Assembly (NCBI RefSeq): GCF_009905375.1
Contig: NC_133648.1
Location: forward strand, 23,305,884-23,369,883
From: Apium graveolens
Taxonomy: Eukaryota > Streptophyta > Magnoliopsida > Apiales > Apiaceae
DNA: 64,000 nt
Direction: 5' to 3'
Part shown: positions 1 through 64,000 of the stretch, piece by piece
How the letters are laid out: each line of letters begins with the position of its first letter
Numbering within the stretch: the stretch's first letter is position 1
Translations under genes and position numbers: made by a program
The notes under the pieces: model-generated
What the model saw: only the letters and a program-made list of their open reading frames with translations
The model's database searches: none
What the model was told of the DNA's origin: nothing

Positions 1-5
1 TTTTT

Positions 6-3000
6 CTAGTTTCTTGAAGGTCTGGATCTTCTTCCAAGCTTTCTGTTGTTTTCTTCAATTTGATTCTGGAGCTCTCTATGGAATTCTAATTCATCAGATT
101 CTGAGAGATCTAACATTTCTTACATTTCCAAAATAGTCTCATTGCTAGAGATACTCAATTGGTCTTCTAGTCTGAAGAATCTTCTCACACCCTTGTCATC
201 CATGAATTCCATCAGCCAGTAGGGCCTTAGATGCACTCTTCTCCCTGTGTATGGGATGATAAGAGTTTTGGGTAGTGCATCTTTGGCTCTAACACTCCTT
301 AGCTCTTCAATCTTCTTCAATACTAATCTTCTTGCAGTTACATTAAACCCAAAGTTTTTCTTGAAAGATGAATAGACTTTGATCAACACAGCTTGGCTTT
401 CTTGAAGTATCCTGTGAAGAGGCCACTAAATCTCCCTTTCTCCTTTGTACTTGAATACCAACCTTTCAGGTAGGTTTCTGTATGCATCAATTGCCCTTAC
501 CTCATCCAGCTCCTCCAGATAAAGGTTTAGGTCTGAAAATTCCTTGATGTCACACAAGTACAAGTAGTCTTCCTTGTTGATCTTGGGTTGAGCTTTGACT
601 ACTGCCTTGGATTTGAGAGGTGATAGCTTCACTTTCTTGACTGCCCTTGATTTTGTCCTTCTTGGCTTGGTGAGAATTGGCAAGTTGAAGTCAGGAATTG
701 GTAATTTATCCCACTCTATTGGCTTATCCTTTGGCACAATAGGCTCTCCATGTATGTTCCTGTAGGGGTCTACCAGCCTTATGTCTTCAAATACCACAGA
801 GGGCTTTGATGCTTGAGTTTCAGCTTTAGTGGATTCCATTGAAAATTGATCTTCCAATTCCTTGTTAACAATATTCAACTTTCTTTTTGTTCTTTTAGCC
901 AATTCTTTCTTTCTTGGAGATTTCTTCTGTTCTTCAATCTTCTTCTTTGATCCAGTAGCTTGAGTTGGTTGAGAGGGAATTTGTTGAGAAGAGTTCACAG
1001 CCTGTAGCTTGGTCAAGATAGCAAACTGTTCTTTCTTTTGTTTAGACTTCTTTGCATCTAGAGCAGCTTGCCTCTTTTCCTGCTTCAATCTGGCTTTTTC
1101 TTCTTCCTTTGCTTGAGCAAATTATGGATGTCCAGCTACCACACAAATTTCCTTCCCATTTCTGAATATCTTTGCAATTCTGTCTCTTGAGGCTGAATCA
1201 GCTGGATCTTTGTAGAGAAGAATAGATCTTGACAGAAGCTTCTTTTCATCAGGCTTGGGTGACTCATACACAGTATCCATAGGGTTCTTCAAAGATGACT
1301 TTGGATAGTTTGCCCTTGGTTTAAGAATCATCTCAGCCTTTGTAGTCTTGATGTAGGAAGATTGTCCTTTCTCCAGATAGTTCATGCTCATCTCATTCAC
1401 ATTGATTGGCTTGACATGAGAGTGATGGATTGCTGACTGATCTGGTTCCTTGACTAATTGAAACTTTCTCTGTATTTCCTCATCAATCTTTTTCCAGTTG
1501 ATCAGAGTCAACTCTTCTTTATCAGCATCTTTCAAACTTGTTGCTGCTGCATTTATAAGATCTATACCATCTGCAACTGGTGGCTTGGAGATAGTAATTG
1601 AAGGTACAATTACTTTGCTGATTTGAACTACAATGTTCTCCCCCTTAGTTGGTCCTTTCTCCCCCTTACTTGATTCTCTCTCCCCCTTTTTGTTATCATC
1701 AAGTGAAGGAGTTAGGCCTTGTGCTTTAGCCAGTTACATGAGAAGATTTGTCTGAGTCTGTTGATTTTGAAGAAGTAGGGCCACTGAATTCTCAATAACC
1801 TGAACTCTGGTCTCCAGCTTGGCTATCTTCTTTTCAGAATCTGATTCTCTTCTCAACCTTTATAATAAATCATGCATGGTACCATATGGCATTATTGAAT
1901 CCAGTTTCTCAGAGTTGTATGTCTTTAAGTCAGCTATCTCCTTTTTCAATTCATCCACACTGATATTCTGTCTGGAGTGTTGGATCTTCATTAAGTGCAA
2001 GGAGTCTAGATGAGCTTTAAGGACAGCCTTGGTACCAGCATCTGAAACTTCCTGAAGGGCTTGCTGAATAGCTGTTACTTGTCTTACCAAAGACACCTCA
2101 AATTGTCCTGGTGTAAAGTCCTTTGCCCATGCCCATTCAGGTAAACTTAAAACAGAACTTTGGCCTACAGCTCCCCCTAAGTTCATGCTTCCATTCAAAG
2201 AACTAGAGTCATCATCATCAGAATTTACTGCAAATTCTTCAGATGGCTCTCCAGCTTGAGGAGGCATCCTGTTGACAACAGCTTTATCTCTTTGAAGAGA
2301 TTCTGTGGTGTGCACTAAGTGTAAAGTCTGCTCTGCCTCCACATTACCCTGAGCAGCCAACAGTTGATAGGCTGAAATAGGGTGAGTAAAAGTGTCAGCA
2401 TCCAAGGAAATGTTATCAATTACAGCTTTGTAATGTTGCTGAAATTGTCTTTCCTTTTCAGCATCATCCACAATCATTGACTCACTAGCAATGGCTGGCT
2501 CCATCCTTATTGCTCCAGTACCTGCTTTTCTCTCATGTTCTCTCTTTTGTTGCATCAGGGTCTCACCCTGGCTCTCCACCCTCACACCCTCACCTTCACC
2601 TACTAAGGTGGGACTCCTCTCACTCACTTTTGCCAATCCTGAATGAATGGATTGCTGAGATTCACTTTTTTCCTCTCCTTTTGCCTGGGAGCAACCCAGC
2701 CTCTCACTCAATACACTCTCCTCTCTCAGTCCCAAGAGTGATTGTATTACCACCAAATCTTCTGCACTTGAAATTATTGAAGTTTGAAGTTGTGCAGAGA
2801 CACTCGACGGATAAATGATATCCGTCGGGTGAGTGTTAAAGCTATCCGACGGATAACTGCTGTTAAGCTTATCCGTCGGGATACAATCACTACTCGACGG
2901 ATGAGCAATATCTATCGAGAGAGTAGAAATGAATGAGGTGGGAAGAGAAACTATTGTTGACTCTGTGTTGATTGAAGTTATTTGAGGCACAGATGTCACA

Positions 3001-4571
3001 ATAGAATCAGAAAGAATTAGAAAGTGAGCCAACAAATCATCTAAAAGATGATGCTCACTTGCACTAGATTTTGGCTTCCCCAACAGAGTTAAAGAAGGGG
3101 AATCAGGAATTGAAGTGTTTATCATGTCCACTTCCAGTGAGTTGGTTGGTGAGTATTGTGTTTCAGTGGCTTCTATCAAGAGAGATTTTGGCTGTGACTC
3201 CACATTTATTGGAGCCACATCAATCTGAATTTGAGAAGGTGCAGGGACTGTGTCTTTAGCACCAGTGTGCACTAAGTTTGTGTCCTGTGCATCCCCAGTT
3301 GTTTTGGATTTCTTCTTTCTCGTGTAAGTTTGGTGTAGGCTTGTGTCCCTAACCCTCTTGGCCTGTGCTCTTGGATGAGAGCTTTGTTCAATAGCCACAT
3401 CCTTTTGGGAGGATGCAGCTAGAAGTGAGCTTCTGTCCTTTTTAAGCACTGCAGTTTGTTGGGAAACTGCAGTGTGGCTAGGCTGGAATTCACTTATCTT
3501 TCCAACCTTATCCTTGGGGTTTCTTTGATGTTCACCCCTTCCCTCACCTATCTTACCCTCCTTCACACTCCCCTCTTTGTGTTTGGTAGAATTTTCAACT
3601 AGGACCTTTTGAGAGATACCAGAGGGGGTTTTCTTTGATTTAGATATAAGAATTGCAGTTGTTTTGGCAGCTTTGGTAGGCAACTGTTTGGTCATTGTTA
3701 CAGTTGCCATAGCTATGCCTGAAGTCAAAGAAATAGAAGGGATTGGAATAGTTGAGAGTGTAGATGAACTTACCTCACTTACCTGAGGTGCCAGCATTAC
3801 AGGAAAATAGAACATTGGCACATCCTTGTGATGGTTGGCTCTGTTCAAATCTGCAATGATTCTTCTCTCTTGAACCCAACACGCTAATTTGTTGGTTGGG
3901 TTCTCAAGTACAATCTCTTCACAAAGATGGTTAGCCAAAAGCATAAAAAATCTAGCATAGTAAATATTCTTTCCTCTTTTGGCTAAGTCACCTACTTTGT
4001 AACCTAACTCATACACAACCAGATCACTTAAGTTGTAATATTTGTCTGTAACTAGCATGTATAGCATGTTAAGCATGGAAATGTTCACAGAATCAAAATT
4101 ACTGATTTTTCCAGAAAAGACCTTAGTTACTACATCACACAAGTAACTCCATTCCTTCCTAAGACCTAGTCTTCTAATTTCACTTAGTTTTGCAGTAGGA
4201 AGTGCATAATGAATGGAATTTAGCATATTGACAATATCAGTGTCAGTGTGTGGTGCAGTAACATTGTCATCAGGAATCTTGAAACATGCTTTTATGACAT
4301 CACTATTGATACAGAAAACATTACCTTTGATGGTCAGAGTGATGGTTTTGTCAGTAGAGTTGTAGATTGCTGTTATCCACATCTCCTCAACAACTTCACA
4401 ATAAATTGTGGGTGATTCCAGCATAGCAAAACTTAACTTGCAGTTCTTCACGAAGTCCATCATCTTATGATAGTCTTCAGATTGCTGAATCCCCTTATTG
4501 ACCAAGGCAGTGAAGTTGTTCTTCTCATAGATGAACCCAGTCTGTGACATGATCTTTACTACGGGTGCCAT
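6..4571 (-). pseudogene. Element A third ORF (envelope position), 1,521 codons with five in-frame stops
   Basis: This ORF lies downstream of RNase H, where retroviruses carry env. From the ATG at 4571 to the TAG at 6-8 it is one uninterrupted frame of 1,521 codons with stops at 1860, 1734, 1122, 426 and 120. Comparison with the copy in C shows four are CAA/CAG to TAA/TAG and one is TTA to TAA; no indel is needed. The N-terminal ~260 residues resemble a domain I recognise from third ORFs of other plant copia elements. The middle is Ser/Thr/Pro/Gln-rich and low complexity. The C-terminal third is Lys/Glu-rich with heptad-like stretches, then a compact basic region. I see no signal peptide or membrane helix, so envelope function is not supported. 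The start is favoured by the ACAATGGC context and a TATA box about 110 bp upstream. Confidence 0.85.
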
Positions 4572-4679
4572 TGTTAGGGAAGAAAAGCTTGAAGAGAAAG
4601 AGGATTTTTGCTTGAGAGAGAATGAAATAAGACAGTTGAATTTGAGAATGATAAAAGAAAATGATTAGAATGAAATAGG

Positions 4680-4995
4680 CTTTTATACTTTGCTCAAACT
4701 CAACGGATAAAAATAATAAAGAGAAATAAATTACCCAATAGAAACTGCCTAAAATTACCGTTTTAAAATAAACTTTAAAAATTCCACCCATTATCCGTCG
4801 TGTAATGCTTATAAACTGTAAGTATACTCGATGGATAATGTTCAGGGAATTAACGGTTAAGATTTAGACACTTCGACGGATGAGGATAAAATGTTATCCG
4901 TCGAGCTTTAAAATATTCCAGAAAAGTAATTGATTTTTATTTACAATTTGTATATCGACGGATGACTCAACCGGATGGATAATGGTCATCCGTCG
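4680..4995 (-). promoter_or_regulatory. Element A putative internal promoter for the third ORF
   Basis: Between the pol stop (5092) and the third-ORF ATG (4571) lie seven copies or near copies of CGACGGAT/ATCCGTCG (4793, 4829, 4874, 4896, 4956, 4972, 4988). Downstream on the minus strand is a TATA box, TATAAAAG, at 4687-4680. Then comes a CT-rich leader of about 80-100 nt and ATG in the context ACAATGGC. The element's own LTR has the same order: motif array, then TATA. The arrangement is seen directly; promoter activity is inference. Confidence 0.6.
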
Positions 4996-5091
4996 AGAGA
5001 CAAATTTTGACTTAGCCAAAATTTCATCCAAGACTAAAAATCAACTAAATTTCTGGCTCCTTTTCAACTTGCAAGAATAATTCAGATAAAT

Positions 5092-7182
5092 TCAAGAGTA
5101 ATTAAGAATACCTAACTCACTTACCAACCTAGAAAAGGTGGATTCATCCAGTGTCTTGGTAAAAATATCTGCAAGTTGCTTCTCACTTGGAACAAAATGT
5201 AACTCTCCAGTACCATTCATTACATGCTCCCTTATGAAATGGTACTTGATGTCTATATGCTTTGTCCTTGAATGTTGCACTGGATTTTCAGTGATGGCAA
5301 TTGCACTTGTGTTGTCACAGAAAATAGGAATCCTTTCAACTTGCAAACCATAGTCTAGCAATTGATTTTTCATCCATAAAATCTGTGCACAGCAACTACC
5401 AGCGGCAATATATTCAGCTTCAGCTGTAGAAGTAGAAACTGAATTTTGCTTTTTACTGAACCAGGACACAAGCTTGTCTCCTAAAAATTGACAGGTTCCT
5501 GTTGTGCTTTTTCTATCAATTCTGCAACCTGCATAATCTGCATCTGAATAACCAGTTAGATCAAAACCAGAATCTCTAGGATACCAAATGCCAAGGTTTG
5601 GTGTTCCTTTGAGATATCTGAATATTCTTTTAATAGCTATCAAATGAGACTCTCTAGGATCAGCCTGAAATCTAGCACACAAACATGTAGCAAACATTAT
5701 ATCTAGCCTACTGGCTGTTAAGTACAGAAGTGAGCCAACCATGCCTCTATAACTTGAAATATCCACAGACTTTTCAGTAGTATTTAGTTCAAACTTAGTT
5801 GCAGTGGCCATGGGAGTTTGTGCAGATGTGCAATCCATTAGATCAAACTTCTTTAAAAGATCAAAAATATATTTAGTTTGACTAATGAATATTCCATCAC
5901 TAACTTGCTTAACTTGTAAACCAAGAAAGTAAGTTAGTTCTCCCATCATACTCATTTCATACTTGCTTTGCATCAGTTTGGCAAACTTTTTACAAAGTTT
6001 CTCATCTGTAGAGCCAAAAATAATATCATCTACATAAATTTGAACAAGTATGCTAGAGCCATTCACATTTCTGAAAAATAAAGTTTTATCTACAATACCT
6101 CTTGTGAAGTGATTTTCCAAAAGGAACTTTGATAAAGTGTCATACCAGGCTCTAGGTGCTTGCTTTAGTCCATAAAGTGCTTTCAATAGATAGTAGACAT
6201 ACTCTGGGAAATTTGGATCTTCAAAGCCAGGAGGTTGACTTACATACACTTCTTCCTCCAAATCTCCATTCAGAAAGGCACTTTTGACATCCATTTGATA
6301 GACCTTGAAATTGGCATGGGCTGCATAGGCTAAGAAGATTCTGATGGCTTCAAGTCTTGCAACAGGAGCAAATGTTTCATCAAAATCTATCCCTTCTTCC
6401 TGACAATAGCCTTTAGCCACCAATCTTGCTTTGTTCCTTACTACTATGCCATTTTCATCCATCTTGTTTCTGAATACCCATTTGGTGTCTATAGGATTCT
6501 TTCCTTTAGGCTTGGGTACCAGCTTCCATACTTTATTCCTTTCAAATTAGTTTAGCTCCTCCTGCATAGCTAAAATCCAATCAGGATCTAATAAGGCTTC
6601 TTCTACCTTCTTTGGTTCTTCCTTAGACAGGAAGCTGCTGTATAGACATTCTTCTTGAGTTGCTCTCCTGGTTTGAACTCTGGAAGAGACATCACCAATA
6701 ATCAGTTCAAAGGGGTAATTTTTTATCCATTTTCTTGGTTGAGGTAGATTAGCCCTAGATGAAGAGACCTCAATGTTGTCTTGATGTGTGATTGAGTTTT
6801 GATTGCTAGAAACTCCCCCTGAGTTTGTGGATCTTTGATTTGAAATTGGGGTGCTTTCTATGGGTGATCTGCCTTGACTTCCTGCTCCTTTTGATAACCC
6901 GACGGATGGTGAATTTTGAGTACCGACGGATGAGGCAGGTTGTCTCCCGACGGATAATACAGATTGCCTTCCGACGGATGAAGCATTCTGTAACTCGACG
7001 GATATTGAGTTTTGTGCTTCATTTGTAGTAAATTTGTCTGCATTATCCTTAGATACTGTTTCTTGATCACTTTCATCATCACTTTCTTCACTGACCATCT
7101 CAACATTGTCGAATTTGAGGCTCTCATGGTAATCTCCATCTTTTAGTCCTTCAATCTTTTTATCATCAAACACAACATGTAT
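5092..7182 (-). pseudogene. Element A pol, distal part: integrase-RT linker, reverse transcriptase, RNase H
   Basis: This continues A's pol after the insertion of B, which cut within a VESIY-like stretch just before the FDDKKI motif. Residues 1-210 form a Ser/Gln-rich linker containing 8-residue SVGRQ-type repeats. A TAA at 6547 interrupts the frame at the start of RT, within an EELN-FERN motif. The rest is open for 456 residues: RT with [21 protein letters not shown] and the catalytic YVDDIIFG box, then copia RNase H with [19 protein letters not shown] and a C-terminal [13 protein letters not shown] motif. RT and RNase H look complete and well conserved, so this is a recently active family, but the linker stop and the lost integrase join make the copy dead. 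Confidence 0.92.
6900..7003 (-). repeat. 24-bp coding repeat with invariant CGACGGAT core in the pol linker
   Basis: CGACGGAT begins at 6900, 6924, 6948, 6972 and 6996, exactly 24 bp (eight codons) apart. The core is identical in all five copies, while the other 16 bases of each unit have diverged strongly. In the pol frame the unit reads as SVGRQ-like octapeptides. Confidence 0.9.
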
Positions 7183-10100
7183 TGTAATAACCCCAATTTT
7201 TGGAAAATTTTGAAACCCTTATGAATAGTGTTTTTGCTGAATGAGAAAACTTTTCATGCCACACTATGTAGGGGTTCTGTTATGGATATTCTGGGATATT
7301 ATTAGTACTCTATGAAGTATATAAGTGTATGTAAAGATCGTCAGAATCCAATTCCGAACACTTTGGTTTTTCCCGGAAATCCACAAGATACGGAGAGAAT
7401 TGAGTATAAGGTAACAGGATAAAAAGGATTTAAATTAAAAAGGATTATAATAGAGGATCATAAAAAGGAATATAATGTATTGAGAAAGGTTAAGGGAACC
7501 TAAGTAATAAGATCCCGGGTATGATCCTTCAAACGATAAACGAGAACGAAAGTTAAGCGAACCGTATAACAGATCAGCGGTCATTAGGCAAACGATTAGG
7601 AAGTTAATCAAAGGGATTAGTGGGAATGATGTCATCCAACCAATAGAAAGAGGACAAGGAAGGGAGGATGACATCATGAGGATGATATAAGCATGACATG
7701 GGAAGGAAGGAGGTGTGGTTGAATGAGAACCACACAAATTCAAGGGCAAGAAGGTAATTGACTAAAGCAAGCACAAAAACCAAGCAACCAAGCCAAGCAA
7801 AAATCATTTTCATCAAAAATCAAAAGCAACCAAGGCTTTGTTCATGAAGCTCTCGGGTGGTTTTCTTAAAAAATGAAAGTCCAAGCTCCTCCACTTACTA
7901 TTTAGCAAGGTAATTATCTAAGCTTCCCCATGGATAGTTACATACTTCCTATAAGTTTAAGCTTCTAATTCCAAGCCAATCTTTTTCTATAAATCATGAA
8001 AGAAGATGGTGAATAGTGTTTTCAAGAACTAAAATTTGTGTTCTTGAAGTTTTGTTTAGATTAAGCTTGGATAAGGGCTTTAAAGGTGATTCCAAGCCAT
8101 TCTCTTGATTCTCCACTCTCCAAGGAAGGTATAAACTACAAACCCTAGCTTTAGTTTTGAGTAATTAGGATTGAATGTGTTTGATATAGCATATGTGAAG
8201 CATGATGCTTGAATGGTTGAAGTTTGGTTGAGTTTGTAGAGATTAGTTGGTTTTGTTGCATTGTTGGAGTTGTAAATCTTGGTAATTAGTTAAAGAACCT
8301 AAGTAAAGCTTTTAGTTCATGTGAGGAATAAGTATAAATGGTTAATGTGGATTTGTTGGGGTTGTTATGATGTGATAAGGATGGATGTTTGTTGTATGAT
8401 GGATTTGAGGTTGGATTTGATGTTGATTTGGAATGGGTTTGAATGGTTTAAATATTGGTAATCGCGTAAACATAGCCGTCGTAACGTCCGATTTTCTTTG
8501 GACTGTTTTTGTGCATAGAATTAGGACCCGAGAACCCCCTGCTAGATTATGACCACTGCCATGTTTAGATAGCTCATGTTACGAGCTTCGTTTTGATATG
8601 TAGTTCGTTCGATTCCGATGCACGGTTTAGGAGAAACGACCGTTTCAAGTAACGGCGTTTCGCGAACGAAACTTTTCCCCTCGCCTTACTTTGAAACATA
8701 GGTTAAAGACCAAAAAGGGTTAATTAATGTATGAAACATTTATGGTAAGTGTGTTAGGCAGTTGGGAAGACACTCGCGAAGGAATCGCTTTAAAACTCAT
8801 AAAGGTTAAATTATTAAAAATGGTGGAGCCGAGGGTACCCGAGTGACTTAAGCGAATCAGTGAGCGCAAAACAAGCGTTAGAGTCTAAGTTAGTTAAAGT
8901 ATAGATTTACAAGTGACTTTGGTTTAATTCCAACTTACTTGTTGTTTATAGGTTACCAGACTCGTCCCGAGCCATTCGTAACCCCAGTCGCTCAGGCAAG
9001 TTTTCTACCCGTTATACTGTTGTTGTGATGTATATATGTATATGCATTATCTTGCGATAGATGCATGATGTTTATATTAGAAAATGTTGCAATATATTGA
9101 AGCATGCTGCTATGGTATATATATGCATGCCTGTTTCATATTCTTTCCATATATAATTGTTGATTCAGTTGATAATACCTATGCTAGAGGATAGCGGTAA
9201 CTTGCGTATACCCTTAGTATAGGGGATAAAAGGTGAACATATTTCTAAACCGGGAGTCGATGTTCCCGAGTATATATATATATATATATATATATGGATA
9301 TAGTTTTTAAAACTATTAATTGAATAAGGTTTATTCGATAACTTTAACTTTATTTTATTATTGAATATTATTTCGAATATTATTCGAAGGCGTATGACTC
9401 CTTTACATTATTTATTGAATATTATTTGAATATTCATTTGAGGATGTATGACTCCTTTATTTTATTTAATGAATATTATTTATAATATTCATTCGAGGTA
9501 TTATGACTCAGCTTATTTTATTTATTGAATATTATTTGAATATTCATTTGAGGATCTATGACTCCGATTGTTTGCTGAAATATATTCTTTATTTTATTAA
9601 AGAATAAGGTGTTAATAATCAAACTTATTTTCGATTATTCAAATAAAGATAATACTTTCATATGAGTATATCTTTGGTTATTTAATACTCGTTTCGAGTA
9701 TAAGTTTTAATACTTCTACTTCAATTATTTTATAAAGATTATTTTTATGGGAATATTATTTAAATAATAATATTCAGACATTTTCTAAATATTCTGGGGA
9801 CTGATTTACTTCATTAAATCAGTTTTACTCCAAACACTCTTTAAAGTGTTTTCGAGTCTTTAAAATGATTTTCAAAAGTTAGAGCGGATCCCAAAACTAT
9901 TTTTATATTTAAGATCTTCCTTTTAAAAAGGGGATTTAAATACTCGCTCAAAACCTGGGGGATCCGGCTCGGTGGTGTGTTTTATATTCGCAACAAGGTT
10001 GCTGTCTTGGTAAAAGAGTTTTTGATTACTTACCCAACACTCGGGAAGTAAAATTCTTGGAACAAGTTAATCCATTAACAGGCATCGCCTGGGAAATATC

Positions 10101-11502
10101 GGTGAGTTCTCCTTTCCAAATGGATACGACTTCTTGGTGGAGCCGTATCAACAAGTTTCTACTTGGGGAAAGTGGGGACGAGCTTTACGTTTCAGAGTCA
10201 TGGATTTCATCTGAACTAGGAGTGGCGTAAGTGGCCGAGTAGCGCCGGCCCAGCCTTATTATATTGGCCCAAATGGCCTGGAAGTTCCGCTAAGGCGGTC
10301 CATTCCTTAGGAGTTCAGTGTTCGGTTGACAAGTAAATCCGACAGGTTCTCCTCTACATGTAGAAAATGGTGGGGTTGTACTACTACGACTGATTATCGT
10401 AAGTGGTCTTCCTGGCGCGGCAAACTCCCGTAATGAGTTCATCATCCAATTGGATAATTTCTGCAACACTACCCAGAGCACTTCGATAGAAAGGCTACGG
10501 TTGGGCGATTGTTGAGTGTTGGCAGGGTCAAGTTTTCAAAATGATGTTTACATCAAATGAAGTATCTCGTAACTTCATTTTATTTTGATAATATTTTAAA
10601 GATTTAATCTATTCAAATCTTGCCTTATAGTCTCATCTATGTGATGAACTTTTGTAGCTAATTATAACTTGAACGGTGGTAGTTCAAGTAGTATTTGGGA
10701 AAGATATAAGTATATTGGGGTATCTTGTAACTTCATCTTTTAAACTTATATCTAGTAAATGATTATCTTATGCATGACAAAGATTTTCAGAAAAACGGTG
10801 AGACAAGGTTAGATATATGAGATCACCTTGCAACGATATTTTTTTTATACAGTTATACACTGGGACTTTGTGTATATTATGTATGGAAGAGGACTTCCAA
10901 GATTTTGAAAAGTATATATGTATATATACTGAATATTTTGCGACTTCATCGCATTAAGATATCAACTTGGTTCATTTCTTTTGACCAAGACTTTCATGAG
11001 TACTATGAGAAGGCTCATATACTATTAATCATTATACATATTATTTTGGTGGGCTTGCTGCTCACCCTTGCTTTCTTCTTTCATCACATAACATCAGATA
11101 GACAAGATGAACCGGACCAAGCTCCCGATTCGCAAGAGGTTAGGAGACGTTCCGCAGTTTTCTAGAAGCACTGATGCCGCCATAGCTGAGGTAGGAACTA
11201 CCAATAGGCTAGGCTTTCAACTTTTGATGTATCAGATTATGTATATTTATGAATTGTAATAATGGCAAAGAAATGTAAATTTATTCGGAAACCTGTTTAA
11301 GGTGTATTGGCATATAATTGTGGAATAAAACGACTTGTGATTATTTTTGGATATTCATCTCTGAGACTATAACTTGTGGTGTGTGTGTTTATTGTGGGGT
11401 CACAGTACAGAGTAGTTGATTATTTATTAAGATTGGGTGTTGTTAAGGGAAATGGAACTCGTGACAACCCGGATCCCCGACCCCGGATTTGGGGGTGTTA
11501 CA
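7183..11502 (+). repeat. Element B 5' LTR (4,320 bp)
   Basis: The LTR starts TGTAATAACCCC and ends GGGGTGTTACA, immediately before the primer site. It contains a (TA)n run near 9270-9295 and a four-copy tandem repeat at 9345-9565. I see no convincing gene in it; an 86-codon ORF near its 3' end (10905-11165) is discussed as an observation. It is nearly identical to 16872-21190. Confidence 0.95.
9345..9565 (+). repeat. AT-rich tandem repeat in the element B LTR, about 55 bp x 4
   Basis: The phrase TATGACTC recurs at about 9393, 9447, 9502 and 9557, each preceded by a GAATATTATTT-like block. The repeat is present again in the other LTR at about 19034-19254. Confidence 0.75.
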
Positions 11503-11506
11503 GAAA

Positions 11507-11518
11507 TGGTATCAGAGC
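11507..11518 (+). other. Element B primer binding site (tRNA-Met type)
   Basis: TGGTATCAGAGC lies 4 bp after the 5' LTR. It matches the 3' end complement of plant initiator tRNA-Met, the usual minus-strand primer for copia and Tekay-type elements. Confidence 0.9.
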
Positions 11519-11918
11519 TAAGCGTTATAAACCTCAGAGATGATGGGACGTTAAGATAATAAGTTCACTAAGATAATAAGAACTCTTGCCAAGTTCATAG
11601 TCGGGCTACCTAACGTAGTACTGACAGTTAAAACCCTTATGGGAACCCTTATAAATATCGTGATAGGAGCGTAGTTCGTTATCATATATGGTAGCGGGAC
11701 TCCGAACCCTGAGGTTGAGGAGCAACATCGCGATGATATTTTATTACTAATTGGAGATCGGATTGTGGATCGGATAGAGTGTCCTAATGCAGGACCGGAT
11801 GATGTTGATATTGAGGATTTAGCGGTTGAGGATGTTGTCCTAGAAGGGATAGTTGTTGAGGAGGATCCCATGGAGGATCCTGACAGGATTGGATAAAGGA
11901 CCACTGATGAATTGATGA

Positions 11919-12760
11919 CCATGGTTTGGTCGACTACCAGAGGTAGGATTGGCCGGTCACTACCGGAGGTTCGTTCAAGTTGTAAAGATAGTAGCCCCTT
12001 TAACGCGGCTTACTCGTAAGACTAAGAAGTTCGAATGGACAGAGAAATGCGAGAACAACTTTCAAGAACTGAAGCAGAGGTTGGTGATGGCCCTTATGCT
12101 GGCGTTGCCGGATGGAAAAAAAAAATATTTTGTGAAGTATAGTGACGCTTCGCACAAGGGCTTAGGGTGCGTGCTTATGCAGCACGGTAAGGTAATCGCG
12201 TACATGTCAAGACAATTAAGGTAATATGAAATTCGATATCCCCGCTCATGAGCTTAGGCTCGTGGCAATAGTTTTACCCTAAGGATTGGAGGCACTACTT
12301 GTATGGAGAGAAGTGCGAGAATTACCTAAGCCATAAGTGCTCTAGTACATTTTCACGTAGAAAGAGCTCAACGTATGCCAGAGGAGGCAGTTAGAGCTAA
12401 TCAAGAATAATGATTGGGAGATTCTTTATCATTCGGGGGAAGCCAATGTGGTGGCTGATGCCCTTAGTAAAAAGGAGAGACTCAAGATTATAATGTCTTT
12501 GGGAGAGTTTATAAGAGATTTTGAAAAAATGGAAATAGTAGTGAAGGTAACCGGAGCCGGTACCGAAAAGCTGTTTGAGATAGCAATACAGCCCGAATTA
12601 TTGGAAAAGATTATATTGTGCCAGAAAAAGTTATGAATGAAGGTAGAGAGCCAACAAATAGATAAGAGGTTAATATCGAGAAAGATGATAAGGGAATAAT
12701 GAGGTATTCCTATAGAATTTGGATTCCGAAAGTTCAAGAGCGTAAGGATGAGATCTTAGA
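11919..12760 (+). pseudogene. Element B remnant: end of RT, RNase H and start of integrase (Ty3/gypsy)
   Basis: The stretch reads as gypsy-type pol in changing frames. At 11949-12224 an HYRRFV segment is followed by PLTRLTRK, FEWT, LTLPD-like and YSDASHKGLGCVLMQHGK motifs, which are the RT thumb and RNase H of chromoviruses. At about 12430-12640 come EANVVADALSKKER and QPELLEKI, the RNase H-integrase connection. Several stops and frameshifts are present. The RT catalytic core with the YxDD box is absent. This block lies upstream of the gag remnant, the reverse of the normal gypsy gene order, so the interior is rearranged as well as decayed. Confidence 0.8.
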
Positions 12761-13039
12761 TGAAAGCTAGTTTGAGGAATAAGATTTAGAGCAAACCCTG
12801 AACGTGATAGTCAGGGAGGTCGCCATCAAGATAGAAAGAACCCATGACATAATGGAGTGGAAAATGAGGATTTTAAATTAAAAGATGACCCCAATTATGG
12901 GGAGTAGGATGAAACATTTCATACTAAGGAAATAGAAAGTCGAGTAAGGAAAGGAGACCCGAGACGGTACTCCTATACGGCAATTCATGGACCTGTCTAA
13001 AAAGAACTTAGACTATTATCCCCAACCACCACCTTGAGG

Positions 13040-13340
13040 AAACAATGCGGTGAGAAATTCTTTCAAGACGTTTAAGTTTCTAAGCTCTCAGAGTTCCAGG
13101 GAACAAGCTGACCCAGTCGAGGCAAGAGCCTGGCTAAAGGAAATATAGGAATCATTTGAGATTCTAAATGATTGATGAACCACAAAAGACTGTTTTGTCA
13201 CTCACCCTCCTAAGAGAGAGACCACCTGCTGGTGAAAGGCCAAGGAAGGCACGGAGCAAGAGATTATAATAAACTGATTTAAGTTCAGTCAATTGTTTAC
13301 AGGAAAGTACTTCCCAAGGTTATGAAGATAATGTAAAAGC
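13040..13340 (+). pseudogene. Element B gag remnant
   Basis: One frame shows FKTFKF, DPVEARAWLKEI, ESFEIL and, further on, GTEQEII and LFTGKYFPR. These are the core of the chromovirus gag (retrotransposon gag domain). At least three stops occur within about 100 codons. No zinc knuckle follows. It lies downstream of the RNase H remnant, out of normal order. Confidence 0.75.
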
Positions 13341-16300
13341 TTTAGAGCCAGAACAAAGGCGGCGAGTATGATGAATTATGAATCTAAGTTGTAAAAGTTG
13401 TCAAGATTCGTTCTGAGGACACGAATCCAGAATGACGGGATGTTTCAAATCAATGCTTATGTTGTGATTGGTTTGTGAAATAATGATAAGAGAAAGGAAA
13501 ATAAAAAGAAACTAAATTGAAAGGAATATAAAGGCAATAGAGTTTGAGGTATGATAAGGGAGTTGGGTATAAGGAAACCCTAAAGACTCGTAGTAATAGA
13601 AATAGAAAAGTATGCATTTGTCAGGATGAGGGTGATTCACCATGAGTTAAAATTGATGGTTGAAGGCATAAGAGATACATATATTTTATCCCCTGTAAGT
13701 TGGGAGGATTCAAGGAAACCTTGAGATAGTTCGAAGGATAAATAATGAGACGCGGATAGACTGAGAAGACAAGGAAGTAAGAAATTAGGAAAAAATTGGA
13801 TGAAGGAAGTGACCTTCAAGAATGTGAAGTATAAGACCGGTGGCATGATACCCAGAAAGGGAGACGCCAGGTATGAAAGATATCCCAACATTGAGATGAC
13901 TGTTGAGATAAACAACAAAAGTAAATAAGGATTTATTAAGAAGAAGTTCACGTTGAACATGACCAATATCTTCCAGAACATCCATGTTATCATTACCAAA
14001 TCAGGAAAGAAAAGCGGATGACCATTGTTATCTTTTGGAGGCCATATGGATTGACCTCAATTTGAATAAGGATGCTATTATGAAGTTAGGTATAGACTAT
14101 CGAGGTGGGAATGATGAATAAGATAATCTATCAAGGATATATGACTTGATTTATCCATGGAAGGACGCAGGTACCTTTTAAAGGTGGAATTAAGGATAGA
14201 ACATTGGTAACTTAAAACGAATCCTAGGGGAATGCATAAAGGTTGGCATTTCACCCTTAATAGGGATAGTATGAGTTTTGACAGTATGAATTGGAAAGGA
14301 TTAAGGTAATAATAATCTTTAAGGATCAGTGGAGAAATTTTTCAGAAGTAAATAGACAATGGTTCTAGTATTAGTAAATGGTATTTTGATATGCCCTGTA
14401 TATAGGGAATACAGGAAGAACGATTGAAGGATAACCTTAGAGGTTTTATAAGGAAAAAGGTAATATTCAAAATTCTCAAGAATAGAAATGTGGATAAAGG
14501 AAATATGACGTAATTATAATGATGCCAAGTGGGGCACGTGTAAACCACGAGAAAGTATGGATCGAACCAGTAATGGTCGAAATTGTTCAGGGCAATTAGG
14601 ACTTAAAAAAAAAAATGTTCTAAGTATGATTGAGAGTCAGTCTTGACAGTGATTAGCCTCTAAAGAATGAGGCAATAACTTATGGAAAAATGGTGATATT
14701 TTTTCCCATCTGATTTTAAGGAAAACATCTTCACTCAAGCAGTGATCGGAAATAAGGTAGAAAATTTATTTGGAGGTGGTTAAAATGACATTGGCTGTAA
14801 GGAAATTTTACTATCAGGAAAGGCCAAAGAGGTGGCCGACACTTTAAAGGTAAGTGGATAATTATAGGCGCGTGTGCCAAAAGAATACAGTGACGATGGT
14901 TAAAACTGTGAAGGTTGTATTATGGTTTGGAAGATTGACATTCCTTCTGATGACTGTGCAATACCCAACCGTAATAGTAGTTGGTAAAGGTTTAATTCGT
15001 GTAATCGCCATGAACGGGCTATCTATCTTAGGAGGTCCTATCTTGAGATAAACCAGGACCATGTTTCAAAAAGGACTAGACGAACCTTTGAGTTAAGTCT
15101 CCTATCTAAGGCATATGATTAAAAATGGTATTAACCTGCTATCGTTGCTTTGATTGAAACTCTTCTGCAATTTTATCTGCTTCATGTCATGAAATTACAT
15201 CAGAGTTTGGAGTGTTCTTCATGAATTGTGATTGGTGGTTATGTTAACTCCTTAGGAGAATTAGATACGACCTGTATGGACTCCGTATGGTTAGCTATTA
15301 AGACTTCATGGAAAATGAATGACGACAGTAGGTCAGTGGTGGACCATAGTAAGGCAGCAATGATTCTGCGAGTATTGAGCTGATTACAACCGTGAGAGTT
15401 GTATTGGAATGGGTGTTGAGATTGAGTACCACTAATCGGGTAGTGGTAGTGTATAAGTTATCATTGATAGACTAATTAAGTAGAGTATCTACCTAGTGAA
15501 TTATTATTCTTTCTTATCAATAGAGAGTCGTATTATTATACGAGGAAGGTTGCGGTGCAAGCATAGAATTCAAGTAACGATGATGTCTAGAATGAGATCC
15601 CAGATTCGATTTTCGATGTCGAGGGAGTTTCAAAGGTAATTGTGTATAAGCTCGAGGAAGAGCATGGGTCCATAGAATGATGGACGGGATAACGAAAATA
15701 TTTAGGCACGTGAAATACGATGCTATAATACTTGATGTTGATATAAATACATATATGTTTTGTTCTCCTATGACAAACCTCTATAGTTCAGAGGTAGATT
15801 CCAAGCCAGATATTTTGTGGCAGTATATTTTTTTCATATATACAATTCTCTTCAGTTCGTTCTTTTCTCTTCTTTTCATTTCATGTAAGCTGAGAAGAAC
15901 AACCCTTCCAGAAAGGGGAGGTATTGTCGAATGACTATCTATCTGTGTGATAGAAGCCTAGTAGGATACCAGCTATTGTTTAAATTGCTTGTCAAGTACT
16001 AAAGGCTGGCCACCTTCTGTACTAACTATGCGATATAACAAGTGTTCATGATCTTAGTGATCTCTCAACAAATTCCTTTACTTCTATTTGATTGATCAAA
16101 TTTTGGAAAATAGAAGCAACTGAAAAAGGAGTAATAAAGTGGTGGTAGTATGCGGAATGGTAACACATTCGTGATACTAAGGTTGTCGTGGTTATTAAAA
16201 GGTTATAGAACGCTAGCGAGCAAAAGTATAACCCGTATAATATTAGGAACGGAAGGTAGTAGCGATTACGAACTGGAAAAGAATGGGTATTGAGAAGCAA

Positions 16301-16385
16301 AAGTTCTAATGATTAGAAGCTATGATGAGAGTCTGTGTAATAGACTTGAAAGAATTTGGAATGATCACTTAATGAGAATTGAGTT
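13341..16385 (+). other. Element B interior without recognisable gene
   Basis: About 3 kb with dense stops in all frames. The base composition resembles decayed gypsy coding DNA (purine-rich plus strand), but I could not identify protease, RT palm or integrase core motifs. An 86-residue ORF at 15677-15934 has a hydrophobic stretch but no match I recognise. Confidence 0.5.
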
Positions 16386-16850
16386 ATCTTACGACAATAG
16401 ATCCTATGTCATTATCGAGATGTCGCCTTATGAGATCCTTGAGGGAAGACAATGTCGATCTCCCTTATGTTAGGATGAAGTTGTAGAGCGCAAGATGCTC
16501 GGACCCGCAGTAGTCCAAAGGACCAAGGATATGATAGATCTAATCAGAGGACGGCTGGTAGTAGCCCAAGATGGACATGATAAGTATGTTGATTTGACAC
16601 GAAAGGATAAAGAGTATGAAATAGGGGACCTAGAAATGTTATAGGTATCCCTTGGAAAGGATTGATGAGGTTCGGAAAGAAAGGAAAGCTAAGTCCACAA
16701 ATTGTTGGACCATTGGATATATTAAGACGTTTTGGGAAGTTAGCATACGAGCTAGCCCTACCCCCGAACCTGTAGCAAGTTCATAACGTGTTCCACGTAT
16801 CAATGCTAAGAAAGTATCCCCATTTGTTCTCTATTTGATTCCGGGACGGA
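16386..16850 (+). pseudogene. Element B integrase C-terminal remnant
   Basis: The frame shows PYEILEGRQCRSPLC, DEVVERKMLGPAVVQ, LVVAQDGHDKY, EIGD, then LAYELALPPNL and HNVFHVSMLRKY with several stops and shifts. This is the C-terminal region of a Tekay/Del chromovirus integrase, ending close to the purine tract as in intact elements. No chromodomain could be made out. It supports the lineage call but cannot be functional. Confidence 0.85.
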
Positions 16851-16858
16851 ATCCTTTT

Positions 16859-16871
16859 AAGGAGGGGAGAC
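16859..16871 (+). other. Element B polypurine tract
   Basis: AAGGAGGGGAGAC directly abuts the 3' LTR start (TGTAATAACC). It is the expected plus-strand primer site. Confidence 0.85.
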
Positions 16872-19800
16872 TGTAATAACCCCAATTTTTGGAAAATTTT
16901 GAAACCCTTATGAATAGTGTTTTTGCTGAATGAGAAAACTTTTCATGCCACACTATGTAGGGGTTCTGTTATGGATATTCTGGGATATTATTAGTACTCT
17001 ATGAAGTATATAAGTGTATGTAAAGATCGTCAGAATCCAATTCCGAACACTTTGGTTTTTCCCGGAAATCCACAAGATACGGAGAGAATTGAGTATAAGG
17101 TAACAGGATAAAAAGGATTTAAATTAAAAAGGATTATAATAGAGGATCATAAAAAGGAATATAATGTATTGAGAAAGGTTAAGGGAACCTAAGTAATAAG
17201 ATCCCGGGTATGATCCTTCAAACGATAAACGAGAACGAAAGTTAAGCGAACCGTATAACAGATCAGCGGTCATTAGGCAAACGATTAGGAAGTTAATCAA
17301 AGGGATTAGTGGGAATGATGTCATCCAACCAATAGAAAGAGGACAAGGAAGGGAGGATGACATCATGAGGATGATATAAGCATGACATGGGAAGGAAGGA
17401 GGTGTGGTTGAATGAGAACCACACAAATTCAAGGGCAAGAAGGTAATTGACTAAAGCAAGCACAAAAACCAAGCAACCAAGCCAAGCAAAAATCATTTTC
17501 ATCAAAAATCAAAAGCAACCAAGGCTTTGTTCATGAAGCTCTCGGGTGGTTTTCTTAAAAAATGAAAGTCCAAGCTCCTCCACTTACTATTTAGCAAGGT
17601 AATTATCTAAGCTTCCCCATGGATAGTTACATACTTCCTATAAGTTTAAGCTTCTAATTCCAAGCCAATCTTTTTCTATAAATCATGAAAGAAGATGGTG
17701 AATAGTGTTTTCAAGAACTAAAATTTGTGTTCTTGAAGTTTTGTTTAGATTAAGCTTGGATAAGGGCTTTAAAGGTGATTCCAAGCCATTCTCTTGATTC
17801 TCCACTCTCCAAGGAAGGTATAAACTACAAACCCTAGCTTTAGTTTTGAGTAATTAGGATTGAATGTGTTTGATATAGCATATGTGAAGCATGATGCTTG
17901 AATGGTTGAAGTTTGGTTGAGTTTGTAGAGATTAGTTGGTTTTGTTGCATTGTTGGAGTTGTAAATCTTGGTAATTAGTTAAAGAACCTAAGTAAAGCTT
18001 TTAGTTCATGTGAGGAATAAGTATAAATGGTTAATGTGGATTTGTTGGGGTTGTTATGATGTGATAAGGATGGATGTTTGTTGTATGATGGATTTGAGGT
18101 TGGATTTGATGTTGATTTGGAATGGGTTTGAATGGTTTAAACATTGGTAGTCGCGTAAATATAGCCGTCGTAACGTCCGATTTTCTTTGGACTGTTTTTG
18201 TGCATAGAATTAGGACCCGAGAACCCCTTGCTAGATTATGACCACTGCCATGTTTAGATAGCTCATGTTACGAGCTTCGTTTTGATATGTAGTTCGTTCG
18301 ATTCCGATGCACGGTTTAGGAGAAACGACCGTTTCAAGTAACGGCGTTTCGCGAACGAAACTTTTCCCCTCGCCTTACTTTGAAACATAGGTTAAAGACC
18401 AAAAAGGGTTAATTAATGTATGAAACATTTATGGTAAGTGTGTTAGGCAGTTGGGAAGACACTCGCGAAGGAATCGCTTTAAAACTCATAAAGGTTAAAT
18501 TATTAAAAATGGTGGAGCCGAGGGTACCCGAGTGACTTAAGCGAATCAGTGAGCGCAAAACAAGCGTTAGAGTCTAAGTTAGTTAAAGTATAGATTTACA
18601 AGTGACTTTGGTTTAATTCCAACTTACTTGTTGTTTATAGGTTACCAGACTCGTCCCGAGCCATTCGTAACCCCAGTCGCTCAGGCAAGTTTTCTACCCG
18701 TTATACTGTTGTTGTGATGTATATATGTATATGCATTATCTTGCGATAGATGCATGATGTTTATATTAGAAAATGTTGCAATATATTGAAGCATGCTGCT
18801 ATGGTATATATATGCATGCCTGTTTCATATTCTTTCCATATATAATTGTTGATTCAGTTGATAATACCTATGCTAGAGGATAGCGGTAACTTGCGTATAC
18901 CCTTAGTATAGGGGATAAAAGGTGAACATATTTCTAAACCGGGAGTCGATGTTCCCGAGTATATATATATATATATATATATATGGATATAGTTTTTAAA
19001 ACTATTAATCGAATATGGTTTATTTGATAACTTTAACTTTATTTTATTATTGAATATTATTTCGAATATTATTCGAAGGCGTATGACTCCTTTACATTAT
19101 TTATTGAATATTATTTGAATATTCATTTGAGGATGTATGACTCCTTTATTTTATTTAATGAATATTATTTATAATATTCATTCGAGGTATTATGACTCAG
19201 CTTATTTTATTTATTGAATATTATTTGAATATTCATTTGAGGATCTATGACTCCGATTGTTTGCTGAAATATATTCTTTATTTTATTAAAGAATAAGGTG
19301 TTAATAATCAAACTTATTTTCGATTATTCAAATAAAGATAATACTTTCATAGGAGTATATCTTTGGTTATTTAATACTCGTTTCGAGTATAAGTTTTAAT
19401 ACTTCTACTTCAATTATTTTATAAAGATTATTTTTATGGGAATATTATTTAAATAATAATATTCAGACATTTTCTAAATATTCCGGGGACTGATTTACTT
19501 CATTAAATCAGTTTTACTCCAAACACTCTTTAAAGTGTTTTCGAGTCTTTAAAATGATTTTCAAAAGTTAGAGCGGATCCCAAAACTATTTTTATATTTA
19601 AGATCTTCCTTTTAAAAAGGGGATTTAAATACTCGCTCAAAACCTGGGGGATCCGGCTCGGTGGTGTGTTTTATATTCGCAACAAGGTTGCTGTCTTGGT
19701 AAAAGAGTTTTTGATTACTTACCAACACTCGGGAAGTAAAATTCTTGGAACAAGTTAATCCATTAACAGGCATCGCCTGGGAAATATCGGTGAGTTCTCC

Positions 19801-21190
19801 TTTCCAAATGGATACGACTTCTTGGTGGAGCCGTATCAACAAGTTTCTACTTGGGGAAAGTGGGGACGAGCTTTACGTTTCAGAGTCATGGATTTCATCT
19901 GAACTAGGAGTGGCGTAAGTGGCCGAGTAGCGCCGGCCCAGCCTTATTATATTGGCCCAAATGGCCTGGAAGTTCCGCTAAGGCGGTCCATTCCTTAGGA
20001 GTTCAGTGTTCGGTTGACAAGTAAATCCGACAGGTTCTCCTCTACATGTAGAAAATGGTGGGGTTGTACTACTACGACTGATCATCGTAAGTGGTCTTCC
20101 TGGCGCGGCAAACTCCCGTAATGAGTTCATCATCCAATTGGATAATTTCTGCAACACTACCCAGAGCACTTCGATAGAAAGGCTACGGTTGGGCGATTGT
20201 TGAGTGTTGGCAGGGTCAAGTTTTCAAAATGATGTTTACATCAAATGAAGTATCTCGTAACTTCATTTTATTTTGATACTATTTTAAAGATTTAATCTAT
20301 TCAAATCTTGCCTTATAGTCTCATCTATGTGATGAACTTTTGTAGCTAATTATAACTTGAACGGTGGTAGTTCAAGTAGTATTTGGGAAAGATATAAGTA
20401 TATTGGGGTATCTTGTAACTTCATCTTTTAAACTTATATCTAGTAAATGATTATCTTATGCATGACAAAGATTTTCAGAAAAACGGTGAGACAAGGTTAG
20501 ATATATGAGATCACTTTGCAACGATATTTTTTTTATACAGTTATACACTGGGACTTTGTGTATATTATGTATGGAAGAGGACTTCCAAGATTTTGAAAAG
20601 TATATATGTATATATACTGAATATTTTGCGACTTCATCGCATTAAGATATCAACTTGGTTCATTTCTTTTGACCAAGACTTTCATGAGTACTATGAGAAG
20701 GCTCATATACTACTAATCATTATACATATTATTTTGGTGGGCTTGCTGCTCACCCTTGCTTTCTTCTTTCATCACATAACATCAGATAGACAAGATGAAC
20801 CGGACCAAGCTCCCGATTCGCAAGAGGTTAGGAGACGTTCCGCAGTTTTCTAGAAGCACTGATGCCGCCATAGCTGAGGTAGGAACTACCAATAGGCTAG
20901 GCTTTCAACTTTTGATGTATCAGATTATGTATATTTATGAATTGTAATAATGGCAAAGAAATGTAAATTTATTCAGAAACCTGTTTAAGGTGTATTGGCA
21001 TATAATTGTGGAATAAAACGACTTGTGATTATTTTTGGATATTCATCTCTGAGACTATAACTTGTGGTGTGTGTGTTTATTGTGGGGTCACAGTACAGAG
21101 TAGTTGATTATTTATTAAGATTGGGTGTTGTTAAGGGAAATGGAACTCGTGACAACCCGGATCCCCGACCCCGGATTTGGGGGTGTTACA
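16872..21190 (+). repeat. Element B 3' LTR (4,319 bp)
   Basis: Same sequence as the 5' LTR apart from about 14 substitutions noted by eye (for example near 18141-18168, 19008-19025 and 20514) and one missing C near 19722. It ends GGGTGTTACA at 21190, followed by TATAT and the resumption of A's pol frame. Confidence 0.95.
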
Positions 21191-22452
21191 TATATAGATT
21201 CAACAACAATGTTGGTTCTTAGATTGTAGATTCTATATGCTTTACCAACAACATATCCAACAAAAATTCCTTCATCTGCTTTAGCATCAAACTTCCCATT
21301 TTGATCAGTTTGATTTCTCAGAATATAGCACTTACAGCCAAAGACATGAAGAAAGTTCAGAGTTGGCTTCTTGTTCTTGAACAATTGATAAGGTGTCTTG
21401 CATTTTGCTTGATTAATCAGAGAGATGTTCTGAGTGTAGCATGCAGTGTTGACAGCTTCGGCCCAGAAATATGTTGGTAATTTTGATTCTTCAAGCATTG
21501 TCCTTGTAGCTTCAATAAGAGATCTATTCTTTCTTTCCACTACTCCATTCTGTTGTGGAGTCCTTGCTGCTGAAAACTCATGCAGGATCCCATTTTCCTC
21601 ACAGAATGCTCTCATGACATAGTTCTTGAACTCAGTTCCATTGTCACTCCTGATTCTTCTAACTTTGAAATCAGGATGATTGTTAACTTGCCTTATGTGA
21701 TTGATGATGATTTCACTAGCTTCATCTTTGGACTTTAGGAAATAGGTCTAAGAGAACTTTGAGAAATCATCTACATTTACTAGGCAAAATCTTTTCTTTG
21801 AGATTGACAAAACATTGACTGGTCCAAACAAATCCATGTGAAGCAGTTGCAGAGGTTCTTCAATTGCTGAATCAAGTTTCTTCCTGAATGATGCTTTAAT
21901 TTGCTTCCCTTTTTGGCAGGCATCACACAGTCCATCCTTTGTAAACTCCACCAGAGGAATGCCTCTAACTAGCTCTTTCTTTACCAGCTCATTCATGGTC
22001 TTGAAGTTCAAATGGGATAGCTTCTTGTGCCATAGCCAACTTTCATCTTGACTTGCTTTACTGAGAAGACAAGTTACATATTCTGCTTTATTTGAGTTGA
22101 AGTCAGCTAGATACATATTTCCTCTTCTCACACCAGTGAGAACCACTTTGTTGTTTTAATTATTAATCACAACATAGGTTTCTTTGTTGAAAGTTACTGA
22201 GTTGCCTTTATCACAAAGCTGGCTGATACTCAACAGATTGTGTTTGAGACCATCCACTAAGGCAACCTCTTCAATGATGACATTGTCCTTTGAAATCAAG
22301 CCATATCCCACAGTATAACCTTTGCTGTCATCTCCAAAAGTGATACTTGGGCCAGCTCTCTCTTCAAACTCTGTGAGCAGGGTAGAATCACCAGTCATGT
22401 GTCTTGAACAATCACTATCCAAGTACCAAAGCTTCCTTCTGTTTCCCTGCAC
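21191..22452 (-). pseudogene. Element A pol, proximal part: protease and integrase
   Basis: From the MQGNRRK start, the copia protease follows at once. Its active site reads LDSDC instead of the expected D-S-G, a G-to-D change that should abolish catalysis. A GAG-pre-integrase zinc finger follows (WHKKLSHLNF ... CDACQKGKQ). The integrase core has D in MDLFGP, D in SDNGTEF and E in VVERKNRSLIE, then the FWAEAVNTACY and GCKCYILRN motifs. Stops at 22156 and 21748 (TGG to TAG in the expected WTYF motif) interrupt one continuous frame. The frame is cut at 21191 by element B and resumes at 7182. The pol frame differs from the gag frame. Confidence 0.9.
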
Positions 22453-22466
22453 ACATCAAAATCAAA

Positions 22467-24866
22467 TCAAGTTGATTTTGGTACCCAAGTTTCCTTGGGT
22501 CCTGCCTTGTTAGCTTTCTTCTTCTGTTTCTTAGGTTTTAACTCATTTGACTTAGGAATTTCAGATTCTTCCTTAGTCATTTGGGTTGGGCCTTTGAAAC
22601 CACTAGATGCTACAGAATTATTATGCATGTTATGGCTAACAGGAAATGGCATGCTTGGTGCAAACATGTTATTCCAGTAAGGCATGCTAAATGGCATTTG
22701 AGGCATACTGTATGCAGCATAATATGGATTAGGTGCAAATGGCATATTAGCAAACTGTGCATTCATGTTCTGTGTAGGCATAGCATTAACAGGCATAGGA
22801 GGCATGGCATTCATGTTAGAGAATTGAGGCTGAACAGACATGGGAGTAGGCATGGCAGATTTGTAATTAACAGACAAATGATTTATACTACCACATTTGA
22901 CACAGATTTTTCTAGGAGCATATTTGTCAGGTGTGTAGTTGTTATGTTTGTTAATCCCTACTTTACCATTCCTATTGCTTTTCCTTTTAGTTTCTGTTTT
23001 TACCTCTATCTTCTCAAGTCTGTCACTCAACTGTTTGACAGTCATGTGACCAACATTAGCCTTCTTCCCTTTCTTGGCTTGACTTGACTCCTCTGAAACA
23101 AAGTTCTTGGAAACAGACCCATACTTTTCATTTAGCTTGGTTAATTTGGCTTTATTAATGGGTTTGTTCACAGCTGACGGATGAGGATTTTTATCATTCG
23201 ACGGATAACATATTTTGTTATCCGATGGATAGTCCTCATCATCTGTCGAGTCTACATCTGTCAGCAATCCATCTACCAAAATAGGTTCCAGTTTCTCCTT
23301 ATTCTTTTTCCAGGCTTCATCACAAAAGGACTCAATTCCTTGAACCTTGGTGATTTGAGCATGAACATCTCTAGATGTTTTCCATGCTTTAATCACCTCC
23401 TGTTCACGATCGAGCTACTTCTTTAAAATTTCTTCCTTTTTCAAGGACTCAGTTAATTCCTCCTTAGCAATTCTACACTCAATTTTTAGTTTCTCAAACT
23501 CAACAAACTGAGACTCAAGCACATTATTCCTCTCACTCAAAAACAAGTTGTTTTCTTTGATTTTAGCATTTTCTTTAGTGAGGGACTTAAGTGTAACACG
23601 CAAATGATACAATTCTGTAGACATGTCATTTATTGCATCATTACACTCAGCTTTAGATAAATGTGCAAGGTTTGTAGTAATTACCTGATTGCTTGAGGAA
23701 TTTGTCTCTGTTTCATCAGACTTGGCCATAAGGGCTAGATTGACATAGCTGATCTCCTCATCTTCATCCAAACCATCAGCTGCCCAGTCATTCTCTTGTG
23801 TAATAAAAGCCCTTTCCTTCTGTTTGAGTAGATCAAAGTATTTTTGCTTATAATCCACAGACTCAAATCTCTTCTTACTAGAATCTGACTTTCTACACTC
23901 ATTTGCAAAATGCCCTGCCAAGCCACATTTAAAACACTTGAATTTTGACTTATCCACCATGTTTCTATTTGGCTTGGCAGCTCCAAAGTTCTTCTTGAAC
24001 TTGAGCTTGGCAAATCTTCTTGAAAGGAATGCTAGGTGCTCATCAATGTCCTCCATGTCATCTTGACTCAAAGAATCTTCACTTTCTGCAGCTAGCCCTT
24101 TACCCTTGCTTTCACAGGCCTTTGAAGTTGATTCCACAGCTTCCATCTTCAATTCCTTCTCCTTTTCCAGTTCAGCAACTAGTGCAATGGATCCTCCTTT
24201 CTTCTTTCCTCTCTCCATTCTTTCATCCTGCTCTATTTCAAGCTCATAGGTCTTTAGAATGCCATACAGTCTCTCCAAATTAAACTCCTTATAATCTTGT
24301 GAGTTTCTCAATGAGACTGTCATTGGTTTCCATTCCTTTGGAAGAGATCTGAGAAATTTCAGATTGGAGTCTTTAGTCTGATAGACTCTTCCATGCAATT
24401 TAAGAGCATTTAGTAGCTTTTGGAATCTACTAAAAATGTCAGTGAGTGACTCACTTTCTTCATTGTGAAAATGCTCATATTGCTGAATCAGGAGCTGCAT
24501 TTTGTTTTCTCTTACTTGCTCAGTACCATCACAGATTATTTGTATTGTGTCCCAAACTTCCTTGGCAGTCTTGCAGTTGATGATGTTATCAAACATATCT
24601 GCATCAACACCATTGAACAGAATGTTCATGGCCTTTTTATCTTTCCTGACTTGTTCAAGATCAGGATCAGACCATTCATGCCTTGGCTTTGGAACTGATG
24701 GTTCATTTCCTGTTGCAGCTCTCATTGGAACATGAGGGCCTCTTTCTATGCAGTCCACATAGGCCTCATCTTGAGAAAGCATATGAAGATGCATCTTTAC
24801 CTTCCAATGATGGTAATTATCTTTATCCAGAAAAGGAATCTTGACTCCAACATCTTTCTTGTTCAT
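22467..24866 (-). pseudogene. Element A gag (800 codons, one in-frame stop)
   Basis: The ATG at 24866, about 50 bp after the primer site, begins a copia-type gag: FLDKDNYHHWKVKM, a long UBN2-type helical domain (KAMNILFNGVD, TAKEVWDTI, LTDIFSRFQKLLNALK), then a CCHC knuckle, CFKCGLAGHFANEC, near residue 315. A coiled-coil-like Lys/Glu region follows. A TAG (from CAG) at 23415 interrupts the frame near residue 484. Beyond it lie three PS-rich octapeptide repeats, a decayed second knuckle (CVKCGSINHLSVNY, last Cys changed), a Met/Pro/Asn-rich tract and the TWVPK end. The gag stop (22467) is 17 nt from the pol start, in another frame. Confidence 0.9.
23174..23248 (-). repeat. CGACGGAT-type motif cluster within element A gag
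   Basis: TGACGGAT (23174), CGACGGAT (23199), CGATGGAT (23223) and ATCTGTCG (23241). The first three are spaced 25 and 24 bp. In the gag frame they encode HPSA, YPSN and YPSD at eight-residue steps. Confidence 0.8.
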
Positions 24867-24913
24867 CTTGCTGAATTATTTTGATCTTTAAACTCTTTGT
24901 AGATTAAGAGCTT

Positions 24914-24925
24914 GCTCTGATACCA
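24914..24925 (-). other. Element A primer binding site (tRNA-Met type)
   Basis: The minus strand reads TGGTATCAGAGC, separated from the 5' LTR end by 3 bp. Confidence 0.92.
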
Positions 24926-24928
24926 ATT

Positions 24929-25960
24929 GTTAGTCCCTTAACAATATAGCAAGAATTACCAGAAGGGGGGTTGAATGAAATTCTTTATTTTTTTCTTGAA
25001 ATAAAAATGTTCAACTTGATTATAGATATATCTGTTTTGATTTGCACAATGCGGAATATAAAATTTAATGAATCAAAACAAGAGTAATTAAAAACAAGAG
25101 TCTTTAAAAACTTTCTGGTGGATTTAAACAATTCCACCAGAGATATATATTAATATATCGAGAGAACTCTCTGTGCAGAAATGCTCACAGCTGCTTTTAC
25201 AAGATAGAAAAACTAAGAACACAGGAAATGCTAAAGATAGTGCTTACAAAGATTTCTCTGTGTTTGTTTCTAAGCTCACTTAGTTTTCTTAGTTATTTTT
25301 ATTTGCTACTCTCTTGGTTTATATATATTACCAAGATTACAAAGTCAAAAGAACTGAATAAATATAAAATCTAACAGTCTTGATCTTTGCTGCTTTTCGT
25401 CCTCTATTACCCAGTTAATGGGCTTCCACAGTGTTTGTATCCAATCTCGACGGCTGTGTGTCAGCTTTTACTGTTCAACTGATGTTTGAATCTTGATATT
25501 ATCATCCGTCGACTTTCAGATCATCCGTCGATGACTTACTTGATCATCCGTCGACTGCTATTTTGAACATCCATTGAAAGTTATTTGATCATCCGTCGAA
25601 GCTTTGTTAAGCATCCGTTGATAGCTATTTTGGCACTTGACTTCATTTCACTTATACAGAATTACAAGACATTACTTTTGTACAGTTAATCAACCTATTC
25701 TGCATATCTAGTTAAAGTCAACATGACTTATATGCTACTACAGATTCTATACAAAGGTGCATACAACACTGTGCTACAAACTTATCATTATATAAGCTAC
25801 TCACTCGATGGATAATAAATTACTCATCCGTCGGTACTTAAACTGAGTTATCCGTCGGGACTATAATTCTTATCCGTCGAGTGCTACATTATTTCACTAA
25901 GTAAAATCTACTTAGATGTTTTGTTTAGGTAATCATCAAGTGCACAACATATTCACAACA
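24929..25960 (-). repeat. Element A 5' LTR (1,032 bp)
   Basis: On the minus strand it starts TGTTGTGAATATG and ends GGGACTAACA. It carries about ten CGACGGAT-type motifs in two groups (25805-25879 and 25504-25620), the second at roughly 22-bp steps. A TATA box, TATATATAAACC, follows at 25329-25317. It is homologous, with indels, to the C 3' LTR at 52453-53453. No coding content. Confidence 0.93.
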
Positions 25961-28017
25961 GCATCTGAGTAACCTATTTGTTTAAAATCTGATTCTCTGG
26001 GATACCACAATCCCAGATCAGCTATTTCCTTAAGATACTTGAAAATTCTTTTCACAGCTGTTAAGTGAGGTTCTCTTGGATCTGCTTGAAATCTTGCACA
26101 AAGACAGGTAGCATACATGATATCAGGTCTACTAGCAGTTAGATAGAGTAGAGAGCCAATCATACCTCTGTAATCAGTAATATCTACTGATTTACCAGTA
26201 TCCTTATCCAGTTTTGTTGTAGTGGCCATGGGAGTGGATGCACTTGAACAATCATGCATTCCAAATTTCTTCAGCAAGTTTCTGGTTTAGGTAGTTCGAC
26301 AAATAAAAGTGCCTTCTTCATTCTGCTTGACTTGAAGGCCCAGAAAATAGCTAAGTTCCCCCATCATACTCATCTCATACCTTGACTGTATTAGTTTGGC
26401 AAACTTCTTGCAAAGTCTATCATTTATAGACCCAAAAATGATATCATCAACATAAATCTGGACCAGAAGTAAGTCCTTTCCATGGTTGAGGTAGAACAGT
26501 GTTTTGTCTATACTTCCTCTGTTAAATCCACTTTCCAGAAGAAACTGAGCTAAAGTCTCATACCATGCTCTAGGAGCTTGCTTAAGTCCATAAAGTGCTT
26601 TATCAAGCCTGTAGACATAATCTGGATGTTTAGAATCTACAAAGCCTGGAGGTTATTCAACATATACTTCCTCCTCCAATTCTCCATTGAGAAAAGCACT
26701 TTTCACATCCATTTGAAAGACAGTAAACTTTTTGTGAGCAGCATAAGCCAAAAATATCCTTATGGCTTCTAACCTAGCAACTGGTGCAAATGTTTCATCA
26801 TAATCAATTCCCTCCTGTTGAGAATATCCTTTTGCAACCAGCCTTGCCTTATTCCTTGTAATTATGCCATCACTGTCAGTTTTGTTTCTGAATACCCACT
26901 TTGTACCAACAACAGATCTATTCTTTGGTCTTGGCACTAGGGTCCAGACTTTATTTCTTTCAAATTCATTTAACTCTTCCTGCATTGCTTGCACCCAATC
27001 GGCATCTTGAAGAGCTTCTTCCACTTTCTTTGGCTCAGTCTGAGAAAGAAAAGAATTGTAAAGACATTCGTTGGAAGTACCTGTTCTAGTTCTGACACCT
27101 GCATCAGGATTTCCAATTATCAAGTCAGGTGTATGTGATTTAGTCCACTTCCTTACAGATGGAAGGTTTTCTCTAGAACTGGATGCTCCCCCATGATCCA
27201 TGCTGTCTTCAACTTCATTTTCTGATGCTCCCCCTGAAACTATGCTCTCTGAGTTGGATTCTTCAGAATTTAGATTTTCAGAACTATCAGAACTTGACGA
27301 ATCAGAACTTGAAGAGCCAGATGTATGTTCTGATGCTTCTTCAGATGTGGTAAGATCTTGAGTATGCTCCCCCTGCATAGGTGCATCTTCCTTTGACGTA
27401 GTCACCATAGTTTCAATAACATCAGAGTTTAATCCATCAGAGTTGGCATTATCAGGACTTAGATTGTCAGGATTTTCAGTATCAGAATTTGAGTCTTCAT
27501 TTTCAAATCTCAGCTGATCATGATCAATAAAATCTTCAAGTTCAGTAATCTTCTTGTCATCAAAGGAGACATTGATAGATTCCATGACCACTCTTGTTCT
27601 CAAATTATAGACTCTGAAGGCTTTTGTGGAAAGTGGATATCCAACAAAGATTCCTTCATCAGCTTTTAGATCAAATTTGGATAGCTGTTCAGGATGAGTC
27701 TTAAGAACAAAACACTTGCATCCAAATACATGAAAATACTTCAGATTTGGCTTCTTTTTCTTCACCATCTCATATGGTGTTTTTCCTTGCTTGTTAATGA
27801 GTGTTGCATTTTGAGTAAAACAAGCAGTCTGCACAGCTTCAGCCCAGAAATAGGTTGGAAGCTTTGCTTCTTCAAGCATTGTACGTGCAGCTTCAATGAG
27901 AGTTCTATTCTTCCTTTCAACAACTCCATTTTATTGTGGAGTTCCAGGAGCAAAAAATTCCTTCTTAATTCCATAGTTTTTGCAGAACTCTTCCATTATC
28001 AAATTCTTGAACTCAGT
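25961..28017 (-). pseudogene. Element D pol, distal part: integrase end, linker, RT, start of RNase H
   Basis: The frame resumes at an EFKNLIMEEFC-like stretch after E. It continues through the integrase glutamate region ([17 protein letters not shown]), [12 protein letters not shown], a Ser/Asp/Glu-rich linker, then RT with [31 protein letters not shown] and YVDDIIFG. Stops occur at 27931 (CAA to TAA in the PQQNG motif), 26653 (CAA to TAA before PPGF) and 26287. RNase H begins near TASRPDIMYAT and is cut off at GYSDA by A's LTR. The linker holds repeated ATCAGAACTT-like motifs on the plus strand and three CTCCCCC tracts. Confidence 0.9.
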
Positions 28018-31000
28018 TGTAATATCTGGGATATATTGTGTAATTATTTTTGCTATTAAATAATTATTATGTGTGTTCAGTATCTATTCTGTGAGATAAT
28101 TGTTAAATGTTATCTGTACTTGGATATTCAAAAATAATATTAATTGAGTATTTTAATTTTTATATGTCCAAAATAAAATATAGATAATTGTCATATCTTC
28201 CTAATGATTTTGATGTTGATTTATGGATTTATAAGAATCATACGAAATTTCTAAAATCTTTTTCCGAGTATTTAAAATCTATTTTATAAAAACGGGACCC
28301 AACTGACATCAACCGTTGTTACGTTTTTGGAACCCGAAACTCTTCCGAGAACTCCTTCATAACCTAATTGTAATATTCCGAGCATATTCCATGTTTCGAC
28401 TTTTTCGATCCGGCGTATGGTTTATTCTGCGCGGGTCCCGGCGTAATATTTTCGATACAATATTCATTTCGGTAAATTAATAAAACCCGTATTTTCGATA
28501 AATGGGAGCTTTTTATTAAACTATCCCAATTATCACTTCGTAGTATGTGTAACCAGGCGCTGAGACCAAGACCGTAGTGCAAATTGTACTGATTTGGATA
28601 ATTATCCCGAAAACCGATACCGTTTGGATCAGTTTTTATAAATAAACGTATCGTTTTATATCCGGAATGATCCAACGGGATACTAATTTTCCATAATTAT
28701 AAATAGCCTTTTTCCGTATTTTATTTCGTATCAAAATCATTTGCAGATAGTTAATTCTATAATTTTCAGAGAAAAACCCTAATTACATAAACTGTTCTAA
28801 GAATCAAACAGCAAAACGAAGGCGTTACCAATCTCTGTTTTCAAAGCTTGAGTAACAAAAACGAAGGATTTGAAGTGTTCTATCAGATTCTGAGCTTTGT
28901 TTCACTGCAGAATCAAAGGTTTATTTTCTGAAAATTTATTTATTTTTGAATTAAATTTATTAAAAATATGAATTTTTGTTCGGATGATTGTTTGTATGAT
29001 TTGATGATTGCATGTTGTAGAGCTTGTTTTCCTGATGATTTTCATATGTCATACGTCTGATTTGGAGTTCAATAACATGTTCAAAATTGAGTTTGATTTT
29101 CGAATTTTAAAATTAGGGTTTATAAACCGTATGAATGTTCTTAATTGAAATTTGGGGGTTTCTTATTCTGAAATAGATTGATGTTGTGGTATAGTGTATT
29201 GTATTCTCTGTGAAATTTGCAATCAAGTCGTACAAGTTTCATGAATCAACGAGGTCTGTAGAGAAGGGAGTTGTGTTTTGAAGTTTACGTCGAACCCGCC
29301 GGAAACCGGCGAGTTTCTTGATCAAATTTCGGCCAAGTCTGGGGTTATTGATGAATTTTGATTGCAGATATAGGTTCCTGGTGTTGTGTAGTTTAATTCT
29401 GGAGGTGATGGTGGTGGGAGGATGCCGGAGGTGAGTTCTCCGGCCATCCCCGACTTTTCCGGTGACTGGAACTGCAAAATTGCAGACTTTTGAAAATGAT
29501 GAAGTTTGGTCCCCTAGGTTTCCAGACTTTGCAAAAATTGGATTCCTGTTTTAAAAATATTTAAAAATCATATTTTCTATTTTTTTTTATTATAAAAATT
29601 CATTTTTAATTTCTGAAAATTCTAAAAATTAGTATTTTAATTCCGAAAATTATTTTTAATTCAGAAATAAATCCGAATTAATTAGTTAATTAATTTTACT
29701 TAATTTTTAATTGATTAATTGGTCAATTAAATTGGAAATTAATTGATTAATTGATTTAATTAATTATTAACTGATTTTAATTAATTATTTAATTAGATTT
29801 AATTACTTAAAAATGATTTAAAAATTCCGAAAAATAGTTTCGAGCTTTAAAATATTATTCTAAATTATTTCCAAGGCTCGATAATTAGTATAAAATTATT
29901 TTCGAGCCATAATTGGCTAACCGAACCCTGTTTATTAACCCAAAATTGATCCAACGACCCGTTTTAATTCTGAAAAATGTTTTAAAAATCATCTTAAATA
30001 CCCGAAAGCCTAATTATGACCCGAGACTTCTTTATAAATGATATGTCATTGATTTCGTTATGTATTATGTGTTATACGTGACTTGTTGATTGACTATCAG
30101 TCTATATATTCGGTGTTTACTTGATTATTGCATAACTTTCAATCCGTTAATCGGATTTGGGTAAAATGAAGGGTAGATAGAAGTATGTGTTGAATAGAAC
30201 TCTATGAGTCGATTATTGATAGATGCTTATGATATGTGAGCAGAAGAGGCAAAGCGTAGGAAAGGGAAACAGGTAGTTGAGGAGTAAAACGGTTGTGATT
30301 AGAAGCGAGTACAGTGTAGTAAGCTAATACCAGGCAAGTGTTTTGAACTTTCTCGAGATATTGTAGTACTTGATAATCCTGTGATATTGCAAGTGCTTTG
30401 AAGCACAGAAACCTAAAGCCTGATTCCAGTTATTGATCTTGAGCCATGAACTTATTCTTTCTAGACCATTGATTATTGTATACCCAAACACGAACCTCAA
30501 GTATACGTTACTACTCCACAAATACATGCAAACAAAATTCCAAACACTAAACTGAATTAAGTATATACTCAAATATTGTATCCTATGTTTTGAAAGCCCA
30601 AATCTTTGAAACCATGAAATATTGATTCCTTTGTTATACAATTCTTTCAATACCAGTATCCAAGCTTTTAAATTATCTTATTGATCCTTACAAGGATTGA
30701 AACTCTTTCATTGTTAAACACTCATTGTTGTTAATAATTCTGATTATTGGTTATTAATGCTTATTCTGTTATAATGTTAGAATTGGATTGCTTTTATAAA
30801 ATTATGGACCAGATTCGTGGTCAGACTATATAATGGTCAAGTTAGGCCAATGTGTGCCTTGGATCCAGTAGTTAGAGCAATGTTGTGTGCCTTGCTCGGG
30901 GTTAGTGCGTGACTGATCAGCAGCCTAACCTTGGTTTTTAAATTAAAAGTATAATATCCAATTCTAAATCATAAGCCATTGTTCAATTGATATCATAATC

Positions 31001-31440
31001 ATGTTCACCTGATGATCATTATTCTCAGTTTTATCATTATGACTTGCTGAGCTAGTTAGCTCATTTGTGCGATGTTGTTTATGTTCTTTCCAGCTAAAAA
31101 GGAACCAGTTGGTAATGAGGATCTCCAGTCCAGCGCGAGAGCTAGGGGTTCAGATTGAGAGAGCTGAGCTAGTAGGCTTCTTTTGGAATAATTTAAGTCA
31201 GTAAAAGTTTGTAATAAAGTTTAATACTCAGTTTGAGTTTGAATGGTTGGGATTTTAATGATATGTAATATAAGCAGATGTGTGGCCTGTGTGCATACTT
31301 TAACCTGTTGCGATCCGTGGTAGTTGGTAAATAGGGTCACTGTATATTATTGTTATCTTTATTATTGTTATAAGCAGGTTATAAATAAGGTGTGTGTGTG
31401 TGGACCCCAAACTTCTGACCCAAGTTTGGAGGGCGCCACA
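28018..31440 (+). mobile_element. Element E: solo LTR (3,423 bp), relative of element G's LTR
   Basis: It starts TGTAATATCTGGG and ends GGAGGGCGCCACA, flanked by perfect TCAGT duplications (28013-28017 and 31441-31445) within D's integrase frame. No primer site, purine tract or pol motif lies inside, so a solo LTR left by LTR-LTR recombination is the best reading. Several blocks, including GACTTTTTCGATCCGG, the run from GTCCCGGCG to TTTTCGATACAAT, and AATAAAACCCGTATT, are shared with G's LTR on the other strand. A TATA box (TATAAATAG, about 28699) supports plus orientation. The remainder is AT-rich non-coding DNA. Confidence 0.85.
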
Positions 31441-32261
31441 TCAGTGCCATTATCACTCCTTATGGTTTTCACAGAATCTTTGACCAATTTATTCAGATGT
31501 TTGACATGATCAATCAAGATAGATGCAGTTTCACTTTTTGTGTGCAAGAAATACACCCATGTGTATCTGGTGAACTCATCCACTATGACCAACGCATATA
31601 TCTTCTTTGCAATAGACATGACATTCACTGGACCAAGTAGATCAACATGTAGTAGATGATAAGGCTCAAGAATTGATGATTCAGTCTTGCTCTTAAATGA
31701 AGATTTTCTTTGTTTGGCCTTCTGACAAGAATCACAAAGGCCATCAGGAGCAAATACTGACTTTGGCAGTCCTCTCACAATATCTTTCTTGACCAGCTCA
31801 TTTATATTGTTAAAATTTAAATGAGAGAGTTTCGTGTGCCAATTCCAGCTTTCTTCAATTGATGGTCTACTCATCAGACAGATTGCAGAACCATCAGTAC
31901 TTGTTGAAAGCTTAGCTTCATAAATGTTACCACGCCTGTATCCTTTCAGAACAACTTTGCCTTTAGATTTACTCACAACTTCACAGTGTTCTTCAAAGAA
32001 ATCAACATGATAACCTCTATCATAAATTTGACTTATACTCAGCAGATTGTGTTTAAGTCCTGAGACCAGAGCTACTTCTTTAATGATGACATTCCCAAGA
32101 TTGATATTGTCATATCCCAATGTTTTTCCAATGTTGCCGTCTCCATAAGAAACACTCGGGCCAGCTTTCTCCACAAAGTCTGATAGCAGGGCCTTATTTC
32201 CAGTCATATGTCCTGAACATTCACTGTCCAGAACTAGGATATTTTTTCTGGTGCCCTGCAA
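31441..32261 (-). pseudogene. Element D pol, proximal part: protease and integrase N-terminal half
   Basis: It begins MQGTRK; the protease active site reads LDSEC where D-S-G is expected, again a G-to-acidic change. The GAG-pre-integrase zinc finger follows (WHTKLSHLNF ... CDSCQKAKQ), then the integrase core with HVDLLGP and SDNGT. The frame is cut by E right after the second catalytic Asp and resumes at 28017. Unlike A, this frame is the same as gag's, separated by TAG and TGA codons. Dead because of the protease change, the E insertion and downstream stops. Confidence 0.9.
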
Positions 32262-32273
32262 TCACAAAGACCA

Positions 32274-34613
32274 CTAATGATTAGTTTTAAGGACCCAGAC
32301 TTGCTTGGATCCTTTGGCCTTATCAAGTTTGTTAACATTTGCAGCGGATTTACCATCAGAGTTTATGTTAACATTTTTCTTATCAGAACTTACACTATCA
32401 GACTTTGAATCAGAATTTACACTCGAAGGAACAATAGAAACTTTCTTCAAAGAAGGTTTTATTTGATAATAATCATAGTACAAACTATGATATTCCTTAC
32501 AAGTATAAATGAAATGCCATAAACTACCACAATGAAAATAAGGATTTTGTGGTTTATATCTAATAGACTGACTCGTAACTCCTGACTTTGAAGGTAAGGA
32601 GTTTATGTTCTTATTCTTCCTACAAAAAGAAGCCAGATGGTTTGAACTTCAATAGTTATGACACGTTTTCCTAGGAGCTTCAAGAACAGGCTTATAATTA
32701 TTGCTTTTATTCACACCTTCCTTTCCATTCCTATTTTTCCTAGGTGAATTTACCTTGTTTGCATTCTTAACATCTTTCAGCTTATACTTAAGCTGCTTCT
32801 TAGTCATTAAGCCTATGTTTACTTCAGCTGTCTTTTCCTGTTTTAGTTTGTCAGAAGTTAATCCTTCTTCAACTTCTGATTTATCATTATCAGACTTTAC
32901 AGTTACAAACTTAACAGGTTTTAACTTTGGTTTTTGCTTAACAACAACAGGCTTAATTTCTACAGTTCCTTTATCATTCTTATCCTCTCCATAACCTAAG
33001 CTCTCTTTCCAATTTTCACTACTTAGCAAATTTTGAGTTGTTCTGCCAGAGTTAGTCCAAGTCCTGATAATCTCTCTTTCCTTTTTTAACTCAGTTTTTA
33101 GAGATTCATTCATTTTTAGCACTTCATCCCTAACATAAAAAGCATCATCTCTATCCCTCTGAGTTTGATGGAACATAACTAACTCTTTTTCTAAGAAATC
33201 ATTTCTTTTCTTAAAAGCAAGATTTTCAGAAGTTAATCTTTCACATGTTAAAGTTTGATCTCTATAACTAACAAACATGGTTTTAAGATATCTTCTCAAC
33301 TCATTAATATTATCAGTATGAAAAGCATAAGTAGTCTGAGGTACCTTTGTTTCAGCAGCTTCAGAACTGCTCTCAGCACTTTGTTTATCAGCATTTGCCA
33401 TCAAAGCATAGTTCTCCTCACTTTCAGAGTCTGAGGTGTCTATCCAGCTTTTCTTCTTTGTGACAAGAGCCTTGCCTTTGTCACCCTTCACTTATTTGCA
33501 ATCAGGAGATATGTGGCCTTTCTCACCACAGTTATAGCATTTGACATTGGTATAATCTCCTCTATCAGACTTTCCTCCTCTACCCTCAGATCTTCTGAAA
33601 TTCTTCTTATCAGAACTTGTGCCTTTCCTGGAAAACTTCTTTCCCTTCCTGAACTTCCTGTATGCAATCTTTGTGATCCCTTTCACCATAAGAGCACACA
33701 GCTTCATCATCTCCTCATCAGCATCAGTCTCAGGAAAGCTTTCAGAATCTGAGTCATCATCACTTTCAGAACTTGATGACTCAGTATCAGACTTTGTGAA
33801 AAGAGCTTTACCCTTGTCTTTCCTTGAGGTAGCTGCCTTGGGGGATTCTTCTTCAGCCTTAAGAGCAACTGTCCTTGACTTTCCTCCTTTCCTCTTGCTT
33901 CTTTGTTCCATCTCAAGTTCATGAGTCTTGAGCATTCCATAAATTTCATCAAGAGTTGTTTCATCAAGATTGTAGTTGTCTCTTATTGTTGTTGCCTTCA
34001 AATCCCAGCATTCAGGAAGAGCTAACAGGAATTTAAGGTTTGAATCTTCAAGATCATACTCCTTATCAACCAATGACAAATCATTCAAGAGTTTGACAAA
34101 TCTATCATATAAATCAGTCAATGACTCATTTGCCTTTGAGTCAAAGTGTTCATACTCTTGAGTGAGTATTGTCTTCCTGTTCTTCTTAATTGTATCAGTT
34201 CCCTGACACCTTTTTTCCAGAGCATCCCATATCTCCTAAGCAGTCTTGCAGTTAATTACCCTATTTGACATTACATTATCAATGGCACTATGCAGTAAGT
34301 GTCGTACCTTAGCATCCTTAGCAATTGATGTGATATCTTCAGCAGTATAATCACTCTTCTCCTTTGGTACGGTCTTTGCTGCTTCACCTGCAACTGCAAC
34401 AGCGAGCTTGGTTGGTTTGTGAGGCCCTTCCTTGATTCTATCAAGATATTCTGGATCTGTTGCTTCCACGAACATGGTCATCCTCACCTTCCATATGGGA
34501 TATTCAGATGGTCTCAGTATGGGAACTCTGATGGTCTCATACCGACTTTGAATTTATGTCTTTGGTGGTTCTTCAGTTTTGGTAGGCTTAGTTGGAGTTT
34601 CTGTGTCAGACAT
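32274..34613 (-). pseudogene. Element D gag (780 codons, four in-frame stops)
   Basis: The ATG at 34613 begins a Thr/Pro/Lys-rich N-terminus, then PSEYPIWKVRMTMF, VINCKTA, ESLTDLYDRFVKLLNDL and a UBN2-type body. A CCHC knuckle, CYNCGEKGHISPDC, lies near residue 370, followed by an Asp/Ser/Lys-rich tail, a degenerate second knuckle (CHNY...) and the SKQVWVLK end. Stops at 34554, 34236, 33492 and 32649 interrupt one continuous frame with no indel needed. The tail contains many ATCAGAACTT-like motifs on the plus strand (for example 32381, 33607). Architecture and length match A's gag. Confidence 0.88.
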
Positions 34614-34655
34614 GATTGTGTTTGGATCTTAAACGGTATGTGCGTTAACAGATCG

Positions 34656-34667
34656 GCTCTGATACCA
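34656..34667 (-). other. Element D primer binding site (tRNA-Met type)
   Basis: The minus strand reads TGGTATCAGAGC, 2 bp from the LTR end. Confidence 0.92.
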
Positions 34668-34669
34668 CT

Positions 34670-35260
34670 TGTTAGGTCACACATACTGTAGAGGGGTGAA
34701 TACAGTGTAAAGTACAATCAAATTGAACTTTAATATCTCAAGTAACAGAAAATAAACTTTATTGAAACAATAAACTCTGGTACAGTATGGAACTGTTACC
34801 TCTCAGTGATGAACAAATATCACGAGAGCTGCTAGGGTTACAATGAATAATCTTCTCGAATATGATAACACTTATAGTGTAAACCCTATGTCTGTGTTTA
34901 TATACTACACAGTTACATGATAATCGCTAATTGATATGGAATATAATTCTGCTTCCTAAAATATATCAATCAGATATCTTTTCTTCCAAGTATTCTATTC
35001 TTCATAGAATTCCTTCTTCATGCATATCTCTTCTTATGTTTATCTCGATCTTCTTTCCTTTAATCAGCTACTATCCTTATCTAAACGTCCTTCATCACTT
35101 AAGTTCTGATATCCATCTTCTGATGATTATCTCCTGATAATATAAGTACTGATATCCTTAAGTCCTGACTTCCAGTAAGTACTGATTTATCCTGTTTAAG
35201 TAAGATCTGAAAACTAAACATAAATCATATTAACCATGACATTATCAAATATATCTAACA
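34670..35260 (-). repeat. Element D 5' LTR (591 bp)
   Basis: On the minus strand it starts TGTTAGATATATTTG and ends GTGACCTAACA. Five TAAGTNCTGAT-like motifs (plus strand: 35101, 35143, 35160, 35176 and a weaker one at 35201) lie upstream, in element sense, of a TATA box (GTATATAAACAC, about 34896-34907). Confidence 0.92.
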
Positions 35261-36499
35261 AGAATCTTCTTAGCCTATGCAGCCCATGCCAATTTCAAGG
35301 TCTATCAAATGGATGTCAAAAGTGCCTTTCTGAATGGAGATTTGGAGGAAGAAGTGTATGTTAGTCAACCTCCTGGCTTTGAAGATCCAAATTTTCCAGA
35401 GTATGTCTATTATCTACTGAAAGCACTTTATGGACTGAAGCAAGCACCTAGAGCCTGGTACGACACTTTATCAAAGTTCCTTTTGGAAAATCACTTCACA
35501 AGAGATACTGTAGATAAAACTTTATTTTTCAGAAATGTTAATGGCTCTAGCATACTTGTTCAAATTTATGTAGATGATATTATTTTTGGCTCTATAGATG
35601 AGAAACTTTGTCAAAAGTTTGCCAAACTGATGCAAAGTAAGTATGAAATGAGTATGATGGGAGAACTAACTTACTTTCTTGGTTTACAAGTTAAGCAAGT
35701 TAGTGATGGAATATTCATTAGTCAAACTAAATATATTTTTGATCTTTTAAAGAAGTTTGATCTAATGGATTGCATATCTGCAAAAACTCTCATGGCCACT
35801 GCAACTAAGCTTGAACTAAAAACTACTGAAAAGTCTGTAGATATTTCAAGCTATAGAGGCATGGTTGGCTCACTTTTGTACTTAACATCTAGTAGGCCAG
35901 ATATAATGTTTGCTACATGTTTATGAGCTAGATTTTAGGCTGATCCTAGAGAGTCTCACTTGATAGCTATTAAGAGAATTTTCAGATATCTCAAGGGAAC
36001 ACCAAAACTTGGCATTTGGTATCCTAGAGATTCTGGTTTTGATCTAACTGGTTATTCAGATGCAGATTATGCAGGTTGCAGTATTGACAGAAAAAGCACA
36101 ATAGGAACTTGTCAATTTCTTGTGTCCTGGTTCTGTAAAAAGCAAAATTCAGTTTCTACTTCTATAGCTGAAGCTGAATATATTGTTGCTGGCCGTTGCT
36201 GTGCACAAATTTTATGGATGAAAAATCAATTGCTAGACTATGGTTTGCAAGTTGAGAGGATTCCTATTTTCTGTGATAACACAAGTGCAATTGCCATCAC
36301 TGAAAATTCAATGCAACATTCAAGGACAAAGCACATAGACATCAAGTACCATTTCATAAGGGAACATGTAATGAATGGTACTGTAGAGTTACATTTTGTT
36401 CCAAGTGAGAAGCAACTTGCAGATATCTTTACCAAGCCACTGGATGAATCCACCTTTTCTAGGTTGGTAAGTGAGTTAGGTATGCTTAATTACTCTTGA
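35261..36499 (+). pseudogene. Element C pol: reverse transcriptase and RNase H (5' part displaced by D)
   Basis: The frame starts within [13 protein letters not shown], where D inserted. It carries [21 protein letters not shown] and the catalytic YVDDIIFG box, then RNase H with [18 protein letters not shown] and [13 protein letters not shown]. Stops at 35924 (TGT to TGA) and about 35936 (CAG to TAG) interrupt it. A four-residue deletion (GDKL in A) lies before VSWF, in RNase H. The end, SELGMLNYS, matches A's. Confidence 0.92.
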
Positions 36500-36594
36500 A
36501 TTTATCTGAGTTATTTTGCAAGGTGAAAAGTAGCCAGAAATTTAGCTGATTTTTAGTAATGGATGAAATTTTGGCTAAGTCAAAATTTGCATCT

Positions 36595-36910
36595 CGACGG
36601 ATGACCATTATCCATCGAGTTGAGTCATCCGTCGATATACTATTTGGAAATAAAAATCAATTACTTTTCTGGAACCTTTTAAAACTCGACGGATAACAGT
36701 TTATTCTCATCCGTCGAAGTGTCTAAATCTTAACCGTTAATTCCCTGAACATTATCCATCGAGTATACTTACAGTTTGTAAGCATTACACGACGGATAAT
36801 GGGTGGAATTTTTACAGTTTATTTTTAAAACGGCTATTTTAGGCAATTTCTATTGGTTAATTTACTCTTCTTTATTATTTTTATCCGTTGTTTTTGAGAG
36901 AGTGTAAAGG
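36595..36910 (+). promoter_or_regulatory. Element C pol-ORF3 spacer with motif array; TATA box lost
   Basis: Seven CGACGGAT/ATCCGTCG-type sites at 36595, 36610, 36627, 36687, 36709, 36754 and 36790 correspond to those in A. At the place of A's TATAAAAG, C reads TGTAAAGG (about 36903-36910), so the core promoter appears mutated here. Confidence 0.6.
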
Positions 36911-37019
36911 CTTATTTCATTTCAATTATTTTCTTTTATCATTCTCAAATTCAACTGCTTTTATTTCATTCTCTCTCAAGCAAATATTCTATTTCTCTTC
37001 AAGCTTTCATTTTCTAACA

Positions 37020-38255
37020 ATGCACCTGTAGTAAAGATTATGTCTCAGACTGGGTTCATTTATGAGAAGAACAACTTCACTGCTTTGGTCAATAAGGGTA
37101 TTCAGCAATCAGAAGACTATCACAAGATGATGAACTTTGTGAAGAACTGCAAGTTAAGTTATGCCATGCTTGAATCACCCACAATTTTCTGTGAAGTTGT
37201 TGAAGAGATGTGGACCTCTGCAATCTACAACTCTACTGAAAAAACCATCACTCTAACTATCAAAGGTAATGAGTTATGTATCAATAGTGATGTGATAAAA
37301 GCATGTTTCAAAATTCCTGATGATAATATAACTTCACCACAAACTGACACTGATATTATCAATATGCTTAATTCCATGCATTATGCACTTCCTACTACTA
37401 GGCTAAGTGATTTTAGAAGATTAGGTCTTAGGAAGGAATGGAGTTTCATGTGTGATGTTGTGACTAAAGTTTTCTCTGGAAAAATCAGTAATTTTAATTC
37501 TGTGAACATTTCCATGCTTAACATGCTATACATGCTAGATATAGATAAATTTTACAATTTCAGTGAACTTGTCTTGTATGAGTTAGGTTTTAAACTAGGC
37601 GAGTTAGCCAAAAGGGGAAAGAATGTATATTATGCTAGATTTTTTATGCTATTGGCTAACCATCTTTGTCAAGAGATTGTACTTGAGAACCCAAACAACA
37701 AATTAGCTTGTTGGGTTCAAGAGAGAAGAATTATTGCAGATTTGAACAGAGCCAACCATCATAGGGATGTGCCTATGTTCTACTTTCCTGTAATGCAGAC
37801 ACCTCAGGTAAGTGAGGTAAGTTCATCCATACCCTCAACTATTCCAATCTCCTCAATTTCTTTGAGTTCAGGAGTAGCTATGGCAACTGCGACAATGGCC
37901 AAACAATTGCCTACCAAAGCTGCCAAAATAACTGTAATTTCTAAATCCAAGTCAAAGAAAACCCCCTATGGTATCTCTCAAAAGGTACCAGTTGAAAAAT
38001 CCACCAAAGCCAAAGAGGGGAGTGTGAAGGAGGGTCTGTTAGGTGAGGGAAGGGGTGAACATCAAAGAAACCCCAAGGATAAGGTTGGAGAGTCGAGTGA
38101 ATCCCAGCCTAGCCACACTGCAGTTTCCCAACAAACTGCAGTGCTTAAAAAGGACAAAAGCTCACTTCTAGTTGCATCCTCCCAAAAGGATGTGGCTATT
38201 GAACAAAGCTCTCAGCCAAGAGCACAGGCCAAAAGGGTTAGGGACACAAGCTCAC
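37020..38255 (+). pseudogene. Element C third ORF, N-terminal part
   Basis: The first ATG (37020) is followed by a 1-bp deletion relative to A, giving a stop four codons in. An in-frame ATG at 37040 reopens the frame into MSQTGFIYEKNNFTALVNKG and continues through the same N-terminal domain and Ser/Thr/Lys-rich region as A. The frame is cut at 38256 by F, with CTCAC duplicated at both sides. No membrane segment is visible. It continues at 48933. Confidence 0.88.
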
Positions 38256-39714
38256 TATTAGGGCGAAATCACGCACTAATATTCATGCAAGTATACGCGT
38301 TCGCAAGTAATATATAATACTTTCTAGTTCGTTCCCTCAGAGACTCAGACTAATTTATTGTCTAATTTAACTCACTCACCAATGTATGATTACTTCTCAA
38401 TGTTAAGATAACACTTAAAATTGTTGATTAAATATTAACTATAATTAACTACTTACTTAACCACTTAACTAACACTTCAATTTATCAATAATAAAACACT
38501 CATGAGATCACAACTTCATTATTACTTCCTTCTATAGCCATTGTTATTACCTTTAGCATGTGACAGTGATGATATTAATCGAATAACACGAAACTGATAA
38601 AAGCCAACTTTCATTGTACTAATACCATTCTACCAAGTATCCACAATTAAGATAGAAGTTGAATAGTCATCAATTATGTTGAGTTCCTATATGTCTACAG
38701 AAATTGACAACACAATGATTTAAGCACAAGTTATTCCTTTTGATTACATAAGGCAAATAAAACTGTTAGAGTTACCCACTAATCATGCACAATGTACATG
38801 AACCTATGCTAGCATGGCAAGTTCTAAATCTCAAGATCCACCGTCGCTTCACAAGAGATTAACACCCTATCTTATATGTTCGCGACGCACATAAGACGAA
38901 TACGCACAACCAATACTAGATATCATGCAATCATCACATACTAAAGTATTAAACAATTAACTAAAGAATTCCATAATAAATCCGTTGCAACCCCATGATC
39001 ACGATTAGCCCATAATAGAACTTATCGCCATCATGGGTTCATATGAAATCATGATAAACAACACAAGAAAATAATAACTAAACTAATTATATTAAAACAG
39101 AGTACGTCACAAGAGTAAATAAGTCAAAGCAAGAAAACTAGCATCCAACGTTACAACGAAACAAGAATCACAAGAATATATGCTTCCTCTTCGTTGCGGT
39201 GTGCTAAATCGGTCTTCTTCCTTATCTCCTTCGCTTCTTGCAAAACACAATCTAAAACATAATCTCCTCTTAATACTCTGTGAAAAACGTCTCAAATCTA
39301 CTTATATAATAGTCCCATAAAACTCAGATTACATAGAAGTTGGAAGCCAAACAGAAGTAGAAGTCTAAAATAATATATCTTTTTCCCCGACCCTGCGCGG
39401 CCGCTCAGCATTTCTGCGCGGGCGCGCAAGGCTGCTGCGCGGCCGCTCAGCATTGCTGCGCGGGCGCGCAGGACCCTTCTGGAAAAATTCCATGTTTGCT
39501 CCGTTTCTTCGCCGTAATCTGCCCGTTCTTTTCCTCTCGCAATGGTGAACACATGCCAAGGCTTATTCTTGATGATTCCTCCTCCGAAATGCAACTAATA
39601 CCCTGAAATGCATAAACACTAGAAAAACGCATCAAATACACAAAATACTTGATTTCAAGACACCAATTTAAGCCATTTTAAGAAGTTCTAAGTGGTATAA
39701 AATGCCACTTATCA
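38256..39714 (-). repeat. Element F 3' LTR (1,459 bp)
   Basis: On the minus strand it starts TGATAAGTGGC and ends CGCCCTAATA; the terminal CA is mutated to TA, whereas the 5' LTR keeps TAACA. A GC-rich two-copy array (39393-39471) lies upstream, in element sense, of a TATA box, ATTATATAAG, at 39310-39301. Confidence 0.95.
39393..39471 (-). repeat. GC-rich two-copy array in the F LTR
   Basis: Two units of about 40 bp share TGCGCGGCCGCTCAGCA and CTGCGCGGGCGCGCA. CTGCGCG and CGCGCAG can pair, giving hairpin potential. The array stands out sharply in an AT-rich background and recurs at 41731-41811 and in the other LTR at 48611-48689. Confidence 0.9.
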
Positions 39715-40862
39715 CACCCCCAAACTTAAATCGATGCTTGTCCTCAAGCGTCACAGACTCAAAAACAAATAAAAATATGCATGAATGCAATCTATATGAA
39801 AATGCAATGATCCCCCTTACTACAATTAACCAACCAAATTGTCACGTCTCAACGAATGCAGTTAGACACTAAAGATCAAGAAACTCATGCAAACAGACAT
39901 ACCGCCAGAAACGTGGTGTGTGCAAATGCTTAACAGATATGCTTTGGAACTAGACCAATTACTAGGACTAGACTATCCTCAAGGCAATCCTACGATTATA
40001 CAAAGAATAAAAATTCTAGGCACAAAGTGATATACAACACTACAAGAACTCTGGAGCTTACTACGGAATCGTGCTTTTTATTTACAACTCAAATGCTTAT
40101 TTGACCGTGCAATGAGTGAGGTCCACAAAAGACTTATACAATGGTATCCATGTAACGAGCGTTAGGTTAGCGGATCCCAGACTCTAAAAGCCTTAGGTCA
40201 CTAGGCACAAAGTCCCCTAAGAACTTAATAACTCGAATACCAAAGAGCCCACTCTTGATCAATTACGCAAATTTTTTTTTTTTTCTCTGAGCAAGTGCGT
40301 TTCGCTCCATCTTGCTCAACCCTAGACTACTCGCATAACATGCGAGCCGGCTACTAGCCATTTGACGCCTAGCCACAACTAGCAACAAATTCCATTTTTA
40401 CTCCATTTTTTTTTCTTTTTCATGCCTTTACCACTAAGAACCTATTATCAAATTCTAAGCATAATAAATAGATTATCCTCGAAAATAATCAGATCATAAC
40501 AACAATCTAGTCCTTAAGCATTCTCTAAGACTTAGTGACAATACAAGTGCTTCTAGCATGCATATCAACCTACACAACTTAATATCACTTTAATGCTATC
40601 ACTACACTCGCATCAATATCACAATTCAGTCGATAAATCATTGCAAAAGGGATCATGGTATATGCATGAGCTATATGATTTGACAAACAACTAAAGCTAT
40701 ATATAAAAAAAAACTATATGGAAAAAATTATGCAACTATATGAACTAACTATCATGAATATGCAGCTATATGACACACACAAAATATTCCTTAACTACCA
40801 CCCCCAAACTTAAAATCTTCACTGTCCCCAGCGAAGGTAGTAGAAAGGAACACAGGGTATAC
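39715..40862 (-). other. Element F 3' untranslated region with duplicated polypurine tract
   Basis: On the minus strand, AAGTTTGGGGGTG lies directly against the 3' LTR (39727-39715) and almost the same sequence, TTTAAGTTTGGGGGTGG, occurs just after the third ORF (about 40815-40799). The 1 kb between is AT-rich, with a T run near 40270, and shows no gene. Confidence 0.75.
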
Positions 40863-41522
40863 CTACTCGGAGTCATCATCATCATCACCCTCAGTGGGTG
40901 GAGTATCAGGCGGAGGGTATGCAGAGTCCTCACCAAATACTGGCCACTGGATATCAGCTCCAAGGCCTCGAAAAGCAGTCCCTAACGCAAGGGTGAGCTC
41001 CTGAGCAAACCTGCTCTGCGTCTCATACATGGCATCCATCCGCCGTGAAAGCCTCCTATACTGGGCATCACCCATCCCAGCACCCTCCTGAGCTCTCGAA
41101 GAACTAGCCTCACCACGCCCTGGCCTAGCCATAGTAGCACCTCGTGCTGGACGCCCTCCTGGAAGATGATAACCCAGCCCATGCTCCTCAGGCTCACCAC
41201 CGGTCCACTCCTGCATCCCATTCAGAGTGCCAGAATCTATCGGAGCTGCTGGCAACTGCAACTGCTCATGAGCCGGCCAGTTCACTCCTACTGCTCAGCA
41301 TAGCTTCGTAACCGTGGATGCATAAGGGATGTTCATATGCTTTGCTCCCCTCAAAAACTTCAGAATTCCTTGGTAGATAAACTCACCAAGGTCCACATAG
41401 TATTCCTCATTCAGAATTCCCCACAACAACTGTGCTCTCTCAACTATGACCTCGTGTGCATGTGAAGAAGGCAAAATATTAGCACATATAAATGCATTCC
41501 ATGCACGGGCATACCTGTTCAT
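40863..41522 (-). pseudogene. Element F third ORF (env position), short plant transposon-protein domain
   Basis: The ATG at 41522 opens 220 codons with one in-frame TGA at 41295. The first ~75 residues (RAWNAFICANILPSSHAHEV, ERAQLLWGI, VDLGEFIYQGI) match the conserved domain of Athila-type third ORFs, often named putative plant transposon protein domain. The rest is Gly/Pro/Arg-rich with an acidic DDDDDSE tail. There is no signal peptide or transmembrane helix. It is much shorter than the several-hundred-residue Athila third ORFs, so it is either truncated or a reduced form. It is preceded by its own TATA box and motif array. Confidence 0.75.
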
Positions 41523-41565
41523 GGCGATCGCCGGAAGTTGTGGGAGATATGTAGGATAGGTGTAT

Positions 41566-41811
41566 GTATATATAGGGTGTGGAGTAGGTTAAATTAGATT
41601 AGGAGTGGGGTTGAGGGATAAAATCATGGGGTAATGGGAAAAGAATTCGTGGGTTTATGGGCTGTAATGGGTTTTTGTGTTTTTGTTTGTTTTTTTTTCT
41701 GAACTGTAAAAAAATTTCTGGAACTCGACCCCTGCGCGGCCGCTCAGCATTTCTGCGCGGGCGCGCAGAAAGCTGCGCGACCGCTCAGCATAGCTGCGCG
41801 GGCGCGCAGAG
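41566..41811 (-). promoter_or_regulatory. Element F putative internal promoter for the third ORF
   Basis: Between the pol stop (41966) and the third-ORF ATG (41522) lies the same GC-rich two-copy array as in the LTR (41731-41811). A TATA-like box, CTATATATAC, follows at 41575-41566, about 45 nt before the ATG. The order array-TATA copies the LTR. The sequence identity is direct; the function is inferred. Confidence 0.55.
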
Positions 41812-41965
41812 GGTCTTTGGAATTTTTTTTTCAGCCCCTGTTTTCTGATTTTTTTGTGTTTTTGGATAGGTTATTAACTTCTAAGGGTTCCTGTAACAAC
41901 AATTCATGGGTTGCCTCCCACGCATCGCTTCTTTTTCGTCATTAGCTTGACGTTCCGTACCTTTC

Positions 41966-44900
41966 TCACGTAGTCAACAAAATGGCACTAATCACCTCTC
42001 GGTTTGCCATGTCCCCATAGTAGTGCTTCAACCGCTGACCGTTAACCTTGAATGCTTGGTCCGAATCATTCTCAAAAATTTCCACCGCTCCGTGTGGAAA
42101 CACAGTTTTGACAATAAAAGGTCCAGACCACCTTGATTTCAACTTCCCAGGAAAAAGTCGGAGCCGAGAGTTGAATAACAGAACTTGTTGCCCTGGCACA
42201 AATAACTTAGGATGTAGCTTCCTATCGTGCCACCTCTTCACCTTTTCCTTATACATTTTGTTATTCTCGTACGCTTGAAGTCGAAATTCATCAAGTTCAT
42301 TAAGCTGAAGCATTCTTTTCTTACCAGCTGCATCTAAAGCCAGGTTCAATTTCTTCAATGCCCAGTAGGCCTTATGCTCAAGCTCCGCCGGTAGATGACA
42401 TCCCTTACCGTACACCAACTGAAACGGTGACATCCCAAGTGGAGTTTTGTATGCTGTTCTGTAAGCCCAAACAGCTTCATCGAGCTTTAAAGACCAATCC
42501 TTCCTTGTCGGACAAACAACCTTTTCTAGAATGCACTTTATCTCTCTGTTAGACACTTCCGCTTGACCATTTGTTTGCGGGTGATAGGCAGTAGCTACTC
42601 GATGATTCACATTATAACGCTGCATCATAGAAGTGAACTTACGGTTGCAAAAATGTGATCCTTCATCACTTATGATTACCCGAGGTGTTCTAAACCTTGT
42701 GAAAATTTGCTTATGAAGAAAATTTAGCACTGCCTTTGCATCATTTGTCGGTAAAGCTTTAACTTCGACCCATTTTGAGACATAATCGACTGCCAGCAAA
42801 ATGTACTGATTATTGCAAGACGAGATAAAAGGCCCCATGAAATCGATTCCCCATACATCAAAGACCTCGACTTCAAGCATCACATTTAATGGCATCTCAT
42901 CCTTCCTTGAAAAATTTCCCACTCTTTGGCAACGATCACACCTTAAAACAAACTGATGAGCATCCTTGAACAAGGTAGGCCAGAAAAAACCTGCTTGCAG
43001 AATACGAGCTGCCGTCTTCTCACCTCCATAGTGTCCTCCATAAACTGTGGAATGGCAGTCTCGTAATATCCCCTCCGTCTCACAGAACGGGATACATCTC
43101 CTGATGATCTGGTCAGTTCCCTGTCTAAACAAATATGGTTCATCCCACATATACCACTTCACCTCATGCAGAAACTTCTTCTTTTGCGCGGATGTCAAAT
43201 TAGGAGGCATTATATTGCTGACAAGATAGTTTACAATATATGCAAACCATGGTTCTTCCTCCTGAATTGCAAACAACTGCTCATCCGGAAAAGATTCATT
43301 GATTAACGTCCTATCTTGTGAAGTAGAATCGGGATTCTCCAACCTAGAGAGATGGTCAGCTACTTGATTCTCAGTACCTTTTATATCTTTGATCTCTAAC
43401 TCAAATTCTTGAAGTAAATGCACCCAACGAATGAGTCTCGGCTTCGAATCCTTCTTATAAACCAGATAGCGAATAGCTGCATGATCAGTGAATACTGTCA
43501 CTTTCGTACCAAGCAGATAAGATCGAAATTTCTCAAAGCCAAAGACTATAGCCAAAAGCTCCTTCTCAGTAGTGGTGTAGTTCAATTGGGCCCCATTTAA
43601 AGTCTTACTCGCATAGTAGACCACATGGAAGAGATTTTTCTTGCGCTGTCCCAGAACTGCACCTACCGTATAGTCACTCGCATCACACATCATCTCAAAC
43701 GGTTCTGTCCAATCTGGTGCTGTAATAACTGGTGCCGTGATCAAACTCTCCTTGAGAGTCTCGAATGCTGCCAAACATTAATCATCAAATTTGAAAGGTA
43801 CATCTTTCTCAAGTAAATTGCACAACGGCTTAGATATCTTTGAAAAGTCCTTGATGAATCGCCGATAAAAACCCGCATGACCGAGAAAACTACGGATTCC
43901 TTTCACCGAATTAGGTGGGGGAAGATTTTCAATGACTCCCACCTTGGCCTTGTCCACCTCCAGACCTTTGCTAGAGACCTTATGCCCAAGGATAATGCCT
44001 TCACGCACCATAAAATGACATTTCTCCCAATTAAGCACCAAATTAGTTTCCACGCATCTTTTGAGTACGGCGCGCAGATTATTCAAACATTCATCATATG
44101 AGTGTCCAAAGACGGAGAAGTCATCCATGAACACTTCGACGTTATTTCCAATCATGTCAGAGAATATAGCCATCATACATCTTTGAAAGGTGGCCGGGGC
44201 GCCACATAACCCAAACGAAACTCTTCGAAAAGCAAATGTGCCAAATGGACAAGTGAAGGTAGTCTTTTCCTGATCCTCTGGTGCAATACAAATCTGATTA
44301 TACCCGGAATACCCATCCAGAAGACAAAAATACTCATGTCCCGCCAATCTGTCAAGCATTTGATCAATGAATGGGAGAGGGAAGTGATCCTTCCTTGTGG
44401 CTTTGTTCAATTTTCTATAATCCATGCATACTCTCCATCTTGTAACTGTTCGAGTAGGGATGAGCTCATTCTTTTCATTTGCGACCACAGTGATACCTCC
44501 TTTCTTAGGTACACATTGCATGGGGCTCACCCACGAGCTGTCAGAAATAGGATAAATGATGCCTGCATCTAGCCATTTCAGAATTTCTTTCTTCACCACC
44601 TCCTTCATGATCGGGTTCAGTCTTCGCTGCTGTTCCACAGTTGGCTTACTACCTTCCTCTAACAGAATTTTATGCATACAATATGAAGGACTTATCCCCT
44701 TGATGTCTGCTATGGTCCATCCTATAGCCGATTTGAATTCTCTCAAAATCCTTAAGAGCTTGTCTTCCTCACTACCTGAAAGGTCAGCTGAAATAATAAC
44801 AGGTAACGTAGATGAATCACCTAAAAAGGCATACCTCAAGTGTTCAGGTAATGGTTTGAGCTCTAAGGTAGGCGCTTCCTCTATTGATGGTTTGAGCTTC

Positions 44901-47332
44901 CCTTCAGCGTTCATGAGGTCAGAAGTACCAAGAGATTCAAATGGTATATCCAGCTTTCGCTTCCAGGGAGAAGCGTTCAGATATTGTAATTGCTCGTTGC
45001 TATCTTCATCATCACTGTCAAATTCCCCCACTAAGGCCTTTTCCAATGCATCAGACATTAGCATGTGATCGAGTTCCGAAGTAACTGCGGAATCAATCAC
45101 ATCCATTTTTAAACACTCCTCATCTTCTGTAGGGAATTTCATTGCCTTGAATACGTTGAAGGTCACATCCTGATCTTGGACCCGCATAGTAAGTTCCCCT
45201 TTTTGCACATCTATCAAGGTACGACCAGTAGCCAAGAAAGGCCTCCCCAAGAATATGGGAATCTTCTTATCTTCCTCAAAATCCAGAATGACAAAATCTG
45301 CAGGAAAGAAGAGCTTACCCACCTTGACGAGCACATCCTCAACTATGCCCCTTGGGTAAGTAATGGAACGGTCCGCCAATTATAGCGACATGTATGTGGG
45401 TTTTGGATCAGGCAGATCCAGCTTTTTAAAGATCGACAAGGGCATCAGATTAATGCTTGCTCCCAAATCACAAAGGCACTTGTCAAAAGTTAGATTGCCA
45501 ATGGTACAAGGAATGGTGAAGCTTCCTGGATCTTTCAGTTTTGGTGGTAACTTTTGTTGCAGAACCGCACTGCATTCTTCCGTGAGAGCAACGGTTTCAA
45601 GGTCATCCAGTTTCACCTTCCTTGAAAGAATAGTCTTCATAAACTTCGCATAACTAGGCATTTGTTCCAGAGCCTCAGCGAAAGGTATATTGATGTGAAG
45701 TTTCTTGAACACCTCCAGAAACTTCCCGAACTGTCTATCCAGCTTTTGTTGCTGCAATTTCTTAGGAAAAGGTGGTGGAGGATAGAGCTGTTTCTCCCCT
45801 GTATTAGCCTCAGGCAGAGTGTGTTCAACATTAGTCTTCCTTGGTTCCGCCTCTTTCTCCCTTTGCTTAGATTCTTCATCTCTAACTTCAGCTTCGACTT
45901 CTTTTGCCTTTTCAGCATCAGCTACTTTTCCAGACCTTAAGGTAATAGCCTTGACTTGTTCTTTAGCTTCCTTCCTGCCTGGTACTTCCGTGTCACTGGG
46001 AAGAGTGCCAGGTTGACGATTGAGCACTGCATTGGCTAATTGACCGATTTGATTTTCTAAGGTCTTGATAGAAACCGCCTGACTCTTGCACAACAGCTTA
46101 AGTTCCTCAAAATCAGCACTAGTAGGTGCAGCTGCACTTCCCTGTTGAGGATATGATTGTCTTGTAGCATACTGCTGTGGTTGCTGGAATCCAGGTGGGT
46201 TAAACTGTTTACTCACTCCTTGCTGATATGGTGGCTGAATAGCATTCTGATTATTTCCCCAGCTGAAATTTGGATGATTTCTGTTGTTAGGATGATAGGT
46301 CGCTGGCACAGGCTGCTGTTGTCGCTGATAATTATTCACATACTGAACAGATTCGTTGACAAGAGAACACTGATCCGTAGCATGAGAACCTGCACAAAGC
46401 TCACAAACCATAGCTATTTGATTAACTCCATACGTAGCCAAAGAATCAACCTTCATTGATAGCACTTGGAGCTGGGCTGTAATAGCGGTGGCTGCATCAA
46501 CTTCCAGAATACCTGCTACCTTGCCTGATGTCATCCTCTGAGTTGGGTTTTTATGCTCATTTGCAGCCATCGTCTCAATAAGATTGTATGCCTCAGTATA
46601 GCTTTTAGCCCATAAGGCGCCTCCAGCTGCTGCATCGAGCATGGGCCGAGATTGGGCCCCCAAACCATTATAAAAACCAGTGATTACCATCCAATCCGGC
46701 ATTCCATGATGTGGACATTTTCTCAACATTTCCTTGTAGCGTTCCCAAGCCTCGCACATAGATTCTGTAGGTTGCTCCGCAAACTGAGTAAGAGCACTCC
46801 TCATAGCAGCAATCTTTGCCATTGGATAAAACTTCACCAGAAACTTTTGCGCAAGATCTTGCCACGTAGTGATGGACCCAGCTGGTTCAGAATGTAACCA
46901 GTCTTTAGCCTTATCCCTCAGTGAGAATGGGAAAAGCCTCAACTTGATAGCCTCATCAGTCACGCCATTATACTTAAAAGTGCTGCAGATCTCGATAAAA
47001 TTCCTTATGTGCATGTTGGGGTCTTCAGTTGCCGCTCCTCCAAAAGAAACAGAATTCTGCACCATCTGAATCGTGCCCGGCTTGATTTCAAAGGTGTTAG
47101 CTTGAATAGCCGGATGAAGGATGCTTGACTGAATGTCATCAATTTTAGGCCGAGAAAAATCCATAAGAGCTGGATCAGCTTGAACAATACGATCTCCCAT
47201 GTTTACTGGTTCTTTTTGCTCAGTTCCTGAATCCGAATCCTCAAAATCTAACTTCTCCGGAGTATCAATAACTTCGTCTTTTCCTTCAGCTGTATCTAAG
47301 GTCCTCTTGCGAGCACGAGAACGAGTTTGCAT
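41966..47332 (-). pseudogene. Element F gag-pol (1,789 codons, two in-frame stops)
   Basis: A single frame from the ATG at 47332. Gag has the retrotransposon gag domain (KLRLFPFSLRDKAKDWL, ITTWQDLAQKFLVKFYP) and a CxxC-type finger (CELCAGSHATDQC). The protease has CDLGASINLMP. RT has YSGYNQI, CPFGTFAFRR and the catalytic FMDDFSVFG box. RNase H has [12 protein letters not shown]. Integrase has an HHCC finger and a DDE core ([26 protein letters not shown]). Stops are TAA at 45380 (from CAA, before the LADRSITYP motif) and TAA at 43778 (from GAA). All catalytic residues I can check are present, so only these two point changes separate it from an open frame. Confidence 0.95.
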
Positions 47333-47449
47333 AAACGCTTGCTAAAGTACCTGAAACACAACCGAAAAGAGTAATTAACTACTACGTCCTAATCACTGAG
47401 TCCTAATGACCAATGATGGTAAGTAAATAAACTAAACAAATACGCCGAG

Positions 47450-47467
47450 TCCCCGGCAGCGGCGCCA
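47450..47467 (-). other. Element F primer binding site (TGGCGCC type)
   Basis: The minus strand reads TGGCGCCGCTGCCGGGGA, six bases from the 5' LTR end. Athila-type elements commonly use this site, attributed to tRNA-Asp. Confidence 0.88.
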
Positions 47468-47473
47468 AAAACT

Positions 47474-48932
47474 TGTTAGGGCGAAATCACGCACTAATAT
47501 TAACGCAAGTATACGCGTTCGCAAGTAATATAGAATACTTTCTAGTTCGTTCCCTCAGAGACTCAGACTAATTTATTGTCTAATTTAACTCACTCACCAA
47601 TGTATGATTACTTCTCAATGTTAAGATATCACTTAAAATTGTTGATTAAATATTAACTATAATTAACTACTTACTTAACCACTTAACTAACACTTCAATT
47701 TATCAATAATAAAACACTCATGAGATCACAACTTCATTATTACTTCCTTCTATAGCCATTGTTATTACCTTTAGCATGTGACAGTGATGATATTAATCGA
47801 ATAACACGAAACTGATAAAAGCCAACTTTCATTGTACTAATACCATTCTACCAAGCATCCACAATTAAGATAGAAGTTGAATAGTAATCAATTATGTTGA
47901 GTTCCTATATGTCTACAGAAATTGACAACACAACGATTTAAGCACAAGTTATTCCTTTTGATTACAAAAGGCAAATAAAACTGTTAGAGTTACCCACTAA
48001 TCATGCACAATGTACATGAACCTATGCTAGCATGGCAAGTTCTAAATCTCAAGATCCACCGTCGCTTCACAAGAGATTAACACCCTATCTTATATGTTCG
48101 CGACGCACATAAGACGAATACGCACAACCAATACTAGATATCATGCAATCATCACATACTAAAGTATTAAACAATTAACTAAAGAATTCCATAATAAATC
48201 CGTTGCAACCCCATGATCACGATTAGCCCATAATAGAACTTATCGCCATCATGGGTTCATATGAAATCATGATAAACAACACAAGAAAATAATAACTAAA
48301 CTAATTATATTAAAACAGAGTACGTCACAAGAGTAAATAAGTCAAAGCAAGCAAACTAGCATCCAACGTTACAACGAAACAAGAATCACAAGAATATATG
48401 CTTCCTCTTCGTTGCGGTGTGCTAAATCGGTCTTCTTCCTTATCTCCTTCGCTTCTTACAAAACACAATCTAAAACATAATCTCCTCTTAATACTCTGTG
48501 AAAAACGTCTCAAATCTACTTATATAATAGTCCCATAAAACTCAGATTACATAGAAGTTGGAAGCCAAACAGAAGTAGAAGTCTAAAATAATATATCTTT
48601 TTCCCCGACCCTGCGCGGCCGCTCAGCATTTCTGCGAGGGCGCGCAAGGCTGCTGCGCGGCCGCTCAGCATTGCTGCGCGGGCGCGCAGGACCCTTCTGG
48701 AAAAATTCCATGTTTGCTCCGTTTCTTCGCCGTAATCTGCCCGTTCTTTTCCTCTCGCAATGGTGAACACATGCCAAGGCTTATTCTTGATGATTCCTCC
48801 TCCGAAATGCAACTAATACCCTGAAATGCATAAACACTAGAAAAACGCATCAAATACACAAAATACTTGATTTCAAGACACCAATTTAAGCCATTTTAAG
48901 ACGTTCTAAGTGGTATAAAATGCCACTTATCA
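47474..48932 (-). repeat. Element F 5' LTR (1,459 bp)
   Basis: On the minus strand it starts TGATAAGTGGC and ends CGCCCTAACA. Its GC-rich array is at 48611-48689, with the TATA box near 48520. It matches 38256-39714 at the same length. Confidence 0.95.
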
Positions 48933-51900
48933 CTCACCCCAAACTTACACAAGAAAGAAGAAATCCAAAACCATTGGGGATGCACAGAGCACACATACAG
49001 TGCAAACTGGTGCTAAAGACACAGTCCCTGCACTTTCTCAAATTCAGTTTGATGTGGCTCCAATAAATGTGGAGTCATAACTAAAATCTCTTATAATAGA
49101 AGCCTCTGAAACACCATACTCACCAACAAACTCTCTGGAAGTGGATATGATAAACACTTCCATTCCTGATTCCCCTTCTTTAACTCTGTTGGGGAAGCTA
49201 AAATCTAGTGCAAGTAAGCATCATCGTTTAGATGCTTTGTTGGCTCACTTGCCAATTTTTTCAGATACTATTGTGACATCTGTGCCCCAAATAACTTCAA
49301 TCAACACAGAGTCAACAATAGTTTCTCTTCCCACCTCATTCATTTCTACTCTCTTGATGGATATTTCTCATCCGTCGAGTAGTGATTGTATCCCGACCGA
49401 TAAGCTTAACAGCAGTTATCCGTCGGATAGCTTTACCACTCACCCGATGGATATCACTTATCCGTCGAGTGTCTCTGCATAACTTCAAACTTCAATTATT
49501 TCTAGTATGGAAGATTTAGTGGTAATACAGTCACTCTTAGGACTGAGAGAGGAGAGTGCATTGAGTGAGAGGTTGGGTTGCTCCCAGGCAAAAGGAGAGG
49601 AAAAGAGTGAATCTCAGCAATCCATTTATTCAGGATTGGCAAAAGTGAGTGAGAGGAGTCCCACCTTAGTAGGTGAAGGTGAAGGTGTGAGGGTGGAGAG
49701 CCAGGGTGAGACCCTGATGTAACAAAAGAGAGATTATGAGAGAAAGGCAGGTACATGAGAAATAAGGGTGGATCCAGCCATTGTTAGTGAGTCAATGATT
49801 ATGGATGATGCTGAAAAGGAAAGACAATTTAGCAACATTACAAAGCTGAAATTGATAACATTTCCTTGGATGCTGACACTTTTACTCATCCTGTGTCAGC
49901 CTATCAATTGTTGGCTGCTCAGGGCAATGTGGAGGCAGAACAGACTTTGAATTTAGTACACACCTCAGAATCTCTTCAAAGAGATAAAGTTGCTGTCAAT
50001 AGGATGCCTTCTCAAGCTGGTGAGCCATCTGAAGAATTTGGAGTAAATTCTAATGATGATGACTCTGTTTCTTTGGATGGAAGCATGAACTTAGGGGGAG
50101 ATGAAGGCCCAAGTTCTGTTTTAAATTTACCTGGATGGGCATGGACAAAGGAATTTATACCAGGACAATTTGATGTGTCTTTGGTCAAGCAAGTGATGGC
50201 TATTCAAAAGGCCCTTCAGGAAACTTCAGATGCTGGTACCAAGGCTATTCTTCAAGCTCACCTAGACTCTCTACATCTCATGAAGATCCAGCACTTAAGA
50301 CAAAATATGAGTGTGGATGAACTAAAAAGTGATATAGCTGACTTGAAGACATACAATTCTGAGAAGCTGGATTCAGTAATGCCATATGGTACCATGCAAG
50401 ATCTATTACTAACATTGAGAAGAGAATCAGATTCTGAAAAGAAGCTAGCCAAGCTGGAAAATAGAGTTCAAGTTATTGAGAATTCAGTGGCTATCCTTCT
50501 TCAAAATCAACAGACTCAGACAAATCTTCTCATGCAACTGGCTAAAGCACAAGGCCTAACTCCTCAACTTGATGATAACAAAAAGGGGGAGAGAGAATCA
50601 AGTAAGGGGGAGAAAGGACCAACTGAGGGGGAGAAACTTCAAGTACAAATCAACAAAGTAATTGTAACTTCAATTACAGTCTCCAAGCCAACAGTTGCAG
50701 ATGGTATAGATCTAATTAAAGCAGCAGCAGCAAATTTGAAAGTTGCTGAAAAAGGAAAGTTGAGTTTGATCAACTGGAATAAGATTGATGAGGAGATACA
50801 GAAAAAGTTTGAACTAGTCAAGGAGCCAGTTCAGTCAGCCATCCATCACTCTCATGTCAAGCCAATCAGTGTGAATGAGATGAGCATGAACTATCTGGAA
50901 AAAGGACAATCTTCTTTCATCAAGTCTACAAAGGCTGAAAAAATTCTTAAAAAAAGGGCAAATTATCCAAAATCATCTTGGAAGAACCCTATGGACATTG
51001 TGTATGAGACACCCAAGCCTGATGAAAAGAAGCTTCTGTCAAGATCTATTGTCTTCTATAAAGATCCAGTTGATTCAGCTTCAAAAAGGAGAATTGCTAA
51101 GATATTCAGAAATGGAAAGGAAATTTGTGTGGTAGCTGGACATCCACAATTTGTGCAAGCAAAGAAAGAAGAAAAAGCCAGATTAAAGCAGGAAAAGAGA
51201 CAAGCTGCTCTAGATGCAAAGAAGTCTAAACAAAAGAAAGAACAGATTGCTATCTTGGCCAAGCTACAGGCTGTAAACTCTTCTCAACAAATTCCCTCTC
51301 AACTATCTGAAGCTGCTGAATCAAAGAAGAAAATTGAAGAACAGAAGAAATCCCCAAGGAAGAAAGAATTGGCTAGAAAAACAAAAAGGAAACTGGATGT
51401 TGTTGACAAGGAATTGGAAGATCAATTTCCTAAGGAATCCACACCAGCTACAACTCAAGCATCAAAGCCCTCTGTGGTATTTGAAGACATAAGGGTGGTG
51501 GATCCCTACAGGAACATACATGGTGAACCTATTGTGCCAAAGAATGAGCCAATAGAGTGGGATAACATACCAATTCCTGACTTCAACTTACCAATCCTTA
51601 GCAAGCCAAAAACGACAAAGTCAAGGGCAGTCAAGAAAGTGAAGCTGTCACCTCTCAAATCCAAGTCAGTAGTTAAAGCTCAACCCAAGGTCAACAGGGG
51701 AGACTACTTGTACTTGTGTGACATCAAAGAATTTTCAGATCTAAATCTTTATCTGGATGAACTGGATGAAGTAAGGGCAATTGATGCATACATAAACCTA
51801 CCTAAAAGGTTAGTGTTCAAGTACAAAGGAGGAAGGGAGATTCAGTGGCCACTTCATAGGATTCTTCAAGAAAGCCAAGCTGTGCTGATTAAAGTCTATT

Positions 51901-52265
51901 CATCCTTCAAGAAAAACTTTGGGTTCAATATAAGTGCAAGAAGACTAGTATTGAAGAAGATTGAAGAGCTGAGGAGTGTTAGAGCTAAAGATGCACTCCC
52001 AAAGACTCTAATAATCCCATATACAGGGAGAAGAGTGCATCTAAGGCCCTACTGGCTGATAGAATTCATGGATGACAAGGGTGTAAGAAGATTCTTCAGA
52101 TTAGAAGACCAATTGAGTATCTCTAGCAATGAGACTCTCTTGGAAATGCAAGAAAAGCTAGATCTCTCAGAATCTGATGAACTAGAATTCCACAGGCAGC
52201 TCCAGAATCAAATTGAAGAAAATAACAGAAAGCTTGGAAGAAGATCCAGACCTTCAAGGAACTAG
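48933..52265 (+). pseudogene. Element C third ORF, central and C-terminal part
   Basis: The frame resumes after F. Stops at 49078, 49480 and 49720 are CAR to TAA against A; 49756 is GGA to TGA. A missing C near 49830 shifts the frame. From 49866 it is open for 799 residues to 52265. This part has heptad-like KLENRVQVIENSVAILLQNQ, three Gly-Glu-Lys patches encoded by AGGGGGAG tracts (50583-50637), a Lys-rich helix and a conserved end with KTLIIPYTGRRVHLRPYWLIEFMDD. The long open stretch suggests the C-terminal region was under coding constraint until recently. Confidence 0.88.
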
Positions 52266-52437
52266 AAAAATCTGCTCAGGCTAGAGGAGCATCTTGAATT
52301 GACTGTGAGCCAAACCTTGCACATTTTAATTAATTGAAGCACTTTCAGTTTTATCTACTTATCTTTAAAGATATATGTTCAGGATGTTTTGTTATCATCA
52401 AGTATCTCTTAATTTATGGCTACAATTCCAGTAGACA

Positions 52438-52452
52438 TGAATTAGGGGAGAT
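52438..52452 (+). other. Element C polypurine tract
   Basis: GAATTAGGGGAGAT lies directly before the 3' LTR start TGTTGTGCATATG. Confidence 0.85.
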
Positions 52453-53453
52453 TGTTGTGCATATGTTGTGTACTTGCTGATTTCATAAACAAAACATCTA
52501 AGTAGATTTTACTTAGTGAAATTATGTAGCACTCGACGGATAAGAATTATAGTCCCGACGGATAACTCATTATAGTCCCGACGGATGATTAACTTATTAT
52601 CCATCGAGTGAGTAGCTTATGTAATAATAAGTTTGTAGCACAGTTATGTATGCACCTTTGTATAGAATCTGTAGTAGCATATAAGTCATGTTGACTTTAA
52701 CTAGATATGCAGAATAGGTTGATTAATTGTACATAAATAATGTCTTGTTATTCTGCATAAGTGATATAGAGTCAAGTGCCAAAATAGCTACCGACGGATG
52801 ATCAAATGACTATCAACGGATGTTTAATATAGCAGTCGACGGATGATCAATTAAATCATCAACGAATGTTCTGAAAGTCGACGGATGATCATATGAAGAA
52901 TTCAAACAACAGTTGAACAGTGAAAGCTGACACACAGCCGTCGAGATGTATACAAACACACTGTGGAAGCCCATTAACTGGGTAATAGAGGACGAAAAGC
53001 AGCAAAGCTTAAGACTGATAGATTTTATATTTGTTCAATCTTTTTGACTTTGTAATGTTGGTATTATATAAACCAAGAGAGTAGCAAATAGAAAAATAAC
53101 TGAGATAGCTGAGAAACACAAAAACAGAGAAATCTTTGTAAGCAGAATCATTAGCATTTCCTCTATTCTCAGTAGTTCCATTTGTAAGCAGCTGTGAGCA
53201 TTTCTGCACACAGAGTCCTCTCGATATATTATATATATCTCTGGTGGAATTGTTTAAATCCACCAGAAAGTTTTTAAAGACTCTTGTTTTTAATTACTTA
53301 TGTTTTGATTCAATTAAGTTTACATTCCGCATTGTGCTAATCAAAACAAATATATCTATAATCGAGTTGAACATTTTTATTTCAAGAAAAAGGTTCAAGA
53401 ATTCCTTTCAACCCTCATTCTGTAACTCTTGCTATATTGTTAAAGGACTAACA
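52453..53453 (+). repeat. Element C 3' LTR (1,001 bp)
   Basis: It starts TGTTGTGCATATG and ends GGACTAACA. CGACGGAT-type motifs lie at 52534, 52556, 52579, 52599 (inverted), 52792, 52814, 52837 and 52879. A TATA box, TTATATAAACC, follows near 53064. Homologous to A's 5' LTR. Confidence 0.94.
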
Positions 53454-53718
53454 AAGAGCATCCCAATGAGTTCTGTTTGGACAACTTGTATATCTAGCCA
53501 ACTTAGACACAAAATATGAAATATTTGGTCTAGTACAGTTAGCAAGATACTGCAAGCTCCTAATAATATGAGAATACCTTAACTGACACACAGGCACTTC
53601 TGAAGTATTTTTGACAAGGACAACTTTAGTTACATAGGGTGTACTAGCGATTCTACACTGTGAATAACCATATTTCTCAAGTATAGATTTATCTATATAA
53701 TGAGATTGAGTCAAGGTT
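53454..53718 (-). pseudogene. Element H: copia RT C-terminal fragment
   Basis: On the minus strand this reads TLTQSHYIDKSILEKYGY, then CQLRYSHIIRSLQYLANCTRPNISYFVSKLARYTS and HWDALC. These are the typical end of copia RT and approach to RNase H. The right side is cut by G's LTR and continues at 63764. The left side is cut by C's 3' LTR. It is a different copia lineage from A, C and D. Confidence 0.88.
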
Positions 53719-56700
53719 TGTAACGCTCCCAAATCCGGGGTCAGAGGATTTGGTCGTCACGATGAAACCTCAATCCAAATTAACCTGTTTAATCAAAATG
53801 CAAATGCCAACGGAAGATGTTTAGCATCTATAACCCTAACTAATCCTAAATCTTTTAAGGTTACAGTTCTAGAAACAAGAAATCCAAATTCCAAAATAAG
53901 TTTTTTTTTTCACTTTCTTTTAAACTCTTTTCAACAATTTCCAAGTCAATACTAAACCCGCTAGTATAACTTTGAAGAGAAGTACACTAGGCCCATATAT
54001 ACAATACACAACTATAATATAATATAATATAAACAACTTTATACAATAGAACTTACACTAGTCTGCAAACCCTGGACCAACCACCTTCCAAAAGCTTCTT
54101 ATTTGTCTTCTCGAATTACGCGGCTAAATAGTGCAACCTAATCCTCACTGGAGGTTAAATTTAAAAACAGGCAAGTATGAGCGGAAGAATTGCTCAATAA
54201 GATCATTGTAATATATATATGGTCGTTTTGATATAAAACTGATATCTGCAATAACGCAGATCATTTTAAAATCATAATTGCTGAAACAGAAAATTTATTA
54301 AAGAATCGGATCATTGTATATCACTGTATTCAAAACTCTTTTTGATATTTTTGAGCAAAATGCTTCAGCAATACTCTGAATCTTGAAGAGAATAAAACTC
54401 GTAAAATAGTGTTTACGGAAATATCGTAAACACCAATAATAAGAAGCAATGATTATGGATTGAATCATAAACTTTATTCAAAACCGAACTCTTAATATTA
54501 ATACTCATTTTGTTGTCATATCAAATTAGATATCAATACGAACTTTGATGCTCACAACATCCCGTACTAAAGTCAACATCAATCATCTATACTAATACCA
54601 CATTTGACATTTAACAACAAACTAAATATCCACATCAAGCAGAAACTGAATCAAAATTGCATTTCATCTTTAATCCAAAACAAAAATAGTTGATAAATCA
54701 TTTATTCTATGATAATCAAAAACAATATAATAATTTAAATTCTGATTATTCACCGACGGACGTACTATCACATGCTGATCGGCCCGTGTGATAGCATAAG
54801 GCCATGATTCAAGAAACATGTCCCCAAAACATGAGTAATTAAATAAAAAGGCAATATATCTGCCTGTGGCACAAATTGTGTAATAATATTTCATATGACA
54901 CTTAGCAATAGCCCTCCGCTGGACCGTCCTCTTCGGTCACTTATGCATTGATCCAATCTTAAAACCTTTTTATTGGAAGGGGTCATAATAATCGACACCC
55001 TAAATAATTTTATTCGCCCGTTCACTTGGGCAAGAAACTCGTAACAAAATCATCTTTCTCAAAGTCTAAAACATTTATACATCCGATAATTGGATAAGTA
55101 AAAATACTTGACTATTCTGAACATAGAATAACAGATGATTACTTGCATAAACAGAATCATTTATTTTGGTGCTATGTAAAATATTTATGTATTCTGAAGT
55201 GGGAATAGAGAAGAATACTTGCATAACAAGATTCCAAATAAATATCAATTGAACAATAAGTGATAATAGGGATACTTGCCTTTGGGTTTTTAGCAGTTAG
55301 TCACACTCGCAATAACACATTCCCTCATTCTGACCTCTCATGGCATCACCGTCTTTCCTTTTGACAATTCACTGATGTGCTGCTCCTGCGATTGCTAGAA
55401 GTCAGATATCCAATACCATTCCATTTCATTCTTTTCAATGTCTGGTCCCGATCAACTCGAGCGATCCATATCTATAATTAAAAGATATAACTTTAATCAT
55501 CTAAATGATAATTACTCAAAGAACTGCGCGTCAAAACCCTACTGTCTACCCATACGATAACCCACATATAAAGAAAACAACCAAATATAAGACTTATGAC
55601 CCCCATATACACGTAATACACATAGCATGTAAACACATAACTCATGTATCACATAATTCATATCACACATGCCTTGGTTCGTCAAAAGGTTCGACTCGAT
55701 ACGTTTAAAACTGAATTCGGATTAAAAATATGATTTACCGAACAATAAATGACTCACAAAATAAGCGACCTTTCGAAAAAAAAATTGGGTCTTGAAAGTA
55801 TTTTAATGAAAGCGGAATATTTTTCTGAGTCTATACGCGTTCGTTTCGTATTAAATAGACGAACAGTCTATTTATTACGAATAAAATAAGAATAAATCAA
55901 AACAAATTACAAATAATTGAATCAAATTATGATTTTCGAAAATAATAAGAGATAATAATTTGAAATTGAAATAAATATTTTAGAAAAACTTTCGAAATAA
56001 CGTATTTGTAAAACGGACTTTTCTCGGGGTCATACCCCTCAAAATCTATCCCAAACAACACAATCCAACTGCACTCTAATAAAATCAATAAATTTAAAAC
56101 ACACAATAATTTATATTTGCACGTATAAACACCCTAGAAATAAAAAATATAGCCAAAAGCGACTTCTACAACTTTTGAAAATTATGAAATAAATATATAA
56201 ACACTAAAATGCTATAATATATGCAAGTACGAAAGCGGAATTTCGAAATCGTTACCCAAAATAAATTCTGATCACCCCGATGAGAATATCTGATGTCCGG
56301 AAAATATCTCCAGAAAAATATGAAATTAATAGTCATAGACATATACACGCTGAGATGCCATGTGGAGTAATCAACACCGTCAAACTCTTTTTCTATGCCC
56401 CGAAAATAAATTAAAACGGAAAATATGCTCTGTAAATTTTCTTCTCAAAATCTCGCAATATATATACCTATGCGTAGGTATCAAAGCGCTGATCATTTTT
56501 ATATATAACAATTGAAATTTGGATGAACGGTTTGTAAGATATGAATTTTTGAAAATTAAAAGTATAAAAATATATACAACAGAGAGAGACAGAAGAGAGA
56601 GGGGGAAGAAATTGTAACTAAACACAATAAGGAAAGGAAGGGGGGAGGGGGTTAACACGCGGGTAAGGGGGTGAGGTGCATGGCAGGGGCTGACACGTTT

Positions 56701-58074
56701 TTTTTATAACTAAAATTCAATACAACATAATTAAAATTAGCCCAAAATTAATAAATAGGAGGAATAATATTTAATCAAATAAACATAAAATTTGTACCTA
56801 AATTTTCTAAAAATTACGAATATTCAAAAAATATGAAAATATAATATATTTTAAAGTGACACGATTTTATAAAAATGAAAATACAATTTTTGTAAGGTTT
56901 GACGTCCCGATAGGGACCCGGTCCGATAGTTTTTATGAAACCGAAATATTTCTAAAATTCTTGGAATATTTAAAAACTAATAAAATAAATTTTCATAATT
57001 TTTAAAATATTTATAAATCGCGCGTAATATCCGCATTTTATGATTTAACGAACAAACGTGCGGGTAAATATAACCCAAAAAATTTTTGAAATAATTTTAA
57101 AATTCTCGAAATATTCAAATACTAATAAAATATAAGTTTCATGATTTTTGAAACATTCTGGAATTTAATACTGAATTTACACATATATATCGGATCCAAA
57201 AATAGATTACTTATCCGCTAAGTAACTATAAAAATGATACAATTTAATACCAGATTTGGATAATTATCAAAACCGAGCTTCTTATAAAACACCCTATGAG
57301 AAAATAATGTACAAATATCCCATCTCCCGAGAATACGGGTTTTATTAATCAACCGAAATGATTATTGTATCGAAAATTTAGCGCCGGGACTCGTACGGGT
57401 CAAACCGTACTCCGGATCGAAAAAGTCAAAACACGGAAAATATTCAGAATATCCAGATTAGGTTAGGAAGGATTTTCCGAAGAGTTCCGGGTTGTAAAAA
57501 CACAAAAACGGTTAAAGTTGGACGATTCCCGGCTTTATAAAATAGTTTTATAATTAATCAGAAAATAATTATTAAATCTATAAATCCTTATAAAATCATA
57601 TAACACACCAAAAATTACCAGAAAAATATTATAATTATCTATACTTTATTCTAGACATATTAAAATAAAAAATACTTACACTTTATCACATATACACACC
57701 CAAAATATAAATATCAATCATCATATAATTCACCAAAATTCCCATAATAATCACATAATAATTATTTATTGATAAAAATAATTGCACGATATTTCTCGGA
57801 AATTACAAAACAATTTCAATTTACAGATATCAATAAGATCGGATTTCAAATAACTTCTTAAGAATAATACATTTAAGTAAATATTTTAAGAGATTAACAA
57901 GGATCGATATAACACTTACCAATTAGCACCTTACCATTTAATAACACCAACTCATCAAACATGAATAAAATATCCACCATTTTATTCCTTCTAAATCATA
58001 AAAGCATATATATATATATATATATATATATTCAAATAATAATTATAATAATTCTAAAAATACGAGATATTACA
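53719..58074 (-). repeat. Element G 3' LTR (4,356 bp)
   Basis: On the minus strand it starts TGTAATATCTCG and ends GGGAGCGTTACA. It is AT-rich, with a (TA)n run at about 58008-58030 and a G-rich plus-strand tract at 56641-56678. No gene seen. It shares blocks with solo LTR E. Confidence 0.92.
56641..56678 (+). other. G-rich tract with quadruplex potential (G 3' LTR)
   Basis: Runs of five, five, three and five G separated by 1, 9 and 3 bases, then further G pairs. The counterpart in the other LTR is at 62326-62378. Confidence 0.6.
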
Positions 58075-59398
58075 ATCTACCCCCCTTATAAGGATTCCGT
58101 CCTCGGAATCAGCAAAAGAGAGCATTAGGGATCTTCTGGCCAACTTTCCCAATCTTGCATACATAACTTTTCTCAAAATTTTAAATAACACTGAAATTCC
58201 TTATACCACGTTGTTATCACAAGAGCTTCATTCCGCGCCATCGTTCTTTCCAATAGAATCAATTATTTATTCCATACCATTTGACTAATTTCTCTATAGA
58301 ATCACATTTACCGATAGAGAGAGAAATAATAGAGAGAAAGATAAAGAGACGGAAAAAGAAAGAGAGAGAGAGAAATAAATAGAGAGAGAAAAAAAGAAAT
58401 AAACTGACTTTGTTATACGCCACTGATATTTTAATCGCATTGCATTCCACTGTTGCTCTTGGTAATCCCATCACATAGCCTTACTTCGACTTGACTAAGA
58501 TAACTCAACCCAACTTGATTGGCATACCTTCGGATATTTTAGATGATAAAATCATGGAATTTCAAAGAGAAAAGAATTTCATGTCATAACAGGACCAAAA
58601 TCTGAATTTGTAAAAAAGTATTGTTAAAATAAGAGAATAACTGAGAGATCAATATGATCAAATGAACTTGGTATTGCATGTCCAAATTAGGACACTACTA
58701 AAGGTTGTTAACCTTCTTGTAGTCACAACACACACAAGTGATTGCGTCTCATCCAACTCCTATCACACAGATAGGTATACCTTGTGTCCCCTATAGTTAG
58801 GGTTGTTCATCTCAATCAGAATAAAAGAATATGAAATGAATTCAAAATCAAATAAATAGTAAAGGATTTCTAATAAATAACTTGTTAGGGAAATCCTCAG
58901 ATCAAAACTGAAAAGGTTCAAAGCTCATATTTCTGGAGAAAATAAAATCCAGAAAATAAGATTCTGGCATAAAATGACTAAACGGGTGTTAGGGAATATA
59001 TCATCTAACAAATACCTCTTTTTGAGAGAGGTCAAAAGAAGTTATAGAAAGAGAAGGTATTGCCAAGGTCTTAATACTTATATTCTATTTGAACTCTTTT
59101 GTTCACTCATCATCCGATTCTAGACACTTCTTCAAGTTCTAAGGATATCGATAATCTTCATCGTCGCCGAATTGTAGTAGCCTCAGAAGATTCCACAATA
59201 GAAGTTTGCAACTGCCAGGAGTTTTGTCCAGTCAATACAACCATCTCAAACGAATGCGCCTATCTTAGCTTACTCGTTGGTACTATATCCAATAGTCCAA
59301 CAAGAACTCGATATGAGCTCAAGCGTCTTCACATAGCTATACACACTCCTCCATACTCTCGTTTCTAGTTTACTATAACCTTAGCTCTGATACCAACC
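58075..59398 (-). other. Element G interior, no coding capacity
   Basis: The purine tract (minus AAGGGGGGTAGAT) lies at the left end. A (GA)n-rich microsatellite occupies about 58313-58400. The rest has dense stops on the minus strand. A plus-strand 89-codon ORF at 59099-59368 shows no family I know and is probably chance. No gag, RT or integrase motif. Confidence 0.8.
59384..59395 (-). other. Element G primer binding site (tRNA-Met type)
   Basis: The minus strand reads TGGTATCAGAGC, 3 bp from the LTR end. Confidence 0.9.
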
Positions 59399-62300
59399 TA
59401 TAACGCTCCCAAATCCGGGGTTGGAGGATTTGGACGTCACGATGAAACCTCAATCCAAATTAACCTGTTTAATCAAAATGCAAATACCAGTGGAAGATAT
59501 TTAGCATCTATGACCCTAACTAATCCAAGATCTTTTAAGGTTACAGTTCTAGAAACATGAAATCCAAATTCCAAAAATAAGTTTTTTTTTCACTTTCTTT
59601 TTAACTCTTTTCAACAATTTCCAACTCAATACTAGACCCGCTAGTATAACTTCGAAGAGAAGTATACTAGGCCCAAATATACTATACACAACTATAATAT
59701 AATATAATATAAACAACTTTATACAAAAGAAATTACACTAGTCCGCAAACTCTGGACCAACCATCTTCCAAAAGCTTCTTATTTGTCTTCTCGAATTACG
59801 CGGCTAAACAGTGCAAGCTAATCCTCACTAGAGGTTAAATTTAAAAACTGGTAAGTATGAGCGGAAGAAATGCTCAGCGAGATCATTGTAATATATATAT
59901 GGTCGTTTTGATATAAAACCGACATCTGCAATAGCGCAGATCATTTTAAAATCATAATTGCTGAAACAGAAAATTTATTAAACAATCAGATCATTGTTTA
60001 TCACTGTATTCAAAACTCTATTTGATATTTTTGAGCGAAATGCTTCAGCAATATTTTGAATCTTGACGAGAATAAAACTCATAAAACAGTGTTTACGGAA
60101 ATATCGTAAACAACAATAACAAGAAGCAATGATTATGGATTGAATCATAAATTTTATTCAAAACTGAACTCTTAATATTAATACTCCTTTTGTTGTCATA
60201 TCAAATTAGATATCAATATGAACTTTGATGCTCACAACATCCCATACTGAATTCAACATCAATCATCTGTACTAATACCACCTTTGATATTTAACAACAA
60301 ATTAAATATCCACATCTAGTAGAAACTGAATGAAAACTGCATTTTATCTTTAATCCAAAACAGAAACAGTTGATAAATCATTTATTCTATGATTATCAAA
60401 AACAGTATAATAATTTAGATTGGGATCATTCACAGATGGACGTACTATCACATGCTGATCTGCCCGTGTGATAGCACAAGCTCATGATTCATAGAAACAT
60501 GTCCCCAAAACATGAGTACTCAAATAAAAAGGCAATATATCTTCCTGTGGCACAAATTATATCATAATATTTCATATGACACTTAGCAATAGCCCTCCGC
60601 TGGACCGTCCTCCCAGGTCACTTACGCATTGATCCAATCTTAAAACCTTTTTATTGGAAGGGGTCATAACAATTGACACCCTAAATAATTTTATTCGCCC
60701 GTTCACTTGGGAAAGAAACTCGTAACAAAATCATCTTTCTCAAAGTCTAAAACATTTATAAATCCGATAATTGGATAAGTAAAAATACTTGACTATTCTG
60801 AACATAGAATAACAGATGATTACTTGCATAAACAGAATCATTTATTTTGGTGCTATGTAAAATATTTATGTATTCTGAAGTGGGAACAGAGAAGAATACT
60901 TGCATAACAAGATTCAAAATAAATATCACTTGAACAATAAGTGATAATAGGGATACTTGCCTTTGGGTTTTTAGTAGTTAGTCACACTTGCAATAACATA
61001 ATCTCTCATTCCGACCTCTCATAGCAACACCATCATTCCTTTTGACAATTCACTGATGTGTTGCTCCTGCGATTTCTAGAAGTCAGATATCCAATACCAT
61101 TCCATTTCATTCTTTTAAATGTCTGGTCCCGATCAACTCGAGCGATACGTATCTATAATTAAAAGATATAACTTTAATCGTCTAAACGATAATTACTCGA
61201 AGAACTGCGCGTCAAAACCCTACCGTCTACCCATACGATAGCCCACACAAAAAGAAAACAACCAAATATAAGACTTATGACCCCCGTATACACGTAATAC
61301 ACATATGATGTAAACACATAACACACGTATCACATAATTCATATCACACATGCCTCGGTTCGTCAAAAGGTTCGTCTTGGTACGTTTAAAACTGAAATCG
61401 GATCAAAAATATGATTTACCGAACAATAAATGACGCAAAACAAGCGACCTTTAGAAACAAAAGAATTTGGGTCTCGAAAATATTTTTAATGAAAGCAGAA
61501 TATTTTTCTGAGTCTATACGCGTTCGTTTCGTATTAAACGGACGAATGGTCTATTTATTACGAATAAAATAAGAATAAATCAAAACAAATGATAAATAAT
61601 TGTATCAAATTATGATTTTCGAAAATAATAAAAGAAAATAATTTGAAATTGAAATAAATATTTTAGAAAAACTTTTGAAATAACGTCTTTGTAAAACGGA
61701 CTTTTCCCGGGGTCATACCCCTCAAAATCAATCCCAAACAACACAATCCAACTGTACTCTTATAAAATCTATAAATTTAAAACACAAAATAATTTAGATT
61801 TGAACTTATAAACACCCCAGAAACGAAAAATACAGCCGAAAGCAACTTCTACAACTTCTGAAAATTATGAAATAAATATATAAACACTAACATGCTATAA
61901 TATACGCAAGTACGAAAGCGGAATTTCGAAATCGTTACCCAAAATAAATTCTGATCACCCTGAGGAGAATATTTGATGTCCGTAAAATATCTCCAGAAAA
62001 TTCCGAAATTAATATTCATAGAACTATACACGCTAAGATGCCATGTGGAGTAATCAACACCGTCAAACTCCTTTTCTATGCCCCGAATATAAATTAAAAC
62101 GGAAAATATGTTCAGCAAATTTTGTTCTCAAAACCTCGCAATATATTTACCGATGCGTAGGTATCGAAGCTGATCGTTTATATATATAACAATTGAAATT
62201 TGGATTAACGGTTTGTAAGATATGAATTTTTGAAAATTAAAAGTATAAAAATATATACAACAGAGAGAGACAGAAGATAGAGAGAGGGGGAAGAAAATGT

Positions 62301-63763
62301 AACTAAACACAATAAGGAAAAGGAAAGGGGGGAGGGGGTTAACACGCGGGTAAGGGGGGTGGGGTGCGTGGCTGGGGCTGACACGTTTAATTGTTTGTTT
62401 TTTTTTCTTTTAGCTAAAATTCAATACAACATAATTAAAATTAGCCCAAAATTAATAAATAGGGGGAATAATATTTTATCAAATAAATATAAAATTTGTA
62501 CCAAAATTTTCCAAAAATTATGTATATTCCAAAAATATGAAAATATAATATATTTGAAAGTGCCACGATTTATAAAAATGAAAATACAATTTTTGTGCGG
62601 TTTGACGTCCCGATAGGGGCCCGGTCCGATAATTTTTATGAAACCGAAATATTTCTAAAATTCTCGAAATATTTAAAACTAATAAAATAAATTTTCATAA
62701 TTTTTAAAACATCTATAAATCTTGCGTCATCTCCGCATTTTACGATTTAAAGAGCAAACGTGCGGGTAAATATAACCCGAAAAATTTCCGAAATAATTTC
62801 AAAATTCTCGAAATATTCAAATGCTAATAAAATGTAAGTTTCATGATTTTTGAAACATTCTGGAATTGAATACTGAATTTACACTTATATATCGGATCCA
62901 AAAATAGATTACTTAACCGCTAAGTAACTATAAAAATGATACAAATTAATACCAAATTTGGATAATTATCAAAATCGAGCTTCTTATAAAACACCCTATG
63001 AGAAAATAATGTACAAATATCTCGTCTCCCCAGAATACGGGTTTTATTGATCTACCGAAATGATTATCGTATCGAAAATTTAGCGCCGGGACTCGTACGG
63101 GTCAAACCGTACTCCGGATCGAAAAACTCAAAACACGGAAAATGTTCAGAATATCCGGATTAGGTTAGGATAGAGTTTTCCGAAGAGTTCCGGGTTGTAA
63201 AAACACAAAAACGGTTGAAGTTGGACGATTCCCGACTTTATAAAATAGTTTTATAATTACTCATAAAATAATTATTAAATCTATAAATCCTTATAAAGTC
63301 ATATGACACTCCAAAAATTACCAGACTAATACCATAATTATCTATACTTTATTCTGGACATATTAAAATAAAAATACTTACACTTTATCACATATACACA
63401 CCCAAATATAAATATCAATCATCAGATAATTCACCAAAATTCCAATAATAATCACATAATTATTATTTATTGATAAAAATAATTGCACGATATTTCTCGG
63501 ATATTACGAAACAATTTCAATTTACCGATATCAATAAGATCGGCTTTCAAATGACTTTTTAAAAATAATACATTTAAGGAAATATTTTCGAAAAGTAACA
63601 AAGATCGATATAACACTTAACAATTAGCACCTTATCATTTAATAACACCAATTCGTCAAACATGAATAAAATATCCACCATTTTATTCCTTCTAAATCAT
63701 AAAAGCACATATATATATATTCAAATAATAATTATAATAATTCTAAAAATACGAGATATTACA
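59399..63763 (-). repeat. Element G 5' LTR (4,365 bp)
   Basis: On the minus strand it starts TGTAATATCTCG; its end reads AGCGTTATA where the other LTR keeps TTACA. Diverged from 53719-58074 by several percent by eye, with small indels. Confidence 0.92.
62326..62378 (+). other. G-rich tract with quadruplex potential (G 5' LTR)
   Basis: Runs of six, five, three, six, four and four G occur over about 50 bp. The tract is longer than its counterpart at 56641. Confidence 0.65.
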
Positions 63764-64000
63764 TGGTTATTCCCCGACTGAATCAATTTGATTCAAAGAA
63801 TCACACTAGCCCCACCCATATCCTTCATTTCAAAATGCCTTTTCAAGAATTCTTTTGTCACGTTAATAATCTCAATATTGGTTCCAAACAATAAGCTGTC
63901 ATCCACATATAGGCACAAGATAACACACTCACTACCTTTAACTTTGGTGTAGACACACTTGTCACTTTCATTAACCATATAACTGAATGGAAATACAGTT
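63764..64000 (-). pseudogene. Element H: copia RT central fragment
   Basis: The minus strand encodes NESDKCVY, then the catalytic CLYVDDSLLFGTN box, FLKRHFEMKDMG and SVIL, where a TGA replaces the expected Gly of LGIK. G's 5' LTR interrupts it at 63763; the frame resumes at 53718. The upstream part lies right of the window. Together with 53454-53718 it is the oldest layer of the nest. Confidence 0.88.

Follow-up and report, generated by a model that had tools for sequence, protein, structure and literature searches.

Repeated-motif (RM) boxes of Sireviruses were described by Bousios et al. 2010 (PMC2829016) as short, CG-containing words in many copies, own to each family, located in the upper half of the LTR upstream of TATA boxes and in the linker before ENV. 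They are compact palindromes, and in the sections of that paper drawn on here the start of ENV is the only coding location given for them (Osr10, HOPIE), the function of the LTR motifs is left open, and the Sirevirus 5' LTR junction is given as CA/ATTGG with the primer binding site (PBS) TATCAGAGC and a poly-C signal at a mean distance of 21 bp from the LTR 3' end. In maize, the Sirevirus LTR palindromes CACCGGAC...GTCCGGTG form clustered motifs in the LTR cis-region (Bousios et al. 2016, via PMC10760457), and the portions of PMC10760457 cited here describe them as strongly structured and attracting small RNAs. A further likeness is offered by the VANDAL/VANC anti-silencing system, in which, according to the parts of PMC5735166 relied on, DNA transposons with a known and tested reader carry dense, family-specific words of 8-9 letters, mainly non-coding, that grow by tandem repetition and differ in letters between families.

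The window, that is the whole stretch of 64,000 nt of Apium graveolens DNA that was analysed, contains two copies of a single Sirevirus-like Ty1/copia family in which the 8-mer CGACGGAT recurs in clusters. These had been taken for two families, A and C, by an earlier note on this DNA; they are one, the 3' part of copy 1 matching copy 2 at 90.9 and 92.2% identity and the copy 1 5' LTR matching the copy 2 3' LTR at 88%. Both copies are split by inserted elements, and the LTRs of element B are 99.65% identical to each other. The parts were delimited as follows.

25960 to 21191, then 7182 to 1, minus strand: layout of copy 1, interrupted by inserted element B (7183-21190)
1-7182, minus strand: copy 1, 3' part (INT end, INT-RT linker, RT, spacer, env-like ORF), running to the window start
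1860-4571, minus strand: env-like ORF of copy 1 (ATG at 4571; stop-to-stop ORF 1860-4664)
21191-25960, minus strand: copy 1, 5' part (LTR, PBS, gag, PR, INT), gag and zinc knuckle at 23415-24875, INT core at 21115-21747
24914-24927, minus strand: PBS ATTGGTATCAGAGC, adjoining the LTR (after ...ACTAACA), an exact match to the Sirevirus junction as given in PMC2829016
24928-25960, minus strand: copy 1 5' LTR, 1,033 bp, TGTTG...ACTAACA
35261-38257, plus strand: copy 2, from the RT end through the spacer into the env-like ORF
38258-48947: gypsy element D, inserted in copy 2 and splitting it
48948-53453, plus strand: copy 2, remaining env-like gene and 3' LTR (52453-53453)

An RVT_2 domain in 5092-6546 of copy 1 (E 7e-80) and a Retrotran_gag_2 match in its gag (E 1.7e-21) identify the element as Ty1/copia, and the exact ATTGGTATCAGAGC gives it the Sirevirus 5' LTR junction and PBS. 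An env-like ORF after pol, a feature of part of the Sirevirus genus, is present downstream of RT (934 aa stop-to-stop) and has relatives in Apium, Heracleum and Daucus (Apiaceae). For the multiple polypurine tracts of Sireviruses before the 3' LTR, the candidate AGGGGGAG occurs in sense four times in copy 2 (50093-50626), but 1.8-2.4 kb before the LTR and within the env-like ORF; GGGGAGAT abuts the copy 2 3' LTR. Candidates for the poly-C integrase signal near the LTR 3' end are CAACCCCCC in copy 1 and CAACCCTC in copy 2, at a distance of about 40 bp by eye.

CGACGGAT was found at 37 exact sites on both strands of the window against 0.26 expected, and none of 100 dinucleotide shuffles reached that number (maximum 2), bearing out the earlier observation that it is clustered in LTR, spacer and coding DNA. 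It is the top over-represented 8-mer of copy 1 (23 vs 0.009 expected) and of copy 2 (14 vs 0.007 expected). All 37 sites lie in A and C, as the note had also claimed, and window segments B, E, D and F have none. The clusters are listed below.

25806-25879, no strand assigned: LTR cluster 1, copy 1, three exact sites and one inverted CGATGGAT
25504-25620, minus strand: LTR cluster 2, copy 1, four exact sites, one CAACGGAT and one CAATGGAT, 19-23 bp apart
23175-23248, no strand assigned: gag-end cluster, copy 1, one exact site plus three variants that differ by one letter, at spacings of 24, 24 and 18; peptides in the minus-strand frame HPSA/YPSN/YPSD and STDD
6900-7003, plus strand: INT-RT linker cluster, copy 1, five exact direct repeats with a 24-bp period; SVE/SVG in the minus-strand gene
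4793-4995, no strand assigned: spacer cluster preceding the env-like ORF of copy 1, with five exact sites whose orientation alternates
2805-2902, no strand assigned: env-like ORF cluster, copy 1, five exact sites of alternating orientation, spacing 15, 27, 24, 24; HPS/YPS and PTD
36595-36797, no strand assigned: spacer cluster, copy 2, five exact sites, each matching copy 1
49370-49467, no strand assigned: env cluster, copy 2, three exact sites, the remaining two places being CGACCGAT and CGATGGAT
52534-52606, no strand assigned: LTR cluster 1, copy 2, three exact sites and one inverted CGATGGAT
52792-52886, plus strand: LTR cluster 2, copy 2, three exact sites and one CAACGGAT

Earlier cluster coordinates agree with these within about 15 bases, except that the one placed at 23174-23248 holds a single exact site (23199) with variants at 23175, 23223 and 23241. 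That sites occupy matching places in the two copies is correct for the spacer (5/5 exact in both), for three of the five env sites and for six of the seven LTR sites; clusters of gag and INT are confined to copy 1 within the window, because the corresponding part of copy 2 is outside it, and both recur in further genomic copies.

The base preceding the word is Y at 35 of the 37 sites, the following base is R at all 37 and the next is A at 34; the effective word is longer than 8 letters, about YCGACGGATRA. Neighbouring sites are 15-27 bp apart in 28/38 distances, arranged as direct or inverted half-sites, the inverted ones with variable spacing. CGG (CCG on the opposite strand) is present in all exact sites and retained by CAACGGAT, which gives the word the CGG-CCG core of RM boxes, and it is likewise a high-copy, family-specific motif in the LTR and before ENV. 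Unlike the RM box, the Apium unit is a non-palindromic half-site without dyad symmetry, the palindromic forms CCGTCGACGG and ATCCGTCGACGGAT having 0 occurrences in the window. The note's reading, with this refinement, of a family-specific CG-rich motif of Sirevirus type that also occurs in three coding regions (gag end, INT-RT linker, env-like), is supported; with arrays in gag, the INT-RT linker and mid-env, the family goes beyond the coding RMs mentioned in the consulted sections of PMC2829016.

In gag and env the arrays are read in a single frame with the same peptides (HPS/YPS, PTD/STD) and lie in linker-like segments, as would be expected if selection acted on the peptide, as a linear motif of the disordered linkers in gag, INT and env. 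The INT array, however, is in a different frame (SVG/SVE), sites occur on both strands, and the word also fills non-coding LTR and spacer, so that this explanation is extremely improbable. Selection at the peptide level was rejected, since the window's LTR and spacer sites and the LTR sites of other copies contradict it.

Conservation of the word above its flanks, a check proposed in the note, was seen within arrays and across copies. Compared unit against unit, motif letters were identical at 80/80 positions in the INT array against 73/160 between motifs, at 24/24 against 14/33 in LTR cluster 1, at 107/120 against 89/165 in LTR cluster 2 and at 20/24 against 17/48 in the gag array. For the comparison across copies, 8 of 44 searched loci were kept per array and too-short matches were dropped; motif columns agreed in 279/296 cases vs 707/934 for the others in the INT array across 8 other copies, and in 63/64 vs 356/472 for one gag site across 8 other copies. 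From copy 1 to copy 2, 14/17 sites were kept exactly vs 3,611/7,098 other 8-mers (p 0.008), and CpGs were kept in both copies at 31/35 positions inside sites and 10/27 outside (Fisher 3e-5), with no such CpG difference in the LTR alone (13/14 vs 6/8). The column test of motif against flanks in copies 1 and 2 was borderline (132/136 vs 563/608, p 0.057). The word is thus kept while the DNA between sites diverges, in two frames, in both orientations and in coding and non-coding DNA, which argues for selection that appears to act on the word at the DNA level.

A variable number of 24-bp units among copies would also fit a by-product of replication slippage and CpG decay, in which minisatellite units expanded by chance and CAACGGAT is decayed CGACGGAT. 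Against this, unit spacers are 35-54% identical and the words nearly unchanged. At the CGACGGAT loci L149-L172, CAACGGAT (14) is no commoner than the decay products CGATGGAT (21), CGACAGAT (12) and TGACGGAT (12), as decay would have it, but in the pieces of a second family that carries CAACGGAT 110 sites have kept the remaining CpG vs 3 decayed (two CAACAGAT, one CAATGGAT) and CGACGGAT is absent; this counts against decay because decay of CGACGGAT should hit both CpGs. We consider such an origin very unlikely.

Folding z-scores of -6.2 (env), -4.9 (LTR cluster 1) and -2.9 and -3.1 (two spacer pieces) were obtained, and these, together with the structured, small-RNA-attracting maize palindromes (as reported in the cited part of PMC10760457), favour arrays that act as RNA, through inverted-site hairpins affecting translation, packaging or small-RNA production, their letters changing by compensation. 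Only part of the Apium arrays can fold, which sets them apart from the maize palindromes: the direct-repeat arrays show little folding or none in excess of chance (z -2.1 for the INT linker, z -0.1 for LTR cluster 2), and compensation within a hairpin needs no shared word in direct-repeat arrays elsewhere. An RNA role is unlikely, and a pure hairpin function was rejected on these two grounds.

Genome-wide, tandem pairs of CGACGGAT 22-24 bp apart number 84,946 (control 2). Loci from the pair search were drawn from the first ~100 listed places, and all loci examined were chosen through the motif within the first 9 Mb of one contig, with the exception of 20 random stretches. A scan for the 8-mer in unrelated repeats, proposed in the note, was run in part and speaks for restriction to the family: among 20 loci chosen from the listed pairs 76/78 sites lie within family relatives. 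All sites of a set of 13 loci do likewise (12/13 motif-picked, several overlapping), and clusters occur in the LTR, gag and INT linker of other genomic copies. In 200 kb of unselected DNA, the 21 kb near family-like sequence had 6 CGACGGAT sites, every one in locus L142, and the other 179 kb had a single site, which sits within a cluster of the sister word CAACGGAT (locus L138); 179 same-letter control words had a mean of 1.1 and a maximum of 7 in this small sample. A scan of viral contigs for the motif pair gave at least 120 stretches and nothing usable, and a scan of viral contigs for the family RT gave no confirmed match.

A sister family in the same genome, with RT 82-86% identical, carries CAACGGAT in place of CGACGGAT, a one-letter difference that is new beyond the earlier note. 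CAACGGAT was proposed from protein relatives ahead of its genome search, and its pairs number 53,391 genome-wide (control 5). In four sister elements, 19 informative pieces contained 110 CAACGGAT and 0 CGACGGAT; 20 pieces had been taken, one of them empty, the 'spacer' piece of element 4 (L190) being uninformative env 5' sequence. These elements had been picked for CAACGGAT pairs in their LTR, gag or INT, so the fair evidence in the count comes from the env and spacer pieces. At the window's five env sites CAACGGAT stands at 5/5 in two elements and 4/5 in a third, at a flank identity of 58%, and at the window's exact gag site it stands in 4/4 sister elements. Judged by alignment, the sister env sites are positionally orthologous to those of the window; the switched word is also in the sister LTR, INT linker and spacer, site-by-site orthology applying to env and the one gag site only. 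Such a switch at orthologous sites has no counterpart in the RM description within the sections of PMC2829016 drawn on here. The unselected locus L139 holds 16 CAACGGAT and 0 CGACGGAT with no cluster at its env place, and its row in the env alignment, which is its spacer cluster, was disregarded. Since arrays occupy the same regions in the sister family, what the note called a 'spread' into coding regions may be old.

The words are not fully exclusive to the families. Mixed CGACGGAT-CAACGGAT pairs number 14,508 in one order and 1,825 inverted, as raw counts with an uncalibrated mixing rate, and protein relatives such as P0028, P0046, P0175 and P0190 mix the peptide types. A third word, CAACTGAT, is implied by back-translation of some carrot gag and env proteins and is nearly absent from the Apium graveolens genome (34 pairs, control 14). 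In back-translation of the window's own proteins, the true word ranks 268/32,896 for the linker, 11 for env and linker together, and 2 for the env segment, where its score of 3.5 is inside the range of six shuffles (2.8-4.4). For the P0011 env, TCAACGGA ties with TCAGTGGA, which moves ahead (7.7 vs 6.9) when the P0060 linker is added; in P0028, P0041, P0103 and P0174 CAACGGAT is outranked by other words, and the Heracleum env P0013 gave no word.

We propose that these are probably family-specific binding words for a putative DNA-binding regulator. CGACGGAT would be the DNA recognition word of one Sirevirus-like family, set out as arrays of half-sites at intervals of mostly 15-27 bp. The LTR arrays stand upstream of a TATA-like box, a further one precedes the env-like gene, and others fall within gag, the INT-RT linker and the env-like gene itself. 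A sequence-specific protein would bind the arrays and promote transcription of the element or hold its chromatin open, and word and reader would change together, giving a sister family with the same regions and one letter replaced.

The reader may be a host transcription factor binding the LTR word, with coding copies additional or incidental and letter changes marking a shift between related host factors, which we hold to be a serious possibility short of an even chance. The copy 1 LTR sites, at LTR positions 82-155 and 341-457, are placed like RM boxes (upper LTR half, upstream of TATA boxes, in the cited part of PMC2829016), TATA-like boxes standing at 634 and 613, which favours a host factor; by itself it leaves unexplained why the same switched letter appears in the gag, INT and env arrays as in the LTR. 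We take CAACTGAT and CAACGGAT to resemble MYB-type CNGTTR sites, in favour of such a factor, and CGACGGAT, which does not fit CNGTTR, speaks against it.

More tentatively, the reader could be encoded by the element (env-like product, gag or integrase), each family addressing its own copies as VANC does for VANDAL DNA transposons. The switch of one letter in all five regions between sister families points this way, as do the third word of carrot gag and env proteins, almost absent here, and the short, dense, family-specific VANC motifs that grow by tandem repetition (PMC5735166, in part). The Apium element is a copia retrotransposon and not a VANDAL DNA transposon encoding its reader, its words are also coding where VANC motifs are mainly non-coding, and no DNA-binding family was found above cut-off in the env-like protein. 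In one Heracleum env-like relative a Myb/SANT-like match was weak and fell below cut-off (E 0.019), sequence searches of solved structures returned no relative (one match at E 0.07, none in the second search), and AlphaFold gave no confident model for two env-like protein domains (mean pLDDT 51.7 and 57.5), too poor for a fold search.

More speculative again is the possibility that Sirevirus-type elements run a self-addressed word-and-reader system, an element-made protein reading its own family's word, scattered over LTR and genes, so as to protect or activate that family alone, and new families arising by a joint switch of reader and word, with at least two words here and a third in carrot. 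Within the open-licence literature searched, we know of no earlier case of motif-reader coevolution in an LTR retrotransposon, and this would be its first sign. The same word in gag, integrase and env coding DNA, with a one-letter variant at orthologous sister sites, makes specificity a tractable problem, and with two words one letter apart, each in tens of thousands of pairs, which protein discriminates between them becomes directly askable.

In an unbiased ranking of 8-mers, CGACGGAT came first in each of the two copies of one element family; the window contains 37 occurrences of it, where 0.26 would be expected. Element layout was determined by self-comparison and Pfam as a set of nested elements, with the two copies arranged as follows:

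25960 to 21191, then 7182 to 1, minus strand: copy 1, interrupted by inserted element B
35261 to 38257, then 48948 to 53453, plus strand: copy 2, interrupted by inserted gypsy element D

Given this layout across the nested inserts, segments A and C, which the earlier note had set apart, both carry the word but belong to a single family; its restriction of the clusters to A and C was borne out, as 8-mer counts found no CGACGGAT in the other four segments of the window. The family is Ty1/copia: its PBS junction is of the Sirevirus type, its LTR measures about 1 kb, and it has an env-like ORF. The closest relatives of its env-like protein were from Apium graveolens, followed by ENA entries and Heracleum proteins, and then Daucus.

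Other repeats were also recorded. In element B (7183-21190) the two 4.3-kb LTRs share 99.65% identity, so its insertion is recent; it also has a PBS-like site at 11505. Two 4.4-kb direct copies at 53721-63763 (92.6% identical, gap about 1.3 kb, PBS-like site at 59384, minus strand) are possibly a large LTR element almost without internal genes. The element E LTR (34640-35300) contains repeated ATCAGNACTTA-like units, perhaps its family's own motif. At the random loci L131, L133 and L137, tight clusters of other 8-mers (AGAGAACT, GATGTCTA, GCGTTACA) are candidates for further family words. Gypsy element D has its own GC-rich 21-bp repeats with a CTGCGCGG core (10 against 0.124 expected). They lie both in its LTR and in its internal part, and may be a comparable word system in a different superfamily:

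39393-39471: D repeats
41732-41809: D repeats
48611-48688: D repeats

Within the family, CGACGGAT was arranged in these clusters:

LTR positions 82-155 and 341-457 in copy 1: two LTR clusters
End of gag: gag-end cluster
INT-RT linker: five direct repeats, period 24 bp
Ahead of the env-like ORF: spacer cluster
Middle of the env-like ORF: env cluster, spacing 15, 27, 24 and 24, orientation alternating

The LTR clusters lie upstream of a TATA-like box (634 in copy 1, 613 in copy 2). Neighbour distances up to 70 bp (n=38), counted from exact words and CpG-decay variants, were 22-24 bp in 18 cases and 15-27 bp in 28. Across the coding arrays the word is used in two frames and both orientations, and is translated as SVG/SVE in the INT linker and as HPS/YPS and PTD/STD in gag and env.

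Greater conservation of the word than of its flanks, a comparison raised in the earlier note, was observed within arrays, where identical letter comparisons amounted to 80/80 in the word against 73/160 in the rest (INT), 24/24 against 14/33 (LTR cluster 1), 107/120 against 89/165 (LTR cluster 2) and 20/24 against 17/48 (gag). In eight further copies for each of two arrays, all except L142 taken from motif-found loci, columns matching the window were 279/296 for the motif and 707/934 for its neighbours in INT, and 63/64 and 356/472 at one gag site. Between copies 1 and 2, 14 of 17 sites were retained exactly, whereas the figure for other 8-mers was 51% (p 0.008); CpGs survived at 31/35 positions inside the word and 10/27 outside (p 3e-5). 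The motif-column comparison was borderline (p 0.057), and the LTR taken alone gave no CpG difference between word and outside.

Across the 3.33 Gb genome, the pattern CGACGGATN{14,16}CGACGGAT had 42,559 + 42,387 matches, and the reversed pattern 2. The 33 loci inspected comprised eight automatic (overlapping), four hand-picked, the random locus L142 and 20 hand-picked from the places listed by the pair search; these listed places are confined to the initial 5 Mb of a single contig. Every site in the first 13 loci, and 76 of the 78 in the last 20, belonged to family-like elements and fell in their LTR, gag or INT linker; the other two, both in L156, had LTR matches on one side and env matches on the other, in a diverged relative. 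The earlier note had asked whether unrelated repeats carry the 8-mer equally often, and these loci tie it to the family, but 20 unselected 10-kb stretches (seven CGACGGAT: six beside family-like sequence, every one of them in L142, and one elsewhere) are weak evidence alone, because 179 control words with the same letters and two CpGs averaged 1.1 there and reached 7.

Many protein relatives have a repeat at the same env and gag place in other letters. Window-like celery env proteins mostly read [HY]PS with PTD/PMD/SMD, others [HY]PL with STD, and some carrot proteins HQL with STD; a few (P0028, P0046, P0175, P0190, P0186, P0203) mix types. Back-translated, these types could represent CGACGGAT, its one-letter variant CAACGGAT, seen earlier in the window (n=6), and a third word, CAACTGAT, as proposed before the genome search. 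All 32,896 words were scanned for peptide compatibility. In two celery scans that joined gag with env, CGACGGAT took ranks 1 and 2, and with env and linker combined it took rank 11; for the P0011 env, TCAACGGA tied for rank 1, and TCAGTGGA moved ahead when the P0060 linker was added. TCAACTGA ranked first in 2/2 scanned carrot env and 2/4 carrot gag proteins, the other two (P0186, P0196) having different peptides, and its joint carrot score reached 13.2, while none of ten shuffles exceeded 3.9; it can fit one site in either of two ways, and CAACTGAT scored 7.8. Carrot word pairs numbered 34 in the genome searched against 14 for the control, and the putative third word is drawn from the proteins. 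P0191, filed as Rhizophagus irregularis, resembles carrot Sirevirus gag with an HQL/STD repeat and is probably host-plant contamination.

The pattern CAACGGATN{14,16}CAACGGAT had 26,758 + 26,633 matches genome-wide (control 5 + 0). Four sister elements were picked from the pair list on the strength of pairs in LTR, gag and INT, so that their env and spacer pieces were free of selection by the motif; their twenty pieces, covering five regions in three elements and four in the fourth (spacer missed), contained 110 CAACGGAT and no CGACGGAT. Env sites, aligned in three of the four sister elements, were orthologous and kept their spacing between families with flanks 58% identical, and the window's five env sites read CAACGGAT at 5/5 in two elements and 4/5 in one. 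The window's exact gag site read CAACGGAT in 4/4 elements; LTR, INT and spacer match at the level of regions. The random locus L139, a sister-type element, had 16 CAACGGAT and no CGACGGAT in four clusters (gag, INT, spacer and a presumed LTR cluster towards one end of the stretch), with none found at the env place. RT identity to the window was 85.6% for L139 and 82-84% for three short pieces of sister elements.

Mixed pairs in the order CGACGGAT-CAACGGAT numbered 14,508 genome-wide, and mixed inverted pairs at 15 bp 1,825, both raw counts. Much of this mixing may come from CpG decay, since in the CGACGGAT loci L149-L172, beside 121 intact words, CAACGGAT (14) was about as common as the other decay products CGATGGAT (21), CGACAGAT (12) and TGACGGAT (12). 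Decay does not easily account for the CAACGGAT family, where the 110 intact words were accompanied by only 3 forms in which the remaining CpG had decayed.

Among the listed titles and abstract openings of mainly open literature, with few subscription papers, no report of CGACGGAT or the letter switch was found. The arrays might act as RNA hairpins, and of six pieces tested, four favoured folding (z -6.2, -4.9, -2.9, -3.1); in the direct-repeat arrays folding was less favoured or not favoured (z -2.1, -0.1), so hairpins are more likely a side effect. The best explanation of the word is a recognition site with a changed reader, as it is kept in coding and non-coding DNA independently of frame and strand and has a one-letter change in the corresponding regions of the sister family; protein binding itself we infer from these sequence patterns. 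The reader may be a host factor, or may be encoded by the element itself.
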